A stretch of 64,000 bases of DNA. It comes from Novosphingobium sp. G106. GTDB lineage: Bacteria > Pseudomonadota > Alphaproteobacteria > Sphingomonadales > Sphingomonadaceae. Under the pieces are notes generated by a model. The model was not told the origin of the DNA. It searched no databases and was given only the letters and a program-made list of their open reading frames with translations. A program made the position numbers and the translations under genes. The first letter of the stretch is position 1. The number at the start of each line of letters is the position of its first letter. The stretch covers positions 1,922,001 to 1,986,000 of the forward strand of contig NZ_JAHOOZ010000001.1 in NCBI RefSeq assembly GCF_019075875.1, given 5' to 3'. Below are positions 1-64,000 of the stretch, piece after piece.

Positions 1-100
1 GATCACTCGTCTCCCGTGAGCCCTGGCGTTCGATGCTGCTCCTCCACGACACAGGTCCGTCCGTCATCATCCGGCAAAGGCCCGGCGATCTATTTATTTC

Positions 101-117
101 AATGCACCTGATGCATA
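101..117. promoter_or_regulatory. Candidate operator, 17-bp palindrome (site A)
   Basis: Reads AATGCA-CCTGA-TGCATA, an inverted repeat with a 5-bp spacer and one arm mismatch. It lies 46 bp upstream of the first ATG of the hydrolase remnant. The same pattern recurs at 14653, 34834 and 61157 and in looser form at 2909, 44316 and 55915, always in promoter regions. The shape suits a TetR-type dimeric repressor; the binding protein is not known. Confidence 0.5.
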
Positions 118-162
118 AAATTGCTAAACGGTAGCGGCCGGGTGAGAGATGAAAGCGCTGCG

Positions 163-1150
163 ATGGAAAAGCTGATATTCGAAGGGTTCGGCGGCCTTGC
201 GCTGGCGGGGGATGCGTTCGGATCGCAGGAAGCGCCCTGCGTCCTGCTTCTCCACTCGGGAGGCCAGACAAGAAAGAGTTCTGGCATGGATCGGCCCAGG
301 CCCTTGCCCAGGCAGGTCGCCATGCCATCTGCGTCGACCTTCGCGGTCATGGCGAGAGCGGTCATGCCGCCGACGGCCGCTACGATCTGGACGCCTACAT
401 TCAGGACCTGCGCGCAATCCTCGCCAGCCTGCCAAGCCGCGCCGTCGTGGTGGGAGCCGGGCTTGGCGCGATCATCGCGCTGGCCGCGGTAGGCGAAAGC
501 GCTCCCCACCTCGTATCGGGACTGGCGCTCGTCGATATCAACATCTGGTTCGAGGAAGGCGTTCTCGAACGGCTTCACGCCGCGCTGCTCGAACGAACCA
601 TGGGCGCGCAGCTGCCCGAACAGATTGCCGATGCCGTGTCGGCTGCGCACCCTGGCGAGCCGGCACCGGGCGTGAAGCGCCTGCTGGCATCTTTTGACCA
701 ACGCGGCGATGGACGCCTCGCGTGGCGTGGCGATCCCAAGGCGCTGGAGGGCTCCGACCTCTTTGTGCAGCAGGACAGGCTCAGCGAAGCAGCCTCGCGT
801 ATCGCCGCCGCCGTCGTGCTGATGCGCGGCGCGCTCAACGCGACGATTTCGAACCAGGACCTGCAGCGCTTGCAGGCGCTCATCCCGGGCGCGGAACTCG
901 CGGAAATCGAAGGCGCGGGTCATTTCCTCGCGGCGGAGCGGGAAGACCTGTTCGACGCGGTCCTGCTCGATTTCCTGGAACGTCATACGCCTCTGCGGCC
1001 GCTGGAATATATCGGCGGATCGGAGCCGCGAGTGCTGCGCGATGCGCTCGGCTGCTTTGCCACGGGCGTGACCATCATCACCACGCTGAGCGAGACCGGA
1101 GAGCCCATCGGCCTGACCGCGAACTCCTTCACTTCCGTTTCCCTCGATGA
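163..1150 (+). pseudogene. Alpha/beta hydrolase-flavin reductase fusion, frameshifted and truncated
   Basis: The first 35 codons from ATG 163 start an alpha/beta hydrolase (LLLHSGGQTR motif). The rest of that domain (DLRGHGES, the GAGLG nucleophile-elbow region, GAGHFLA with the likely catalytic His) lies in another frame. Adding one A to the AAA at 273-275 restores a single frame reading GGQTRKEFWHGSAQ. From about 1000 the frame runs into the start of an FMN-binding flavin reductase domain (LRDALGCFATGVTIITT, GLTANSFTSVSLD), then stops matching it at about 1150, after only about 45 residues. Hydrolase-flavin reductase fusions of this kind are, as I recall, known in sphingomonads. The loss of the reductase core and the junction to an unrelated gene make this non-functional as a whole. 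Operator site A lies just upstream. Confidence 0.7.
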
Positions 1151-1859
1151 AACCATTGGCCTGCTGCGCGAGGCCGTAGCGCTTGGTCATCGCACGGTGA
1201 ACATTCCAGCTTTTCCGCAAGCCGCGGACGGGGTGAGCACCAGCGCCAAAGTCGGTACGATCCAGATGGCCCAGGGCGCCGCGCTCTCAGGCGATCCGAG
1301 CAGCAGCAAGGCCTATTGGCATCCGGAATTCGAACCGCTTTGGGCGGAAATCCAGAACCTCGACGTCACGGTTACCTTTCACCTTGGCGGCCGCATGGCG
1401 CGTTTCGGCGACAAGGACAATTTCCTGGCGGATCTCGTCATGACGAAGGTGGCGATGGCGGAACCCGTTGCCATGGCGATCTATGGCAACCTGTTTGGGC
1501 GCTTCCCCAAAATGCGCTGGGCGATCATCGAGAGCGGCGTGGGCTGGATACCATGGATGGCCGAATACATGGACCGGACATGGGAGAAGCAGCGCTTCTG
1601 GACCGAAAGCAAGCTTGCAAACCCACCGAGCTATTACATGGATCACAACATCTATGGCTCATTCATCAATGACCGGATGGGCTTCCTCAACTGCAATCTG
1701 CCCGGCGGCAGGAATGTCATGTGGTCTTCCGATTTCCCGCATTCGGAAACCACCTTTCCCAACTCGCTGTCGGTCATAGCCCGCGATACCGTCGGCGTCG
1801 CCGAAGAGGACGTGCGTAGGATCGTCGGCGGCACCGCCGCCAAGCTCTTCAAGATCTGA
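1151..1859 (+). pseudogene. C-terminal fragment of an amidohydrolase-2 family protein
   Basis: About 235 codons in frame with the preceding reductase fragment encode the C-terminal half of a TIM-barrel amidohydrolase (amidohydrolase_2 family, usually 350-420 residues). Visible landmarks are a conserved turn AIIESGVGWIPWM, the metal-ligand Asp in WSSDFPH and the ending GTAAKLFKI. The N-terminal half, including the HxH metal motif, is missing. The seam is near the codons for SLD|ETIGLL, so one open frame spans three unrelated domains. A strong hairpin follows 5 bp after the stop. Most likely a remnant left by a deletion of several kb. Translation of the chimera is possible from internal starts but no activity is expected. 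Confidence 0.75.
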
Positions 1860-1863
1860 TCTT

Positions 1864-1903
1864 GAGCGGCCTGACCCGGCGGATGCTTCGGGTGAGGCCG
1901 CTC
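1864..1903 (+). terminator. Hairpin terminator after the chimeric remnant
   Basis: Inverted repeat of 15 bp with one mismatch (1864-1878 pairing with 1889-1903) around a 10-nt loop, starting 5 bp after the stop at 1859. There is no clear T-run, so it may be a weak or bidirectional terminator between the remnant and the convergent VOC gene. Confidence 0.55.
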
Positions 1904-1990
1904 CTGCATTTCGCGGAGACGGTTGCCGGGAGCATGCGCCCATCGGAGCGGACAAGTTCGCATGCTTCCGCTTCCGCGCCCCTATCGCCT

Positions 1991-2401
1991 TTAGTTTGCG
2001 GCCATGAGCTCGATCAGATTGCCGTCCGGGTCGCGGAAATAGACCGAATGTGCAGGCAAGCCGTCGAGAGTTCGGCGCGGGGACGGTCCGTCGACAATGG
2101 CGACGCCATGACCCGCGAGATGGGTCTGGGCCTCATTGATCGAGCCGCCCCAGCGAAAGCAGATGTCCGCCGATCCCGGCGTCGGCAAGGCCGCGACCAG
2201 GTCGACGCCGTTTCCCGCCTGATGAACGCTGAGCCTTGCACCGCCGCCCAGCAGGAAGACCCGCACCGCGGGCCTTCCGCCGGGAGCATATTCGTTGATG
2301 ATCTCGGTTCCAAAAAGGCGCTCGTAAAAGGCCCAGGTAACTTCGACATCGGCAACGGTTATCGCGACGTAATCGATCCCCAAAAGGACAGATTGCTTCA
2401 T
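1991..2401 (-). CDS. VOC (glyoxalase/bleomycin-resistance) family protein
   Basis: A 136-residue protein with the single-domain vicinal-oxygen-chelate fold: an opening GIDYVAITVADVEVTWAFY and a closing SVYFRDPDGNLIEL, which contributes the last metal-ligand Glu. Such proteins bind a divalent metal and act as dioxygenases, isomerases or lyases; the substrate cannot be told here. The start chosen (2401) overlaps the stop of the upstream SnoaL-like gene by 4 bp (ATGA), so the two are probably translated together. The pair diverges from the epoxide hydrolase/P450 pair, so a role in the same oxidative pathway is likely but not shown. Confidence 0.8.
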   Translation of the reverse strand: MKQSVLLGIDYVAITVADVEVTWAFYERLFGTEIINEYAPGGRPAVRVFLLGGGARLSVHQAGNGVDLVAALPTPGSADICFRWGGSINEAQTHLAGHGVAIVDGPSPRRTLDGLPAHSVYFRDPDGNLIELMAAN

Positions 2402-2838
2402 CCCAGCGACACCGGAAACGCCAGTCCTCGTGCTTTCTCGTCGGACGCCAGATCGCCAGTCCTGGCGATCTTCACCTTGGTGTGGGCAATCTTCCAATCG
2501 CCTCCGGCTCGCACCAAGGTCCTGAGATACCAGCCGGCGTTCCAGCGATCGTCGTTGGTCGGCATGAACAGATAGCTCTGGACGGTTTCGGCCCGGTCTC
2601 CCTGAAGATCGATCCGCGCGGCACCAGGAAGATGCACGCCATGCGGCGCCTGCGACAGCATCGCGGCGACCTCTTTACGGCCGCGCAGACTTTGGCGAAA
2701 CACGTCGTAGACCGTGTCTTCGGTAAAGAGATCGAGCCATTCTTCGAACCTGCTTATTGCAAGACGAAGGCAGTACTCGTCGAGAACCTGGCGAATGGCC
2801 AGCTCGTCTGCAATCCTGTTCAACCGGTCTTCCGACAT
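2398..2838 (-). CDS. SnoaL/NTF2-like ring-hydroxylation-type beta-barrel protein
   Basis: A 146-residue protein (MSEDRLNRIADELAIRQVLD start) typical of the SnoaL-like/NTF2 superfamily. The N-terminal helix pair is followed by DLFTEDTVYDV and GRKEVAAML, and a beta sheet ending in GDWKIAHTKVKI. Members include polyketide cyclases, ketosteroid-isomerase-like enzymes and small subunits of ring-hydroxylating oxygenases. I chose the ATG at 2838 because a GAGGAA ribosome-binding sequence precedes it and because all upstream in-frame sequence looks non-coding. It is first in a two-gene unit with the VOC gene, with which it overlaps by 4 bp. Confidence 0.75.
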   Translation of the reverse strand: MSEDRLNRIADELAIRQVLDEYCLRLAISRFEEWLDLFTEDTVYDVFRQSLRGRKEVAAMLSQAPHGVHLPGAARIDLQGDRAETVQSYLFMPTNDDRWNAGWYLRTLVRAGGDWKIAHTKVKIARTGDLASDEKARGLAFPVSLG

Positions 2839-2908
2839 GCCAATTCCTCGCTGCTGTCCGGCGCCCGCTTCCCGGCGCCATTTCGGCGTTTCGCGTGCCC
2901 GCCACTTA

Positions 2909-2926
2909 TGCAATAGTCGTAATGCA
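2909..2926. promoter_or_regulatory. Weak candidate operator (site K) in divergent promoter
   Basis: TGCA-N10-TGCA lies between the divergent SnoaL-like gene (start 2838) and the epoxide hydrolase (start 3024). The N10 spacing matches the variant at 55915. The arms are less complete than in the 17-bp sites, so this is tentative. Confidence 0.3.
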
Positions 2927-3023
2927 AATCGAAACAAGCCGGCGTCCTCGTTCTGGTCGGGCCGAAAGATCGGGCGTCGCTCTCGGGCCGAACCGAGGGG
3001 CGACGTGACATTGGGATATAACG

Positions 3024-4181
3024 ATGACCTCACTTCTCACCCCATTCCAGTGCCACATATCCGACGAGGTCATCGCCGACCTCAAAGCCCGCTTGCAACG
3101 GACGCGGCTGCCGGATCAGCTGGAGGGAGCCGGCTGGGACTACGGTACCGAACTCACCTATCTCGACGAACTGTGCACCTACTGGCGCGACGAGTTCGAT
3201 TGGCGCGCTGCCGAGGCGCGGTTTAACCGCTTTCCCCAGTTCACCACTCAGATCAATGACGAGAACGTCCACTTCTATCACATCCGCTCGCCCGAACCCC
3301 ACGCCCTGCCCCTCATCATCACTCACGGTTATCCCGGTTCGATTGCCGAGTTTCTCGATATCCTCGGGCCTCTTTCCGATCCAGCAAGCCACGGCGGGGA
3401 CCGGCGCGATGCCTTTCATGTCGTCGCTCCGTCGATCCCAGGATTCGGTTTTTCAGGTCCAACGCGAAACAAGGGATTCAACATCGGGAAGGCAGCTGCG
3501 GTGAACACGCAGATCATGGAAATGCTCGGATATGACCGATACGTCGTCCAAGGCGGCGATTTTGGCTCGGCAATCTCAGGTGCGATGGCCATCGACCATC
3601 CAGAGCGCGTTATCGCGCTGCATCTCAATTTCATCCTCGGTCGCCCGGCGGATCCCGCCAATCCGATGGCCGGCTTGAGCGACGGGGAAATCGCCGAGCA
3701 GGAATGGAAGCGCAACTATGACCTGCACGAGAGCGGATACCAGGCGATCCAGGGCACCAAGCCGCAATCGCTCGCCTACGGCCTGACGGATTCGCCCGCG
3801 GGCCTGGCGGCGTGGATCGTCGAGAAATTCAAGACGTGGAGCGATTGCGGCGGCGACATCGAGCGGTCCTTTTCCAAAGACCACCTGCTTGAAAATATCA
3901 TGCTCTACTGGGTGACGGGAACGATCAATTCGGCGATGCGGCTCTACTACGAATCCATCGGCCCGGGCCGTGCCCCGGCCGGGGGTTGGCCGCGCATCGA
4001 CGTGCCGACCGCCCACGCCCGCTTCCCGGCGGAAATTCGTCCCATTCCCCGCGCATGGGCGGAGCAAATGTACAATATCGTGCGCTGGACCAAGCAACCG
4101 AAAGGCGGCCACTTTGCGGCCTTCGAACAGCCGGGCCTGTTTCTGGACGACTTGCGCGAATTTTGCCGCGACTATCGCTGA
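3024..4181 (+). CDS. Epoxide hydrolase family protein (EHN-type)
   Basis: A 385-residue alpha/beta hydrolase with the N-terminal epoxide-hydrolase (EHN) domain at about residues 3-110. The oxyanion-hole motif HGYPGS is at 101-106, the nucleophile Asp179 in GGDFGS, and the catalytic His363 in KGGHFAAFE. These enzymes add water to an epoxide through an Asp-ester intermediate, giving a vicinal diol; juvenile-hormone and microsomal epoxide hydrolases are relatives. It sits 65 bp upstream of a P450 on the same strand. Epoxide made by the P450, or by another oxygenase of the cluster, is therefore a plausible substrate (inference). Length and triad are complete, so it should be active. Confidence 0.88.
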   Translation: MTSLLTPFQCHISDEVIADLKARLQRTRLPDQLEGAGWDYGTELTYLDELCTYWRDEFDWRAAEARFNRFPQFTTQINDENVHFYHIRSPEPHALPLIITHGYPGSIAEFLDILGPLSDPASHGGDRRDAFHVVAPSIPGFGFSGPTRNKGFNIGKAAAVNTQIMEMLGYDRYVVQGGDFGSAISGAMAIDHPERVIALHLNFILGRPADPANPMAGLSDGEIAEQEWKRNYDLHESGYQAIQGTKPQSLAYGLTDSPAGLAAWIVEKFKTWSDCGGDIERSFSKDHLLENIMLYWVTGTINSAMRLYYESIGPGRAPAGGWPRIDVPTAHARFPAEIRPIPRAWAEQMYNIVRWTKQPKGGHFAAFEQPGLFLDDLREFCRDYR

Positions 4182-4246
4182 ATGCTGCTCGGCACCCGGC
4201 TTCAAAAAGCAGGGGTCATCGAAGTCCGTCCCAGGGAGAAGATGCC

Positions 4247-5461
4247 ATGACCGAACGCGGCCCGCCGTTGCCCGACATTCCGCCGCACGTGGACCCGGCT
4301 CTGGTAGTGGATTTCGATTATCTGCGCCCGGCCGGTATCGAGGACAGCGACGTGTTCACGGCGCTCGGACGGCTCCACGAAGGGCCTGATATCAGTTGGA
4401 CGCCGCACCATGGGGGACACTGGATAGCGACCCGCGGCGAAGACATTCAGTGGATCCAGGAAAGGCACGATCTTTTCTCCAACGCAGAAAAGAATGTTCC
4501 CAAGGGCAGCTTTCCCTCGATGCCGCCGATCACCGAGAATCCGCCGGACCACACGCGATATCGAGCTGTCCTCAATCCCTACTTCGCCAAACGCCGCATC
4601 GAGGAGAACTACGAAGCCAAGGCGCGCAATGTCGTGGTTTCGCTCATCGAGGACTTGAAACAAAAGGACCGATGCGAGTTCGTTTCCGAGTTTTCGACGA
4701 TCGCCCCCTTGAAGATATTCTGGGATTTCGTCGATCTGCCTTACGCCCGACGCGAGGATTTCCTGCGCTGGGGACGTAGCTTCGCGGTCAGGGCATCGTC
4801 CGAGGAACGCATCGAGGCGAACAGGGCCTTGGTCGAATATCTCGGCGAGTTGCTCGACGAACGGCTCGAACATCCAGGGACGGACGTCTTTACAGGCATC
4901 TCGCAGTGGCGCGACAATGCCCGGTACAAGCATCGCGGCGAACTGCTTGGCATGGCGCAGCTCGTGTTCCTCGGGGGGCTCGACACGGTCGCGGCGATGA
5001 TGGGTTTCTCCATGCTTCGCTTGGCCGAGCGCCCGGAACTGCAAGCGCAGCTCAAAGCTGATCCCGCCATCATCCCGGCAGCCGTCGAGGAACTGCTACG
5101 GCGCCATGGGCTATCGAACACGGGCCGGCTGCTGCGACAGGACGTCGAGCGCAAGGGGGCATCCATGAAGGCCGGCGACATGATCATGGTCATGAACAGC
5201 CTGTCGAGCATCGACGACCGCCTCTACGAAAAGCCCTACGAGGTGGATTTCAAACGCGGCGCTGTTCATCACAACAGCATGGGCAATGGTCCTCACAAAT
5301 GCGTGGGTCAGCATCTGGCGCGCATGGAGATGCGCCTTCTGCTCGAGGAATGGTCACGGCGCATGCCCATCGTTCGGCTGGATCCAGATGCTCCCGCGCC
5401 GCTTTCGCGTGCCGGCTCGGTGATCGGTATGGAACACCTTCATCTTTCTTGGGTGAGCTGA
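4247..5461 (+). CDS. Cytochrome P450, P450cam (CYP101)-like
   Basis: A 404-residue P450 that resembles P450cam along its length. The N-terminus carries LPDIPPHV, then WTPHHGGHWIATRG as in camphor hydroxylase, then the I-helix GGLDTV, ELLRR (the ExxR pair) and the heme loop GNGPHKCVGQHLAR with Cys352. P450cam-like enzymes of sphingomonads hydroxylate camphor, norisoprenoids and related terpenoids. The loop has MGNGPH where most have FGxGxH. ATG 4247 follows a GGAGAAG ribosome-binding site; longer in-frame starts lie inside the epoxide hydrolase. It forms a two-gene unit with the hydrolase. No ferredoxin or reductase partner is encoded in the window. Confidence 0.88.
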   Translation: MTERGPPLPDIPPHVDPALVVDFDYLRPAGIEDSDVFTALGRLHEGPDISWTPHHGGHWIATRGEDIQWIQERHDLFSNAEKNVPKGSFPSMPPITENPPDHTRYRAVLNPYFAKRRIEENYEAKARNVVVSLIEDLKQKDRCEFVSEFSTIAPLKIFWDFVDLPYARREDFLRWGRSFAVRASSEERIEANRALVEYLGELLDERLEHPGTDVFTGISQWRDNARYKHRGELLGMAQLVFLGGLDTVAAMMGFSMLRLAERPELQAQLKADPAIIPAAVEELLRRHGLSNTGRLLRQDVERKGASMKAGDMIMVMNSLSSIDDRLYEKPYEVDFKRGAVHHNSMGNGPHKCVGQHLARMEMRLLLEEWSRRMPIVRLDPDAPAPLSRAGSVIGMEHLHLSWVS

Positions 5462-5655
5462 AAGGGACCTGACAAGTCACGCGCGGCGCGGCTCCTTCCC
5501 GACAGACCTATCCGGCAGGGACAGGCGTGACGCCGCCCACCCAAGATCGCCGGCGAGTTCGGCTCAACCCGCCTGCCGCTAGCTACGAAAGGCTTTTGCG
5601 ATCGCAGCGAACTATTCGCCCGCGCCCCGTTCCGGCAGGCCAGAGGCGCCCTCGC

Positions 5656-7680
5656 CTATTTGACGACAGCTCGGACGCGGGCGGCAATGGAGGCCGCATG
5701 GGGAACCTGGTTGGTCTCGATAATCTTCGAATAGGCGATGGGCGCATATTCGGCGCCAAGTCGGACAGCCGGGCCCTTGAGCTTGTCCCAAAGCTCCTCG
5801 TTGATCGTCGAGCAGATCTCTGCGCCCATGCCGCAGAACTCGACCGCGGCATGGACAACGACCGCGCGGCCGGTCTTCTTCACCGACTGCAGGATGCGGT
5901 GGTAGTCGATCGGCACCAGCGAACGCAGGTCGATCACTTCGGCGTTGATGCCTTCCTTGGCCAGTTCCTCCGCCGCAGCGAGGCACTGTCCAACCTGCCA
6001 CCCGTAGGTGATCAACGTGACGTCGGTACCCTCGCGCTTCACCTTCGCGACGCCCAGGGGAATGCGATAGTCGCCGATCGGAACCTGATCCTTCTGGGTG
6101 AAGAGAAGCATGATCGATTCCAGAATCACGACGGGATCGGGATCGTTGATCGCCGAAAGCAACAGGCCCTTCGCGTCGACCGGGTTGCTCGGGAAGGCCA
6201 CTTTGATGCCAGGGGTATGTGTGAGCCATGCCTCCAGGCTTTGCGAATGCTGGGCACCGAACCCGCCCATGCCGCCGCCAAGCTGCATGCGGATCGTCAT
6301 CGGGGCATGAGTAGCCGAACCCGACATATAGCGCTGCTTGGCCGCGTGATTGGCGATCTGGTCGAGGCAGACGCCCATGAAGTCGGAAAACATGATCTCG
6401 GCAATCGGGTTCATGCCGGCGATCGAGGAGCCGACTGCGGCGCCGATGATTGCCTGCTCGGCAATGGGGGTCGCCCGGACGCGGCGGTCGCCAAATTCCT
6501 CCTCAAGGCCCTTGTTGGTGCCGAATGCGCCGCCGTGAGGATCGCCGACATCTTCACCGAGAAGGAAGACTTCCGGGTTCTGCGTCATTGCGGCCTTTTG
6601 GGCGCTCTGGATCGCCTGAGCCATGGTCATCGTCTCGGTCGGACCCGAAAACTCGCCCTCGGCTTCGCGGACCGGATAGTGGCTGCGCTTCGGGACCGAA
6701 TCAACATCGGCGAAGACGTCGACCAAGGTCTCGGTCGCGGGCGTGACCTTGCTTTCCAGCGCACGGGCGATCGCGTCGTCGACTTCGGCCTTGGCAGCGG
6801 CCTCGAGCGCAGTGAGCTCGTCCTCACTGGAAATGCCGGCCTCGAGCAGCAGCGCGCGGGTCTTCTCGTAGGGCGCGCGCTCCTTGCCCGCGGCGAGCTC
6901 GTCCTTGGTGGCGTTGTAGTTGTCACCCACGCCCGCGTGCGGCCCGAGGCGATAGGTCATGGCTTCGACGAAGACCGGGCCCTTGCCCTCACGAACGTAG
7001 TCGATGACTTCCTTCATGCCCTTGTAGAAGGCGGCGGGATCGTTGCCGTCGAGCTGGACGCCCTTGAAGCCCAGCGCTTCGGCGCGGCCGAAGAAGTTCG
7101 GGCTGGCGGTATAGGTCGGGATGCGCGTGTATTCGCCCCAGGTGTTGTTCTGGCACATGAAGATCACCGGCAGCTTCCAGGCGCCGGCAAGGTTCATCGC
7201 TTCGTGCACGGCACCGATCGAGGTCGCGCCGTCGCCGAAGTTGACGATCGTCACGCGGTCCTCGCCGCGCTCCTTGGCCGCGATGGCGAGGCCGTTGGCG
7301 ATCGGCGCACCGGCGCCGACGATCGCGGTGGTGACCATCGACCCCGACGAAGGATCGGAGATGTGCGGGGAACCGCCCTTGCCCTTGTTGACGCCGTCTT
7401 CGCGGCCGAGCGCTTCGGCGAACATGCCGTACAGGTCGACGCCCTTGGCGACCTGGTCATGGATGCCGCGATAGGTGGTGATCATGTAGTCGCGGCTCGT
7501 GGTGAGCTGCGAGATCGTCGCCGGAATGCACTCCTGGCCGGTCATCGGCCAGTAGGTGAACATGAACTTGCCCGACGAAAGCCCGGCCTGGACGGCCTTG
7601 TCGACCGCACGGATGCGCGCCATCTGGCCGTAGATCGCCTTGAGGACTTCAGGCTCGATTCCAAGATTTCCTTGTTGCAT
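5656..7680 (-). CDS. Fused E1 alpha-beta subunit of a 2-oxoacid dehydrogenase
   Basis: A 674-residue fusion of the alpha (about 1-335) and beta (about 350-674) subunits of a thiamine-diphosphate 2-oxoacid dehydrogenase. The ThDP motif is visible as GDG at 149-151 and NN at 178-179. The beta part shows the family landmarks GEDVGDPHGG and PSNPVDAKGLL. Such E1s decarboxylate pyruvate, branched-chain oxoacids or acetoin and hand the acyl group to a lipoyl E2. Neither E2 nor E3 is present nearby. It is the last gene of the etfB-etfA-sucC-sucD-E1 run, 67 bp after sucD, with a GGGAG ribosome-binding site. Its substrate cannot be read from sequence. Confidence 0.85.
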   Translation of the reverse strand: MQQGNLGIEPEVLKAIYGQMARIRAVDKAVQAGLSSGKFMFTYWPMTGQECIPATISQLTTSRDYMITTYRGIHDQVAKGVDLYGMFAEALGREDGVNKGKGGSPHISDPSSGSMVTTAIVGAGAPIANGLAIAAKERGEDRVTIVNFGDGATSIGAVHEAMNLAGAWKLPVIFMCQNNTWGEYTRIPTYTASPNFFGRAEALGFKGVQLDGNDPAAFYKGMKEVIDYVREGKGPVFVEAMTYRLGPHAGVGDNYNATKDELAAGKERAPYEKTRALLLEAGISSEDELTALEAAAKAEVDDAIARALESKVTPATETLVDVFADVDSVPKRSHYPVREAEGEFSGPTETMTMAQAIQSAQKAAMTQNPEVFLLGEDVGDPHGGAFGTNKGLEEEFGDRRVRATPIAEQAIIGAAVGSSIAGMNPIAEIMFSDFMGVCLDQIANHAAKQRYMSGSATHAPMTIRMQLGGGMGGFGAQHSQSLEAWLTHTPGIKVAFPSNPVDAKGLLLSAINDPDPVVILESIMLLFTQKDQVPIGDYRIPLGVAKVKREGTDVTLITYGWQVGQCLAAAEELAKEGINAEVIDLRSLVPIDYHRILQSVKKTGRAVVVHAAVEFCGMGAEICSTINEELWDKLKGPAVRLGAEYAPIAYSKIIETNQVPHAASIAARVRAVVK

Positions 7681-7747
7681 CACGTCACTCCCGATCGATT
7701 GTGAGGCGCGACGGCACACAGCCCACCCGCCGCCAGATTTCCCGCCA

Positions 7748-8635
7748 TCAGAGCTCGCGGAGCAGCCCGGCGAGCGTGGTGCCGAGTTCGGACGGCGACG
7801 GCGAAACACGGATGCCCGCGGCTTCCATCGCCGCGATCTTGTCCTCGGCGCCGCCCTGGCCGCCCGAGACGATCGCGCCGGCATGGCCCATGCGGCGGCC
7901 CGGAGGCGCCGTGCGGCCGGCGATGAAGCCGACCATCGGCTTGCGGCGGCCCTTCTTGGCTTCGTCCTTGATGAACTGCGCGGCTTCTTCCTCGGCCGAA
8001 CCGCCGATCTCGCCGATCATGATGATCGACTTGGTGGCGTCGTCGGCCAGGAACAGCTCGAGCACGTCGATGAAGTTGGTGCCGTTGACCGGGTCGCCGC
8101 CGATGCCGACCGCGGTGGTTTGGCCCAAGCCTTCGTTGGTCGTCTGGAACACGGCTTCATAGGTCAGCGTGCCCGAACGCGAAACGACACCGACCGAGCC
8201 CTTCGAGAAGATGGAGCCGGGCATGATGCCGATCTTGCACTCGCCGGGGGTCAGGACGCCGGGGCAGTTCGGGCCGATCAGGCGCGACTTCGAGCCCGAG
8301 AGCGCGCGCTTGACGCGGACCATGTCGAGCACGGGAATGCCCTCGGTAATGGCGACGATCAGCTCGATCTGGGCGTCGATTGCCTCGAGGATCGCATCGG
8401 CGGCGCCGGCGGGCGGCACGTAGATGCAACTCGCGGTGGCGCCGGTCGCGGCCTTGGCCTCGGCGACGGTGTCATACTGCGGCAGGTTGAGGTGCGTCTG
8501 GCCGCCCTTGCCGGGGGTCACGCCCGCGACCATCTGCGTGCCATAGGCCAGTGCGGCTTCGGTGTGGAAGCTGCCGGTTGAGCCGGTCATGCCCTGGGTG
8601 ATGACCTTGGTGTTCTTGTCGACGAGAATGGACAT
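7748..8635 (-). CDS. sucD: Succinate-CoA ligase, alpha subunit
   Basis: A 295-residue SucD with an N-terminal CoA-binding Rossmann domain ([19 protein letters not shown]), the PNCPGV loop and the phosphorylated His251 in RRMGHAGAI. With SucC it interconverts succinyl-CoA + NDP + phosphate with succinate + NTP + CoA. Only 2 bp separate it from the end of sucC, as is usual for the pair. Being placed between ETF genes and an E1 fusion inside a CoA-thioester catabolic island suggests a dedicated copy that handles succinyl-CoA from degradation or recycles CoA. It could equally be the housekeeping copy. Confidence 0.95.
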
Positions 8636-8637
8636 TT

Positions 8638-9852
<1,215 letters not shown>

Positions 9853-9853
9853 C

Positions 9854-10783
9854 TTAGATCTTTCCGGTGAGTTCGGGGACGGCGCCGAACAGGTCGGCGA
9901 CGAGGCCGATGTCGGCGACCTGGAAGATCGGCGCGTCCTCGTCCTTGTTGATGGCGATGATGGTCTTCGAATCCTTCATGCCCGCGAGGTGCTGGATCGC
10001 GCCCGAGATGCCGATGGCGATGTAGACTTCGGGGGCGACGATCTTGCCCGTCTGGCCGACCTGGTAGTCGTTGGGCACGTAGCCCGCGTCGACCGCGGCG
10101 CGCGATGCACCGACGGCGGCGCCGAGCTTGTCGGCGAGCGGGAAGATGACCTGTTCGAAAGTCGGGCCGTCCTTGAGAGCGCGGCCGCCCGAGACGATGA
10201 TCTTGGCGCTGGTCAGCTCGGGGCGTTCCAGCTTGGCGATCTCGGCGCCGGCGAAGCTCGAGATGCCGGCATCGCCCGCTCCCGAAACGCTCTCGACGCT
10301 GGCCGAACCGCCGCTCGCGTCAGCCTTGGCGAAGGCCGTGCCGCGCACGGTGATGACCTTCTTGGCATCGACCGACTGAACCGTGGCGATGGCGTTGCCC
10401 GCATAGATCGGACGCGTGAAGGTGTCGGCGCTCTCGACCGAGAGGATGTCGCTGATCTGCATCACATCGAGCGAAGCGGCGACGCGCGGGGCGATGTTCT
10501 TGCCGTGCGCCGTGGCGGGCGCGAGGAAGGCGTCGTAGCCCGCCATCAGGCCGGCGACGAGCGGTGCGACGTTCTCGGCCAGCTGGTTGGCATAGGCCGC
10601 GTCGTCGGCCAGCAGCACCGTGGCGACGCCGGCGACCTTGGCGGCCTGGTCGGCGACCGCGGCAGCGCCGCTGCCCGCGACGAGGACGTGGACTTCGCCG
10701 AGCTGGGTGCCAGCGGTGACGACGGCGAGCGTGGCGTCCTTCAGCGACGCGTTGTCATGCTCTGCGTAGACGAGGACGCTCAT
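9854..10783 (-). CDS. etfA: Electron transfer flavoprotein, alpha subunit
   Basis: A 309-residue EtfA/FixB. The N-terminal half ([11 protein letters not shown] start) interacts with EtfB. The C-terminal FAD-binding domain is recognisable from [36 protein letters not shown] and [16 protein letters not shown]. It carries electrons from acyl-CoA dehydrogenases to ETF-ubiquinone oxidoreductase. Five acyl-CoA dehydrogenase genes elsewhere in the window would need such an acceptor. Start overlaps the etfB stop by 4 bp. Confidence 0.95.
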
Positions 10784-11529
10784 GCGGCGACTCCCATTTC
10801 CTTGAGTTTGGCGACCAGCGCGTCGACGTCGGCAACCTTGATGCCGGCGCTGCGGACGGGCGGCTCGCCGACCTTGAGCGTCTTGAGGCGCGGTGCGGTG
10901 TCGACGCCGTAGTCGGCGGGGGTCCTGTTCGCCAGCGGCTTGGACTTCGCCTTCATGATGTTGGGCAGCGAAGCATAGCGCGGCTCGTTGAGGCGCAGGT
11001 CGGTGGTGACGATGGCGGGAAGCGTGAGCTTCACCGTCTCGAGGCCGCCATCGACTTCGCGCTTCACGATGACCGAATCGCCTTCGACGGTAACTTCGCT
11101 GGCGAAAGTGCCCTGCGGGCGGCCGAGCAGCGCGGCGAGCATCTGGCCGGTCTGGTTGCTGTCGTCATCGATCGCCTGCTTGCCGAGAATGACGAGGCCA
11201 GGCTGCTCTTCCTCGGCGATCGCCTTGAGGATCTTGGCAACGGCCAGCGGCTCGACTTCGTCGTCGGTCTGGACGAGGATGGCGCGGTCGGCGCCCATGG
11301 CGAGCGCGGTGCGCAGCGTTTCCTGGGCCTTCTGCGGCCCGACGGAAACCGCGATGATCTCGGTCGCGACGCCCTTTTCACGCAGGCGGATGGCTTCCTC
11401 GACGGCGATTTCGTCGAAGGGGTTCATGCTCATCTTGACGTTGGCGAGGTCGACGCCGGTGCCGTCGGACTTGACCCGCGGCTTCACGTTGTAATCGATC
11501 ACCCGCTTCACGGGCACGATGATCTTCAT
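10780..11529 (-). CDS. etfB: Electron transfer flavoprotein, beta subunit
   Basis: A 249-residue EtfB/FixA with the typical opening [16 protein letters not shown], the [18 protein letters not shown] segment, [10 protein letters not shown] and the AMP-site stretch [16 protein letters not shown]. With EtfA it forms the FAD/AMP heterodimer that takes electrons from acyl-CoA dehydrogenases. The ATG at 11529 has an AAGGA ribosome-binding site; the in-frame extension upstream looks non-coding. It is the first gene of the minus-strand unit, so the promoter should lie in 11530-11712. That stretch holds one AATGCACC half-site of the recurring operator motif. Confidence 0.95.
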
Positions 11530-11712
11530 GCAATTCGTCCTTCGCTGCAAAGTATCGCGGAAAGCGTCCCTAGCCGGGGAATCGGCCAAAATTCCGCAGG
11601 TCCACTGAACGAAATTAATGATTCGAGCAAGGTGCATTTCAATTTACACCGAACACACCAAACTTGCTCCGGGCTGGACGAAATGCTGCCTCAAGCCCTC
11701 AACGGCCGCTTC

Positions 11713-12900
11713 TCAATCTCGCCGAAGCAGCAGCGCACCGTAGCCAAATCCGCCGTTCGAGACCGCACATGTTCTCGCTCCCGCTACCTGACGGTCTCCG
11801 CCGCGTCCCCACAGTTGAATGCAGGCTTCGTGAGTGTGGCCATAGCCATGGAAACGCCCCGCAGACAGCTGGCCGCCGCTCGTATTCAGCGGCAATTCTC
11901 CGCCCAAACCGATACGACTTCCCCCTTCGACGAAGGAAGCAGCTTCACCAGGCTTGCACAGTCCAAGCGCCTCAAGCCAGAGAAGCGTCAGGATCGAAAA
12001 TCCGTCATAGATCTGGGCAACATCGACGTCCTTTGGCTTCAAGTCCGTCCGCGACCAAAGCATGTCTCCTGCTCGCCTGGCGGGAAGTTCGGTAAAATCC
12101 CCGCTGATGTGTCCCAGACCTAGAGCCCCAATGGACATTCCCATTGCTTCGATGTGGATGGGTGGTTGCCGCAGGTCCCCGGCCACATCCCGCCGTGAGA
12201 ACACGATCGCTGTGGATCCATCGATATGGGTATCGCAATCGAAAAGGCGCAGCGGCGTGGTGATCACGCGTGACGCCATATATTCATCAATTGTCAGTGG
12301 CTTGCGGTAGATCGCATTTGGATTGCCTGCGGCCATCGCTCGGCTGTTTACGGCGATGGCTCCAAGTTGCTCAGCCCGGGCGCCATACTTCTGGAAATAG
12401 GCCTGGGCATATAGCGCCCAAAGGTGCGCAGGTGAAATGGCATTGAACGGTACGTTCCAGGACTGTCCTCCCTCGACCCGCAGACTTCCTTTTCCCAGGA
12501 GTGCGGAATCATGAGCGGCCAGGCGCGCCGTTGCCTGGTTCACGGTTCGGAATACCAGGACATGCCGGCACAGGCCTGACGCGATAGCCTGGATCGCGCT
12601 GATGATCGCACCCATGTGCGCATGCCCTTCGGTAGAGGCTCCGATCCAGGTGGGAGCCAATCCCATTGCGAACATGGTCTCGGTGGCACCAACTGGTGAG
12701 AAGCCCCCTGCTCCCTGCACAGGTCCAGGATAGGTCGTAAAGCCATCGATATCGGCCGCTGTCAGGCCAGCGTCCGCGATGGCCTGCTCGCATGCCTCGA
12801 TCGTCAGGATGAGAGCGCTCTTGTCCGAGGGGCGCCCTACCTTGGATTGTCCAACGCCGGTGATGCACACCTGTTTTTCTGGATAGGATGGCACGCTCAT
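11713..12900 (-). CDS. Thiolase-like protein of the Ltp2 (DUF35-partnered) type
   Basis: A 395-residue thiolase-fold protein. Thiolases carry an N-terminal nucleophile Cys in a NxxCASG context; here that region reads STEGHAHMGAIISAI, so the nucleophile is missing. The C-terminal signature is SGGQLSAGRFHGYGHTHEA and YDGFSI is present. That pattern is typical of Ltp2-like proteins. Some of these are retro-aldolases that, with a DUF35 partner, release a short acyl-CoA from a beta-hydroxyacyl-CoA side chain, as in steroid degradation. The gene overlaps the DUF35 gene by 4 bp, which supports a heteromeric complex. Retro-aldolase activity is inferred, not shown. Confidence 0.8.
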   Translation of the reverse strand: MSVPSYPEKQVCITGVGQSKVGRPSDKSALILTIEACEQAIADAGLTAADIDGFTTYPGPVQGAGGFSPVGATETMFAMGLAPTWIGASTEGHAHMGAIISAIQAIASGLCRHVLVFRTVNQATARLAAHDSALLGKGSLRVEGGQSWNVPFNAISPAHLWALYAQAYFQKYGARAEQLGAIAVNSRAMAAGNPNAIYRKPLTIDEYMASRVITTPLRLFDCDTHIDGSTAIVFSRRDVAGDLRQPPIHIEAMGMSIGALGLGHISGDFTELPARRAGDMLWSRTDLKPKDVDVAQIYDGFSILTLLWLEALGLCKPGEAASFVEGGSRIGLGGELPLNTSGGQLSAGRFHGYGHTHEACIQLWGRGGDRQVAGARTCAVSNGGFGYGALLLRRD

Positions 12901-13340
12901 CGACCGACCTCACGCGGCTGGAACAAGGGCAGGAAGACGTCCTCACGCTCCTCGAACAGCACTTCGACAGGCATATCGATGGTGACGGCCTCTACCGGAC
13001 AGTTGACGATATTGGTGAGGACGTAGAGCTCGAATTGCTCTTCCAGCTCGACCGCTGCAAAGACGAAAGGCTCGCTAAGCACTGGCGTCCAGGCTTGCAC
13101 ATTCACGGTGAACGTCTTGACCCTCCCTCTGCCTGAAACCGGTTCAGGCTGAACCTTGGCGCTGCGGCAGAAGCTGCAACGCGGCTGCGGCGGATGCGTG
13201 TACGCCCGGCAATCTGCGCAGCGGCAAATTCGAAGATGGCCGTCGGCGCCGCTTTGCCAGAAGGCGCGATTGGCGCTGTCCAGCAGTGGTAGCTGCCGAG
13301 GCGTTTCCTCGGGCGCCTGGTGTCGATCGATGGCTGTCAA
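12897..13340 (-). CDS. Zn-ribbon OB-fold (DUF35) partner of the thiolase-like protein
   Basis: About 147 residues with the rubredoxin-like zinc ribbon (CxxC...CxxC: CRCADC and CSFC) followed by an OB-fold ending in the AVELEEQFELYVLTNIVNC and VEVLFE strands. DUF35 proteins assemble with thiolase-like or hydratase partners on CoA substrates. I favour a TTG start at 13340 because AAGGGAG lies 8 bp upstream; longer readings to 13439 have no recognisable domain and no good ribosome-binding site. Stop overlaps the start of the thiolase gene by 4 bp. The 279 bp upstream (13341-13619) hold no gene that I can support. Confidence 0.75.
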   Translation of the reverse strand: MTAIDRHQAPEETPRQLPLLDSANRAFWQSGADGHLRICRCADCRAYTHPPQPRCSFCRSAKVQPEPVSGRGRVKTFTVNVQAWTPVLSEPFVFAAVELEEQFELYVLTNIVNCPVEAVTIDMPVEVLFEEREDVFLPLFQPREVGR

Positions 13341-13619
13341 TTCACGCTCCCTTGTTATCGCGTCCCCGCCGCCGCTTCGTGAAGCGCAATGCCGGCCGAA
13401 CCGGACCGGTCTCCAGGTGCGCGACCGCGATGCAGGCATCCTCCCTTGCGCGGTCTCGTCCGCATGGCTGCGAAGGGACTAGCCTGAATTCCGAGTTTCC
13501 GGCCCTGCAGGCCTTGAGACAACCTGGCAGGATCAGCGGCCCTCACCCGAGAAACTGGGTAGCGCCACCGCTCGCTCGCCAGGACACGATCTTATTTCAG
13601 TAGGTCCCCGCGGGTTCGT

Positions 13620-14614
13620 TCAGGCGGCCGCGATCTCGGGATCAACATCATCGAACTGGTAGAAGCGCGCATATTGCCGGCGATAGGCGAGCAGCGGCCC
13701 ATCGCCTTTCACCAGCATCGGCCGTTCCTGGAAGCGTTTGGCGTTCCATATCGGAATGTCTTGGTTCACCTGCTTGACGAGGTCGCGAATACGCGCCTGG
13801 GTCACGCGCTGCTTGCCCTCGCTTATGCCCGGGGGCACGAACATCTGCCAACGCAGGTGGGTATGCTCGGCGTCGATCGGCGTTACCTGCTGAGCCTGAA
13901 CGACATGGCAGACGTCGATATACTCGACCATCGACTGACCCGGGCCAACCGCGGTCGTGTCGATCTTACCGGTCATGGGCCCACGGGGCGTGTTCATCTC
14001 AGCGACCACCGTGTTGCGACGTGTCCAGCCTTCGAGTTTGAACTCGCCCTTGGGCGCAAAAGGCACGCCGTGGACCGCGCCGAAATGAGCGTGGTCCTGA
14101 CCGTTCTCGGTGATTTCCTGGACATGGATGTTGATCACCCAGTCATAGGTGTCGTGCAGCACCCACTCGCCATCCGGGCAATCGGGCAGTTTCGCGACTT
14201 CCCATTTGGGCGCCACCTTCTTGGGATGGTACCAGACATAGATCACGCCGTCAGATTCCGTCGTCGGCCAAGTGGGCAAGCAGCCGCGTTTGGCCTGAGG
14301 CGGAATGACATCAGAGTAGGGGATGTCGGTGACGGCGCCCTGCCCGTCGAAGCTCCAATGGTGGAATGCGCAGCGCAGATCGTTGCCGACCACCTCGCTG
14401 GCAACGCCGAGGTGTGCACCCAGGTGCGGGCAAAACGGATCGACGGCATGGACACTTCCGTCGACCCCGCGCCACATCACGAACTCGGTGGCGAAGTAGC
14501 GCAGGGTCTTCACCTCGCCCGGTGCGACGTCGCCAGACGTGGCGACGGCGAACCAGCCGAAGGGATCGGCAGTTTGGCAAAGCCGCGATCGAGAGGAGAG
14601 GTGGCAGCGTCCAT
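13620..14614 (-). CDS. Rieske non-heme iron oxygenase (KshA-like), N-terminus frameshifted
   Basis: A Rieske oxygenase alpha subunit resembling 3-ketosteroid 9alpha-hydroxylase (KshA). The Rieske ligands are visible as CPHLGAH and CAFHHW, and the mononuclear iron motif as ENGQDHAHFGAVH. The expected N-terminus MDAATSPLDRGFAK starts at ATG 14614 behind a CGGAG ribosome-binding site but runs into a different frame before ADPFGWFAV. Adding one base to the 3-base run at 14573-14575 (A on the coding strand) gives FAKTADPFGWF and an intact 331-residue protein. As it stands, an open frame from an ATG at 14654 could still express the protein with about 30 altered residues. Needs a ferredoxin and reductase, not seen here. 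Operator site J lies 39 bp upstream of 14614. Confidence 0.8.
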
Positions 14615-14652
14615 CACATACTCCGAAAGAATCCCGATCCATCGACTCACGC

Positions 14653-14669
14653 AATGCACCAGATGAATT
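14653..14669. promoter_or_regulatory. Candidate operator, 17-bp palindrome (site J)
   Basis: Reads AATGCA-CCAGA-TGAATT, arms matching the other sites with a single mismatch and the same 5-bp spacer. It lies just upstream of the Rieske oxygenase start at 14614 and would overlap its promoter. Confidence 0.45.
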
Positions 14670-14711
14670 TCATTATATCCCGCGATGCCGGGCAGGTCAA
14701 AGTAGTGCAGG

Positions 14712-15938
14712 TTAGCGGCCTCTCGGGATCTCCCGGAAGGGCACGTTCTTGTCGACGCGGATGTCACCCGGCAGCCCGAGCACGCGTTCGGCAATGATGT
14801 TCTTCATGATCTCGTCGGTGCCGCCGCCGAGGCGCAGACCCGGCGCCCAGAGGAAACGGTGCTGGAACGCGCCGTTCATCGCCGCCTCGTCGGGATCGTC
14901 CATCAGGCCAGCGTGATCGAGCAGGTCGAGCGCCTTGTCGGTCAGGTTCTGGGCGAGGTTCGACCAGAGCAGCTTGCCCGCCGAGCCTTCGGGACCGGGC
15001 GTCGCACCCTTGGACAGCGAGGTCAGCGTGCGAAAGCTCATCAGGCGGATCGCCTCGGCATCGACGTAGAGGTCGGCCAGCCATTCGCGGAATGCGGGAT
15101 CCTCGAGCGCGGGCCCGTCGAACGAAGGCGTTTCGGCAGCAAGTGCCATAATGTCGCGCCAGTTGAGCCCGGTGCCCGAACCGAGCGAGGCACGCTCGTT
15201 CATCAAGGTGGTGATGATGACCTTCCACCCACCGCCCTCTTCACCGACGCGCTGGCTGTCGGGCAGGCGCACGTCGGTGAGGAACACTTCGTTCAGTTCG
15301 TTGTCGCCCGACATCATGCGGATCGGCCGGACCTCGACGCCGGGGGTCTTCATGTCGAGCCAGAAGACGGTCAGGCCCTTGTGCTTGGGTAGGTCCGGAT
15401 TGGTGCGGGCGACGAGCATGCCATAGTCGGCGATCTGCGCGCCGCTGTTCCAGACTTTCTGGCCGTTGATCACCCAGCCATCTCCATCCCGAACGGCAGC
15501 GCAGCGCACGCCGGCGGAATCGGAACCGCTCGCCGGTTCGGAGAACAGCTGGCACCAGATCTCCTCGCCGCGCACCGCCGGGGGCACGCGGGCGAGTGAG
15601 GCCTCGTCCTTGTTGTGCTCCATCAGCGCGGGCAGCAGCATGTCGAGCCCGGTGCGGAAGTAGTTGAACTGGAGCCCGGCGCGCAGTTCCTCCTGGCCGA
15701 AGATCGCCTCCTCGATCGCGGTGCCACCGGCTCCGCCCCACTCCGGGGACCAGGAAATGCAGGCGTATCCCGCCGCGGCCTTGGTCGCCTGCCAGACGCG
15801 CGCGACGTCCTTGTGCTTGTCGTGCCACTGGCGCCGCTCGGTCGGGGTGAGCCCGCTCATGTCGGGCGCGTTGTCGGCGATCCAGGCGCGGACTTTGGCG
15901 CGGTAGCCGGCCTCTTCAGGGCTTTCGTCGAAGTTCAT
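14712..15938 (-). CDS. Acyl-CoA dehydrogenase, subunit of a heteromeric pair
   Basis: A 408-residue acyl-CoA dehydrogenase with the medium-chain fold: SWSPEWGGAGGT, QLFSEPASGSDSAGV for flavin and substrate contacts, VINGQKVWNSGAQ, and the C-terminal GGGTDEIMKNIIAERVLGLP. It is encoded next to a second, divergent acyl-CoA dehydrogenase with a 4-bp overlap. That layout is typical of alpha2beta2 dehydrogenases such as the ChsE/FadE pairs of steroid side-chain degradation. The reaction would be alpha,beta-desaturation of an acyl-CoA with electrons going to ETF. The substrate is unknown; a bulky polycyclic thioester is plausible from context. Confidence 0.88.
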   Translation of the reverse strand: MNFDESPEEAGYRAKVRAWIADNAPDMSGLTPTERRQWHDKHKDVARVWQATKAAAGYACISWSPEWGGAGGTAIEEAIFGQEELRAGLQFNYFRTGLDMLLPALMEHNKDEASLARVPPAVRGEEIWCQLFSEPASGSDSAGVRCAAVRDGDGWVINGQKVWNSGAQIADYGMLVARTNPDLPKHKGLTVFWLDMKTPGVEVRPIRMMSGDNELNEVFLTDVRLPDSQRVGEEGGGWKVIITTLMNERASLGSGTGLNWRDIMALAAETPSFDGPALEDPAFREWLADLYVDAEAIRLMSFRTLTSLSKGATPGPEGSAGKLLWSNLAQNLTDKALDLLDHAGLMDDPDEAAMNGAFQHRFLWAPGLRLGGGTDEIMKNIIAERVLGLPGDIRVDKNVPFREIPRGR

Positions 15939-17065
15939 GGCTGTTGTCCTTCGAGCGCGACGCGTTGCTCCAACCGATCCGCGAGCCGGCGCTTCCAGTC
16001 GCGCGGCGCTCCCAGGATCAGTCCGAGGTGCCGTGCGCGGCGGTAGAAGAAATGGCAGTCGGCCTCCCAGGTAAAGCCGATCCCGCCGTGCGTCTGAATG
16101 TTCTCGCGCGAGGCCAGGAGATAAGCGTTCGATCCCGCCACCCGCGCGGCGGCGGCGGCCAGCGGCAGTTCGGGCGCGTCGGTCGAGAGCGCCCAGGCGC
16201 CATAATAGGCATTGGCGCGCGCGACTTCGTTGCGGATGAAGACGTCGGCCAGCTTGTGCTTGATCGCCTGGTAGGAGCCGATCGGCCGGCCGAAGGCATA
16301 GCGTTCGAGCGCATAGTCGCGCGCCATTTCAAGCGCCCGGTCTGCCCCGCCGAGTTGCTCGAAGGCGACGAGGATCGCGGCACGGTCCTGGATGCGGGAG
16401 AGCAAAGCACGGCCCTCTCCCGCCGCGCCAAGCGGCTCAGCCACCACAGCCGAGAAGGTGATCCTGGCTTCGCCCCGCGTGGGATCGATCGTCGAGACCA
16501 GGCTGCGCACAACCCCATCGCCGTTCAGATCTACGAGATAGAGCCTGGGACCCTGGTCGGAATTGGCCAGAACGACAGCGCGATCAGCGGCGAGGCCGTC
16601 GGCCACGGGCAGCTTGGTTCCGCTAAGCTTGCCATCGGTAAAGCGCGCCGCGATGCGGTCCATCGTCGGCACGCCAGGCCCTTCCGACACGGCAAGCGTG
16701 CCGATCAGCGAACCCGCGGCAACTTGTGGCAAAAGCCCAGCCTTCTGTTCGGTCGAACCCGCCAGCAGAATGGCTTCGGCAAATTGATAGACGGTCGATG
16801 CGAAAGGTACCGGCGCCAGTGCCCGGCCCAGCTCCTCGGCCAGGGCGCAGAGTTCGACATAGCCCATGCCGATGCCGCCGAATTCCTCAGGGATGGCGGC
16901 ACCGCACCAGCCCTGCTCACCGATGCGCTGCCACAAAGCTTCATCATACCCGGCGGCGGGATTCTCCAGCGCTGCACGCACGACCGTGAGCGGCGAAACT
17001 GCCGTAAGAAACCGCCGCGCCTCGTCTTTCAGCGCCTTTTGCTCATCGGTGTAGTCGAAATTCAC
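15935..17065 (-). CDS. Acyl-CoA dehydrogenase, second subunit of the pair
   Basis: A 376-residue acyl-CoA dehydrogenase (MNFDYTDEQKALKDEARRFL start) with IPEEFGGIGMGYVELCALAEELGRAL segments, RYAFGRPIGSYQAIKHKLAD in the FAD-binding helix and QTHGGIGFTWEADCH near the active site. It resembles FadE27-type beta chains. The FAD-binding RYAFGRPIGSYQ motif is kept here, whereas the partner at 14712-15938 has its own flavin motif. The two genes overlap by 4 bp and are probably co-translated. The upstream 276 bp (17066-17341) contain a duplicated CAATACT element near 17096 and 17116 and no gene. Confidence 0.88.
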   Translation of the reverse strand: MNFDYTDEQKALKDEARRFLTAVSPLTVVRAALENPAAGYDEALWQRIGEQGWCGAAIPEEFGGIGMGYVELCALAEELGRALAPVPFASTVYQFAEAILLAGSTEQKAGLLPQVAAGSLIGTLAVSEGPGVPTMDRIAARFTDGKLSGTKLPVADGLAADRAVVLANSDQGPRLYLVDLNGDGVVRSLVSTIDPTRGEARITFSAVVAEPLGAAGEGRALLSRIQDRAAILVAFEQLGGADRALEMARDYALERYAFGRPIGSYQAIKHKLADVFIRNEVARANAYYGAWALSTDAPELPLAAAAARVAGSNAYLLASRENIQTHGGIGFTWEADCHFFYRRARHLGLILGAPRDWKRRLADRLEQRVALEGQQP

Positions 17066-17341
17066 GGCAGCTCTCCCGGCGGTCAGCCAGCTTTACAATA
17101 CTCGACGCTCGTTGCAATACTAAGTGCACTCCTCGGTGCCGAAAATTGGATGGCTTTGGGGCTGCGCTCGAATACCGCGGGAGTGCTCTCGATCGCCAGG
17201 CTCGAGACATTGTGGAGGAGGTGCACGCAGGCCGGTTCGCGCAACTTTGACCACCAGACTGATGATCGAACGCCGCCGTGCGCCCTCTATCTTTATGGTT
17301 GCGCCCGGCCTCGTTTGCCCAATGGCAGCGAGCCGTGACGG

Positions 17342-18199
17342 CTAGACCCGCGACGGTAGGCCCATGACGGCGGCGGCATTGTCGTAGAGGAACTTCGGCC
17401 AGACCTCATCCTTGAACGGGATCTGATCCATTTCCGCAAAAATGCGCTTGAGCTCGAGCCCCATCGGAAAATAGCCGCCGTAGATCACCTTGCCGGCGCC
17501 GCGTGAATTGGCAAACTTGATGATCTCCTCCGGCCAGTATTTCGGCGCGAAAGCAGAGGTCGAGTAGTAGAGGTTGGGCCACTTCAGCAGCAGCTTGACC
17601 GCCAGCGCCTCGTCGGGCTCCGCGCCGTGGCGCATAACGACTTTGAGCTCGGGCAGGTCGTAGGCCACCTCGTCAAGATGGCCGACCCATTGGGGCATCA
17701 TCGGAATACGTGGGCCGGGCACGCCGACATTTATGAAGATCGGCAGGCCCAGCTCGATGCACTTGGCATAGATCGGGTAAGCCCGCTTGTCGTTGATCGG
17801 CACCGGCGGGTTCTGGCCCGAGGGGAAGAATGACACCCCGTTGATATGGCCCTGGTCGAACTCGTGCTGGATCAGCCTGACGGCATCCATCCCCTTATTG
17901 GGGTCGACCGGCCGGATGGCAGCGAAGCGATCAGGGTGCCGGCGCATCGCCTCGATCGCACGGTCGTCCGACATGTGAATCACGCCGACACGGATGTTAT
18001 GAGCATCCATTTGCGCGATCGTTTCATCGATCGAGGATAAGCGATCATCCCCGCTCCCAATCTCCTCGGGAATCTCCTTGAACATGTACTCGGCGGGATG
18101 CCGCTGCCAGTCGCCTTTCGTACTGGCAACGCCCATCTGATGGGTGTCACGAAAGCCGATGAGGGTATCGATTACAGGAATATCGCGGGGACGTGGCAC
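17342..18199 (-). CDS. Amidohydrolase-2 family protein lacking the usual metal ligands
   Basis: A 285-residue TIM-barrel protein of the amidohydrolase_2 family (HPDRFAAIRPVDPNKG, FINVGVPGPR, KWPNLYYSTSAFAPKY). Active metal-dependent members start with a D-x-H or H-x-H strand, have a His in the central barrel and end with an Asp in a SDYP-like loop. Here the first strand reads VIDTLIGF with no HxH and the late loop reads YGGYFP with no Asp. Hydrolase or decarboxylase activity by the standard metal mechanism is therefore doubtful. It is the next gene after tetR on the same strand and 276 bp before the dehydrogenase pair. A binding, scaffolding or altered catalytic role is possible. Confidence 0.7.
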   Translation of the reverse strand: MPRPRDIPVIDTLIGFRDTHQMGVASTKGDWQRHPAEYMFKEIPEEIGSGDDRLSSIDETIAQMDAHNIRVGVIHMSDDRAIEAMRRHPDRFAAIRPVDPNKGMDAVRLIQHEFDQGHINGVSFFPSGQNPPVPINDKRAYPIYAKCIELGLPIFINVGVPGPRIPMMPQWVGHLDEVAYDLPELKVVMRHGAEPDEALAVKLLLKWPNLYYSTSAFAPKYWPEEIIKFANSRGAGKVIYGGYFPMGLELKRIFAEMDQIPFKDEVWPKFLYDNAAAVMGLPSRV

Positions 18200-18346
18200 G
18201 TATCGCCTTCCTCTCTAACGTCGGCACTGAAAGCGAGCCGGCCGCCACCTGCATCCGTTCCGAGAAACCGATGGCAGTTCGTTACCGCGGCCGACCTCCC
18301 TACTTGCCGGTGCCCCCGGGCTCTGCGAAGCGTTGGGGAATAGTCC

Positions 18347-19099
18347 TCACGATTTCCGCTTGGCCACCGGTTTAGTTGATTTCGAACTGGCCTTCGGACG
18401 TGAAGCGCCGAAGCGACCGTTGATGAACAGGTCGATCTTCACCTCGATGTCCGCTTCGGTGGGCGCTGCGCTGGCCCAGCCGAAGTAAATCATGACCGTG
18501 TGATTTCCGAGAAGGAGATCGACGAACAGTTCGGCCGACTGGTCGTGATCGCCGTCGGGAATGAGCTTCCTCTCGGCAAGTTCGCGGAAAAGCGCTGCCA
18601 CATTGCTGGTGAAGCGCGTGAAGATCGTTGTCGCGATCTTGGTCATCAAGTCGGGAAAGCGGGCGCTTTCCGCGATCATCAGGCGCATCAGTTCGATTGA
18701 CCGCGAGCGCAGAGCGACCTGGTAGGAATAATGTGCCGCCTTGCGCAGCGCGGAGTCGAGATCCTCAACCTCCGCGAGCACCGGCGGATCGATCTTGGCG
18801 GTGTCGCGAGCGAAGATCACTTCGCGGAATATCGCCTCCTTGTCACCGAAGTGCTGGTAGAGCGTGCGGGTCGCCACACCGGCCTTCTTGGCGATGTCGA
18901 GCAGGGTGGTCGCCGCAAAGCCGCGCCTGATGAACATCTCGGTCGCAACTTCCATGACCTTGAGCTTGCGCCGCTCGAGCTCGTCAAGCGTCGGGCGCCC
19001 GGCGCGGTTCCGCTTACGCTTGGGCGGCGCCTTGGCGCGCAGCGGCAGCGCCGCGACGCGGCCGCTGGCCTTTTTCGAAACTGGAGCAACCTTTTCCAA
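18347..19099 (-). CDS. TetR family transcriptional regulator
   Basis: A 250-residue TetR-type repressor. The first 35 residues are rich in Lys/Arg and probably disordered. The DNA-binding domain follows (VMEVATEMFIRRGFAATTLL, then AGVATRTLYQHFGDKEAIF), then a helical ligand domain and another basic tail. Ligands of such regulators in catabolic clusters are often acyl-CoAs. It is the only regulator gene in the window and is therefore the leading candidate for binding the repeated AATGCA-N5-TGCATT element. Its own upstream region has AATGCAACG at 19145-19153, identical to the left half of the site at 44316, about 46 bp before the start. That link is inference. Confidence 0.9.
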   Translation of the reverse strand: MEKVAPVSKKASGRVAALPLRAKAPPKRKRNRAGRPTLDELERRKLKVMEVATEMFIRRGFAATTLLDIAKKAGVATRTLYQHFGDKEAIFREVIFARDTAKIDPPVLAEVEDLDSALRKAAHYSYQVALRSRSIELMRLMIAESARFPDLMTKIATTIFTRFTSNVAALFRELAERKLIPDGDHDQSAELFVDLLLGNHTVMIYFGWASAAPTEADIEVKIDLFINGRFGASRPKASSKSTKPVAKRKS

Positions 19100-19213
19100 A
19101 ATCTCACCTCATGAACGGCAGAAAAGCGTGTTTTCTCACAAAAGAATGCAACGCAATGGGGCCCAAATGGTCAATTTTTTATGTCGACACAACCCCATTC
19201 GCCTAGTTTTTCA

Positions 19214-19234
19214 CCAGAGGCATTGCATTTCTGG
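19214..19234. promoter_or_regulatory. Small palindrome between reductase stop and tetR
   Basis: CCAGA-N11-TCTGG, with GCATTGCATT inside the spacer, lies just after the stop of the OYE-like reductase and 115 bp upstream of tetR. It could be a hairpin at the end of the reductase transcript or a second regulator site. Evidence is the symmetry only. Confidence 0.25.
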
Positions 19235-19237
19235 ACA

Positions 19238-21259
19238 TCAAATCCGCCGCGCCAGGTAGGCTGCCTCGTGGATAGCATTGCCATAGGAGCGAGGGCTGCG
19301 GGCATCACCGACGACGTGAACCTCGATTCCGGTTCCGTGCAGACCCGCCGAAAGCGGGTCATGCGCCACGCGGCCCGGCGCTACCACGATGTGCGCGCAA
19401 GAGACGATCTCCTCACGGCTATCCCCGTGGCGGAGTACAACCTTGCCCCCGCCGACTTCGAGCAGTTCGACCGATGTCTCCGGCACCAGTTCCGCCTGCG
19501 CTGCCCACAGCATCACATAGCGCGCGCGCGAACCGATATAGGCGGCCGGCGCGAAGATAGCGCGCGGATCGAGCAGCCGGACCTTGCGGCCGCCGCGGGC
19601 GAGATCGAGCGCCAGCTCGACGCCTTCTGCCGCGCCCCAGACCAGGATCAGGCCTTCACCCAGCCCCTCGCTCCCTTCGGCCAACACGCGGTCGATCGTC
19701 CGGGCGAAGCCGCTTTCGAGAGCAGCGGCGAGGCCCGGTATCGCGGGCAGCGCCGGCCTCGCCCCTGTTGCGATCACGACGACATCGGGCCTCTCTGCCT
19801 TGATCCGGTCGATCGTCAGTTCTTCGCCGAGGCGCACCTCGACGCCGCGCTTGGCGATCATCGTCCGGTGCCAGTCGGGCTGGTAGGCGATCTGCTCCAT
19901 GTTGCGCAGCGTCTTGTAATTGCCTGCCCAGTTCATCACCCCGCCGAGCTCATCAGCCCTCTCGAACAGCGTGACCTTGTGGCCGATCTCGTGCGCGGTC
20001 AGGCCATATTCCATGCCGCCCGAACCGCCGCCGGCGATCAGAACGCGCTTGGGGCGGCCCGTCGGAACCAGGCGGTACTCGCGGTCGCGTCCGAAGTTGG
20101 GGTTCTGTGCCGAACCGGCGACGCCTTTGCCGAAGATGTTGCCCTGAAGCAGCGAGGCGCCGGTGCGCGTCGACTTGCGGATCTCGTCTTCGCGGCCTTC
20201 GGCGATCTTGCGCGGGAAATCGGGATCGTCGAGCGACTGGCGGCACGAGGCGAAGAAGTCCGCCGCGCCGTCCCCTATCATTGCGCGCATCTGTTCAGGC
20301 GTATTGACGTTGCACGAGCCCATCAGCGGCATCGAGATGCCCTTCGCCTCCAAACCTTCGCGCATCCGCTTGATATAGGGCAACGTCACCAGGTTGGGGA
20401 CGTAGAACCCGCCGCCGATGATCTCGCCCGAATTGATCTCGGGATCGCGGCTCTTGGCCGGCAACATCGACCCGAACGTGCAGTCGAGCGCGTCGATGCC
20501 CAGCGCATGGAGCCGCGGCGCGTAGTGCTCGATGAAGTAGTCGAGATCATAGCCGCCGACGAAGTTCTCGTCGCAGACGAGGCGCGGGATGATCGGGAAG
20601 TCCTTGCCGCAGAGCTCCTGCGTGCGCTGAAGGATCTGCTCGCAAAACAGAAAGCGATCGGAATATTCGTCGTTGCGGCCGGTATTTTCGAGGAGCGACA
20701 AGGTCACGTGCGGCAGCGAGCCATGGCAGAAGTGGAACGAGACGTAGTCGTAGCCTGCTTCTTTCGAGCGCCGCGCCGCCTGGGCATAGTCCTCGACGAG
20801 ATCGCGATAGACCTCGGTCGGAACGACGCCTGGTTCCTTGTTGCCAATCGGGAATTTACCGGTCGGCCCCCAGGATACCGTGCCGGGGATCCAGCCTTTG
20901 CCCGGCTCGAGCGGGAAGGTCGCGCCGACGCCGGGGATCAGCCCGCCGTAGAACAGCTGGATGCCCGCCAGGGCATTGTTGTGGTGGATCACTTCGACCA
21001 GCTCGCGCTGGCTGATGATGTAGGTGTCGTCGTAAAATCCGAGCATGCGCTCGTTGATCAGCCCGTCCCAGCGAACACAGGTCGCGCCGACGCAGACCGC
21101 GCCATAGCCCCCCGCCGCCAGCGCCTCATAGGCGCCGACGGCCTGGCGGGTCACATAGCCGCGGTCGTCCGACATATTCATCGTCGTCGGTGCGTGAACC
21201 ATACGGTTCTTGAAGGTCAGGCCACGCGTCCTGAAGGGCTGCAGCAAGGGATCAGTCAC
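19238..21259 (-). CDS. OYE-like FMN/FAD oxidoreductase (2,4-dienoyl-CoA reductase family) without the Fe-S cysteines
   Basis: A 673-residue protein with the layout of 2,4-dienoyl-CoA reductase and trimethylamine dehydrogenase. An N-terminal FMN TIM barrel (about 1-380; NRMVHAPTTMNM, RNDEYSDRF) is followed by a linker and a C-terminal FAD/NAD Rossmann pair (VLIAGGGSGGMEYG; VVVIATGARPALP). The linker normally carries CxxCxxxC and a later Cys that hold a [4Fe-4S] cluster. Here the matching stretch reads IRKSTRTGASLLQG and GSAQNPNFG, so all four cysteines appear replaced. Electron flow between FAD and FMN must differ, or the domains act separately. Last gene of the DUF35-thiolase-SDR-reductase unit. 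Confidence 0.82.
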   Translation of the reverse strand: MTDPLLQPFRTRGLTFKNRMVHAPTTMNMSDDRGYVTRQAVGAYEALAAGGYGAVCVGATCVRWDGLINERMLGFYDDTYIISQRELVEVIHHNNALAGIQLFYGGLIPGVGATFPLEPGKGWIPGTVSWGPTGKFPIGNKEPGVVPTEVYRDLVEDYAQAARRSKEAGYDYVSFHFCHGSLPHVTLSLLENTGRNDEYSDRFLFCEQILQRTQELCGKDFPIIPRLVCDENFVGGYDLDYFIEHYAPRLHALGIDALDCTFGSMLPAKSRDPEINSGEIIGGGFYVPNLVTLPYIKRMREGLEAKGISMPLMGSCNVNTPEQMRAMIGDGAADFFASCRQSLDDPDFPRKIAEGREDEIRKSTRTGASLLQGNIFGKGVAGSAQNPNFGRDREYRLVPTGRPKRVLIAGGGSGGMEYGLTAHEIGHKVTLFERADELGGVMNWAGNYKTLRNMEQIAYQPDWHRTMIAKRGVEVRLGEELTIDRIKAERPDVVVIATGARPALPAIPGLAAALESGFARTIDRVLAEGSEGLGEGLILVWGAAEGVELALDLARGGRKVRLLDPRAIFAPAAYIGSRARYVMLWAAQAELVPETSVELLEVGGGKVVLRHGDSREEIVSCAHIVVAPGRVAHDPLSAGLHGTGIEVHVVGDARSPRSYGNAIHEAAYLARRI

Positions 21260-21289
21260 AAAGGGTCCTTTTGCAAATTAGTGTCTAAA

Positions 21290-22078
21290 TCAAGCGCCCT
21301 GGGCGCGATCGATCGAGATGGTGGAGCCGGATATGAAGCTGGCGCGGTCGGATGCGAGGAAAAGTACGAGGTCGGCGATTTCCTCGGGCTGCGCGGGCCG
21401 GCCGCTGGCGAATACGGCCAGAGTCTTGTCGCGCCCGCCCAGCTTCTCGTCGAACTGATCGTAGACCGCCTGGGCCATCGCGGTTTCGGTAAAGCCCGGC
21501 AGGACGGCATTGACGCGGATGTCGCTGCCCGCCCGGTTGCATTCGAGCGCGGCGCTTCGCGTGAAGTGCGAAACAGCGGCCTTGCTCGCGCCATAGGAAG
21601 CCATCGCCGGGTTGCCCTTGAGCGAAGCGGTCGAGGAAATGTTGACGATCGCGCCTTTGCCCGCCGCGCGCATGAAACGCAGGGCCATGGTCATGCCAAA
21701 CAGGGTACCATCGACATTTACCGCGAAAACTTCGCGGTATGTTTTGGCGATGCTCTCGTCGACGCGGTCGAATCGGGCGATGCCGGCGCTGTTGACCAGG
21801 ACATCTACCTTGCCCCACCCTGCTTCCAGCCAGCTGCCAAGCCCCCGCCAGGCGGCCTCGTCGGTCACGTCGAGCGTGCGTGCAATCGCTTTGCCTCCAG
21901 AGGCTTCGATCGCATCCACGGTCGCGGCAGCACCGCTCTCGTCGCGGTCTAGCACGACGGTCATGGCGCCGGCTGCAGCAATTGCTCTGGCTGAGGCACG
22001 GCCTATGCCGGCCGCGGCGCCCGTCACCAATGCAAGCTTGCCGGAAAGGTCGATCCAGCCTTCAGAAGTTCCACTCAT
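21290..22078 (-). CDS. Short-chain dehydrogenase/reductase
   Basis: A 262-residue classical SDR: cofactor motif TGAAAGIG, NSAG after beta-4, the catalytic Ser in NISSTAS and YGASK for Tyr/Lys, then PGFTETAM. DRD at the end of beta-2 suggests NAD(H) preference. It would oxidise a hydroxyacyl-CoA or an alcohol of the degraded compound, in keeping with its place between a thiolase and a reductase gene. It starts 9 bp after the thiolase stop and precedes the reductase gene by 30 bp. Confidence 0.88.
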   Translation of the reverse strand: MSGTSEGWIDLSGKLALVTGAAAGIGRASARAIAAAGAMTVVLDRDESGAAATVDAIEASGGKAIARTLDVTDEAAWRGLGSWLEAGWGKVDVLVNSAGIARFDRVDESIAKTYREVFAVNVDGTLFGMTMALRFMRAAGKGAIVNISSTASLKGNPAMASYGASKAAVSHFTRSAALECNRAGSDIRVNAVLPGFTETAMAQAVYDQFDEKLGGRDKTLAVFASGRPAQPEEIADLVLFLASDRASFISGSTISIDRAQGA

Positions 22079-22087
22079 GCCGCGAAC

Positions 22088-23227
22088 CTATGCTTTCTCG
22101 AGTATATGAACGCCGGCAGCGGCACCGAAGCCGAGGACGTGAGACAGGCCAATCTTTGCGCCCGACACTTGGCGCGCTCCCGCTTCGCCGCGCAGATGCT
22201 CGACGATCTCGACAATGTTGGCGACGCCGGTCGCACCGATCGGGTGACCCTTGGAGAGCAGCCCACCCGAGACGTTGACTGGAATTCGTCCCCCGAGCGC
22301 GGTGTCGCCGCTGTCGATCAGTCGGCCCGCTTCACCCTCGCCGCAGAGGCCGAGATTCTCGTAGTGCAGGATTTCCGCCGTGGCGAAACAGTCGTGGAGT
22401 TCGACGACATCGAGGTCCTGCGGTCCCAGCCCCGCCATCTCGTAGGCCTTGGCTGCGGCGAGACGCGTCACCGAATTGGCGTCGAACATCACCGGGTTGC
22501 GCGGCTCGTAGGGATCCGAAGTCAGCATCGAGGCGCGGATGCGCACCGCGCGGCTCATGCCGAGCTCTCGCGCCTTTTTCTCAGACACGAGGACGAGCGC
22601 CGCAGCCCCGTCGACGTTGGCCGAGCACATCAGCTTGGTCAGCGGCCAGGCGATCATCTCGCTCGCGAGCACTTCGTCGAGCGGCGTCTCCTTGCGATAG
22701 GCCGCCTTGGGATTCATCGTCGCGTGCTGGTGGTTCTTGACCGCCACTTTCGCGAACTGCTCGATCGTCGTGCCATAGGCGGCGGCGTGGACCATGCCCG
22801 CCTCGGCGAAGACCGCGGGCATCGATTCCGAACCGAACAGGCCTTCGGGCGGCGGGCCGTCGTGCGGCGCACCGCCCAGCATGCCGCGCGGGTTCTTTTC
22901 CGAACCGACCACGAGCACGGCGTCATAGATCCCGCTCTTGATGCCGATAAACGCCTCGCGCACCGCGGTCGCGCCCGAGGCGCAGGCATTCGAGACGTTG
23001 ATGCAGGGCACGCCGGTCTGGCCTATCTCCTTGAGCACTTTTTGCCCAAGCATCGACTGCGCATTGAAGCATGACGAGGCATAGACCGCACCGATGTCCT
23101 TGATCGACAGCCCGGCGTCGTCGAGCGCCTTCAGCGAAGCCTCGGCGCCGAGCTGGTAGTAGGTCCGGTCGGGATAGCGCCCGAAGGCGATCATGTCGGC
23201 GCCGACGATATAGACGTCGCTCATCAA
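22088..23227 (-). CDS. SCP2-type thiolase (acetyl-CoA acyltransferase), DUF35-partnered
   Basis: A 379-residue thiolase with all catalytic elements: Cys82 in INVSNACASG, the ELHDCFATAEIL loop, and His328 in LLSKGHPIGATG followed by a closing GFGAAAGVHIL. It should cleave a 3-oxoacyl-CoA with CoA. It differs from the Ltp2-like protein at 11713 in keeping both Cys and His. Its start overlaps the stop of the DUF35 gene by 4 bp, which suggests a complex. The second Met (23224) is an alternative start. Confidence 0.9.
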   Translation of the reverse strand: MMSDVYIVGADMIAFGRYPDRTYYQLGAEASLKALDDAGLSIKDIGAVYASSCFNAQSMLGQKVLKEIGQTGVPCINVSNACASGATAVREAFIGIKSGIYDAVLVVGSEKNPRGMLGGAPHDGPPPEGLFGSESMPAVFAEAGMVHAAAYGTTIEQFAKVAVKNHQHATMNPKAAYRKETPLDEVLASEMIAWPLTKLMCSANVDGAAALVLVSEKKARELGMSRAVRIRASMLTSDPYEPRNPVMFDANSVTRLAAAKAYEMAGLGPQDLDVVELHDCFATAEILHYENLGLCGEGEAGRLIDSGDTALGGRIPVNVSGGLLSKGHPIGATGVANIVEIVEHLRGEAGARQVSGAKIGLSHVLGFGAAAGVHILEKA

Positions 23228-23652
23228 GCATCTCCTCGCGGTATGAAGTGGAAGCCGACGTAAGGCACGCCGTCTTTGTCACGCGCGCCGCCGGCGTCGT
23301 CGAACACCAGCGCGACCGGCATTCCCTGCCGCACGGCATCCGCATCGACGCCGCGCAGGGTGCCCTTGAGCGTCAGTCCATCCTCGAGATCGACGATCGC
23401 CGAAACGAACGGCACGGCAACGCCCGGATAGCTGCGATGGACCACCGACCAGCTGTAAAGCTTGCCGGTGTCCACCGCGCGAAATGCCTCCGGCGCATTG
23501 CGACTGGCGCAGCGACGACAGGCCATAGTCTGCTCGGTGAAGGCCGCGCCGCAGTCACCGCAGCGAAACCCTTCGATCCATGGGCGCCCATCGGCGCCGA
23601 TGCGGATCACGCCGGTCGCAGGTTTCGGCATCACCAAGCTGTCTGTCGTCAA
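23224..23652 (-). CDS. Zn-ribbon OB-fold (DUF35) protein
   Basis: A 142-residue DUF35 protein. The zinc ribbon is CGDC...CRRC at about 31-49, followed by the OB-fold strands KLYSWSVVHRSYPG and VPFVSAIVDLEDG. Such proteins are obligate partners of SCP2-type thiolases or MaoC-like hydratases and may position CoA substrates. It leads the minus-strand unit DUF35-thiolase-SDR-reductase. The 274 bp between it and the divergent BVMO gene (23653-23926) should contain both promoters; only a poor match to the operator motif is seen there, near 23805. Confidence 0.88.
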   Translation of the reverse strand: MTTDSLVMPKPATGVIRIGADGRPWIEGFRCGDCGAAFTEQTMACRRCASRNAPEAFRAVDTGKLYSWSVVHRSYPGVAVPFVSAIVDLEDGLTLKGTLRGVDADAVRQGMPVALVFDDAGGARDKDGVPYVGFHFIPRGDA

Positions 23653-23926
23653 ATCATATCTCCTGCGGTCAGACCATTTTTCCGCGCTGACCGCGACGCA
23701 TCGCCCGCCAGGGAGCGCACTTTAAAAGGGCCGCCCCTCCATAGCCCAGCCACGATTGGAGTAAAGAATGAATACGACCTATTGCAATATCTCCATCAGC
23801 GGTTAGTGCAGCGATGCGTGCCCGGTGAGCGTCGCTGCCAGACACATTGGCCCGACGCGGATCGGGCAATTCAATTGGCGGGCGAACTCGATGCGAGCGC
23901 TGCGCTAAACCGAGAGCTGGATCGAA

Positions 23927-25882
23927 ATGACAAGCAATCCCGACCCGCAATCCCTGAAAGATCTCGTCGCCAGCGAGCCGCAGCTTCTGGACGCGCATCT
24001 CGCTGCGCTCGATCCGGTACCGCTGCTGCTGGTCTACACCCATCTTTCCGGCGACGAGTCGCTGCTCGAGAAGTTTCGCCCGCACATCAAGGGCGCCTGG
24101 AGCTTCGAGGTCGACATCCCCCAAGCGCTTCAAGCCGAACTGCGCGAAAAGGCGATTGCGACGTTCAAGGACTACGCGGAGAATGATCGCCCGTTGCCGC
24201 CGGCGCCAGACGCCGACCGGCTGCAGCGCATGTGCGACACCGCTGTGGGCCAGCATGTCCCGTCTGAATACCTGCCGATGGTCGTCGAAGAGCTCAACTT
24301 CGCGAAGACCGACGCCAAGTCAGTCCAGTGGCGTAAATCGGTCCCGGAAGAGGTGCTGGAGCGGTACCACGTGCTGGTAATCGGTTCGGGCTATTCGGGG
24401 CTGGCGATGGCGATCAAGCTCAAGGAAGCGGGCATCCCGTTCACTGTCATCGAGAAGAACGACGATGTCGGCGGCACCTGGTACGAGAACACCTATCCGG
24501 GCGTCGCGGTCGACACCCCCAACCACTTCTATTCCTATTCCTTTCGCACCTCATCCGACTGGGACCACTATTTCGCGCAAGGCCCGGAGATCATCAGCTA
24601 CATCCGCACCGTCTACCGGGAAGCGGACATCGCCGATCACATGCGCTTCGAGCAGGAAGTCGTGCGCGCGGTCTGGGACGAAGCTGGCCAGATCTGGGTC
24701 GTCACGATCCGCCGCAAGGACGGCAGTGTCTACGAGATGAAAGTCAACGTGCTGGTCAGCGGCACGGGCCTACTCAACCGGCCGTCGATTCCGCCGATCC
24801 CGGGCCTCGAGGACTTCAAGGGACCCAAGTTCCACTCGGCCCGCTGGGACCACTCCGTCGACCTGACGGGAAAGCGCGTCGTCCAGATCGGCACGGGCGC
24901 GAGCGGCATGCAGCTCGGCCCCCAGATCGCCCCCAAGGTTGGCCACCTGACCATCTTCCAGCGCTCACCGCATTGGGCCCGCAAGAACCCGCTGCTCTTC
25001 GCCGAAGTAAGTGAAGGCCTCAAATGGGGGCTCGAGCACGTCCCGTTCTACACGAAGTGGTGGCGCTTCCAGCTGCTTTACGCGACTTCGGACGGCATGC
25101 TGCCGCACCTGCGCCGGGACCCGAACTGGCCCGAGCCCGAGACATCGCTCAACGCCTTCAACAAGGACATCCGCGAACAGCTGATCTCCGAAATGCGCGC
25201 CGAACTGAACGGCGACGAGGAACTGCTCGCCAAGGTCACGCCGAGCTTCCCGCCTTATGGCAAGCGCATGCTGCGTGACAGCAAGTGGTTCTCCACGCTG
25301 ACCCGCGACAATGTCGAGCTCGTTACGGGGACCGTGCAGAAGGTCACCTCGACCGGTGCGATCGACAAGGACGGCATCGAGCATCCGGCCGACGTCATCA
25401 TTCTGGCGACGGGGTTCAAGGCCCAGACGCCGCTCTTCCCGATGGAGATCGTAGGTACCGACGGATCGCTGCGCGACAAATGGGGCGACGACGATCCGCG
25501 CGCCCATCTTGGGATCACCGTCCCTGACTTCCCCAACCTGTTCATCCTCTACGGTCCCGGCACCAACGGAGGCCACGGCGGCAGCGCGGTGTTCAATTCA
25601 GAGTGCCAGGTTCGCTACACGATGCTGGCCCTGCGTGAACTGATCGAGCGCGAGGCGACGAGCCTCGATGTTCGGCGCGAACCATTCGACGCCTACCAGG
25701 CCGAGTTCGATGCCGAGCATGAGCAGCTCGTCTGGTCGCATCCCGGCGTCACCAACTGGTATCGCAACAAGGCGGGCCGCGTCGTGACCAACAATCCCTG
25801 GCGGCTCTCGCGCTACCGCAACATGACCGCGAACTTCGACCCCGAGGAATACCACATCAAGACGGAGAAGGTGCCGGCATGA
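23927..25882 (+). CDS. Type I Baeyer-Villiger monooxygenase with N-terminal extension (HAPMO-like)
   Basis: A 651-residue flavoprotein. About 145 extra N-terminal residues precede the FAD motif GSGYSG (153-158), as in 4-hydroxyacetophenone monooxygenase. The BVMO fingerprint FxGxxxHxxxW is intact (Phe297 to Trp307, His303), and the second Rossmann motif IGTGASG follows. These enzymes insert oxygen next to a ketone using NADPH and O2, giving an ester or lactone. The stop overlaps the next ligase gene by 4 bp, so a ketone intermediate is probably opened and then activated with CoA. Complete and expected to be active. Confidence 0.9.
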   Translation: MTSNPDPQSLKDLVASEPQLLDAHLAALDPVPLLLVYTHLSGDESLLEKFRPHIKGAWSFEVDIPQALQAELREKAIATFKDYAENDRPLPPAPDADRLQRMCDTAVGQHVPSEYLPMVVEELNFAKTDAKSVQWRKSVPEEVLERYHVLVIGSGYSGLAMAIKLKEAGIPFTVIEKNDDVGGTWYENTYPGVAVDTPNHFYSYSFRTSSDWDHYFAQGPEIISYIRTVYREADIADHMRFEQEVVRAVWDEAGQIWVVTIRRKDGSVYEMKVNVLVSGTGLLNRPSIPPIPGLEDFKGPKFHSARWDHSVDLTGKRVVQIGTGASGMQLGPQIAPKVGHLTIFQRSPHWARKNPLLFAEVSEGLKWGLEHVPFYTKWWRFQLLYATSDGMLPHLRRDPNWPEPETSLNAFNKDIREQLISEMRAELNGDEELLAKVTPSFPPYGKRMLRDSKWFSTLTRDNVELVTGTVQKVTSTGAIDKDGIEHPADVIILATGFKAQTPLFPMEIVGTDGSLRDKWGDDDPRAHLGITVPDFPNLFILYGPGTNGGHGGSAVFNSECQVRYTMLALRELIEREATSLDVRREPFDAYQAEFDAEHEQLVWSHPGVTNWYRNKAGRVVTNNPWRLSRYRNMTANFDPEEYHIKTEKVPA

Positions 25883-27972
25883 GCCTCGATTCCCTGCTCA
25901 GCCCGCGCTCGATCGCGGTCGTTGGCGCGTCGGACAATGCCAAGCGCATCGGCGGCGTGCCGGTGGACCTGCTGAAGCGCGCCGGCTTCGAGCGTCTCTA
26001 TCCGGTTAACCCCAAGAATGAGACAGTTCAGGGCCTGACCGCGTACAAGGACATCGAGGACGTGCCCGAAGTGGTCGATCTCGTCGTGGTCGCGCTCTCG
26101 GCCGAGGCCACCCTCCCCTATCTCGAGCGCTGCCACGCGCTCGGTATTCCTGCCGCCATCGTTTTTGCCTCGGGCTATGCCGAGACAGGCGAGGCCGAAG
26201 GTGCCGCCAAACAGGCGGAACTGGTCGCATTCGCCGGGCGTACGGGCATGAAGGTTGCTGGCCCTAACTGCATGGGCAACGCCAATTTCTCGGACTCTAT
26301 TTTCACCACTTTCGGCCAGTCGTTCCAGCCGGGCGAACCGGCAGGCAACACCGCGCTTGTTACCCAGAGTGGCAACATGTGCGCGACGGTGTTCCGCATT
26401 GCCCGGCGCGCAGGCGTAACTTTCAGCCAGGTGATCAACACGGGCAACGAGGCCAGTGTCGAGCTCAGCGACTACCTCGAATGGCTGGCGGACGATCCCA
26501 ACACGACGTCGGCGCTTTGCTACATCGAAGAGCTCCGCGACGGGCCCAAGTTTCTCGCAGCCGCAGCCAAGTTCCGGGCCGCAGGAAAGTTGCTCGCAGT
26601 CTACAAGGTGGGAACGAGCGAGAAAGGCGCGGAAGCAACCCGCTCGCACACAGCCGCGCTCGCCGGAGACAGCGCCGCCTACGATGCTGCCTTCTCGCGT
26701 GCCGGCGTGGCACGCGCCGGCAAGTTATCGGAGCTCGCAGACCTCGCCTACCTGCACACCCTGGGAGACAAAATCGCGGGCAGCAATTGCGCGATCCTGT
26801 CGATCTCGGGGGCCGCGGGAGCAATTCTCGCAGACGCGCTGACGCTGGGCGGGGCAGAAGTGCCGACGTTACCTGCAGATGTACAGGCGGCTCTCACCGC
26901 GCAGATCCCCGGCCATTCGATGGTCTCGAACCCGATCGACATGACCGGCAACATGGTCAACTCGAACGACTTCCTCAGCGAATGCATTCGCCTGGCGCTC
27001 AGCCCCGATGATATCGACGTGCTGCTGCTCTATACCCCGGGCGCGTTCCTGACGGGCGCCCTCGACCAGGTCGAGGCCGCTGCGGCCGCGAGCAGCAAGG
27101 CGATCATCGTCATCGACACCTTCGCATTGGCCGATCAGACCCGGCTTGCAGAACACGGCATCGGCTACTTCGAAGATTTCGACCAGGCCGCCTGCGCCGT
27201 CGCGGCCTATGGCAAATGGAAGAGCGCGACAGGAAAGGTGACCGCCAATTTCGCGCCGACCGCCAGCTGGCCCGCCTTCCCCGCGGGTCGCAACGCATTA
27301 TCCGAAACCGAAGGCAAAGAAGCGCTCGCCGCGTTCGGCGTGCCCGTCGTACATGACGCGCTGGTCCAAGGTGTCGAAGAGGCCCGCGCCGCCGCTGACA
27401 AGATCGGCTATCCCCTGGTGGCCAAGCTGGTCAGCCCCGACGTCGCGCACAAGACCGAGCATGGGCTCATCCGTCTTGGCCTGAGCGACGCCGATGCGGT
27501 GGCCCAAGCTTTCCGGCAGATGATGGCCAAGGCCCAGTCCATGTCCGGTGTCCATATCGAGGGCGTGACGCTCGAACCCATGCTCCAGGGCGGGGTCGAG
27601 ATCCTCGCCGGCGTCACCCGTGATCCGGTTTTCGGCTGGATGCTCACGGTCGGCCTCGGCGGCGTCTGGACCGAGCTGATGCAGGACGCCTGCCATTCAC
27701 TGCTGCCGGTGGATGCGAGCGAGGCAGCGGCGATGCTGCGAAGCCTGAAGGGCTTCAAGTTGCTCGACGGCTACCGCGGGGCCCCCAAGGCCGATGTCGC
27801 AGCGGCATCCCGGGCTATTGCCGCGCTGGGCCAGGCCGTTCTCGCGGGCGGTGAGCGCCTGCGCGAAGTGGAGATCAATCCGCTGCTGGTCCTTCCGCAA
27901 GGAAAAGGCGCCGTTGCGGTCGATGCGCTGGTGTTGCTGAATGCCGCAGCGGAAGAGGAGGAACTGGCATGA
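25879..27972 (+). CDS. NDP-forming acyl-CoA synthetase (acetate-CoA ligase/Pat-like)
   Basis: A 697-residue protein with the succinyl-CoA-synthetase-like order: CoA-binding domain (SIAVVGASDNAKRIGG), ligase domain with the probable phospho-His in RSHTAALAGD, and a C-terminal ATP-grasp domain (VAKLVSPDVAHKTEHG, VEINPLLVLP). It makes an acyl-CoA from a carboxylate with ADP and phosphate as products, so activation costs one phosphate bond. It overlaps both neighbours by 4 bp. A second copy at 49950-52049 also accompanies a BVMO. The specific acid is unknown. Confidence 0.88.
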   Translation: MSLDSLLSPRSIAVVGASDNAKRIGGVPVDLLKRAGFERLYPVNPKNETVQGLTAYKDIEDVPEVVDLVVVALSAEATLPYLERCHALGIPAAIVFASGYAETGEAEGAAKQAELVAFAGRTGMKVAGPNCMGNANFSDSIFTTFGQSFQPGEPAGNTALVTQSGNMCATVFRIARRAGVTFSQVINTGNEASVELSDYLEWLADDPNTTSALCYIEELRDGPKFLAAAAKFRAAGKLLAVYKVGTSEKGAEATRSHTAALAGDSAAYDAAFSRAGVARAGKLSELADLAYLHTLGDKIAGSNCAILSISGAAGAILADALTLGGAEVPTLPADVQAALTAQIPGHSMVSNPIDMTGNMVNSNDFLSECIRLALSPDDIDVLLLYTPGAFLTGALDQVEAAAAASSKAIIVIDTFALADQTRLAEHGIGYFEDFDQAACAVAAYGKWKSATGKVTANFAPTASWPAFPAGRNALSETEGKEALAAFGVPVVHDALVQGVEEARAAADKIGYPLVAKLVSPDVAHKTEHGLIRLGLSDADAVAQAFRQMMAKAQSMSGVHIEGVTLEPMLQGGVEILAGVTRDPVFGWMLTVGLGGVWTELMQDACHSLLPVDASEAAAMLRSLKGFKLLDGYRGAPKADVAAASRAIAALGQAVLAGGERLREVEINPLLVLPQGKGAVAVDALVLLNAAAEEEELA

Positions 27973-28868
27973 GCGACGACTTGGTGACCCCGCAGAAGGT
28001 CGACATCGTCTACGAGACCGAGGAACCCGTGCTCTATGAGGCCGCGGACGGCGTGGCCTTGATCACGATGAACCGGCCGCAGTTCAACAACGCCCAGAAC
28101 GGGCAGATGACCTATGCGCTCGACGATGCTTTCCGCAGGGCCACGAACGACGACGCTGTGCGCTGCATCGTCCTCGCCGGCAACGGCAAGCATTTCTCGG
28201 CAGGCCACGACATCGGCACGCCGGGACGCGACCTGCATAAGGATTTCGACAACCGCCACCTGATCCCGGGCCACGTCAACAAGCCGGCGGCCGAACTGCT
28301 CTACACGCGCGAGCAGGAGCAGTACCTCGGCATGTGCCGCCGCTGGCGCGACATTCCCAAGCCGACCATTGCGATGGTGCAAGGTGCGTGCATCGCCGGC
28401 GGCCTGATGCTGGCCTGGGTCTGCGACCTGATCGTCGCGAGCGAGGACGCGTTCTTCCAGGACCCGGTGAACCCGTTGATGGGCATCCCCGGCGTCGAAT
28501 ACTTCGCCCACGCCTACGAACTGCCGCCACGCGTCGCGAAGGAGTTCCTGCTGCTGGGCGAGCGCATGAAAGCCCAGCGGGCCTGCGATTTCGGCATGGT
28601 CAACAAGGTGGTCCCGCGCGAGGAACTGCGCGCCGCGACCGAGGCCTGGGCGGCCAAGCTTGCCGGCCAGGGGCGTCTCGGCAACTGGCTGACCAAGCAG
28701 GCGGTCAACCACGTCGAGGAACTGCGCGGCAAGCGCGCGGCGATGGATGCAGTGTTCCACATGCATCATTTCGCCCATGCCCAGAACGATCTTGTCACCG
28801 GCAGTTCGATCGGCGGTGTGAGCGGCAAGGCTGCGGCGGCGGCGAACAAGAAGGCGGCTGGGGAGTGA
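27969..28868 (+). CDS. Enoyl-CoA hydratase/isomerase homologue without the two classic Glu residues
   Basis: A 299-residue crotonase-fold protein: MNRPQFNNAQNG, the oxyanion stretch GKHFSAGHDIG and QGACIAGGLMLAWVCD. In enoyl-CoA hydratase the two catalytic Glu lie in GGGCELA and FGQPE; aligned positions here are Met (AGGLMLA) and Val (FQDPVNP). A later GIPGVEYFAH is shared with the homologue at 39019, whose motif is GVSGVEWLAH. Ordinary hydration is therefore uncertain; isomerase, hydrolase or C-C lyase activity is possible. It overlaps its neighbours by 4 bp in the BVMO operon. Confidence 0.8.
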   Translation: MSDDLVTPQKVDIVYETEEPVLYEAADGVALITMNRPQFNNAQNGQMTYALDDAFRRATNDDAVRCIVLAGNGKHFSAGHDIGTPGRDLHKDFDNRHLIPGHVNKPAAELLYTREQEQYLGMCRRWRDIPKPTIAMVQGACIAGGLMLAWVCDLIVASEDAFFQDPVNPLMGIPGVEYFAHAYELPPRVAKEFLLLGERMKAQRACDFGMVNKVVPREELRAATEAWAAKLAGQGRLGNWLTKQAVNHVEELRGKRAAMDAVFHMHHFAHAQNDLVTGSSIGGVSGKAAAAANKKAAGE

Positions 28869-30010
28869 ACCTCGAATATACCGCCGAACAGCGCGCGTTC
28901 CGCCTGGAAGTGCGGGCGTGGATGGAAGCGAACGTCCCGAAGGAACGCCTGCCCTCGTTCGACCTGACGCGCGAAGGCTTCGAGGCGCACCGCGACTGGG
29001 AGCGTAAGCTGAGCGATGGCCGCTGGGGCATGGTCACTTGGCCCGAGGAACTGGGCGGCCGCGGGCTCGATCTGATCCGCTGGCTGATCTTCGAGGAGGA
29101 ATATTACCGCGCCGAAGCGCCCGTGCGGGTAAACCAGAATGGCATCTTCCTGCTTGGCCCGACCATGATGGAATACGGAACCGAGGAGCAGAAGGCCCGC
29201 TTCCTGCCCCGCATGGCGGCTGGCGACGATATTTGGGCGCAGGCCTGGTCCGAGCCAGGCGCAGGCAGCGATCTTGCCGGAGTGCGATCGACCTGTACGC
29301 GTGATGGCGATCACTATGTGCTCAATGGCCAGAAGATCTGGTCGACCCGGGCCGTCTATGCCGACTGGGCCTTCGGCCTGTTCCGTGAGCCGGGCAGCGA
29401 GCGGCACAAGGGCATGAGCCTGATCCTGTTCCCGCTCGACGCGCCCGGGGTCACTCGCCGCCCAATCGAGCGGATGGACGGCGAGAAGGTCTTCGCCGAG
29501 ATTTTCCTCGACAACGTGCGCGTCCCGGTAGCCGACCGGCTCGGCGGCGAAGGCGCAGGCTGGAAGGTCTGCATGGCGACCGCCGGCTTCGAGCGCGGGC
29601 TGCTGCTGCGCTCGCCGGCGCGCTACCAGCAGGCGGCCAAGCGGCTGATCGGCCTTTACGACCGCCACAAGAGCGAGTTGCCAGCCTCGATGGCGGAACG
29701 CGTTGCGCAAAGCTGGATGGACGCCGATGCCTATGCGCTGGCGATTTACGCGATGTGCTCACGCTTGGCCGCAGGCGGGACGATCGGGCCTGAAAGCTCG
29801 ACCAACAAGATCTTCTGGTCCGAACTCGACATGTCGCTGTCGCAGACCGCGCTCGACATTCTGGGACCGCGCGCGGAACTGACCGAAGGCGATCCCGAAC
29901 GCTGGCTCGACTACTACATCTTCGCGCTCGCCGGACCGATCTATGCCGGTTCGAACGAGATCCAACGCAACATCATCGCCGAGCGCATGCTCGGACTGCC
30001 GAAAGGCTGA
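28865..30010 (+). CDS. Acyl-CoA dehydrogenase (first of a pair)
   Basis: A 381-residue acyl-CoA dehydrogenase from a GTG start at 28865 that overlaps the hydratase stop by 4 bp; longer in-frame sequence upstream is inside the hydratase gene. Landmarks are TWPEELGGRGLD, QAWSEPGAGSDLAGV, VLNGQKIWSTRA and the C-terminal AGSNEIQRNIIAERMLGLPKG. It is followed after 5 bp by a shorter, divergent dehydrogenase, so the two probably form a heteromer. Desaturation of the CoA thioester made by the ligase in this operon is the likely job. Confidence 0.88.
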   Translation: MNLEYTAEQRAFRLEVRAWMEANVPKERLPSFDLTREGFEAHRDWERKLSDGRWGMVTWPEELGGRGLDLIRWLIFEEEYYRAEAPVRVNQNGIFLLGPTMMEYGTEEQKARFLPRMAAGDDIWAQAWSEPGAGSDLAGVRSTCTRDGDHYVLNGQKIWSTRAVYADWAFGLFREPGSERHKGMSLILFPLDAPGVTRRPIERMDGEKVFAEIFLDNVRVPVADRLGGEGAGWKVCMATAGFERGLLLRSPARYQQAAKRLIGLYDRHKSELPASMAERVAQSWMDADAYALAIYAMCSRLAAGGTIGPESSTNKIFWSELDMSLSQTALDILGPRAELTEGDPERWLDYYIFALAGPIYAGSNEIQRNIIAERMLGLPKG

Positions 30011-30015
30011 GCGAA

Positions 30016-31047
30016 ATGCATTTCGCCTTCACCGAAGACCAGGTCGCGATCACCGAAGCCGCGCGCGAGATGCTGGCCGAAAGCTGCACGCCCGCCGATC
30101 TTCGCCGACTGCTGGCGAGCGGCGAGGTGCGGGACAAGCATCGCTGGCAGACCATAGTCGACATGGGCCTGCTCGGCATCTGCGTGCCCGAGGACAAGGG
30201 CGGCCTTGGCCTCGGCTTGATCGACCTCATCAGTATCGCGGAGGCCGCCGGCTACGTCGCCCTCCCCGAACCGCTGATCGACCAAGCAGGGATCGTGGCA
30301 CCGCTTCTCGCGGACCTCGATGACGACAAAGGCTGGCTGGAGCGCGTAATGGCTGGCGCCATCGTCGCCATCGGCCATCCCGCCAATCCCTTTATAACGG
30401 ATGCGGACAGTGCCGAGGCTCTCCTGCTCGTTCACGGCGACGACCTTCATCTCGTTGAGCCAAGCGCTGTCACGCTTACACGCCTGGAAAGCTTCGATCC
30501 CCTGCGCCGCTTGTTCGAAGCGAAGTGGCAGCCTTCGGCCGCTACCCTCGTTGGCAAGGGTCGGGACGACGCAGCGCAGCGCGGTTCGGTCCTGGCTGGC
30601 GCTCAGATGCTCGGACTCGCCCAGCGCTGCGTCGACTTGGCCGTGGTTTATGCAAAGGACCGGCAGCAATTCGGCAAGCCGATCGGCTCCTACCAGGCGG
30701 TGAAGCACCTCATCGCTAACGCGCAGGTTAAGATCGAGTTCGCCCGACCTGTCGTTCAGGCCGCCGCGGCCGAACTGCCGCTCGGCAACCTCGCCGCCAA
30801 GGCCCGCGCCGCCCACGCTAAGCTCGCCGCGGCCGATGCCGCCGATCTGGCCGCACGCACCGCGGTGCAGGTCCACGGCGCCATGGGCATGACCTGGGAA
30901 GTCGACGTCCACTTCTTTCTCAAGCGCATCCTCGCTTTAAAAACCGCCTGGGGAACGGCGATGGAGCATCGCGCCAAGGTGATTGAACGGATGACCTCCG
31001 AACCAACCGGCCCAGCTTTCACCTTTGCTAGCGAGGGCGGCGGATAG
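30016..31047 (+). CDS. Acyl-CoA dehydrogenase (second of a pair, short)
   Basis: A 343-residue acyl-CoA dehydrogenase (MHFAFTEDQVAITEAAREML start), about 40 residues shorter than usual because the central beta domain is reduced. The C-terminal domain is complete: DRQQFGKPIGSYQAVKHLIA for FAD and QVHGAMGMTWEVDVHFF near the active site. Reduced beta domains are common in the non-catalytic or FAD-sharing chains of heterotetrameric dehydrogenases. It pairs with the gene ending 5 bp upstream. The transcript may end in the 84-bp gap before the LLM gene or continue. Confidence 0.85.
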   Translation: MHFAFTEDQVAITEAAREMLAESCTPADLRRLLASGEVRDKHRWQTIVDMGLLGICVPEDKGGLGLGLIDLISIAEAAGYVALPEPLIDQAGIVAPLLADLDDDKGWLERVMAGAIVAIGHPANPFITDADSAEALLLVHGDDLHLVEPSAVTLTRLESFDPLRRLFEAKWQPSAATLVGKGRDDAAQRGSVLAGAQMLGLAQRCVDLAVVYAKDRQQFGKPIGSYQAVKHLIANAQVKIEFARPVVQAAAAELPLGNLAAKARAAHAKLAAADAADLAARTAVQVHGAMGMTWEVDVHFFLKRILALKTAWGTAMEHRAKVIERMTSEPTGPAFTFASEGGG

Positions 31048-31131
31048 CCCGACCCAAGGCTTCACCTGTCAAAACTGCTGAGCCCGACCTCGAATACCTG
31101 CACCCTACTTCCTATTGAGCATCGGAAAATC

Positions 31132-32010
31132 ATGACAAACCAGGTCGCAGCCGCTCGGCTCGGACTTATCGGCATATGGTCCATGGAACTGCGCGACGGT
31201 GATCCGAGCGAGGTCGTGGACGCGGCAGCTGAACTTGATGAGCTTGGCTACGGAACGCTGTGGATTCCGGGCGCCATGGGGGGAGGCCTGCTCAGCGATA
31301 CCAGTCGCCTGCTATCCGCGACGAGTAACGCAACCATTGCCACGGGCATTTTGAATATCTGGATGCATGACGCCCGCGAAGTCGCAGCTTGGTGGCGTGA
31401 TCTGCCCGAGCACCATCGCTCGCGTTTCCTTTTGGGCCTAGGCGTCAGCCACGGCGCAACGATCGGTGACGCCTATCGCAAACCTCTAAGCGCCATGACC
31501 GAATATCTGGAGAACCTGTCGGGCGAAGGTTTTCCATCCGAGGACATCTGTCTTGCCGCCCTGGGACCCAAAATGCTCGAACTGGCGCGGGACAGAACTG
31601 CAGGCGCGCATCCTTACCTCGTAACCCCGGAACACACTGCCACAGCCCGCGCCGTGCTGGGAACAGGTCCATTCCTGGCGCCCGAACAGGGCGTCGTGCT
31701 GGAAAGCGATCCGCAGCGTGCCCGAGACATCGCGCGCCCTTTTGTCAAAGGCTATGGGCAGCTCGAAAATTACGCGAACAGTTGGCGGCGTCTGGGCTTT
31801 TCCGAGGAAGATATCGCCACCACGAGTGACCGGCTTGTCGACGCCCTATTCGCCTGGGGCGACGAGAACCGGATTGCCGAACGGATCAACGCCCATTTTG
31901 CCGCAGGTGCCGATCATGTCTGCCTTCAGGTCGTCGGCCCTCGTCCCGGCGTTGCCGACATCGGCGCTCTGCGACCCGCCTGGCGAAGCCTCGCGAAGGC
32001 CCTGATCTAA
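31132..32010 (+). CDS. LLM-class (F420-type) oxidoreductase
   Basis: A 292-residue luciferase-like monooxygenase fold protein (LGLIGIWSMELRDGDPSEV start; HHRSRFLLGLGVSHG; ICLAALGPKMLELARDR). It resembles the family annotated as F420-dependent oxidoreductases in actinobacteria. Whether it uses F420 or FMN is open; no F420 biosynthesis gene is present in the window. It is the last plus-strand gene before the convergent hydratase and could be co-transcribed with the BVMO operon. Confidence 0.8.
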   Translation: MTNQVAAARLGLIGIWSMELRDGDPSEVVDAAAELDELGYGTLWIPGAMGGGLLSDTSRLLSATSNATIATGILNIWMHDAREVAAWWRDLPEHHRSRFLLGLGVSHGATIGDAYRKPLSAMTEYLENLSGEGFPSEDICLAALGPKMLELARDRTAGAHPYLVTPEHTATARAVLGTGPFLAPEQGVVLESDPQRARDIARPFVKGYGQLENYANSWRRLGFSEEDIATTSDRLVDALFAWGDENRIAERINAHFAAGADHVCLQVVGPRPGVADIGALRPAWRSLAKALI

Positions 32011-32061
32011 CACGTTTGCTGCGGGCAAATCCGGCCGGCTGCTCGCAAAGCGTACCTCCTG

Positions 32062-32946
32062 TCAGGAATAGGCTGGGTCTTCCCACCACGGATAGTAGTC
32101 CGGCATGTCGGCCGAGACACGGTCGGAAAACGCGGGCGCTCGTTTTTCGAGAAAAGCAGCAACCCCTTCGGCGGCGTCTTTGCTACGCCCACGCGACAGG
32201 GTGCCGCGGCTCTCGACCCGGTGCGCATCCATCGGGTGGTTCATGCCGAGGCCCCGCCAGAGCATTTGCCGCGTCAATGCGACCGCGACCGGAGCAGTAT
32301 TGTGGGCAATTTCCTGCGCGATGCGGCGCGCTTCTGGCAATAAATCCGCGAGCGGTACGACGGCGCTCACCAGACCTTCGCGTAACGCTTCCGCCGCAGG
32401 CACGAGCCGCCCCGTCAGGCACCATTCCAGCGACTTGGCTATGCCGACGACGCGCGGCAGGAACCATGACGAACCCACTTCGGGGACCATGCCGCGCCGG
32501 GCAAAAACGAAACCAAAGCGCGCCTCCTCGCTGGCAATTCGAATATCCATGGGCAAGATCATCGTCGCCCCCATGCCCACCGCGGCCCCATTGATCGCGG
32601 CGATAACGGGCTTGGTCATGGCATAAAGCCGGAGCGAAAAGACACCGCCCACCTCTCGTGCGGCCTCTGACCCGTAGTCCGCAGATCCATCCGCCGCGAA
32701 TAGCGAGTCCGATCCGGGTCCCTTGAAGGTCTCGGCTCCCCGGGACATGTCTGCTCCCGCGCAGAATGCCCGGCCTTCGCCCGTGACAATCAGCACCCGG
32801 ACATCGTCATCGGTATCTGCACGCTCGAGCGCGTCGCGCAGTTCCGAAATCATCGCGCCACTTATCGCATTGAGCTTGTCCGGCCGCGCAAGGGTCAGCA
32901 GCGCCACATGGTCGGCGACCTCGTAGCGAATGAAATTGTAACTCAT
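32062..32946 (-). CDS. Enoyl-CoA hydratase/isomerase family protein
   Basis: A 294-residue crotonase-fold protein: LTLARPDKLNAISGAM, GRAFCAGADMSRG and INGAAVGMGATMILPMDI. The usual first Glu is replaced but a Glu sits in GMVPEVGSSWFLPR, the arrangement of a hydratase/isomerase subfamily. It follows the ANL ligase with a 4-bp overlap, so it probably acts on the ligase's product. It converges with the LLM gene across 51 bp that contain no strong terminator. Confidence 0.85.
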   Translation of the reverse strand: MSYNFIRYEVADHVALLTLARPDKLNAISGAMISELRDALERADTDDDVRVLIVTGEGRAFCAGADMSRGAETFKGPGSDSLFAADGSADYGSEAAREVGGVFSLRLYAMTKPVIAAINGAAVGMGATMILPMDIRIASEEARFGFVFARRGMVPEVGSSWFLPRVVGIAKSLEWCLTGRLVPAAEALREGLVSAVVPLADLLPEARRIAQEIAHNTAPVAVALTRQMLWRGLGMNHPMDAHRVESRGTLSRGRSKDAAEGVAAFLEKRAPAFSDRVSADMPDYYPWWEDPAYS

Positions 32947-34701
32947 GCCGCTCGCCCGCCTTGTCTCATCTTGAGGAATTTACCGCGATCGACTTTGCCT
33001 GAGGCCGTGCGCGGTAAGGGATCCGCGCTCAGGAGAACGGACCTTGGCACCTTGTAGATCGCGAGATGTTCGCGGCAGTGCGCCTTGATGTCGTCTTCGG
33101 TCACGGTGGCTTGTGGGGAGACCACCACGGTCGCGACCAATCGCTCGCCGAGCCGAACATCGCTCTCGCCATAGGCAATGCAGTCGCGGACGGCCGGATG
33201 GTCTGCGAGGACTCGCTCGACCTCGGCGCAGTAAATGTTCTCGCCCCCGGAGATGATCATGTTCTTCTTGCGATCGACAATCGTGAATATGCCCTGGGCG
33301 TCGACGGTCGCGACATCGCCTGATGCGAGCCAGCCATCCTGCAAGGTCTCGGAGGTGGACTTGGCATCACCGACATATTCGCTCATCAGCCCGGCGCTGC
33401 TGACCCACAACTCTCCCGCCTCGCCTATGGCGGCTTCGCTGCCGTCGTCTCGGCGCACGCTGGCATGTATTGTCGGTGCCGCCCATCCGCACGATGCCGG
33501 ATTGTCCAGATAAGCCCGGCCACTGATCGAACATGTCCAGGCAGTCGTCTCGGTCTGACCGTAGGTATTGGACAGCAGGCAATTGGGCATGCGCGCGCGA
33601 ATCTCTTCTAGCAGGGTCGGATTCAGCGCGGCTGCCCCGTTTGCCATATAGGCGACCTTGCCCAGCATCTCGGGCGTCGCACGGGGAGATCGCAGCATGT
33701 CCCAAAGCATGGCGGGAACGAACGAGAGCCGGCTCATCCCCACGTTCTCGATGGTGTCGAAAGCGATATCGACATTCCACTTGCTCATGATGTGGATTGT
33801 CGTTCCAAGACTAATCGCCCGAAAGATCGGCATGATCCCTGACAGATGGAACATCGGACCCAGGATCACCGCCGGCGTTGCCATGGATCGGCGTTCAGCC
33901 GGAAGGACTACGCCGGTCTCTTCCTCGTAGCGTGCGTCTTGCACAAGCCCCATGAAACAGGCGATCGACACGGAGTGAGCGAGGGCCCCATGGCTCAGGA
34001 GGGCGCCTTTAGGAAAGCCGGTGGTTCCCGAGGTGAACAGGATGATCCCGCCATCCTCGGGGGGCGCGTTCGTCTGGCTCGAATGCAAGTTCCTGGCGCG
34101 GAGCGCTCAGGAGACCAAAGTCTGCATCCTTTCCGGAACGCAACGACCCCGCGTCTGCGCCGACCACGATACGCGGCCAGACGGGATCGGGCAGTTCACC
34201 GGTAAGGATGCGGTCCCGCTCTGCGTCGAGGATCGCGAGTTTGCAGTCGGCTGTCGCAACTGCCCGGACCATTTCCTCGCCCACGCCTCGACTATTCACC
34301 AATGCGGCCACGCCGCCCACGGCGGTGATCGCCAAGACGCTCACAATCCATTCGGCACGATTGCCCATGACAACAGCGACGCGGTCGCCGGGCGCTACGC
34401 CAAATCGGTTCCGCAGGGCGTCCGCCAAAGCTGCGGCCTGGGCAAAGACTTCGGCATAGGTCCAGCGCAAATCGTCCTGAACGACCATCAGCCGCTCGCC
34501 GAATGCCATCCCCTGCCGATAAAGTCCGGCGAGGTTGCGCGCCGCACCCTCGAACACCTGCTGCGGGTGCCCGGCCACCTCGACCGTCACGAGCGAATGA
34601 GAACCTCCCGGACCAAGCATCCGCTCCGCCAGCGGGTCGCGTATATTCGGGCGCTGCATCGTCTCCGCAATGCCCCCCGAACTTCTCAAATGCTCAGACA
34701 T
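32943..34701 (-). pseudogene. ANL-family acyl-CoA synthetase, frameshifted at a G6/C6 run
   Basis: Two overlapping frames together encode one AMP-forming acyl-CoA ligase. The N-terminal part (MSEHLRSSGGIAETMQRP start, WTYAEVFAQAAAL) ends at about 34065. The rest (ILFTSGTTGFPKGA P-loop, SNTYGQTETT, DGWLASGDVATV, VDRKKNMIISGGENIY, PRTASGKVDRGKFLK) is in another frame. Removing one base from the six-base run at 34059-34064 joins them as DERAPEDGGIILFTSG, giving a 585-residue enzyme with every motif. The break thus looks like a homopolymer miscount or a very recent lesion. Start at 34701 has a GGGAG ribosome-binding site; the stop overlaps the hydratase start by 4 bp. Confidence 0.8.
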
Positions 34702-34833
34702 TGCACACTCCCAGAACACCGCACTGTTGCCCGCGCTTCCAGAGCGCATCGGCTCGACGGGCCATCCAACTCTGCCAATTGATGTCTCCAAGCCGACAGT
34801 CGCACGAGACATTCTTCGCCGATGCCCTTATGC

Positions 34834-34850
34834 AATGCAAACGATGCATT
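34834..34850. promoter_or_regulatory. Candidate operator, perfect 17-bp palindrome (site B)
   Basis: AATGCA-AACGA-TGCATT, with perfect 6-bp arms and a 5-bp spacer. It sits between the divergent ligase (start 34701) and MFS gene (start near 34869), 19 bp before the latter. This is the best copy of the repeated element. Confidence 0.6.
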
Positions 34851-34868
34851 TTGAAGCGGAGAAACAGC

Positions 34869-36137
34869 TTGTCGGCGGATTACCAGGTTAGCCAGGGACG
34901 AAAAGTTTCGCCGCGCGCAGAATGGCGAGGCAACTGGACAGTCGTCCTGGCAGCCTTCGCTGGTGTCGCCGCGTCGACCATCATTTCCTATTCCAGCAGC
35001 CTGTTCATCGAGCCGCTTCAGAACGAGTTCGGCTGGACGCGGGCACAGGCCATGTCCGGTCAGGCAATTGCATCGATTGCCGGGGTAATATGTGCTCCGT
35101 TCACCGGACTGCTTGTCGACAGGTTCGGGCCTCGCCGGCTCGGGATTGCCGCAGTCATTTCCATCTGCGCAGCGACGGCAATGCTCGGCTTGACCGGGCC
35201 GAGCCTGTGGATGTGGCGCGCGCTGTGGCTACCGGTCGCCTTTGGAATTGTCCTGATCCAGCCTTCGGTGTGGACTGCGGCCGTGACCAGTCTGTTCGTT
35301 ACCGGCCGCGGATTGGCGCTTGCCGTCACGCTTTGCGGTTCAAGCGTTGCGGCAATCATCATCCCGCCCCTGACGTATTTCCTCATCGAAACCTATGGCT
35401 GGCGGTTGGCCTGGGCCGGTCTGGCGGGGTTCTGGGTCTTGGCGGCGCTGCCCCCCGATCTGGTTCTTCTTCACGAGCGCAAAAGACCGCCAGCGTCGGT
35501 CGCAATCGGCGAGTCACGAACCGGCTGCGCCGTCTCGTGCCACACTTCGGCAAAGCGGCATGCTGACGCGCCGCTTTCCTCAATTGCTGGTGGCGGGAGT
35601 CTGTGTTGCTGGCGTCGTCGTCACGCTCGCTGTCAGCCTCGTTCCGGTTCTATCTTCCAATGGCCTATCCCGCGCCGAGGCTGCCGGCATTGCTTCGCTC
35701 CTGGGCCTGTCATCCATTGCGGGGCGACTGACGATCGGGATGCTTCTTGACCGAATGAGCGGACGCTTCCTTGCTGCCTTTTGCGTAACATTGCCAATCG
35801 TCGGCATCCTGATTCTGATCCGTTATCCCGGATCGCCATTGGCCGCCTCTCTCGCCGTACTGATTCTGGGACTGTCGCTCGGCGCGGAATTGGACCTGAT
35901 GGCTTACCTGACTTCGCGATACTTCAAGATCGCGAACTTCGGTTTGCTCTTCGGGACGATCGGCGGGTTTATCGGCCTTGCCGGTGGCAACGGGCCTATC
36001 CTGCTGAACGCGAGCTTCGATGCGACCGGCTCGTACACGCTTGCTCTTTGGACCTCGATCCGATCTGCCTGGTCTCGGCAACTCTGTTTCTGTTGCTCGG
36101 GCCTTACCCCGATCCGGAACCGGATGCTGTGATTTGA
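34869..36137 (+). pseudogene. MFS transporter with two apparent frameshifts
   Basis: Three frames in series encode about 12 transmembrane helices of a major-facilitator protein (MGNxPHL-like opening replaced here by WRGNWTVVLAAFAGVAAST; RFGPRRLG between helices 2 and 3; SLGAELDLMAYLTSRYF late). Removing one A from 35481-35484 and adding one T at 36047-36049 gives a continuous 422-residue protein ending LLGPYPDPEPDAVI. It is most like the monocarboxylate-type MFS at 52974, which shares GAELD. A TTG at 34869 with GGAG upstream is the likely start; operator site B ends 18 bp before it. Probable substrate: an acid or the growth compound itself. The following 247 bp (36138-36384) hold no gene. Confidence 0.7.
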
Positions 36138-36384
36138 ACGTAGAAGCGTCGACCACTCGCCCCGCAGGCCAGAGCGTGTGCCGGCTTTCTCCGGATTTGC
36201 AACTAAACGGACAAGGGGATTGGCGATTTTGTGTGACTTCACAAATTGCAAAGAGAGGCTAGCCACCGCTAATGCTCGCCGCTATGTGCATTAATATCGG
36301 GCCTTTGGCCAATGACCGCGAGCCGAGCAGAAATTGCACGCGGAGAGGTTTCGGCATCCAGCCCCCGTTTAGGAGATTTTCGCG

Positions 36385-37611
36385 ATGACGCAGGTCATGA
36401 AGGGTATCCGGGTCCTCGAGGTGGCGCAGTTCACCTTCGTACCCGCCGCAGGCGCAGTGCTCGCTGATTGGGGCGCGGACGTCATCAAGATCGAGCATCC
36501 GATCCGCGGCGACACCCAGCGCGGCTTCATCAATTCGTTCGGCAAGAAGATCAATCCGATGCGAAACGGCATGATCGAACATCCCAATCGCGGCAAGCGC
36601 AGCGTCGGAGTCGACATCTCAACCGAGCAGGGTCAGGAGCTGATCTACGAGATCGCCAGAACCGCCGATGTCTTCCTGACCAATTACCTTCCTTCTGCGC
36701 GCCGGAAGTTGAAGATCGATCTTGAGCATATTCGCGCGGCCAACCCCAACATCATCTATGCCCGCGGCTCGGCTTTTGGCGACAAAGGGCCAGAGCGCGA
36801 GGCCGGAGGGTTCGATAACACGGCGTTCTGGACGCGAAGCGGCGTCGCCTATGCGATGACTCCAGAGGAGCTCGGCGGAGCCTTCATGCAGCCAATTGGC
36901 GCATTCGGCGATTCCATGGGCGGCATGAACATTGCGGGAGGTATTTCCGCCGCATTGTTTCACCGCGAAAGGACGGGCGAGGCTACCGAAATCGACGTGT
37001 CATTGCTCAGCACCGGCTGGTGGGCATGCGGTTCAGCGATCGATCAGGCGATCGAAGCCGGCAGCGTTTCGCGTGCGTCCATGCCCATGTCCGGCTCAGG
37101 CGCCGGCAACCCGTTCCTGGGCAATTTCCGCACTTCGGATGGCGGAACGATCAATCTGTGCACGCTGACCCCTGGTCCCTACGCGAGGGACCTCTTCGCG
37201 CACATGGGCATGCCGGCGCTGGCGGAAGATCCCCGCTTCGACAGTGCCGAGAATTTGATGACGAACTGGAAGGAAGCCAGCGATTTGATTGCCGCCGCAT
37301 TCGCGGGCCAGACGTTCGACTACTGGCGCAACCATCTTCGCACCTACTCGGGCCAATGGGCGCCGGTGCAGAGCTTCCTCGACCTTGCTACGGACGAGCA
37401 GGCACTCGCGAACGACATGATCTTTGAAGTGGAAGCCTGCGACGGAGGCGCTCCGATCAAGCTGGTGCGCAACCCCGTCCAGTTCAATCACGAAGCGGTA
37501 GCATCGACCCGCGCGCCCCAGGCTTCGGAACACACGGAGACGTTCCTGATGGAACTTGGCCTCGAATGGGACCGGATTGAAACCTTGAAGGCAGCCGGTG
37601 TGATCGCCTGA
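36385..37611 (+). CDS. CaiB/BaiF-type CoA transferase (family III)
   Basis: A 408-residue family III CoA transferase: [47 protein letters not shown], and the catalytic Asp in [13 protein letters not shown]. It swaps CoA between an acyl-CoA donor and an organic acid, avoiding ATP use. A GGAG ribosome-binding site precedes the start. It leads a plus-strand run with a hydrolase, a hydratase homologue and a MAPEG protein, spaced 29, 58 and 104 bp, so one transcript is possible. Confidence 0.9.
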
Positions 37612-37640
37612 CCCCAAAGTCCAAAGGGACAAACGAACGC

Positions 37641-38960
37641 ATGGCCCGTTTCCAGTATACCATTCTTTCGCGTGCCGTTCCCGGGCGGGAAGAGGAGTTC
37701 GTCGCCTGGTATCGCGAACGCCACCTGGCCGACGTTTGCCGTATGCCCGGCGTCGTCAGCGGCCGGTTGTTTCGCATGGATTTCCAGCGCGTCTATGAGT
37801 TGGACGAGGCGCCCCAGTGGACCTTGATGACGATCTACGAACTCGAGGGTGAGGATCCTGCTTCGATCATCGATTCAATCCGCGCTGCTTCGGGATCGGA
37901 TGCCATGCCTGCGAACGACGCGCTGACAAAGGCTGGAATGATCCAAGCGGCCGGCCACCTCATCGCCTCGGAAGAGGGGCTCGGCGGTCAAAATGGCGTC
38001 GCAGATGCAACGCTTAGACTTCCGGCGCGAGAAATTCCCGCGCCTTCATTTCTAAGCGACCATGCTCGCGCCTATTTGAAGCCGCAGCGCGCTGCCGCGC
38101 CCTATCCTGCACTCGGCGACGCGGACGGATGGCGCGCCTATGTCGCAGCGAGAGACGAGGCCGTCCTTCCCATGTTGCAGGGGATCAGTACCCAGGTTCA
38201 GGCAAAGGTGGAAGAACGGGACGCCAATGGCGCGCGCATCTTCGACATCATCCCCCCTATGGTGTCGCCCGGCAGCCGAGGAATCGTGCTCGATATCCAT
38301 GGCGGGGCGCTCATCCTTTGTGGCGGTGAGCTCTGCCGCATCATGGGCACGAATTCGGCGATGCGATTGCAGCGGCGGGTCTGGTCCGTCGATTATCGGA
38401 TGCCTCCGGATCATCCGTACCCGGCAGCGCTAGACGATTGCATGGCAGCCTATCGGACGTTGCTACGCGAACGGGCACCGGAGGAAATCATCGTCAGCGG
38501 CGGGTCTGCGGGCGGGAATCTTGCGGCCGCGCTGATGTTGCGCGCACGAGACGAGGGCCTTCCCCTGCCCGCCGGCCTCATTCTGGGCACGCCCGAGATC
38601 GACCTCACCGAGTCCGGTGACAGTTTCAACACCAACGATGGCATCGATCCTGGCCTGCGCCGGCTGATGCCGGTGAATTTGCTCTACGCAAACGGTCATA
38701 ACCTGGCGGATCCCTATCTTTCGCCGCTGTTCGGCGACTTCACCAAAGGCTTCCCGCCGACGATCCTGACGACGGGAACGCGCGACCTCTATTTGTCGAA
38801 TACGGTCAGGATGCACCGCGCTTTGAGGGCGGCCGACATTCCGGCAACGCTACACGTCACCGAAGCTGGCCCTCACACCGGTTTTCCGGGCGGACCGGAA
38901 GGCGCCGAGATCGACCGGGAAATTCGGAATTTTATCCAGACAGTCCTGCGCGAGGGCTAG
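37641..38960 (+). CDS. EthD-like domain fused to an HSL-type alpha/beta hydrolase
   Basis: A 439-residue fusion. Residues 1-115 form a ferredoxin-like dimeric alpha/beta barrel of the EthD kind (FQYTILSRAVPGREEEFVAW, RHLADVCRMPGVV). Residues 190-439 are a hormone-sensitive-lipase family hydrolase with the oxyanion motif DIHGGAL, the nucleophile in VSGGSAGGN, Asp in TTGTRDLY and His in AGPHTGF. The carboxylesterase half could open an ester or lactone made by a BVMO. What the EthD half does is unknown; EthD proteins occur in ether- and terpenoid-degradation clusters. All triad residues are present. Confidence 0.82.
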   Translation: MARFQYTILSRAVPGREEEFVAWYRERHLADVCRMPGVVSGRLFRMDFQRVYELDEAPQWTLMTIYELEGEDPASIIDSIRAASGSDAMPANDALTKAGMIQAAGHLIASEEGLGGQNGVADATLRLPAREIPAPSFLSDHARAYLKPQRAAAPYPALGDADGWRAYVAARDEAVLPMLQGISTQVQAKVEERDANGARIFDIIPPMVSPGSRGIVLDIHGGALILCGGELCRIMGTNSAMRLQRRVWSVDYRMPPDHPYPAALDDCMAAYRTLLRERAPEEIIVSGGSAGGNLAAALMLRARDEGLPLPAGLILGTPEIDLTESGDSFNTNDGIDPGLRRLMPVNLLYANGHNLADPYLSPLFGDFTKGFPPTILTTGTRDLYLSNTVRMHRALRAADIPATLHVTEAGPHTGFPGGPEGAEIDREIRNFIQTVLREG

Positions 38961-39018
38961 CCATTCCAAAGTGGCCCCAAAGAACTGTTGCGGGCCGCAT
39001 AATGCAAGGACCAAGACC

Positions 39019-39894
39019 ATGACCGCAGCTCCAGCCAGCTCTGAAAAGTTGGTCCGCTACGAAGACCCCGCACCCGGGGTCGCGCGCGTCGTCCTCGCTC
39101 GCGCGGACAAGCACAATTCGCTCAATCCCGCGCTGATCTTCCAGATCAACGAAGCCTTCGACCGCGCCCTGCGCGACGACAGCGTCAAGGTGATCATCCT
39201 TGCCGCAGACGGCCGTAACTTCTCGGCCGGGCACGACATCGCTGACACGGTCGAAGAGTATCAGCAGGCCATGCAGGACTCGAGCCCCGGCGTCTCGACC
39301 TGGAGCGGTTTCAAGGAGCCTGGCGCGCATGGCTGGTATGCGGCGGAGAAGGAAGGCTATCTCGAGAGCGCTCGGCGCATCCGCAACAATTCGAAGCCGA
39401 CGATTTGCGCGGTACAAGGCAAGTGCATCGCGGGTGCACTCATCTATGCCTGGGTCTGCGACATCATCATCGCGGCCGACAATGCGCTGTTCTCCGATCC
39501 GGTGGTGAACTTCGGCGTCTCGGGCGTCGAATGGCTGGCGCATCCTTGGGAACTGGGCGCGCGCAAGGCCAAGGAGTTCCTGTTCACCGCCGATGCCTGG
39601 GACGCGGAGGAAGCGCATAGGCTCGGCATGGTCAACCACGTCGTCCCGCTCGATGAACTGGAAAGCTTTACCCTCGCCATGGCGCAGAAAATCGCCGCCA
39701 AGCCGGCTTTCGCGCTCAAGCTGGCCAAGGAAGCGGTCAACAAGACGCTCGACATCCAGGGTCAGATGAACGCGATCGACCAGGCCTTCTCGCTGCACCA
39801 CCTCTGCCACCAGCAGAACTTCCGCCTGTTCGGTTACGGCATGGACACCTCGAACTTGCCGGCCATGGCGAGCGCCCCGAAGAAGACGGACTAG
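39019..39894 (+). CDS. Enoyl-CoA hydratase/isomerase homologue, paralogue of 27969
   Basis: A 291-residue crotonase-fold protein (VVLARADKHNSLNPAL, GRNFSAGHDIADT, QGKCIAGALIYAWVCD). It shares with the protein at 27969 the SAGHDI motif, the AWVCD stretch and GVEWLAH, and like it lacks Glu at both classic catalytic positions. The two are therefore members of one subfamily with an atypical active site. I chose ATG 39019 because AAGGA lies upstream. It follows the hydrolase gene by 58 bp. Confidence 0.82.
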   Translation: MTAAPASSEKLVRYEDPAPGVARVVLARADKHNSLNPALIFQINEAFDRALRDDSVKVIILAADGRNFSAGHDIADTVEEYQQAMQDSSPGVSTWSGFKEPGAHGWYAAEKEGYLESARRIRNNSKPTICAVQGKCIAGALIYAWVCDIIIAADNALFSDPVVNFGVSGVEWLAHPWELGARKAKEFLFTADAWDAEEAHRLGMVNHVVPLDELESFTLAMAQKIAAKPAFALKLAKEAVNKTLDIQGQMNAIDQAFSLHHLCHQQNFRLFGYGMDTSNLPAMASAPKKTD

Positions 39895-39998
39895 AGAATC
39901 AGCCGCTGCGGCGCTGAGGAGTACCCAGTTTCAAATTATATGCAGCAAGGGCGGGACCTCGCCGCCGCCCAATCGTTCGCTCAAGTAAGGAACAGCCG

Positions 39999-40406
39999 AT
40001 GCACACCGAAATTCAGATTCTGGCACTCGGTGCATTGTTGCTGCTCGTACACGTTTTCGCGGCGGCAATCGTGAAGACACGCCAATATGGCTCGGGCTGG
40101 AACATGGGCGCGCGCGATGAGACCCTACCGCCCATGGAACCGCTGCCCGGGCGTTTGGTGCGCGCTCAGGCGAACTTTCTCGAGACCTTTCCCATCGCGA
40201 TAGTAGCATTGATCGGCGTCGTCGTTGCCGGCCGGACAAGCCAACTCACCGAAATTGGCGGCTGGGTGTGGCTGGCTGCCCGGGTGATCTACCTACCGCT
40301 TTACGCGCGCGGCATTCCGAAGATCAGAACAGTCGTCTTTCTCGTCAGCCTTGTCGGCCTTGGTCTGGTTCTCTTCCCGCTGCTGGGCCTTTACGCCCTG
40401 CGATAG
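39999..40406 (+). CDS. MAPEG family membrane protein
   Basis: A 135-residue protein with four predicted transmembrane helices and the MAPEG family stretch GRLVRAQANFLETFPIAI, plus Arg/Tyr residues in RVIYLPLYARGI. MAPEG proteins include microsomal glutathione transferases and related integral membrane enzymes. It could detoxify electrophilic intermediates such as epoxides or quinones with glutathione (inference). AAGGAAC ribosome-binding site 8 bp before the start. The 103 bp after it are convergent with the kinase gene. Confidence 0.85.
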   Translation: MHTEIQILALGALLLLVHVFAAAIVKTRQYGSGWNMGARDETLPPMEPLPGRLVRAQANFLETFPIAIVALIGVVVAGRTSQLTEIGGWVWLAARVIYLPLYARGIPKIRTVVFLVSLVGLGLVLFPLLGLYALR

Positions 40407-40509
40407 CGAGCCCATTACGCGCGGCGGCCGCTGTTGCAGGAGCGCTCTGTTTGGAGGTTGCTGAAACTCTCGATGGCGCGATGGTCCCGCCCATGCCTCG
40501 GTCAGGTTG

Positions 40510-41581
40510 TTATCCTACTCGGCACCGCTCCATCGCCTCTCGCGCCAGGGCAGCGAGCCGGGGAAAGGCAGCCGCGCGGTCACTGGCGTGAGCCGAGGAG
40601 GCCGTGCCTCGCAGGACGCGGCCTTTGATCCCGTGGAAGATCGCCGCGAGGCGAAAGAAGTTGAACGCCAGGTAGAAGTTCCAGTTCTCGATATGGCGCC
40701 GGCCGGTGCGCCGGCAGTAGGCGTCGACAAATTCGGCCTCGTTTGGCAGTCCAAGGGCGGCGGGATCCATTCCCCCTAGCCCCGCCACTATGTCGGGGGG
40801 GCATCCGATACATCATCGCGTGATAGGCAAAATCAGCAAGGGGATGGCCCAGCGTAGAGAGCTCCCAGTCGAGGACAGCCAGAACGCGAGGCTCGGTGGG
40901 ATGGAAGATCATGTTGTCGCAGCGAAAATCGCCGTGGACGACGCGGCTTTCATCGCCGCCTGGGATGTTGCCCGGCAGCCATCCGATCAGCGCATCCATG
41001 TCGTCGTTACGTCCGGCAAGCTCGTCTGCCAGATATTGTCGCGACCAACGGGCGATCTGACGGGCGAAGTAGTTGCCCGGTTTGCCGTAGTCGCCGAGGC
41101 CTATGCCTTGCGGATCGTAGCTGTGGAGCAGCGCTATGGTCTCATTCATCGCATCGAAGTAGCGCCGCCGTTCCTCGCAGGCGACCTCGGGAAATGCCGC
41201 GTTCCAGAAGATGCGGCCTTCGACCATTTCCATGACGAAGAACCATGTGCCAATGACCGCATCATCGGCGCACAGGCCATATACCTTAGCGACCGGAAAG
41301 CCCGCAGCACCGAGCTTTGAAAGCACGAGCGCTTCGCGGTCGACGGCGTGAGCGCCGGGCAGGAGCTCGCCGGGCGGCTTGCGACGCAGGACGTATTTCC
41401 GCGCGGGCGTGATCAGCTGGTAGGTCGGGTTCGATTGACCGCCCTTGAATTGGCGGACTTCCAGCGGGCCCTGGTAACCCTCGACATTGACTGCCATCCA
41501 CGTCGCCAGCGCGGCCTCGTCGAAGCCGTAGCCCTCGCGGACCGGATCGGTGCCCGAATTGGCAGCGGTCAGATCGCTCAT
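40510..41581 (-). pseudogene. APH-type kinase partner of ACAD10/11-like dehydrogenase, frameshifted at a G7 run
   Basis: Two frames together encode an aminoglycoside-phosphotransferase-fold kinase. The N-lobe (VRQFKGGQSNPTYQL, YVLRRKP) and catalytic loop VVHGDFRCDNMIFH with LDWE are in one frame; the last 92 residues (GLGGMDPAALGLPN onward) are in another. Removing one G from 40795-40801 joins them as YRMPPDIVAGLGGMDP to give 356 residues. It overlaps the dehydrogenase stop by 4 bp. The same two activities are fused in mammalian ACAD10/ACAD11 and adjacent in the LvaA/LvaC levulinate system, where the kinase phosphorylates a 4-hydroxyacyl-CoA. That role is inferred here. Confidence 0.8.
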
Positions 41582-42783
41582 TGCGCCAAGTGTCCTTGGC
41601 CCTGCTTCCAGTCGCGCTTGATCTTCTTGGCGAGGCTCCATTTGTGGACCTCGGTCGGGCCATCGTAGATGCGAAACGCGCGGATCTCGCGGTAGACCTG
41701 CTCGACGATCGTCTTGTCGGTGACGCCGAGCCCGCCCATGACCTGGACGCAGCGATCGGCGATGCGCTGCAAGGCCTCGCTGACCGCAACCTTGGCCATC
41801 GAGCTTTCCGCCGTGCCGAGCGAGCCCGTGTCTAGAACGCCCGCGCACCAGTCGATCATCAGCTCGCATTGCTTCAATTCGATCAGGTTCTCTGCGAGCA
41901 TGAAGCCGACCCCTTCGTGGTCGATCAGCGGCTTGCCGAAGGCCTCGCGGCGGCAGGCATAGTCGGTGGCGATCTCCTGCGCGCGGATGCAGCAACCGAG
42001 CCAGCGCATGCAGTGCGACAGGCGCGCAGGGGAGAGGCGCACCTGGGCATATTTGAATCCTTCGCCGGCCTCGCCCAGCATCTGGTCGGCGGGCACGCGC
42101 AGGCCGTCAATCGTCAGCGTGGCGTGGCCGCCGGGCATCGAGTTGTCGATCGTGTTCGGGATGCTTTCGATGCGGATTGCCGGATCGGGTAGATCGACCA
42201 GGAACATGCAGGCGCCCTCCTCGGCTTTCGCCATGACGATGCCGACCTTGGCGCCGAGGAAGCCGGTGATGAAGGTTTTGCGCCCCTCGACTAGCCAGTA
42301 GTTGCCGTCGCGGCGGCACGTGGTCTTCATCATCGACGGGTCGGACCCTGCGCCCTGCCAGTCGGCCGGCTCAGTCATCAGGAAGGCCGAACGGGCGCGG
42401 CCTTCGACCAAAGGCTTCAGGAACTTCTCCTGGATCGCGGGACTGCCGACCTTGCCGAGCAGGTACATGTTGCCTTCGTCGGGAGCGTTGGTGTTGCAGG
42501 CGAGCGGCCCCAGCGGGGACAGGCCCGAGCGGATCAACACGATCGCGGTCTCGCGCTGGCTCAGGTGGCCGCCGCCCGCCAGGATATGCGGGCTGAGCAC
42601 GCCGGCGGCGCGGGCCTTCTCCTTCATCTCGAAGACCAGCGCGTCGGTCGGCGCCCCGTGATGGTCGCGGCGCGGATCCTGCTCGTAGGGCACGACAACT
42701 TCACGGACGAAAGCCTCGACCTTGTCGGCAATTTCCATGGCACGCTGCGTCATAGGGCCAAAGTTCTCACAAGGATTGTCCAT
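41578..42783 (-). CDS. Acyl-CoA dehydrogenase, ACAD10/11 (LvaC) type
   Basis: A 401-residue dehydrogenase with ACAD11-like landmarks: LMTEPADWQGAGSDPSMM, VEGRKTFITGFLGAK, REAFGKPLIDHEGVGFMLAE, and the C-terminal IYDGPTEVHKWSLAKKI. Enzymes of this type work with an APH-fold kinase: the phosphorylated 4-hydroxyacyl-CoA loses phosphate and is rearranged so that beta-oxidation can proceed. The kinase gene follows with a 4-bp overlap and an SDR precedes with a 17-bp overlap. An ordinary dehydrogenase function cannot be excluded. Confidence 0.85.
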   Translation of the reverse strand: MDNPCENFGPMTQRAMEIADKVEAFVREVVVPYEQDPRRDHHGAPTDALVFEMKEKARAAGVLSPHILAGGGHLSQRETAIVLIRSGLSPLGPLACNTNAPDEGNMYLLGKVGSPAIQEKFLKPLVEGRARSAFLMTEPADWQGAGSDPSMMKTTCRRDGNYWLVEGRKTFITGFLGAKVGIVMAKAEEGACMFLVDLPDPAIRIESIPNTIDNSMPGGHATLTIDGLRVPADQMLGEAGEGFKYAQVRLSPARLSHCMRWLGCCIRAQEIATDYACRREAFGKPLIDHEGVGFMLAENLIELKQCELMIDWCAGVLDTGSLGTAESSMAKVAVSEALQRIADRCVQVMGGLGVTDKTIVEQVYREIRAFRIYDGPTEVHKWSLAKKIKRDWKQGQGHLAQ

Positions 42784-43528
42784 CGTCGATAGTGATGACC
42801 GAGCCCGTCATCGCGGACGAGGCGTCGGAGCAGAGGTGGAGCACCATCGCGTCGAGAGATTCGATCGGTTGCAGGCGCTTGCGCGGGAAGCTGGCGATCT
42901 GCGCCTTGCCGCCCTCGCTGGCGAACCATTCGCCCGCCATCTCGGTCAGGATGAAACCGGGCTGGATGACGTTGACGTTGATCCCGCTACGCAGCCATTC
43001 GCCCGCGAGGTTGCGCCCGAGGCTCGCCACCGCCGCCTTGCTCGCGCAATACATGACCTCGCCTTTGATCGGCGCTTCGGCACCGAACGAGCCAATGAAG
43101 AGGATGCGCCCCTTACCAGTTTCTCGGCTACCGGAGGCGATGAGGCGCTTGGCACCTTCGCGCGCTGTCAGGAAGGCGCCGAGGACATTGGTATCGAGGA
43201 TGCCGGCCAGGGCCTCAGCGCCAATTTCGATCGAGCGGCCAGGCGACGATACTCCGGCATTGGCGATTATCGTGTCGATGGTACCGAGCGCGGCCTCTGC
43301 CGCATCATAGCCTGCGCGGACCGAGGCCTCGTCGGTAACGTCCATCGCGATCGCGACTGCTTCGCCCCCCACCGCGCGCAGTTCCTCCGCCAGCTCTTTT
43401 ACGCGCTCTTTGCGACGCGCCGCGAGAGCCACCCGCGCGCCTGCGCGCGACGCGAGCCGGGCGAAGTGCGCGCCAAAGCCCGAGGAGGCTCCGGTGATGA
43501 GTACCGCGCGCCCGGAGAGTTCGTTCAT
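42767..43528 (-). CDS. Short-chain dehydrogenase/reductase
   Basis: A 253-residue classical SDR: TGASSGFG, ARR after beta-2 (suggesting NADP), NAGVSSPG, IGSFGAEAPIKGEVMYCASK with Ser/Tyr/Lys, and PGFILTEMA. Its stop lies 17 bp inside the dehydrogenase gene, so the two are tightly linked. A keto/hydroxy conversion before or after kinase-dehydrogenase processing is plausible: in levulinate catabolism a reductase makes the 4-hydroxyacyl-CoA that the kinase uses. Confidence 0.88.
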   Translation of the reverse strand: MNELSGRAVLITGASSGFGAHFARLASRAGARVALAARRKERVKELAEELRAVGGEAVAIAMDVTDEASVRAGYDAAEAALGTIDTIIANAGVSSPGRSIEIGAEALAGILDTNVLGAFLTAREGAKRLIASGSRETGKGRILFIGSFGAEAPIKGEVMYCASKAAVASLGRNLAGEWLRSGINVNVIQPGFILTEMAGEWFASEGGKAQIASFPRKRLQPIESLDAMVLHLCSDASSAMTGSVITIDDGQSL

Positions 43529-43568
43529 CGATTTTCCTTATCCGTTCGCGCAGCGATTTGCCCGGTGA

Positions 43569-44249
43569 TCAGAACACTTCGTACATTAAGGCGGCCCGCC
43601 GGCTGGGATCGTCGATACGCCCGACTTCGTCACGGGCAATCGTTGCCATCCCCTCGGCGTCGCTGCAGCTGTGAAGGAAAGCGAAACGATCTGCCCAGGT
43701 GAGATTGTCGTATGCATCGTATTCCACTGGAGAAACGCCAAACGCCGCGGCCGCTTCATCGCTTGCGGTTTGGTCGACATGAACTTGGTCGTAGGCCAAC
43801 AAGCCTTCTCCAAGGACGGGGATCGCGATCTTCGAGTGTTGGTTGAACCACCACTCACGAAATTTCTGAGAGGTCGTGCCAGGGAAACGCCGGAACGCCA
43901 GCGACAGAACAGTGCCCCCTTGTCGCACCGGCACCATGGAGAACATCGGCCCGATCATGATCTCAAGAGAGGACGGCTCCGCCAGTTTTTCGAGCAGTGG
44001 CCGCAGGCCGGCAACGAATGCGGGCACCTCCGTCAACTGGGTCTCTGCAAATGTTGCTTCGACAGCACCATCCACGCGTCGCCCACCCGTGACGAGATCG
44101 GGATGGAGATCGGCCACCCCTATGCGAAGCGGCATTGCCTGCGCAGCCGCGCGGATGGGGTCGCCGACGCGCTTGAGCCCCTCTTCTAGCGCCGGAATAT
44201 CCCCGCCGCGCGCATCGAACATCAGTGCAAGGCGCCAATAATCAGGCAC
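43569..44249 (-). CDS. Two-domain EthD (dimeric alpha/beta barrel) protein
   Basis: A 226-residue protein from a GTG at 44249 with GAGAGG upstream; a longer reading to 44330 would start inside the regulatory region. The second half is EthD-like (TSQKFREWWFNQHSKIAI, LLAYDQVHVD, EYDAYDNLTWADR). The first half (YWRLALMFDARGGDIPALEE) looks like a degenerate repeat of the same barrel. EthD proteins occur in ether, terpenoid and steroid catabolic clusters; biochemical functions are mostly unknown. It leads the minus-strand unit EthD-SDR-ACAD-kinase. Confidence 0.7.
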   Translation of the reverse strand: MPDYWRLALMFDARGGDIPALEEGLKRVGDPIRAAAQAMPLRIGVADLHPDLVTGGRRVDGAVEATFAETQLTEVPAFVAGLRPLLEKLAEPSSLEIMIGPMFSMVPVRQGGTVLSLAFRRFPGTTSQKFREWWFNQHSKIAIPVLGEGLLAYDQVHVDQTASDEAAAAFGVSPVEYDAYDNLTWADRFAFLHSCSDAEGMATIARDEVGRIDDPSRRAALMYEVF

Positions 44250-44315
44250 GGCAATCCTCTCAAAACCGCCGGACACGGCGCAAAATCCCTTGCTGCCTAT
44301 GCCGCACATCAATAA

Positions 44316-44331
44316 AATGCAACGATGCAAT
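44316..44331. promoter_or_regulatory. Candidate operator variant (site C)
   Basis: AATGCA-ACGA-TGCAAT, the repeated element with a 4-bp spacer. It lies in the divergent promoter between the EthD gene (start 44249) and the aldehyde dehydrogenase (start 44474), upstream of two operons with related contents. Confidence 0.45.
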
Positions 44332-44473
44332 TACTTTATTGCATCACGGTTCCGATTCATCTTAGGGCCGCATTTGAAGAGCGGAAACTGGCACGCAGAT
44401 CGAGCGTCGCGACACATCCTTGCGAAGCTCCCCGCGCCCCAATCGTCCGACGGACACGAGCAGGAGAGTATTG

Positions 44474-45958
44474 ATGGCGACTGCAGCAACCCGGCGTGGC
44501 CATGTCCGCAATCCACGAGCCTTGTTCATCGGGGGCATCTGGGTTGAGCCTTCCGCACAAACGACGTTCGACGTAGTCGACAGCGCTACCGAGGAGGTAT
44601 TTCTCGCGGTAGCCGAAGCACAGGCTCAGGACATCGATGACGCCGTTGCCGCAGCGCGCCAAGCCTTCGATGCTGGTCCGTGGCCGCGGATGAGTCCGGT
44701 GGAACGAGGCGTCTGGCTGAACCGGCTTGCCGATGCATGGGAGGCGCGCAGTGAAGCGCTGGCAGATACCTGGGCCCTCGAATCGGGCGTGCTGCGCTCG
44801 CTCTCGCTCCACGCCGCCAAGGGTGTGGCGGAGGTTTTTCGCTACTACGCGGGCCTGGGCGAGAGTTTCGCATGGGAGGAGAAGCATACTTCGACGATGG
44901 GACAGCCCGCCCTGCTGGTGCGCGAACCGGTGGGCGTGGTCGCGGCAATCATTCCCTGGAATGCGCCCCATTCGCTGATGGCCTATAAGGTTGCGGCCGC
45001 GCTCATCGCCGGTTGCACCGTCATCATCAAAGCGTCGCCCGAAGCGCCGGCCTCGCCCTATTTCATGGCAGAGATCTGCGAAGAGGTCAGTCTGCCCGCC
45101 GGTGTTGTCAACGTGCTCACGGCTGACCGCGATGTGTCGGAGCTTCTGGTCCGCAATCCTGGCGTCGACAAAGTGAGCTTCACCGGATCGACAGCTGCAG
45201 GCCGCAAGATCGCGGCGATCTGCGGCTCGCGGATCGCCCGTGTCACGCTCGAACTTGGCGGAAAATCGCCGGCGTTGATCCTTGACGACTATGATGTCGG
45301 CAAGGCGGCAACCTCGATAGCGCGCTATGCCCCGCTCATGACCGGACAGGTCTGCTCGTCTTTGACCCGCATAATCGTCAGCGCGAAGCGCCACGATGAA
45401 TTCCTCGATGCGCTCTCCAGCGCGTTTGGAAGTCTGAAGGTTGGTGATCCGTTCGATCCGGAGAGCCAGATGGGGCCACTGGCAATGGAACGTCAACGCG
45501 ATCGGATCGAGAGCCTCATCGCGCAGGCGAAATTGGAGGGCGCCCGGCTCGCGACCGGCGGCGGACGTCCATCACATCTCAATCGCGGATATTTCATCGA
45601 ACCGACCGTGTTCGGCAACGTCGACAATAATTCGACCATCGCGCGCGAGGAGATTTTCGGTCCTGTTTTGAGCGTGATTCCCGCCATGAGCGAGGAACAG
45701 GCGATCGAGATCGCCAACGACACGATCTACGGTTTGAACAGCACCGTTTTCACCAACGATCCCGAACGCGCCTATGCTGTCGGCCGCCAGCTCCGTGCCG
45801 GCACAGTGGGTCACAATGGATTCAAGACAGATTTCGGCATCGCATTCGGCGGTTTCAAGCAATCGGGTCTTGGCCGAGAGGGCGGGATCGAGGGGCTGCA
45901 CCCCTATCTCGAGGCAAAGACCATGATCTTCGAAAGTGCGCCTCGCGCGGCGCTGTAA
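44474..45958 (+). CDS. NAD(P)-dependent aldehyde dehydrogenase
   Basis: A 494-residue ALDH: VAAIIPWNAPHSLMAYKVA, SFTGSTAAGR for the cofactor, VTLELGGKSPALI with the catalytic Glu, and GQVCSSLTRIIV with the catalytic Cys. The C-terminal EEIFGPVLSVIP and FGGFKQSGLGREGG are complete. It oxidises an aldehyde to an acid, which a ligase of this operon could then activate. AGGAGAG precedes ATG 44474. It leads the operon ALDH-BVMO-SDR-thiolase-ligase, with the next ATG 2 bp after its stop. Confidence 0.92.
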   Translation: MATAATRRGHVRNPRALFIGGIWVEPSAQTTFDVVDSATEEVFLAVAEAQAQDIDDAVAAARQAFDAGPWPRMSPVERGVWLNRLADAWEARSEALADTWALESGVLRSLSLHAAKGVAEVFRYYAGLGESFAWEEKHTSTMGQPALLVREPVGVVAAIIPWNAPHSLMAYKVAAALIAGCTVIIKASPEAPASPYFMAEICEEVSLPAGVVNVLTADRDVSELLVRNPGVDKVSFTGSTAAGRKIAAICGSRIARVTLELGGKSPALILDDYDVGKAATSIARYAPLMTGQVCSSLTRIIVSAKRHDEFLDALSSAFGSLKVGDPFDPESQMGPLAMERQRDRIESLIAQAKLEGARLATGGGRPSHLNRGYFIEPTVFGNVDNNSTIAREEIFGPVLSVIPAMSEEQAIEIANDTIYGLNSTVFTNDPERAYAVGRQLRAGTVGHNGFKTDFGIAFGGFKQSGLGREGGIEGLHPYLEAKTMIFESAPRAAL

Positions 45959-45959
45959 G

Positions 45960-47624
45960 ATGGCACGGGTGGCGCGAGAAATCGAAACAGATGTTGTTAT
46001 CATCGGGGCGGGATTCAGCGGACTTTACGCCCATTACCGCCTTCGTAGCCTGGGCTTGTCCCTGACAGGATTCGAGGCGGGCCCCGATGTCGGTGGGGTC
46101 TGGTACTGGAACCGATACCCTGGCGCTCGCTGTGATGTCGAAAGCCTCGATTATTGCTATTCCTTTTCCCCTGACCTTCTCGACGAGTGGCGCTGGAGCG
46201 AGCGCTATGCAACCCAGCCCGAAATCCTCAGCTACATCGAACATGTCGCCCAGCGGTTCGACCTGCGCCGCGACATTGCCTTCGATGCCAGAGTGGTCTC
46301 GGCCCGATACGACGAGCGCGCGCAGCGCTGGACCGTCGAGACCAATCGCGGTCACCGGGTCTCGGCGCGTTTCGTCATTGCTGCCAGTGGTTGTCTGTCC
46401 GAACCCAAAGCGCCCGAATTCGAGGGCCTGGAGGATTTCGCCGGGCAATGGGTCCAAACATCGCTTTGGCCAGCCGAAGACGTGCAGTTTGCCGGCAAGC
46501 GCGTCGCCGTGATCGGCACCGGTTCGTCGGGTATCCAGTCGATACCGTTGATTGCGCAGACAGCGGGACATCTTACGGTGTTCCAGCGCACGCCAAACTA
46601 CACGCTGCCCGCCCGCAATGCTCCGATCGATCCTGACTATGAGGCACGGGTGCGCGCCGACTACACGGCGCATACGGCGCGCAATAAGCTGACCAAGGGT
46701 GGTACGCAGTCGCGCCTTGCCACTGGGCTTTCCATTCATGAAGTTCCCGAGGATGAGCGGGCCAACGCCTTCGAGCACGCATGGTCTTTCGGCGGCCCCG
46801 GCATGCAGGTGCTGTACCGCGACATTCTTGCCGAGCTGCCGGCGAACGAAATTGCCGCCAATTTCGTCGCCTCCAAAATCAGCAAAATCGTCAGCGATCC
46901 CAAGACAGCGGCTTTGCTCACCCCGCGCGACTACCCTTTCGCCGCCAAACGCCTGTGTCTCGACACCGACTATTTTGCGACCTTCAACCGCGACAATGTC
47001 GAGCTCGTGGACATCAGCAGCACGCCGATCGAGCGCATAACTCCCGGCGGCGTGCAAGTTGGCGCCCGGGAGTATCCGGCTGATCTGATCGTCTTCGCCA
47101 CTGGTTTCGACGCCATGACGGGCTCGCTGCTTGCTATGAACATTGTCGGACGCGGCGGCCTAACGCTGCGCGAGCATTGGCACGATGGTCCCACCAATCA
47201 TCTCGGCTTGATGATGGCGGGGTTCCCTAATCTTTTCACTGTCAATGGGCCGGGAAGCCCTTCGGTCCTGGTGAACATGCTGGTGACAATCGAGCATCAC
47301 GTCGACTGGATTGCGCAGTGCATTGCCCACCTGCTCGGCCGCGGACTGGCAACTATCGAGCCAGACCGGCAATCCGAAGCGGCATGGTCGGAAGAAGTGC
47401 AGGCGGTCGGCGCCAAGACGCTCTATCCGCGAGCCCGGTCCTGGTACATGGGCGACAATGTGCCTGGCAAACCGCGCAAGTTCTTGGCCTATGCGGGTGG
47501 TTTCGACAATTACGCCGCGCGGTGCGCCGAAATCGCAAACGATGAATATCGGGGCTTCAACGTCGAGCCTGCTGCCGAAATTGGCTCCGGGCAAGATCAA
47601 CCCAATGGCGGGGCGCTCAAATGA
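45960..47624 (+). CDS. Type I Baeyer-Villiger monooxygenase, CHMO-like, fingerprint His replaced by Gln
   Basis: A 554-residue flavoprotein like cyclohexanone and cyclopentanone monooxygenases: FAD motif GAGFSG (16-21), GGVWYWNRYPGARCDVES, second Rossmann motif IGTGSSG, and VFATGFDAMTG. The BVMO fingerprint is FxGxxxHxxxWP; here it is FAGQWVQTSLWP at 160-171, so position 166 is Gln (codon CAA). In characterised BVMOs changing this His strongly lowers oxygenation, so rate or reaction may differ. It is followed by an SDR with a 4-bp overlap. Confidence 0.9.
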   Translation: MARVAREIETDVVIIGAGFSGLYAHYRLRSLGLSLTGFEAGPDVGGVWYWNRYPGARCDVESLDYCYSFSPDLLDEWRWSERYATQPEILSYIEHVAQRFDLRRDIAFDARVVSARYDERAQRWTVETNRGHRVSARFVIAASGCLSEPKAPEFEGLEDFAGQWVQTSLWPAEDVQFAGKRVAVIGTGSSGIQSIPLIAQTAGHLTVFQRTPNYTLPARNAPIDPDYEARVRADYTAHTARNKLTKGGTQSRLATGLSIHEVPEDERANAFEHAWSFGGPGMQVLYRDILAELPANEIAANFVASKISKIVSDPKTAALLTPRDYPFAAKRLCLDTDYFATFNRDNVELVDISSTPIERITPGGVQVGAREYPADLIVFATGFDAMTGSLLAMNIVGRGGLTLREHWHDGPTNHLGLMMAGFPNLFTVNGPGSPSVLVNMLVTIEHHVDWIAQCIAHLLGRGLATIEPDRQSEAAWSEEVQAVGAKTLYPRARSWYMGDNVPGKPRKFLAYAGGFDNYAARCAEIANDEYRGFNVEPAAEIGSGQDQPNGGALK

Positions 47625-48358
47625 CCGGGAAACTCGATGGGCGGCGCATCGTGATCACCGGGGCAGCCAGCGGGATGGGTCGCGCAATCGCCGTCTTGTT
47701 TTCGCAAGAAGGCGCCGCCTTGGCGCTGCTGGACAGGAACGAGGAAGGCGTCAAAGCAGTCGCTGCGTCTCTGTCGGCACGCGCCTACGGCTGCGACGTG
47801 GCCGACCGGCAAATGGTCAACCAGGTTGTAGAGGCCGCGGGGATGGAACTGGCCGGTCTCGACGGCGTCATCAATGCTGCCGGTATCCTCGACATCACGC
47901 CGTTCGGCGATCTCGACCCGGACAGCTGGGACCGCATGATTGGGGTCAACTTGAACGGCCCCTTCAATGTAACAAAGGCGGCGTTGCCGTTTCTGCGGCA
48001 GGCAGACCAGGCGACAATCGTGACGATCGCATCGGTCAGCGCGCTCATGCCCATGCCCGGGACCACTGGCTACTCGGCGAGCAAAGCCGGCGCTGCGATG
48101 TTCACCAAATGCCTGGCTATGGATCTGGGCCCCAACATCCGCGCCAACAGCATCTGCCCGGGCGTGATCAAGACCGAGATGACCCGTTTCCTCTGGGAGA
48201 ATCCGGAACACACAGCGCGTGCAACAGAACGGGTAGCGCTCAAACGCCTAGGGGAAACCGAAGACGTTGCCCGTGCGGCCTTATTTTTCAGCACTGAGGA
48301 TTCCGGTTTTACGACAGGCACCGAACTTCCCGTCGATGGAGGCTTTTCATGGCGCTAG
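47621..48358 (+). CDS. Short-chain dehydrogenase/reductase
   Basis: A 245-residue classical SDR: TGAASGMG, LDRN after beta-2, NAAGILDITP, IASVSALMPMPGTTGYSASK and PGVIKTEMTRF, ending GTELPVDGGFSW. It probably supplies the ketone for the BVMO or oxidises the hydroxy acid formed afterwards. Start overlaps the BVMO stop by 4 bp. The 128 bp before the next gene hold no obvious promoter or gene. Confidence 0.9.
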   Translation: MTGKLDGRRIVITGAASGMGRAIAVLFSQEGAALALLDRNEEGVKAVAASLSARAYGCDVADRQMVNQVVEAAGMELAGLDGVINAAGILDITPFGDLDPDSWDRMIGVNLNGPFNVTKAALPFLRQADQATIVTIASVSALMPMPGTTGYSASKAGAAMFTKCLAMDLGPNIRANSICPGVIKTEMTRFLWENPEHTARATERVALKRLGETEDVARAALFFSTEDSGFTTGTELPVDGGFSWR

Positions 48359-48486
48359 GCGCCTCACGGAATGAAGGTTCGCGTCCTGTGCCCCAGAGGG
48401 TCAATTAACAGGCGATCGCCAGGACCAAGGTCCGCTCCGAGCCGGGCATAGAGCCCGGGGGCTCGCCCGAGACGAGAGGAGACGAT

Positions 48487-49953
48487 ATGTCGCAGGATCC
48501 CAGCCGTGTCCCGGTTATCGTGGGGGTGGGCGAGATCAACGATCGGTCCGGCGGCGGCGAGGAAGCACTCGACTCGCTGCAGCTCATGCTCGCGGCCTTG
48601 GCGGCGGCAGACCACGATGCCGGCGAAGGCTGGTTGGCACGCTGCGAGCGGATCCTTGTCGTCCCGCAACTCTCTTTCAGTGAGATCGACATACCCCTGT
48701 CGCTCTCCACTGCGACCGGTCTGGATTTGTCGGCCGTCCAGCAAGCAGACGTAGCTTCGGGAGACACGCCTGTGCGCCTTTTGAACGATGCTGCCAACGC
48801 GATCAGTCGAGGCGAAGTGGCGGCCTGCGCCATCGTCGGTGCCGAGGCCATGCGGACCGCTCTGCGCGCCGGAAAACCCCTTTTCCCCAATGCGCAGAAG
48901 AACGCGTCAGACCTGCGGCGTCGCTACAGTTTGTTTCAGCCGGTCGAAGTCTATCCCTTTTACGAGAACGCGATGCGCGCGGCCGAAGGGCTGTCGCTCG
49001 CCGAGAGCCAAGCGGAAACTGGCCTGCTTTGGTCGCTCATGTCCCAGGTCGCTGAAAACAGCCAGGGGGCCTGGCTGCGCAGCCGCAAGTCGCCCGCCGA
49101 GATTGTCGAGCCTAGTGCGGACAACCGCCCGATCGCGTTCCCCTACACGAAGCTGATGGTCGCCAACGCGTCGGTCAACCAGGGCGCAGCAGTGATCGTC
49201 ACGAGCCTGGCTGCGGCAAGGAAGGCAGGCTTGCCAGAGGACATGCTGGTCCGCATCGGCGCGGGCGCGGCGGCACATGAAGCGCATGAAGCGATGGCTC
49301 GATCCGATTGGACCGTCCCAACGGGCATGCGGGTCGCCATCGAGCAGGTCCTGTTACGCAATGGCCTGACAACCTCCGATATTGACCACGCCGAGCTCTA
49401 CTCGTGCTTTCCCTGCGTCCCGAAGATGGCGCGACGTGTGCTGGGATGGCCGGCGGACCGACCCGCAACAGTCCATGGCGGCCTTACCTTCGGCGGCGGC
49501 CCTGTCGCGAACTACATGACCCATGCCATCGCCGCGATGGTACGAAAACTGCGTGTGGATGGCCGGACGGGCCTTCTCTTCGGCAACGGCGGCTTTTGCG
49601 AGCACAACCACTGTATAGTGCTGTCACGCGATCTGCTGACCGATAGTCCCCTTCCCCAGGACTACGATGCGCAGGCGTTCGCAGACGCTCGGCGTGGGCC
49701 GATCCCTTTGCTCAGCGATATGGTCGAAGGCGATCTCGTGGTCGAGACATACACCGTTCTTTACGACCGGGATGGAAGGGCGCGCCAGGGCATCGTGCTA
49801 TCGCATGGACTTGGGGGCGAGCGAGTGATCGCCCGCGTGGACAGAGAAGACATTCGGTCGCTGACTTACCTCACCGACGGCATCACCGAGCCCATTGGCA
49901 ACCCTGGAAACAATCGCCGACTAGGCGAGGTGCTTGTCTGGAGTGCTCCATGA
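48487..49953 (+). CDS. TLP1-type thiolase-like protein with extra C-terminal domain
   Basis: A 488-residue thiolase-fold protein. It opens RVPVIVGVGEINDR, has the glycine-rich HGGLTFGGGPVANYMTHA segment with the catalytic-type His and GNGGFCEHNH, and adds about 90 C-terminal residues (LVVETYTVLYDRDGRARQG) typical of thiolase-like protein type 1. The usual N-terminal nucleophile Cys context is absent (VASGDTPVRLLNDAA). Function in this family is poorly known; acyl-CoA cleavage or C-C lyase chemistry is possible. The stop overlaps the ligase start by 4 bp. Confidence 0.8.
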   Translation: MSQDPSRVPVIVGVGEINDRSGGGEEALDSLQLMLAALAAADHDAGEGWLARCERILVVPQLSFSEIDIPLSLSTATGLDLSAVQQADVASGDTPVRLLNDAANAISRGEVAACAIVGAEAMRTALRAGKPLFPNAQKNASDLRRRYSLFQPVEVYPFYENAMRAAEGLSLAESQAETGLLWSLMSQVAENSQGAWLRSRKSPAEIVEPSADNRPIAFPYTKLMVANASVNQGAAVIVTSLAAARKAGLPEDMLVRIGAGAAAHEAHEAMARSDWTVPTGMRVAIEQVLLRNGLTTSDIDHAELYSCFPCVPKMARRVLGWPADRPATVHGGLTFGGGPVANYMTHAIAAMVRKLRVDGRTGLLFGNGGFCEHNHCIVLSRDLLTDSPLPQDYDAQAFADARRGPIPLLSDMVEGDLVVETYTVLYDRDGRARQGIVLSHGLGGERVIARVDREDIRSLTYLTDGITEPIGNPGNNRRLGEVLVWSAP

Positions 49954-52049
49954 GCAAGTCACCCTCTCAGACGCAGGCCCTGCGCCAACTGTTCTCATCG
50001 ATGGATGTGGCGCTCGTCGGAGCTTCCGAACGCTCCGCGTGGAGCCACATGATCATGCGCCGTTTCCGTGACTTCGGTCATCAGGGGCGGGTCTACGCGG
50101 TAAACCGGGAGGGCAAGCCAGCGCACGGACTTCCAGGCTACCGGTCCTGCTGCGAGATCCCCGAAACACCCGGTACGGCTATCATTTTCGTACCCGCGCA
50201 AGCCGTGGCTGGAGTGCTGGAGGAAGTGGCCGATGCCGGGATTCCCAGCGCGGTCGTCCTGAGTTCGGGTTTCGCGGAAGCAGGAGCAGAAGGTCAAAAG
50301 CTCCAGGACGAGCTGGTCGAAATCGCAGAGCGACGCGGAGTGACCTTGTTTGGCCCCAATTCCCTTGGTTTTGCGAACATCGTCGGCGGCGCGGTCGCGA
50401 CGGCGATCGGGACGCGCATTCCCGTTCTCGAAGGGGCGATCGGGGTGGTCTCCCAGTCAGGAGCCGTTGCCAACGAGATCGGCAAGTTCGCGCACCAGCA
50501 GGGGATCGGCCTCAGCTTCATCTGCGCCACGGGCAACGAAGCGATGGTCACGCCCGCCGACGTCATCGACTACTTGGTGGATGATCCGGCCACCCGCGTC
50601 ATCACAGCTTATATTGAGGCTGTCAGCGCAACCGATTGCCTCGCCGCGGCAGCGCGGCGCGCCTTGGCCAGCGCCAAGCCCATTATAGTCCTCAAGGTGG
50701 GGTCGAGCAGCATTTCCGCCGACGTCGCAAAAGCGCACACCGGCGCCATGGTCGGTGACGATCGCGTGTTCGACGCCGCCTGCCTGAAATGGGGAATAAT
50801 TCGGGTTCGCTCGATTGAGGAAATGATGGTGACGGCAGCGCTGATCGAAGCGGCCGGACCTCTTGAGCGTCAAGGCATTGCGCTCGCCTCGGTTTCGGGC
50901 GGGGGTTGCGGGATGTTCGCCGATCTTGCCGAACAGCACGGTGTGCCGATTCCGGCATTCGCTCCGCAGACCTGCACGAAACTCGCCGCTGCGCTGCCTT
51001 CCTTCGCCTCAACTCTCAATCCGCTGGATATGACCGGGGTGGTGCTCCAGGCCCCCTCCCTATGGACCAAGATCCTGCCCATCTTGTTCGACGATCCCGG
51101 AATCGGACTGGTCGTGACACTCATCGCCATGCCCGGAACCGAGGCAGAGATGCCGACCTGTCAGACGCATTGGCCGGTCATTGCCCAGGCCTACAGCAAT
51201 GCAGGCAAGCGCCCGATGCTTCTTAGTCAGGTGATCCAGCCCATGGGCCGCGAAGCGCGCGAGGTCGCTGAGGCTAGCGGCCTGCGCGACATCATCTTCG
51301 GCATGGATTTCGGCACGCGTGCGCTGGGCCACCTGGCATCTTGGTCGCGGCGGCTTGGCAAGGGGAACGTCCCTAGGCAGGATGTCCAAGTTCTGGATAT
51401 TCCACCGAGGCTCGCCGGGGAGCGAGCGGCGCTTGATTTCCTCGCCAGCAGAGGCGTTCCCGCCATCCCGGGAATCGTGGTGCAGAACGCCGAGGAGGCC
51501 CTCCGCGCCGCAGACACATTTGATAGCTCGGTTGTTTTGAAGATTGCCTCGCCAGATATCGCACACAAGTCCGAGATTGGCGGGGTGCGGCTCGACGTCG
51601 CCCCTTGTGACGCCGGCCAGGTGCATGACGAGATCCGCCGCACTGTCTCTCGCGTCCTGCCAGGTGCGCGCATCGAGGGAATTATCGCCTCCCCCATGCG
51701 CCAGGGCGGTATCGAACTCTTCGTCGGCGTCGCCCGCGATCCCGACTGGGGTTTGGCCATAGTAGTCGGTCTGGGCGGGGTCTGGGTTGAAATCCTCAAG
51801 GACACCGCTGTCCGCCTGTTGCCTGTCGACAAGACGGATGCCTGCGAAATGCTGAGCTCTCTGCGCGGTGCCGCGCTGCTCGAGGGCTATCGCGGTACCC
51901 TCCCCGCCGATCTCGACCGGCTGACCGAAGTCATCGTATCTGTCGGGGACGCCGCGCTCGCACTCGGCCCGCGTCTCGCTGCGCTCGAAATCAACCCGCT
52001 GTGGGTGCACGGCGATACCATCGAGGCGCTGGTCGTCTGGCGCGAATAA
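49950..52049 (+). CDS. NDP-forming acyl-CoA synthetase (second copy)
   Basis: A 699-residue homologue of the ligase at 25879: CoA-binding domain (VALVGASERSAWSH), FGPNSLGFANIVGG, phospho-His candidate in KAHTGAMVGDD and a C-terminal ATP-grasp domain (KIASPDIAHKSEIGGV, LEINPLWVHG). The two differ widely in the first domain, so they probably activate different acids. It closes the ALDH-BVMO-SDR-TLP1 operon, with only 4 bp to the convergent hydratase gene. Confidence 0.88.
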   Translation: MSKSPSQTQALRQLFSSMDVALVGASERSAWSHMIMRRFRDFGHQGRVYAVNREGKPAHGLPGYRSCCEIPETPGTAIIFVPAQAVAGVLEEVADAGIPSAVVLSSGFAEAGAEGQKLQDELVEIAERRGVTLFGPNSLGFANIVGGAVATAIGTRIPVLEGAIGVVSQSGAVANEIGKFAHQQGIGLSFICATGNEAMVTPADVIDYLVDDPATRVITAYIEAVSATDCLAAAARRALASAKPIIVLKVGSSSISADVAKAHTGAMVGDDRVFDAACLKWGIIRVRSIEEMMVTAALIEAAGPLERQGIALASVSGGGCGMFADLAEQHGVPIPAFAPQTCTKLAAALPSFASTLNPLDMTGVVLQAPSLWTKILPILFDDPGIGLVVTLIAMPGTEAEMPTCQTHWPVIAQAYSNAGKRPMLLSQVIQPMGREAREVAEASGLRDIIFGMDFGTRALGHLASWSRRLGKGNVPRQDVQVLDIPPRLAGERAALDFLASRGVPAIPGIVVQNAEEALRAADTFDSSVVLKIASPDIAHKSEIGGVRLDVAPCDAGQVHDEIRRTVSRVLPGARIEGIIASPMRQGGIELFVGVARDPDWGLAIVVGLGGVWVEILKDTAVRLLPVDKTDACEMLSSLRGAALLEGYRGTLPADLDRLTEVIVSVGDAALALGPRLAALEINPLWVHGDTIEALVVWRE

Positions 52050-52053
52050 CGCG

Positions 52054-52848
52054 TTATCGACCCTTCCAAATTGGCGCCCGCTTCTCGACGAACGCCCGAG
52101 GACCTTCGCGAAAATCCTCGGTCTGACGCAGCGCGCTGAGGTGCCGCGCCACCAGGGCGCGCCCTGCGCCATCGGTCTGTCCCAGGCTCTCTCGACCGGC
52201 GGATAGGGTGCGCTGGACGGCGAGCGGCGAATTCTCGGCTATTGCTTCGGCGAGCTTGGTGGCTTCCGCCCGAGCTTGGCCAGGCGAAGTCAGCCGATTT
52301 GCCAGGCCCCAGCGAAAGGCGGCTGCCCCATCCATGGGCTCGCCGGTTGCAAGCAGTTCGCTCGCGATGTTGCGCGGCACCGTCGCGACGATGCGGTGGA
52401 TGCCGCCGGCCGCGGCCATCAGACCCCGCTTGACCTCGGGAAGGCCAAATCGCGCATTCTCCGAGGCAATGAGCATGTCGCAGGCAAGCGCAAGTTCCAT
52501 GCCGCCTGCCACTGCGATCCCTTCGACCGCCGCAATCCAGGGCTTTGTGCGCGTGGAGTAGACGAAGCCAGCGAAGCCGCTGCGCGAAGTTTCGAGCCCT
52601 TCCGCTTTCCCGGCAGCGACCGCACCGAGGTCCGCGCCAGCGCAGAACACCCGATCGTCGATCGAAGTCAGGATCATGACCCAGATGTCGAGGTCATTCT
52701 CCGTGCCCTCGACAATCCGCTCGAGCGCGGAGGCCATCTCGGGATTGACCGCATTGCGCTTCTCGGGCCGATTGAGCGTGACCAGGCCTACATGGGCCGA
52801 CAGGCGTTCGAACAGGACTGGTCCTTCGGTCACGTTTTCAAACTGCAT
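52054..52848 (-). CDS. Enoyl-CoA hydratase with canonical Glu pair
   Basis: A 264-residue crotonase: VTLNRPEKRNAVNPEM, DRVFCAGADLGA, and the two catalytic Glu in AGGMELALACD and ARFGLPEVKRGL. Unlike the homologues at 27969 and 39019 it keeps both residues, so it should hydrate enoyl-CoAs. ATG 52848 chosen because upstream in-frame sequence has no recognisable domain. It lies downstream of an MFS and an ANL ligase gene on the same strand. Confidence 0.9.
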   Translation of the reverse strand: MQFENVTEGPVLFERLSAHVGLVTLNRPEKRNAVNPEMASALERIVEGTENDLDIWVMILTSIDDRVFCAGADLGAVAAGKAEGLETSRSGFAGFVYSTRTKPWIAAVEGIAVAGGMELALACDMLIASENARFGLPEVKRGLMAAAGGIHRIVATVPRNIASELLATGEPMDGAAAFRWGLANRLTSPGQARAEATKLAEAIAENSPLAVQRTLSAGRESLGQTDGAGRALVARHLSALRQTEDFREGPRAFVEKRAPIWKGR

Positions 52849-52973
52849 GTCATCGCCTTCCTGGGGGCGGCGCGTCCCGCGTGGGATCGGCCAAGAAACA
52901 ATTATGCGCATTGGTAACGGGCCACGTTCGGCGCAGGACGCCGCACCAGCCTCCCGACCGCACTGCCGCCTGG

Positions 52974-54206
52974 CTATGCCGCTGCGGGGAGAGGCGCCGG
53001 CGCCTCCTCTTCGGAGCTGATCGGAATCCAGGCGATCAAGGCTGCAGCTGCCACGACCGCTACGACGATGTAGACGAGATATCCGTGGTAGGACCCCGTA
53101 GCGTCGAACAGGCTCCCTGCAATGACCGGCCCGATGCTCGCGCACACCGAGACGATGGCCATGAACAGCGCATAGATCGAGCCGAATACATCGCGCCCGA
53201 AGCGGCGCGCGGCGATGAATGTGATGATGTCGAGTTCCGCGCCCGAGGCGAGCCCGAGCGCAGCGACCGCCGCGATCGCGGCCGGCATCGAACCGGGAAA
53301 CACCATCAGGAAGAATGCCGACAGGGCCGGCAGGAGGAATGCGACGATCCCCACGAGGCGCGTCGGCAGATGGTCGAGCAGGAAGCCTGTCGCCAGCCGT
53401 CCGATTACCGAGAAGACACCGATAAGTCCGACGATACCTGCGGCGGTTCCAAGCGTCATACCGCCACTCTTGAGCAGAGGTGCCAGATGCACGGAAAGGC
53501 CAAAATAGGCGCTGGCGAACAGTCCAGCGGCAAGCACCAGCCCGATGAAACTACGTGATCGGAGGGCAGGACCGTAGGGCCTTTTCGTTCGCTTCGGCCG
53601 CGCATTCACAGCGCGATCGCTGGCGCCGAAGAAGAAGGCAAGCGTCAGGGGAATGGCGACTACGGCCCAGGTCCAGGCCATTGCCGGAAAGGCCAGGCGC
53701 CACCCAAGTTTCCCGATAAAGAGCGCCGCGAGTTGGGGCCAGACAAAGCTGCCCAGGCCCAGCCCGGCCAGAGTTACCGCCAGAGCCATCCCGCGGGACG
53801 CCTCGAACCTGCTGATGACTGCGGCGACCCAGGTCGTCTGGCCAAGGGCAATCTGAAAAAACGCGAAGAACACGCACAGTGCGGACCACTGCCAGAGCGG
53901 TCCGCTGGCAAGTCCGAGCATGGAAAAGGTCACGATGAATGGCAAGATGGCGATGAGGGCGACCCGGCGAGGCCCGATGCGATCGATCAGCCAGCCCGCC
54001 GCAGGGCCAAGAAACAATCCAAGCCCCATCATCATCACGAAGGTCGAGGAGAACTGAGCTCTGCTCCAGCCGAAGGCGCTCGTCATCTCCTCCATGAAGA
54101 CGCCGCTCGAGAAAGCGAACATGGCTCCGCTCGAGATGCCCACCATCGAGGCGAGCGGTAGTGGCCACATCGTCGCCCATTCCTGCCGCGCCGTCAGTGT
54201 TCCCAT
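52974..54206 (-). CDS. MFS transporter (monocarboxylate-like)
   Basis: A 410-residue major-facilitator protein with about 12 hydrophobic helices: SGVFMEEMTSAFGWSRAQFS in helix 1-2, DRIGPRRVAL in the 2-3 loop, DHLPTRLVG in the 8-9 loop and LGLASGAELDIITFIAARRF. It is similar in type to the frameshifted transporter at 34869. Likely imports an organic acid or the growth substrate. ATG 54206 is preceded by AAGAGGA; an in-frame ATG at 54230 is possible. Confidence 0.88.
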   Translation of the reverse strand: MGTLTARQEWATMWPLPLASMVGISSGAMFAFSSGVFMEEMTSAFGWSRAQFSSTFVMMMGLGLFLGPAAGWLIDRIGPRRVALIAILPFIVTFSMLGLASGPLWQWSALCVFFAFFQIALGQTTWVAAVISRFEASRGMALAVTLAGLGLGSFVWPQLAALFIGKLGWRLAFPAMAWTWAVVAIPLTLAFFFGASDRAVNARPKRTKRPYGPALRSRSFIGLVLAAGLFASAYFGLSVHLAPLLKSGGMTLGTAAGIVGLIGVFSVIGRLATGFLLDHLPTRLVGIVAFLLPALSAFFLMVFPGSMPAAIAAVAALGLASGAELDIITFIAARRFGRDVFGSIYALFMAIVSVCASIGPVIAGSLFDATGSYHGYLVYIVVAVVAAAALIAWIPISSEEEAPAPLPAAA

Positions 54207-54269
54207 GCGATCCTCTTCTCGGTGTGGCAAATTACAGGGACGATTGGTTCGGCATGGGCTCCAGTCCGG

Positions 54270-55820
54270 TCAGGCGGGCGCATATTTTTGGCGCAACGCT
54301 TTCTTGTCGGGCTTGCCGACGGGCGTGACGGGAAGCGCGTCGACGAAGTCGACGCTTTTGGGTGCCTGCACAGCACCTTTTCGCTCGCGTACGGCAGCAA
54401 TCAAAGCTTCGGCGGTGACAGTGGCGCCCGGCTCGAGCACCACCACGGCCTTCACGGCCTCGCCCCATTTGGGATCTGGCACCCCGATAACGGCAGCCTG
54501 GCGCACGCCGACCTGGTCGACCAGTACGTCCTCGACCTCGCGGGCGTAGACGTTGAAGCCGCCAGTGACGATCATGTCTTTCTTGCGGTCGACGATGCGC
54601 AGAAAGCCGTCCGCGCTCCGGACCGCGACATCCCCTGTGTGCAACCAGCCGCCTTCGAAAGCCGCAGCGGTCTCCTCCGGCTTGCCCAGATAGCCGGACA
54701 TCAACAAGGGACCGCGAACGCAGATTTCGCCCGGTGTTCCGTCAGCGACCTCGTTCATGCTGTCGTCCATGAGCGCAACATGCACGAGCGAGGTTGGGCG
54801 TCCGCAACTTGCCAGCCGATCAGGTTTAGTCACGTCGTGCTCACTGCGGCGCATCACCGTCACCGACATCGGGGCCTCAGCCTGACCGTAAAACTGGAAG
54901 AAGACCGGACCGAACCTCTCGATCGCGTGCCTGAGCCGAGCCGCCGGAAAGGCGGCAGCGCCATAGAAAACGACTTCAAGGCTCGACAGATCGAATTCGC
55001 CGAACCTGGGGTGGTCCATGATCGCGATAACCATGGTCGGCACCAGGAGAACGGAAGTAATGCGATGTTCCTCGATCGCCTGCATCGTGGACACCGGGTC
55101 GAAGCCCGGCATGACCACCATGAAGCCGCCCTTCGAGAGGACCGTGGTCAGGACAGCGGCGCCCGAATGACTGAGCGGCGCGCAGATAAGATGCCGAATT
55201 TCGGCCGGCCACTCCCATTCCAGTAATTGGATCATCGCCGAGGTCATCGCAGACTGGTGGGAGCACATGATGCCTTTTGGCTTGCCCGTGGTCCCGCCCG
55301 AATAGGCAATGCGGAAGAGAGCCGCCGGATCCGCGGGCTTCGCGGCCAGGGGCTGGGGCTCGTAGGTCTGGCTAGCCTCGACGATGTCGCGCCCGACACT
55401 GCCCTCGCCCATGGCCAGGAAGTGCCTGAGCCGGGGCGCCCGCTGTTTGAGCGCCGCCGCGATAGGCTCATAGAGTTCCGCATCGTAGACCAGCGTATCG
55501 ATGCCGGCATCCTCGATGACATAGAGATAGTCTTCGACCGAGCCCATGGGATGAAGCGTCGTCAGGACGATACCGGCAAAGCCGAGCCCGTTGGTGGCAT
55601 AGAGCACCTCCACCCGGTTGCGGGCGAGCACCGCCGCGCGTTTCGGCGCCGGATCGAGGTTCTCGAAAAGTTGCTGGAAGCGGCTGATGGAGTCGCGCAT
55701 CCCGCCCGCTGTGACGCGCTCACCATCGACGCCAATAAGCACCAAGCGATCGAGATCGCGCGACAATGCGTGGGCGACGAGATCGCCAGTGGTGATCGCT
55801 TGGTGCAGAAAATCACTCAT
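54270..55820 (-). CDS. ANL-family acyl-CoA synthetase (AMP-forming)
   Basis: A 516-residue ligase: P-loop IAYSGGTTGKPKGIM (YSG rather than the more usual YTSG), FYGQAEAPMSVTV, GGWLHTGDVAVR, IVDRKKDMIVTGGFNVY and a C-terminal PVGKPDKKALR with the adenylation Lys. It makes an acyl-CoA from an acid using ATP. It diverges from another ligase at 56137 across a promoter containing operator variant D. Upstream in-frame sequence beyond 55820 is not convincing. Confidence 0.92.
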   Translation of the reverse strand: MSDFLHQAITTGDLVAHALSRDLDRLVLIGVDGERVTAGGMRDSISRFQQLFENLDPAPKRAAVLARNRVEVLYATNGLGFAGIVLTTLHPMGSVEDYLYVIEDAGIDTLVYDAELYEPIAAALKQRAPRLRHFLAMGEGSVGRDIVEASQTYEPQPLAAKPADPAALFRIAYSGGTTGKPKGIMCSHQSAMTSAMIQLLEWEWPAEIRHLICAPLSHSGAAVLTTVLSKGGFMVVMPGFDPVSTMQAIEEHRITSVLLVPTMVIAIMDHPRFGEFDLSSLEVVFYGAAAFPAARLRHAIERFGPVFFQFYGQAEAPMSVTVMRRSEHDVTKPDRLASCGRPTSLVHVALMDDSMNEVADGTPGEICVRGPLLMSGYLGKPEETAAAFEGGWLHTGDVAVRSADGFLRIVDRKKDMIVTGGFNVYAREVEDVLVDQVGVRQAAVIGVPDPKWGEAVKAVVVLEPGATVTAEALIAAVRERKGAVQAPKSVDFVDALPVTPVGKPDKKALRQKYAPA

Positions 55821-55914
55821 CACACGGCTCCGCTGCCTGCGCCCCTCTCCCGGGCTCTGGCGGAAAGTCCACCTCAGCCCGCAAGCAGGCATGGACGATG
55901 CGCGCGCGAAAAAC

Positions 55915-55936
55915 AATGCAATTCATGCGATGCATT
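55915..55936. promoter_or_regulatory. Candidate operator variant with N10 spacer (site D)
   Basis: Perfect arms AATGCA and TGCATT separated by 10 bp, i.e. the repeated element with half a helical turn more. It sits between two divergent acyl-CoA ligase genes. A related element, GATGCATTGCGATAG, follows at about 56044. The 316-bp intergenic region has no other feature that I can support. Confidence 0.45.
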
Positions 55937-56136
55937 CGGTGCGCGCAAACACCGCTATTCGCCAGGCCATCCCCTGTCTGGGCAGCAATCGCCCGAATGG
56001 TCCATTTGCGGAGGTCGCGACAATATATTTTAGAATTGCGCGTGATGCATTGCGATAGTTCGCTCGACATCTATAAGGCAGGCAGGTCCTTTCGGGACAG
56101 CCCTCCACCCCGCGATCGCAAAGGCCTCCAGGTCCA

Positions 56137-57675
56137 ATGCACCCCAGAATTCACGCCCAGAACTTTCCCGAGAAGGCCGCCGTCATCATGGCGGACACGG
56201 CCCAGACCGTGACCTATCGCGAGCTTGAGGAACGCGCCAATCGCGGTGCCCGAGCCCTGCGCGCGCTGGGTCTTTGCAGTGGCGATACGTTAGCGCTGGC
56301 GTCAGACAACCGGGCCGAGATATTCGATATCTATTGGGCGGCGCAGCGTGCGGGCCTTATCCTGGTGCCCCTCTCTGCCCGGCTCAAGACCGACGAGATC
56401 TCGTACATCGTCAACGACAGTGAAGCCAAGGCGCTCGTGGTCTCCGATGCGCTCGCTGGTACCGTCCGCGAAGTCGCAGCCCATCGCGAAGCCATGCCTG
56501 GACTGGTCCATATCGTCACAATCGGCGCGGTGGCTGGCCATCTGGATTGGCTGGTGCTTTGCAGCGTGCAGGCGTCGTCTCCGATCGATGACGAGCAGAT
56601 CGGCGGAAGGATGGCCTATTCATCGGGAACGACGGGCCGGCCGAAGGGAATCCGGTTCGCGCCGGGTTCGGGAACACCGATCCAGCCAAATCCTGGCGCT
56701 CAACTGTTCGGACGGCTTTATGGGGTCGGTGCGGACACCGTCTATCTCTCGCCCGCTCCACTGTACCACAGCGCTCCGCTGGGCTTTACCGCCGGCATCC
56801 AGGCCCTGGGCGGCACCACTGTGGTCATGCCGAAGTTCGAGCCAGAAAAATTCCTCTCCGCCATCGAGCAATACGGGATCACCGCGGTGATGGTCGTCCC
56901 GACGATGTTCATCCGTCTTCTGAGACTGCCGCAGGACGTAAGGAACCGGTACGATCTCTCGCCACTCAAGAGGGTCATCCACGCCGCCGCCCCCTGCCCC
57001 ATTCCCGTGAAGCACGCGATGATCGACTGGCTTGGCCCGATCATCGACGAATTTTACGCCGGCTCGGAGGGCAATGGCCATGTCACGATCAGCAGCGAGG
57101 AATGGCTGCGTAAGCCAGGGTCGGTCGGCCGCGCAGTCATTGGCGAGATCCATATCTGTGACGACGACGGCAACGAGCTTCCGGTCGGCGAAACCGGGAC
57201 AATCTACTTCGGTGGCGGCAAGCCGTTTCGCTACCACAACGACCCAGCCAAGACCAAGGCGACGCAAAATGCGCTGAACCCCGATTGGACCACAATGGGC
57301 GATGTCGGAAGCGTCGACGACGACGGCTATCTCTTTCTTTCGGATCGCAAGGATTTCATGATTATCTCTGGCGGGGTCAATATCTACCCGCAGGAGGTGG
57401 AAAACCTGCTGCTAAGCCATCCCGCGGTTGCGGATGCGGCAGTCTTCGGCGTGCCACATCCCGACTTTGGCGAAGAGGTGAAGGCCGTGATTCAGCCTGC
57501 GCACTGGGCAGCTGCCAGCGACACCCTTGCCCAGGAACTGATCGGGTGGTGCCGCGAGCGACTGGCAGACGTCAAATGTCCGCGAAGCATCGACTTCGAG
57601 AAGGAGCTGCCTCGCGCGGAAACAGGCAAGCTTTACAAAAAGGAGCTGAAGGACCGGTACTGGCCTGCCAGCTAG
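56137..57675 (+). CDS. ANL-family acyl-CoA synthetase (AMP-forming)
   Basis: A 512-residue ligase: VTYRELEERANRGARAL, P-loop AYSSGTTGRPKGIRF, EFYAGSEGNGHVTI, WTTMGDVGSVDDDGYL, LSDRKDFMIISGGVNIYPQE and the C-terminal Lys in AETGKLYKKELKDRY. Belongs to the fatty-acid/bile-acid type acyl-CoA ligases. It is a lone plus-strand gene; the downstream small gene is convergent after 4 bp. Confidence 0.92.
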   Translation: MHPRIHAQNFPEKAAVIMADTAQTVTYRELEERANRGARALRALGLCSGDTLALASDNRAEIFDIYWAAQRAGLILVPLSARLKTDEISYIVNDSEAKALVVSDALAGTVREVAAHREAMPGLVHIVTIGAVAGHLDWLVLCSVQASSPIDDEQIGGRMAYSSGTTGRPKGIRFAPGSGTPIQPNPGAQLFGRLYGVGADTVYLSPAPLYHSAPLGFTAGIQALGGTTVVMPKFEPEKFLSAIEQYGITAVMVVPTMFIRLLRLPQDVRNRYDLSPLKRVIHAAAPCPIPVKHAMIDWLGPIIDEFYAGSEGNGHVTISSEEWLRKPGSVGRAVIGEIHICDDDGNELPVGETGTIYFGGGKPFRYHNDPAKTKATQNALNPDWTTMGDVGSVDDDGYLFLSDRKDFMIISGGVNIYPQEVENLLLSHPAVADAAVFGVPHPDFGEEVKAVIQPAHWAAASDTLAQELIGWCRERLADVKCPRSIDFEKELPRAETGKLYKKELKDRYWPAS

Positions 57676-57679
57676 TGGC

Positions 57680-58114
57680 CTATTCGCGCGGCGCGCGCTT
57701 CTGTTCGATCTCTTCCAGCACCTGCCAGATGCGTTGATTGAAAGCCTGCGCCTCGGGATTTGCCCTCATCTCGATAGCGGCATGGACTTCGACGAGCAGA
57801 GCACGCAGCCGATGGTTCTCGGCATCAAGGACACTGATTTTCAGACCAGGGTTCGCGGCGGCAGCGCAAGCGGCCAACCGCGTTGCCATGGGACGGTCTA
57901 CCAAAGCCACGGCCTCGCCGAGAAGATCGCGGATCGCGGCATTCTCGTTGTGTCGCAGCTCGGCGGCATCATCGACCCAATTCGCGCAGATGTTGAGCAG
58001 TCCGCCGGCCAGCCGCGCCGATTGGGCGGCAAAATCGCTTTGCAGCTCAGGCGAGACCCGCTCGCGAAACATCTGACCGATCCGATGAAGCGAGGCTTCG
58101 AGCGTCAGCTTCAT
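57680..58114 (-). CDS. Small helical protein, partner of an APH-type kinase
   Basis: A 144-residue protein, almost entirely predicted helix (RIGQMFRERVSPELQSDF, NICANWVDDAAELRHNENA, LRALLVEVHAAIE). I do not recognise the family with certainty. Its start overlaps the kinase stop by 4 bp. In levulinate catabolism the kinase LvaA needs a small partner, LvaB, encoded next to it; this gene has the same position and size class. The comparison is by context only. Confidence 0.6.
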   Translation of the reverse strand: MKLTLEASLHRIGQMFRERVSPELQSDFAAQSARLAGGLLNICANWVDDAAELRHNENAAIRDLLGEAVALVDRPMATRLAACAAAANPGLKISVLDAENHRLRALLVEVHAAIEMRANPEAQAFNQRIWQVLEEIEQKRAPRE

Positions 58115-59119
58115 GCGATTGCTCCCAGCTCGCGCAAGAGCGCCAGCATTTGCTTACGGTGAAAATGGCCAGCCCTGATACCCGACAGGGCAACGGTCAT
58201 CTCGTAGCTCGCGCCTGAGGCAACGCTCGCCTCGGCCGTCGTCCAGATGGCGCAGGCCTTTACGGCCGAAAACAGCCGCCACCACCCAAGCACCGAGCGG
58301 TCCAGCGAACAGCCACTGGCCTGTTCCCAAAGGCCCAGTCCCTGCTCCAACGGATAATGGCGCGTAATCGGCCAAAACGGATCGATAGCCCAGGCTATGT
58401 CCTCCATGGGATCCCCGATGTGGCACATCTCCCAGTCGAGTATCGCGCTAATTCGCCCATCCTGCGTAAACAGGAAATTGCCCGACCGGTAATCACCATG
58501 GACAATGGCCGGCTTCGCTGGCTCGGGCGGCGGGTTGCGCCGCAGCCAGCGTAACGCTCCGCGGACGATGGGTTCGATCACCCCCCTCGCCCTCATCGAG
58601 GATTGCCTCCCAGCGATCGAGCTCGAGCGACCAAAAACCTTTGCTTTCATTCCCGTTGCGCAAGCGGTCAAGGCCGACGGCACGATGGTCGATTGCGGCC
58701 AGCCGGCCCATGATCGTCCAGAAATGCCGGCCGACCTCTTCGCCGTGACCATCATAGGGATCGCCGGCACCGTAGGGATTTCCAGGTTTGCCTGGGCAAA
58801 GGTCCATTATGAAGAAGGGACGCTCCAGCCATTGGGAGTCCAGTTCCAGGAAATAGACCGCCGGGATGGGAATCCCCTGACCCGCGAGCGCCTTGTATAC
58901 CGTATATTCGAGATCGCGTTCGGCCACCACCAGACCGGCGGCGGCATCTCGGCGCAGGATCAGGGAACGTTCGATGTTCTGCCCGTCCTGAGTCCAGCGT
59001 GCGCGAAACCGAAAGGTCTCCTGGCTGCTTCCTCCGTAGATCCTCGCGAGGTCGTATACTTCGACATCATCAACGCCGGGCATTTGCGCGGTCAGGTAGT
59101 GTGCGAGGCGATGCTCCAT
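58111..59119 (-). pseudogene. APH-type kinase, frameshifted at a C6/G6 run
   Basis: Two frames encode one aminoglycoside-phosphotransferase-fold protein. The N-lobe (MEHRLAHYLTAQMPG start, IYGGSSQETFRF, SLILRRDA) runs to about 58590. The catalytic loop AIVHGDYRSGNFLF and LDWEMCHIGDP are in the other frame. Removing one base from the six-base run at 58581-58586 joins them as DEGEGVIEPIVRG and gives 335 residues. A GTG at 59203 is an alternative start. Neighbours are a zinc alcohol dehydrogenase and an SDR. It may phosphorylate a hydroxyacyl-CoA like the homologue at 40510, but lacks an adjacent dehydrogenase. Confidence 0.75.
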
Positions 59120-59255
59120 CACGCCGGGATTCCCTTGTTGAAGCAGTTGCCGCTGCGAAAATCGCCGGCTGCGGCGCCCAGCTGGGCCGGTTCGATCATC
59201 CACATTCTCCCGTGCCCGGGTCGCTTTCCGACCGAGGTCGTTTCGCGAGGCACCG

Positions 59256-60344
59256 TCAGGCGTTGAACATGATTACGGAGCGGGCAAGCTCACCCGTGCG
59301 CATATCGGCAAAGGCCTCATTGATTTCGGCGAGCGGCCGGCGCCGCGATACCATTTGATCGAGGTGAAGCCGGCCCGTCATGTAGAGATCGACGTAGCTG
59401 GGAATATCGATCGCAGGTCGCACCCCGCCCATCATGGAGCCCTGCACCCGCTTTTCGCGAAGAAACGCAAGGGCGGGCAATTCGAGCATCGTATCGAAGC
59501 GTGCCGCGCCGACGATCGTCTCGAGTCCGCCCTTTGCGAGCATGGCGAAGCCTTGCTCGATGGTCTGCTTGAGGCCGATTGCCTCGATCACATGATCGAC
59601 GCCGCGCCCTTGCGTCAGGGCCATGACCTGCTCGACGACGCTTCCCTGCGTTCCATCGATCGCATCTGTCGCACCGAAAGTGCGTGCGAGGTCCAGTTTC
59701 GACGCAACCTGATCGATGGCGATGATCCGCCCTGCCCCGACAACCGCTGCGGCGTTTATCGCGGCCAGGCCGACGCCGCCGCAGCCGATCACCACCACGG
59801 TTTCTCCGGATTTCACTGCCGCACTGCGGGTCACCGCACCGAAGCCAGTGGTGACCCCGCAACCAATCAGACAGGCGCGGTCGAAGGGCATGTCGCGGCG
59901 AATGGCAACGCAGCCACTTTCATGGACCAGGATTTGCTCGGCGAAGGCTCCCATGTTCATGAAGGCCGCGAATTGCTCCTTGCCCTGGTAGAGGCGCGGG
60001 GGTTCATCCGCGGCGCGGGCAGCCTCGGCGGTGTTACAGCGGTGTGTATTACCGCCATGACACTGCTCGCAGTGACCACAGTGAAACGTGAGGCACACCA
60101 CAACATGGTCGCCGGGACGCACTGCCCTCACTTCCGGGCCCACCATCTCGACAACGCCAGCCGCTTCGTGGCCAAGCACCGCCGGCAGCGGGTGCTGAAG
60201 GTCGCCAGTCAGGATGTGGAGATCAGAATGGCAAACACCCACGGCCTCGAGGCGCACCAGTACTTCGCGCCCTTGAGGTTTGGCGATCGAGATGTCCTCG
60301 ATCTCCATGCGCTGCGCAATCTCGCGCAGGACAGCAGCTTTCAT
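59256..60344 (-). CDS. Zinc-dependent alcohol dehydrogenase (MDR, class III-like)
   Basis: A 362-residue medium-chain dehydrogenase: catalytic zinc Cys/His in GVCHSDLH and GHEAAGVVE, structural zinc cysteines in CGHCEQCHGGNTHRC, the CGVTTGFGAV segment and the NAD motif VIGCGGVGLAA followed by an Asp-containing beta-2 end. It should oxidise a primary or secondary alcohol with NAD+. Followed by the kinase gene after about 137 bp; preceded by an SDR gene after 29 bp. Confidence 0.92.
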   Translation of the reverse strand: MKAAVLREIAQRMEIEDISIAKPQGREVLVRLEAVGVCHSDLHILTGDLQHPLPAVLGHEAAGVVEMVGPEVRAVRPGDHVVVCLTFHCGHCEQCHGGNTHRCNTAEAARAADEPPRLYQGKEQFAAFMNMGAFAEQILVHESGCVAIRRDMPFDRACLIGCGVTTGFGAVTRSAAVKSGETVVVIGCGGVGLAAINAAAVVGAGRIIAIDQVASKLDLARTFGATDAIDGTQGSVVEQVMALTQGRGVDHVIEAIGLKQTIEQGFAMLAKGGLETIVGAARFDTMLELPALAFLREKRVQGSMMGGVRPAIDIPSYVDLYMTGRLHLDQMVSRRRPLAEINEAFADMRTGELARSVIMFNA

Positions 60345-60373
60345 TCTATCACTCCCATTTTCGCGGGGGTCGC

Positions 60374-61153
60374 CTACTTGATGCCGAAGCGAACGCCGGC
60401 ATCGAGGCGGATCGACTGGGCATTCATGTAGGTGTTGCGGCACAGTTCGAGCGCCATCGAGGCATATTCCTCTGGGTCACCGAAGCGATTTGGAAAGGCT
60501 GTCATCGCGCTCAGGCGGTCCTTCATTTCCTGGGGCGCACGGTTCATCAGCGGCGTGCTGAAGATGCCCGGCAGGATCGTGTTGATGCGAATTCCAAAGC
60601 GCCCGAGGTCGCGCGCGATAGGCAAAGTCATGCCGGCGATCGCGGCTTTGCCGGCGGCATAGGCCGCCTGTCCCATCTGCCCGTCCTGGGCGGCGACCGA
60701 CGCAGTGCAGACGATCGCGCCGCGCTCTCCATCGATGGGTTCGAGCGTGGCAGCGCCTGCCGCAAAGCGCGTGATCGTCGCGAAAGTGCCGACTGCGTTC
60801 AGGCTCACGACCCGCGCAAATTCGGCGGTCGGGAATATGCTAATGTTGCCGGTCTCGCGATCCCTGCGGATCGTGGTCACCGCGTTTCCACCGCCGGCAC
60901 AAGCGATCAGAATTCGTTCCTGACCATTGGCCTCTCGCGCCCGGACAAAAGCCGCATCAAGGCTGGAGTCGGAAAGGACATCGGCCTGGCAAAAAACGGC
61001 GCCCGTGTCTGCTGCGGCCCGTTCTCCGGCCTCAGGGTTGAGGTCGAAGATGGCAACTTTAACGCCGGCCGCCCGAAGGGCGTGGACGCTGGCCAAGCCA
61101 AGACCGGATGCTCCGCCGGTCACGACTGCAGAGATGGAAGGATCGATTCGCAT
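60374..61153 (-). CDS. SDR, 3-hydroxyacyl-CoA dehydrogenase type II-like
   Basis: A 259-residue SDR: TGGASGLG, FDLN at the end of beta-2 (NAD preference), CAGGGNAVT, CTASVAAQDGQMGQAAYAAGK with Ser/Tyr/Lys and PGIFSTPLMN. It resembles HSD17B10/FabG-like 3-hydroxyacyl-CoA dehydrogenases, including the extended EARARE-like region before CAGG. ATG 61153 is 4 bp from operator site F, so repression by promoter or leader blocking is likely if that site is real. It leads the SDR-ADH-kinase-small protein unit. Confidence 0.85.
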   Translation of the reverse strand: MRIDPSISAVVTGGASGLGLASVHALRAAGVKVAIFDLNPEAGERAAADTGAVFCQADVLSDSSLDAAFVRAREANGQERILIACAGGGNAVTTIRRDRETGNISIFPTAEFARVVSLNAVGTFATITRFAAGAATLEPIDGERGAIVCTASVAAQDGQMGQAAYAAGKAAIAGMTLPIARDLGRFGIRINTILPGIFSTPLMNRAPQEMKDRLSAMTAFPNRFGDPEEYASMALELCRNTYMNAQSIRLDAGVRFGIK

Positions 61154-61156
61154 TGC

Positions 61157-61173
61157 AAGGCACCTGTTGCATT
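61157..61173. promoter_or_regulatory. Candidate operator, 17-bp palindrome (site F)
   Basis: On the minus strand reads AATGCA-ACAGG-TGCCTT, one arm mismatch and the same 5-bp spacer as sites A, B and J. It overlaps the leader of the SDR gene (start 61153) and lies 130 bp from the divergent P450 start. Confidence 0.5.
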
Positions 61174-61302
61174 TCTTTCTGTGCGCCTTATTGCCGAGCA
61201 AGCTGCGAGGAGCAAGCTTTGCCGCAGAAGCTCAGGATTTCACCACTTTTGGCCGCTGGCCCGTTGCCTTGCCTGTCCGACTCATTTGCACCGGAGATAC
61301 AA

Positions 61303-62548
61303 ATGTTCGATTCCGACCTGCCGGCAGAAGCGATTGCCGATCCCCGCACGTTTACCGACAACTCGGCGCTACATGGATTGCTTTCAAAGCTTCGGCAGAC
61401 CGATCCGCTGCCCTACATCCAGGCCGATGACTACGCGCCATTCTGGCTGGTCACCCGGCATGCCGACATCATGGCGATCGAGCGAAATGCGAAGCGCTTC
61501 ATCAACGAACCGCGTCAGGCGTTGCTGCCGCTGTCGTACGAAGCGATGACGAAGAAGGCGTCGGGCGGGAAGGAGACCAAGGATTTCATGCGCAACCTCA
61601 TCTTGATGGATGGCGCAGAACATCTGGCCTATCGCGAGATCACCCAAAGCTACTTCACGCCTAAAGGTCTTGAAGCGATCCTTCGGGACATCGAGGCGCT
61701 GGCCGGCGAGTTCATCGCTCGCATGGACAATGGTGCTGGCGAATGCGACTTCGCGCAAATTGCCATGCCCTTCCCCCCTGCGTGTGATCATGTCGATGCT
61801 GGGCGTGCCGCAGCAAGACGAACCAATGATGATGCGGCTCACGCAACAGACTCTCTCGAGCCAGGATCCGGAATTTCAGAAGGAAGGCGGCAACGCGCGG
61901 TCAGCGATGATGGAAATGTACGCCTATTTCCAGAATATTATCGCCGATCGGCGCAGCCAACCCAACGGCGACCTTTCCAGCGTCATTGCCAATGCGCGCG
62001 TCAATGGCGAGCATCTCTCCGACCGGGACGTCTTCGGTTATTTCAACATTATCGCTACCGCGGGGCACGACACGACGAGCTACAGCCTGACGGGCGGGCT
62101 GCTCGGCCTCCTCGAGAATCCCGAGCAGATGGCAAAGCTGCGCGCCGATCCGGCGCTTCTCCCCCTGGCCGTCGAGGAGATCTTGCGGTGGACGACACCG
62201 GTCAAGCACTTTTGCCGGACCGCCGTCGAAGACAGCGAGATCGCCGGAAAACAGGTGAAAGCCGGAGATCACCTGCTCCTTAGCTATCCCTCCGCAAGCT
62301 TCGACGAGACGGTCTACGAGGATCCTTTCAAATTCCGTGTCGATCGGCGTCCAAATCGCCACCTCGCGTTCGGCACCGGCCCGCATGTCTGCCTGGGCCA
62401 GTATCTCGCCCGCTTTGAGCTTATCTCGTTCTTCCGCGAACTGCTTGCCCGAATTGAGCATATTGAACTCGCGGGCACACCGCGCATCGTCGAAGGCAGC
62501 TTCGTGGGCGGGGTAAAATATCTGCCGGTCCGCTACCGGATGCGATGA
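61303..62548 (+). pseudogene. Cytochrome P450, frameshifted at a C6 run
   Basis: Two frames encode one P450. The first ends at about 61775 (MFDSDLPAEAIADPRTF start; LMDGAEHLAYREITQSYF). The second holds the I-helix ATAGHDTTSYS, EEILRW (ExxR) and the heme loop AFGTGPHVCLGQYLARFEL, Cys363 in the repaired numbering. Removing one C from 61773-61778 gives AMPFPLRVIMSMLGVP and a 414-residue enzyme. It is of the soluble bacterial class that hydroxylates terpenoids and steroids (CYP125-like features in the heme loop; exact family not assignable). GGAG lies upstream of the start. No ferredoxin gene is near. Confidence 0.82.
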
Positions 62549-62667
62549 CCCAGCCGGCTCGATGGATGGGCAGGTGATGCGGGCAGCCCAGTCAAACAAG
62601 CTTCAATGCAATACGATTGATTCATTTCTATCTTGCGCCCGAGCCTTTCCGAGCCTATGACAATGAG

Positions 62668-62681
62668 GCCAATATATTGGC
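62668..62681. repeat. Perfect 14-bp palindrome
   Basis: GCCAATATATTGGC is fully self-complementary and lies 120 bp after the P450 stop, 17 bp before the terminator stem. It could be an operator or part of the terminator structure. Confidence 0.4.
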
Positions 62682-62697
62682 TTCTCTCCACCTCAAT

Positions 62698-62732
62698 GGG
62701 CCAGCCGGGCAACTGGCCGGCCCGTTTTTTTT
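62698..62732 (+). terminator. Rho-independent terminator
   Basis: A GC-rich stem (62698-62706 with 62715-62723, one mismatch) with an 8-nt loop is followed by T8 at 62725-62732. It should end plus-strand transcription from the P450. The rest of 62549-62833 holds no gene I can support; an open 60-codon frame there looks like chance. Confidence 0.75.
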
Positions 62733-62833
62733 AGATCCAGCGAAGGCGGTGAGAACGTTTCTGAGTCCGCCGGATGGCTGCGGCCCAAATTGCTTTTAGC
62801 GATTGCGCGGCGGCCGCACGATTACGGCAGCAC

Positions 62834-63397
62834 TCAGGGCTGCGTCTGCAGCTCGATCAATTGGCCCATCAAGAACGAGCCCGACACGATCACATCCTGG
62901 TAGAGGAAGCCCTGGATCAGATTGCCGACTGCCGCATCCCCATCACCAGGGCGAAAGATGCGAAGATGGAGGCGCTCCTGAAGCTTTTGCTTGAGTCCTC
63001 CATTTATCCGCTCGGCCACTTCTTCGACCGCCTGCCCGGACGGATAACGCAGCGAAAAATGGGGAACCCCAAAGGGCTTTGTCCTGGCCGCCTCACGATA
63101 GGCGTCCAGGTCGGCGGCAAAATCAGAATCGGCGGACAGGCGCCGCAGGCGATCTTCGAGCGCCAGTTGCTCCGGCCTGACCTGCGACATGTAGAAGACG
63201 TTGTTCTGCCCATTTCTGTCGTCAGGGTTGGGGTGGACCGCAAGGAAGGTATCGACGCCATCGCCCTTGAAGCCGGTGTCACTGATCGCGCAGCCAAGCG
63301 CCTCTGCCAGCTCGATCGCGAGATCGCGCTCTCCGGGGCGGTACAGGGCCTCCAGGTGGTTCAACAGCTTGCCCTGATACTGCGCGATCTGTTTCAT
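62834..63397 (-). CDS. Unrecognised 187-residue protein
   Basis: A 187-residue protein (MKQIAQYQGKLLNHLEALYR start) with no motif I can assign. It has a helical N-terminus (LAIELAEALGCAISDTGF), a possible beta segment (VDTFLAVHPNPDD, NVFYMSQVRPEQLALE) and a terminal helix-strand part. In-frame sequence upstream of 63397 runs over the flavoprotein gene and is not supported. It follows the KstD-like gene by 31 bp and may be co-transcribed, so a partner role or an accessory step is possible. Confidence 0.55.
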   Translation of the reverse strand: MKQIAQYQGKLLNHLEALYRPGERDLAIELAEALGCAISDTGFKGDGVDTFLAVHPNPDDRNGQNNVFYMSQVRPEQLALEDRLRRLSADSDFAADLDAYREAARTKPFGVPHFSLRYPSGQAVEEVAERINGGLKQKLQERLHLRIFRPGDGDAAVGNLIQGFLYQDVIVSGSFLMGQLIELQTQP

Positions 63398-63428
63398 CGG
63401 ACGAAATCCCGAAAACTGTTTGCGTCTC

Positions 63429-64000
63429 TCAAGCGCCGATGCTCGCGGCATGCTTGGCGGCAACATAGCCCCAGACAAAGGACGGACCCACGCTGGCGCC
63501 GGCCCCGGGATAAACCCGCCCCATGACGGACGCCGTAGAAATTCCTGTGGCATATAGCCCTGGGATCACGGAGCCATCCTCGCGCAGCACGCGAGCATGG
63601 TTGTCCGTGACCACACCGCCGTAAGTGCCGACATCGCCCGGCAGGACTTCCATGGCATAGAAAGGCCCTTGGCTGATCGATCCCAGTGAAGAGTTTTCCC
63701 CGTGGTAGCTGTCGCCAAGCCACCGGTCGTAGGCGCGGTTGCCTCTTTGAAAGTCGTCATCGCTGTTCTTGGCGACGAACCCGTTGAACCGATCGACCGT
63801 TTCGCGCAGTGCTGTTGGATCCACCCCAATCGTCGCAGCGAGATCCTCGATCGTGTCGGCCTTTCTCAAGAAACCCTCCTCGAACCAGGTCGCAGGCTTT
63901 TTCGATCCCGGCATCGTGCCCGCCAGCATGTAGCTGCGCATGAATTGCTCATCCATGATCGCCCAGCTCGGGACGGCAGGGACGATCCGGTGGCGCTCCA
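63429..64000 (-). CDS. FAD-dependent dehydrogenase, 3-ketosteroid-delta1-dehydrogenase-like (N-terminus outside window)
   Basis: The last about 190 residues of a flavoprotein of the fumarate-reductase/KstD superfamily. Recognisable are FVAKNSDDDFQRG, GDVGTYGGVVTDNHARVL and the C-terminal FAD-contact stretch GLYATGISTASVMGRVYPG, then GPSFVWGYVAAKHA. KstD enzymes introduce a 1,2 double bond into ring A of 3-ketosteroids; some relatives act on other substrates. The frame stays open to the right end of the window (RHRIVPAVPSWAI precedes the first internal Met), so the gene continues beyond 64000. N-terminal FAD motif not visible. Confidence 0.82.
   Translation of the reverse strand, partial: ERHRIVPAVPSWAIMDEQFMRSYMLAGTMPGSKKPATWFEEGFLRKADTIEDLAATIGVDPTALRETVDRFNGFVAKNSDDDFQRGNRAYDRWLGDSYHGENSSLGSISQGPFYAMEVLPGDVGTYGGVVTDNHARVLREDGSVIPGLYATGISTASVMGRVYPGAGASVGPSFVWGYVAAKHAASIGA

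Follow-up and report, generated by a model that had tools for sequence, protein, structure and literature searches.

This locus raises the question of whether a palindrome with TGCA half-sites, which recurs before genes of steroid- or bile-acid-type breakdown, is a genuine operator, and which regulator would read it. The original prediction had proposed a 17-bp element, AATGCA-N5-TGCATT, as the mark of one regulon under a TetR-family protein, the only regulator encoded in the window (the whole 64,000-nucleotide stretch of Novosphingobium DNA analysed here).

A nested palindrome in intergenic DNA

In the window, the 17-bp form (N5) occurs five times with at most one mismatch, against a Markov mean of 0.02 (maximum 1 in 60), and none of 119 permuted-arm controls reached five at this stringency. 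With up to two mismatches, eight matches stand against 1.98 in shuffled sequences, and none of 100 shuffles reached eight. A raw tally of palindromic dyads, taken across all of the DNA, was dominated by GC-rich words and gave way to noncoding-only counts scored against expectation. This ranking placed a longer form, AATGCA-N10-TGCATT (22 bp, N10), first and N5 second. Across the whole genome there are 38 N10 sites (control: 1) and 12 N5 sites (control: 2), and nine of these 12 lie inside an N10 site. The 22-bp N10 palindrome is the main operator; N5 lies nested within it and, taken alone, is part of that operator. The TGCA units of the sites are spaced at distances of 9, 14 and 19, and the inner TGCA is enriched with a z of 3.6 in the own genome and, weakly, of 1.8 in other genomes. 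The sites of the window are as follows (no strand is assigned):

101-117: predicted N5 operator, 1 mismatch, 46 bp before the ATG at 163
11617-11638: weak N10, 2 mismatches, upstream of the ETF gene
14653-14674: predicted operator in nested N10/N5 form, 1 mismatch, before the gene of a KshA-like Rieske oxygenase
23767-23788: weak N10, 2 mismatches, upstream of an FMO-like/CoA-ligase operon
34829-34850: nested N10 (1 mismatch) with perfect N5, between an acyl-CoA ligase fragment and an MFS fragment
36271-36292: predicted N10 operator, 1 mismatch, before a CoA-transferase gene
44324-44345: symmetric N10, GATGCA-N10-TGCATC, 2 mismatches, flanked by an EthD-domain gene and an aldehyde dehydrogenase gene
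55915-55936: perfect N10 that contains an N5, between acyl-CoA ligase genes transcribed divergently
61152-61173: nested N10/N5, 1 mismatch, touching an SDR start codon (ATG at 61153, minus strand)
62605-62626: N10, 1 mismatch, after a P450 gene

All N5 copies named originally (101-117, 14653-14669 and 61157-61173 with one mismatch each, 34834-34850 with none) were recovered where they had been placed, as were the perfect-arm N10 at 55915, the TGCATT upstream of the ETF gene at 11633 and a half-site upstream of tetR at 19145. New to the list are an N5 at 55920-55936 (1 mismatch) and two N10 copies, one at 36271-36292 and one at 62605-62626. The variant AATGCA-N4-TGCAAT at 44316 exists, but is better read within the symmetric N10 at 44324-44345, and the copy at 2909, already described as weak, does not match with up to two mismatches in either the N5 or the N10 register. 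The flanking genes of the 14653 site are on the same strand; for the KshA-like reading, a 90% identical relative carries KshA_C. A paralog of the FMO-like/CoA-ligase promoter (L060:6150) carries an N10 with one mismatch. A sigma-70 scan of 55800-56160 found no promoter boxes.

The original prediction had also placed the sites in intergenic promoter regions. All 40 matches in the 730 kb examined are intergenic, and two of the 38 genomic N10 sites overlap an ORF; the promoter placement does not extend to the site at 62605-62626, behind which no called gene clearly follows. The palindromic motif recurring before steroid- or bile-acid-type breakdown genes is confirmed as real.

The TetR protein as candidate repressor

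The candidate regulator and the elements before its gene are:

18347-19099, minus strand: TetR-family regulator, proposed regulon repressor (TetR_N, E 8.2e-17, and TetR_C_7)
19145-19154, minus strand: proximal half-site GCGTTGCATT before tetR, the same in five close copies
19208-19229, minus strand: distal AATGCA-N10-TGAAAA upstream of tetR with a degenerate right arm (coordinates from the TGCATT at 19224)

The N-terminal TetR helix-turn-helix (TetR_N) scores 61.2 bits against a cut-off of 24, and the structural model shows an all-helical TetR fold with nine helices (mean pLDDT 80), for which Foldseek returns TetR structures. KstR2 is a weak match in both sequence and fold. The KstR operator, with AAC/GTT arms, has other half-sites than TGCA. 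Two close paralogs are encoded at C1:109711 (80%) and C1:1350769 (79%), and the recognition-helix segment AGVATRTLYQHFGDK is nearly invariant in TetR orthologs of at least 50% identity. A further relative at C1:173740 (49%) was not counted as a co-regulator, as its recognition segment differs.

We consider it rather likely, with a probability of roughly three in four, that the sites are operators of this TetR protein and its close paralogs, which would repress promoters of steroid- or bile-acid-type genes. The three genomic stretches that hold the close paralogs contain 28 of the 38 N10 sites, and the regulon is probably genome-wide and common to three TetR paralogs.

A different owner is suggested by the N5 form, because TGCA-N5-TGCA is also a T-N11-A box as used by LysR-type regulators, and a LysR gene at C1:1850458 lies inside the largest site stretch. 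The dominant N10 form, however, does not fit such a box, and none of 33 LysR matches (150 of 169 candidates scored) falls in the other two site stretches. Given this gene position and two of three stretches without a LysR match among the 150 of 169 scored, we rejected LysR as main owner, and use of the sites by a LysR-type regulator appears extremely improbable.

Sites follow the TetR gene across genomes

Among 149 genomes of the genus, carriers of a TetR ortholog have a median of 10 N10 sites (n=16) compared with 3 in the others (n=133; p 5.6e-8). The counts follow TetR orthologs in three of four other genera, where the carriers G304, G351 and G319 have 8, 17 and 8 sites and their siblings 0-3. 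Novosphingobium malaysiense, which carries a single tetR copy, has 16 N10 sites. Genomes with TetR but without the linked catabolic gene have a median of 8 (n=7), against 3 in those with the gene but without TetR (n=36; p 0.0019).

IclR genes lie close to site clusters outside the window and needed testing as rivals: IclR-A at C1:1911053, 10 kb to the left, and at C1:1381344, and IclR-B at C1:1328611. The 58 window ORFs scanned include no regulator other than TetR, and the claim that it is the only one holds to that extent. Both IclR regulators are encoded near site clusters, several TetR carriers possess orthologs of them, and an N10 with two mismatches lies 77 bp before an IclR-A copy in L061. 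In addition, the stretch protected by PheR, an IclR-family repressor from Sphingobium, contains the word ATGCA three times, although the available part of the description of PheR gives the essential core as GCAACG and not TGCA. G125 (27 sites) and G068 (13) lack an IclR-model match at 1e-40, and the match in G135 (11) is a weaker one. In six genomes that have IclR-A and no TetR ortholog, some of them incomplete, the counts are 2-4 sites each. Since the site counts do not follow the IclR gene, IclR was rejected as main owner, with 150 of 350 candidates scored in the family search, and we regard ownership by IclR-A or IclR-B as very unlikely. N10 counts track TetR orthologs rather than the linked catabolic gene or the two linked IclR regulators.

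In G351, G068 and L084 the tetR gene itself is preceded by sites, five close copies carry conserved elements before it, and orthologous operon promoters keep sites in other genomes. The sequences themselves show the nested spacing, the location between genes, the joint occurrence with TetR and the return of sites before orthologous operons. The tracking of TetR orthologs, the sites before tetR orthologs and the near-invariant recognition segment together favour one regulon under the TetR protein, as first proposed, albeit a genome-wide one, probably with three paralogs and with N10 instead of N5 as main operator.

The correlation has exceptions. Three carriers, G508, G053 and G133, have only two sites (G508 and G053 being incomplete), no site passes the listing rule at five of the 13 tetR loci, and in G125 the sites nearest to tetR are about 660 and 820 bp away. 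The Rieske operon of G082 and G136 has no site with at most one mismatch. Conversely, some genomes are rich in sites but lack the window-type TetR: within the genus these are G074 (10) and G058 (8), and in the family sample a count by eye gave 14 non-carriers with at least 8 and up to 16 sites. Such genomes would fit several TetR proteins with similar recognition sharing the sites, with no single-family owner; one example is a 32% relative at C1:4697663, whose gene diverges from a TonB receptor gene, with an N10 between the two. Two outlying sites with similar spacers, each upstream of an SDR gene, point the same way. Yet the recognition segment of this relative, AGTSPKTLTRHFCGK, differs from AGVATRTLYQHFGDK, and sharing leaves the clustering of 28 of 38 sites in the close-paralog stretches unexplained, so that we consider it unlikely.

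Proposed mechanism and known systems

For the TetR protein and its paralogs, we infer binding, repression and the inducer. Half-sites WWTGCA are paired as AATGCA-N10-TGCATT (22 bp) and, nested within, as AATGCA-N5-TGCATT (17 bp). Without inducer, one TetR dimer may occupy a pair of half-sites separated by roughly a helical turn (N5), and the 5-bp offset suggests that 22-bp sites would be filled by two dimers on opposite DNA faces. Occupancy would cover promoters or start regions of tetR and of the genes for steroid- or bile-acid-type uptake and catabolism, until a steroid-type metabolite or its CoA ester releases the protein and turns on several dispersed operons at once.

Such stoichiometries are known from TetR relatives with 22-bp dimer-of-dimers and 17-bp single-dimer operators (PMC4150764, PMC6449355). 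According to the accessible parts of these reports, CprB, QacR and FadRSa read overlapping inverted repeats with two dimers, CprB on a 22-bp operator, and FadRSa binds as one or two dimers depending on the operator (PMC4150764, PMC6449355). The nested N10/N5 sites likewise contain overlapping inverted repeats in an operator of at least 22 bp, the pattern of TetR pairs of dimers; sequences, ligands and genes differ from the window TetR, for which two dimers are a prediction. It is possible, if somewhat doubtful, that three TetR paralogs reading 17- and 22-bp operators with one or two dimers form a sphingomonad steroid/bile-acid regulon in which length and half-site number grade repression. If so, repression would be graded between TonB uptake receptors at one end and side-chain and ring-cleavage operons at the other, and proteobacteria would have a system that parallels the KstR regulon but uses an operator code of its own. 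KstR and KstR2 are TetR repressors of a genome-wide steroid regulon in another lineage, the actinobacteria, as summarised in the available text (PMC8700777).

One of the closest known systems by description is the bsd I cluster of Caenibius tardaugens, which is induced by cholate and in which the TetR, EGO55_16300, has as neighbours two acyl-CoA dehydrogenases, a monooxygenase and an amidohydrolase (PMC12882949); the neighbours of the window TetR (13620-19099) are of the same kinds, namely an amidohydrolase, two acyl-CoA dehydrogenases and an oxygenase. In the accessible part of that work, the palindromes ATAGGGCCATTG and GCATGCGGGATGC are the authors' proposal only (PMC12882949). Our operator gives the proposed regulation by the bsd I TetR a concrete DNA sequence to try. 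EdcR, the estrogen repressor of C. tardaugens, is likewise a sphingomonad TetR repressor of steroid catabolic operons, with a palindromic operator that overlaps promoters; its operator as proposed in the available text, TnnCnnTACnAnTnGTAnnGnnA, is without TGCA half-sites (PMC8700777). It was rejected as a description of our sites, which, compared by eye, have TGCA arms and no TAC/GTA core.

Among the matches listed in our literature word searches we recognised no earlier description of the operator, which within these matches is apparently new, a new example of a familiar genetic switch. Characterised steroid-breakdown regulators form a "very short list", in the words of one partly available source (PMC8700777). 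With a defined operator and a candidate repressor, the regulon can be listed in many sphingomonad genomes; the operator points to missing genes such as uptake receptors and orphan oxygenases, and the operator/TetR pair could serve steroid biosensors. The nearest solved folds are FrrA, MexL and MLR_4833 (TetR fold, 24-28% identity over the aligned part); FrrA, linked to an efflux pump in the available part of its description, has structures containing the flavonoids genistein and naringenin.

A longer palindrome contains the proposed operator

The original prediction had placed copies of AATGCA-N5-TGCATT (N5, 17 bp) at four positions, all recovered by a pattern search of the window together with a fifth at 55920. 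With at most one mismatch, the window holds 5 N5 sites versus 0.02 expected and 6 AATGCA-N10-TGCATT sites (N10, 22 bp) versus 0.07 expected from 60 second-order Markov simulations, and none of 119 permuted arms matched the observed N5 or N10 count. The window spans C1:1922001-1986000 of a 7.23-Mb genome, which as a whole contains 12 N5 sites (reversed control 2) and 38 N10 sites (control 1). Counted from the site list, 28 of the latter fall into three stretches: C1:44-171 kb, 1.346-1.373 Mb and 1.826-2.051 Mb.

The operator is longer than the N5 form originally described. When the noncoding parts of 250 kb (the window, C1:40-120 kb and C1:1816-1922 kb) were searched for palindromic 6-mer dyads, N10 ranked first (19 vs 0.3 expected), followed by N5 (11 vs 0.3). 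Since this DNA was picked for its clustered N5 sites, the rank of N5 is not independent; N10 played no part in the selection. Inverted pairs peak at spacings N5 (11), N10 (19) and N15 (3), direct pairs at N3 (5), N8 (12) and N13 (5), and one rule covers both: TGCA units 9, 14 or 19 bp apart. Nine of the 12 N5 sites are nested within N10 sites of at most one mismatch, the others being window 101, C1:62168 and C1:1894584. The inner TGCA of the N10 spacer (positions 8-11 and 12-15) is enriched in the 38 own-genome sites (z 3.6), but only with z 1.8 in 76 sites of genomes carrying a TetR ortholog (carriers), where G is avoided at position 7 (2/76).

Sites precede catabolic genes

A survey of 730 kb of the genome, 82% coding according to a simple purpose-made gene caller and including all 12 N5 sites, gave 40 rows of at most one mismatch (31 distinct places), all intergenic and 35 within 400 bp of a called gene start. 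Among the remaining 10 N10 sites outside this DNA, C1:6090547 lies within an ORF, C1:5739688 is close to the start of a doubtful ORF and C1:2499461 has no ORF called around it.

The first genes after the sites include those for TonB receptors (loci L029, L031, L032, L054, L114, L115), P450s (L026, L056), KshA-type Rieske oxygenases (L028, L116), a ring-hydroxylating oxygenase (L061), as well as CoA-transferases, AMP-binding ligases, SDRs, epoxide hydrolases, MFS transporters and one acyl-CoA dehydrogenase. In the window, site-led genes are surrounded by ETF, thiolase, ChsH2-like, acyl-CoA dehydrogenase, BaiCD-like and FMO-like genes. From these gene kinds and the likeness to the bsd I cluster of Caenibius tardaugens we only infer steroid or bile-acid breakdown, because NCBIfam matches such as CasG and SdmA score under their own curated cut-offs.

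Two duplicated loci each have a perfect N10 site 18-20 bp ahead of an SDR gene (L114:9148-9169, L115:15102-15123), and the two spacers are similar (ATATGAGCTGA-type). Many genes in window 5656-11529 and 14712-31047 have a third-position GC of ~0.8-0.9, compared with ~0.7 for most other window genes. Split-looking reading frames, perhaps from assembly error or decay, occur at 32943-34812 (acyl-CoA ligase), 34922-36132 (MFS transporter), 61306-62548 (P450) and 163-1859 (alpha/beta hydrolase).

Sites accompany TetR across genomes

Across 149 genomes of the genus, the best match to TetR (18347-19099, minus strand) falls from 1e-63 to a strength of at most 1e-31, which sets apart 16 carriers. These have a median of 10 N10 sites (range 2-38) versus 3 in the 133 non-carriers (p 5.6e-8; p 2.0e-7 without the own genome). 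A family sample (397 genomes, 96 genera) added four genomes with a TetR of at least 50% identity: G304 (8 sites; siblings 1 and 2), G351 (17; siblings 0-3), G319 (8; siblings 0-2) and the 80% complete G508 (2; siblings 0-3). Two genomes with a 40-41% TetR have 2 sites each.

As every regulator acting on linked genes should track TetR, genomes were split by the linked acyl-CoA dehydrogenase gene. The median is 8 N10 sites with TetR only (7 genomes) versus 3 with the dehydrogenase only (36 genomes; p 0.0019), 11 with both (9 genomes) and 2 with neither (97 genomes). Counting against TetR ownership, the genus also contains site-rich non-carriers (G074 with 10, G058 with 8 sites), and the family sample has 14 non-carriers with at least 8, counted by eye (maximum 16, G379), G216, G322, G389 and G466 being further examples with 8-16 sites. 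Such counts may reflect base composition or other regulators.

IclR genes adjoin catabolic clusters at C1:1911053 (L033), C1:1381344 (L061) and C1:1328611 (L058); they form two families with orthologs in several TetR carriers. Six genomes with the family of the first two genes and no TetR ortholog have 2-4 N10 sites. At 1e-40 the IclR model has no match in G125 (27 sites) or G068 (13); the one in G135 (11) is weaker and unclassified. A second layer of control by the IclR genes is possible. LysR proteins were rejected as main owners by gene position: with 150 of 169 candidates scored, none of the 33 LysR matches lies in two of the three site stretches.

tetR promoters and orthologous operons

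The TetR/acyl-CoA dehydrogenase/FMO-like cluster occurs three times in the genome, most proteins being 77-97% identical:

window 13620-31047, TetR cluster
L028 (C1:100-120 kb), paralogous TetR cluster
L059-L060 (C1:1340-1370 kb), paralogous TetR cluster

The window tetR promoter and four close copies share a proximal element, GCGTTGCATT, and a distal one, AATGCAATGC (AATGCAACGC in one copy), followed by TGAAAA. N10 sites of at most one mismatch lie upstream of tetR in G351 (122 bp), G068 (198 bp) and at L084 (140 bp), two-mismatch sites in G044 (L075, 87 bp) and at L074 (102 bp) and L077 (172 bp); G125 has its closest sites some 660 and 820 bp from tetR. Altogether, 13 tetR loci of named records hold 10 N10 sites, spread over six loci (two control arms: 1 and 0); five have none passing the listing rule.

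Sites also accompany orthologs of the FMO-like/CoA-ligase operon (G319, G304; the CoA-ligase in G125), the Rieske operon (G044, G125), the aldehyde dehydrogenase operon (G044, G351) and the CoA-transferase/SDR operon (G319); the Rieske operon of G082 and G136 has no site of at most one mismatch. TetR orthologs of at least 50% identity have an almost unvarying recognition segment, AGVATRTLYQHFGDKEA; that of the relative at C1:173740 is different.

Putative mechanism and related systems

The structure model of TetR predicts a TetR fold (mean pLDDT 80), the closest solved folds being MexL, MLR_4833 and FrrA. According to the CprB and FadRSa work (PMC4150764/PMC6449355), TetR relatives bind 15-17 bp sites as one dimer and sites of at least 22 bp as two, and FadRSa uses both modes. 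The nested 17/22-bp anatomy fits these modes. TetR would repress via these sites, with inducer, stoichiometry and repression all inferred; repression suits better than activation because site 61152-61173 touches the start codon of the SDR gene.

The kind of system is familiar, and the operator with its probable TetR would be an added example. Within the literature searched, the operator seems unreported: the operator proposed for the sphingomonad TetR protein EdcR (PMC8700777) differs from N10 and N5, as do the palindromes proposed, and left untested, for the bsd I TetR (PMC12882949). The sphingomonad pdc cluster holds an uncharacterised TetR. In the own genome, an N10 site occupies the gap between a more distant TetR gene (32%) and the TonB receptor gene divergent to it (L114:1609-5053, C1:4697.6-4701.1 kb).
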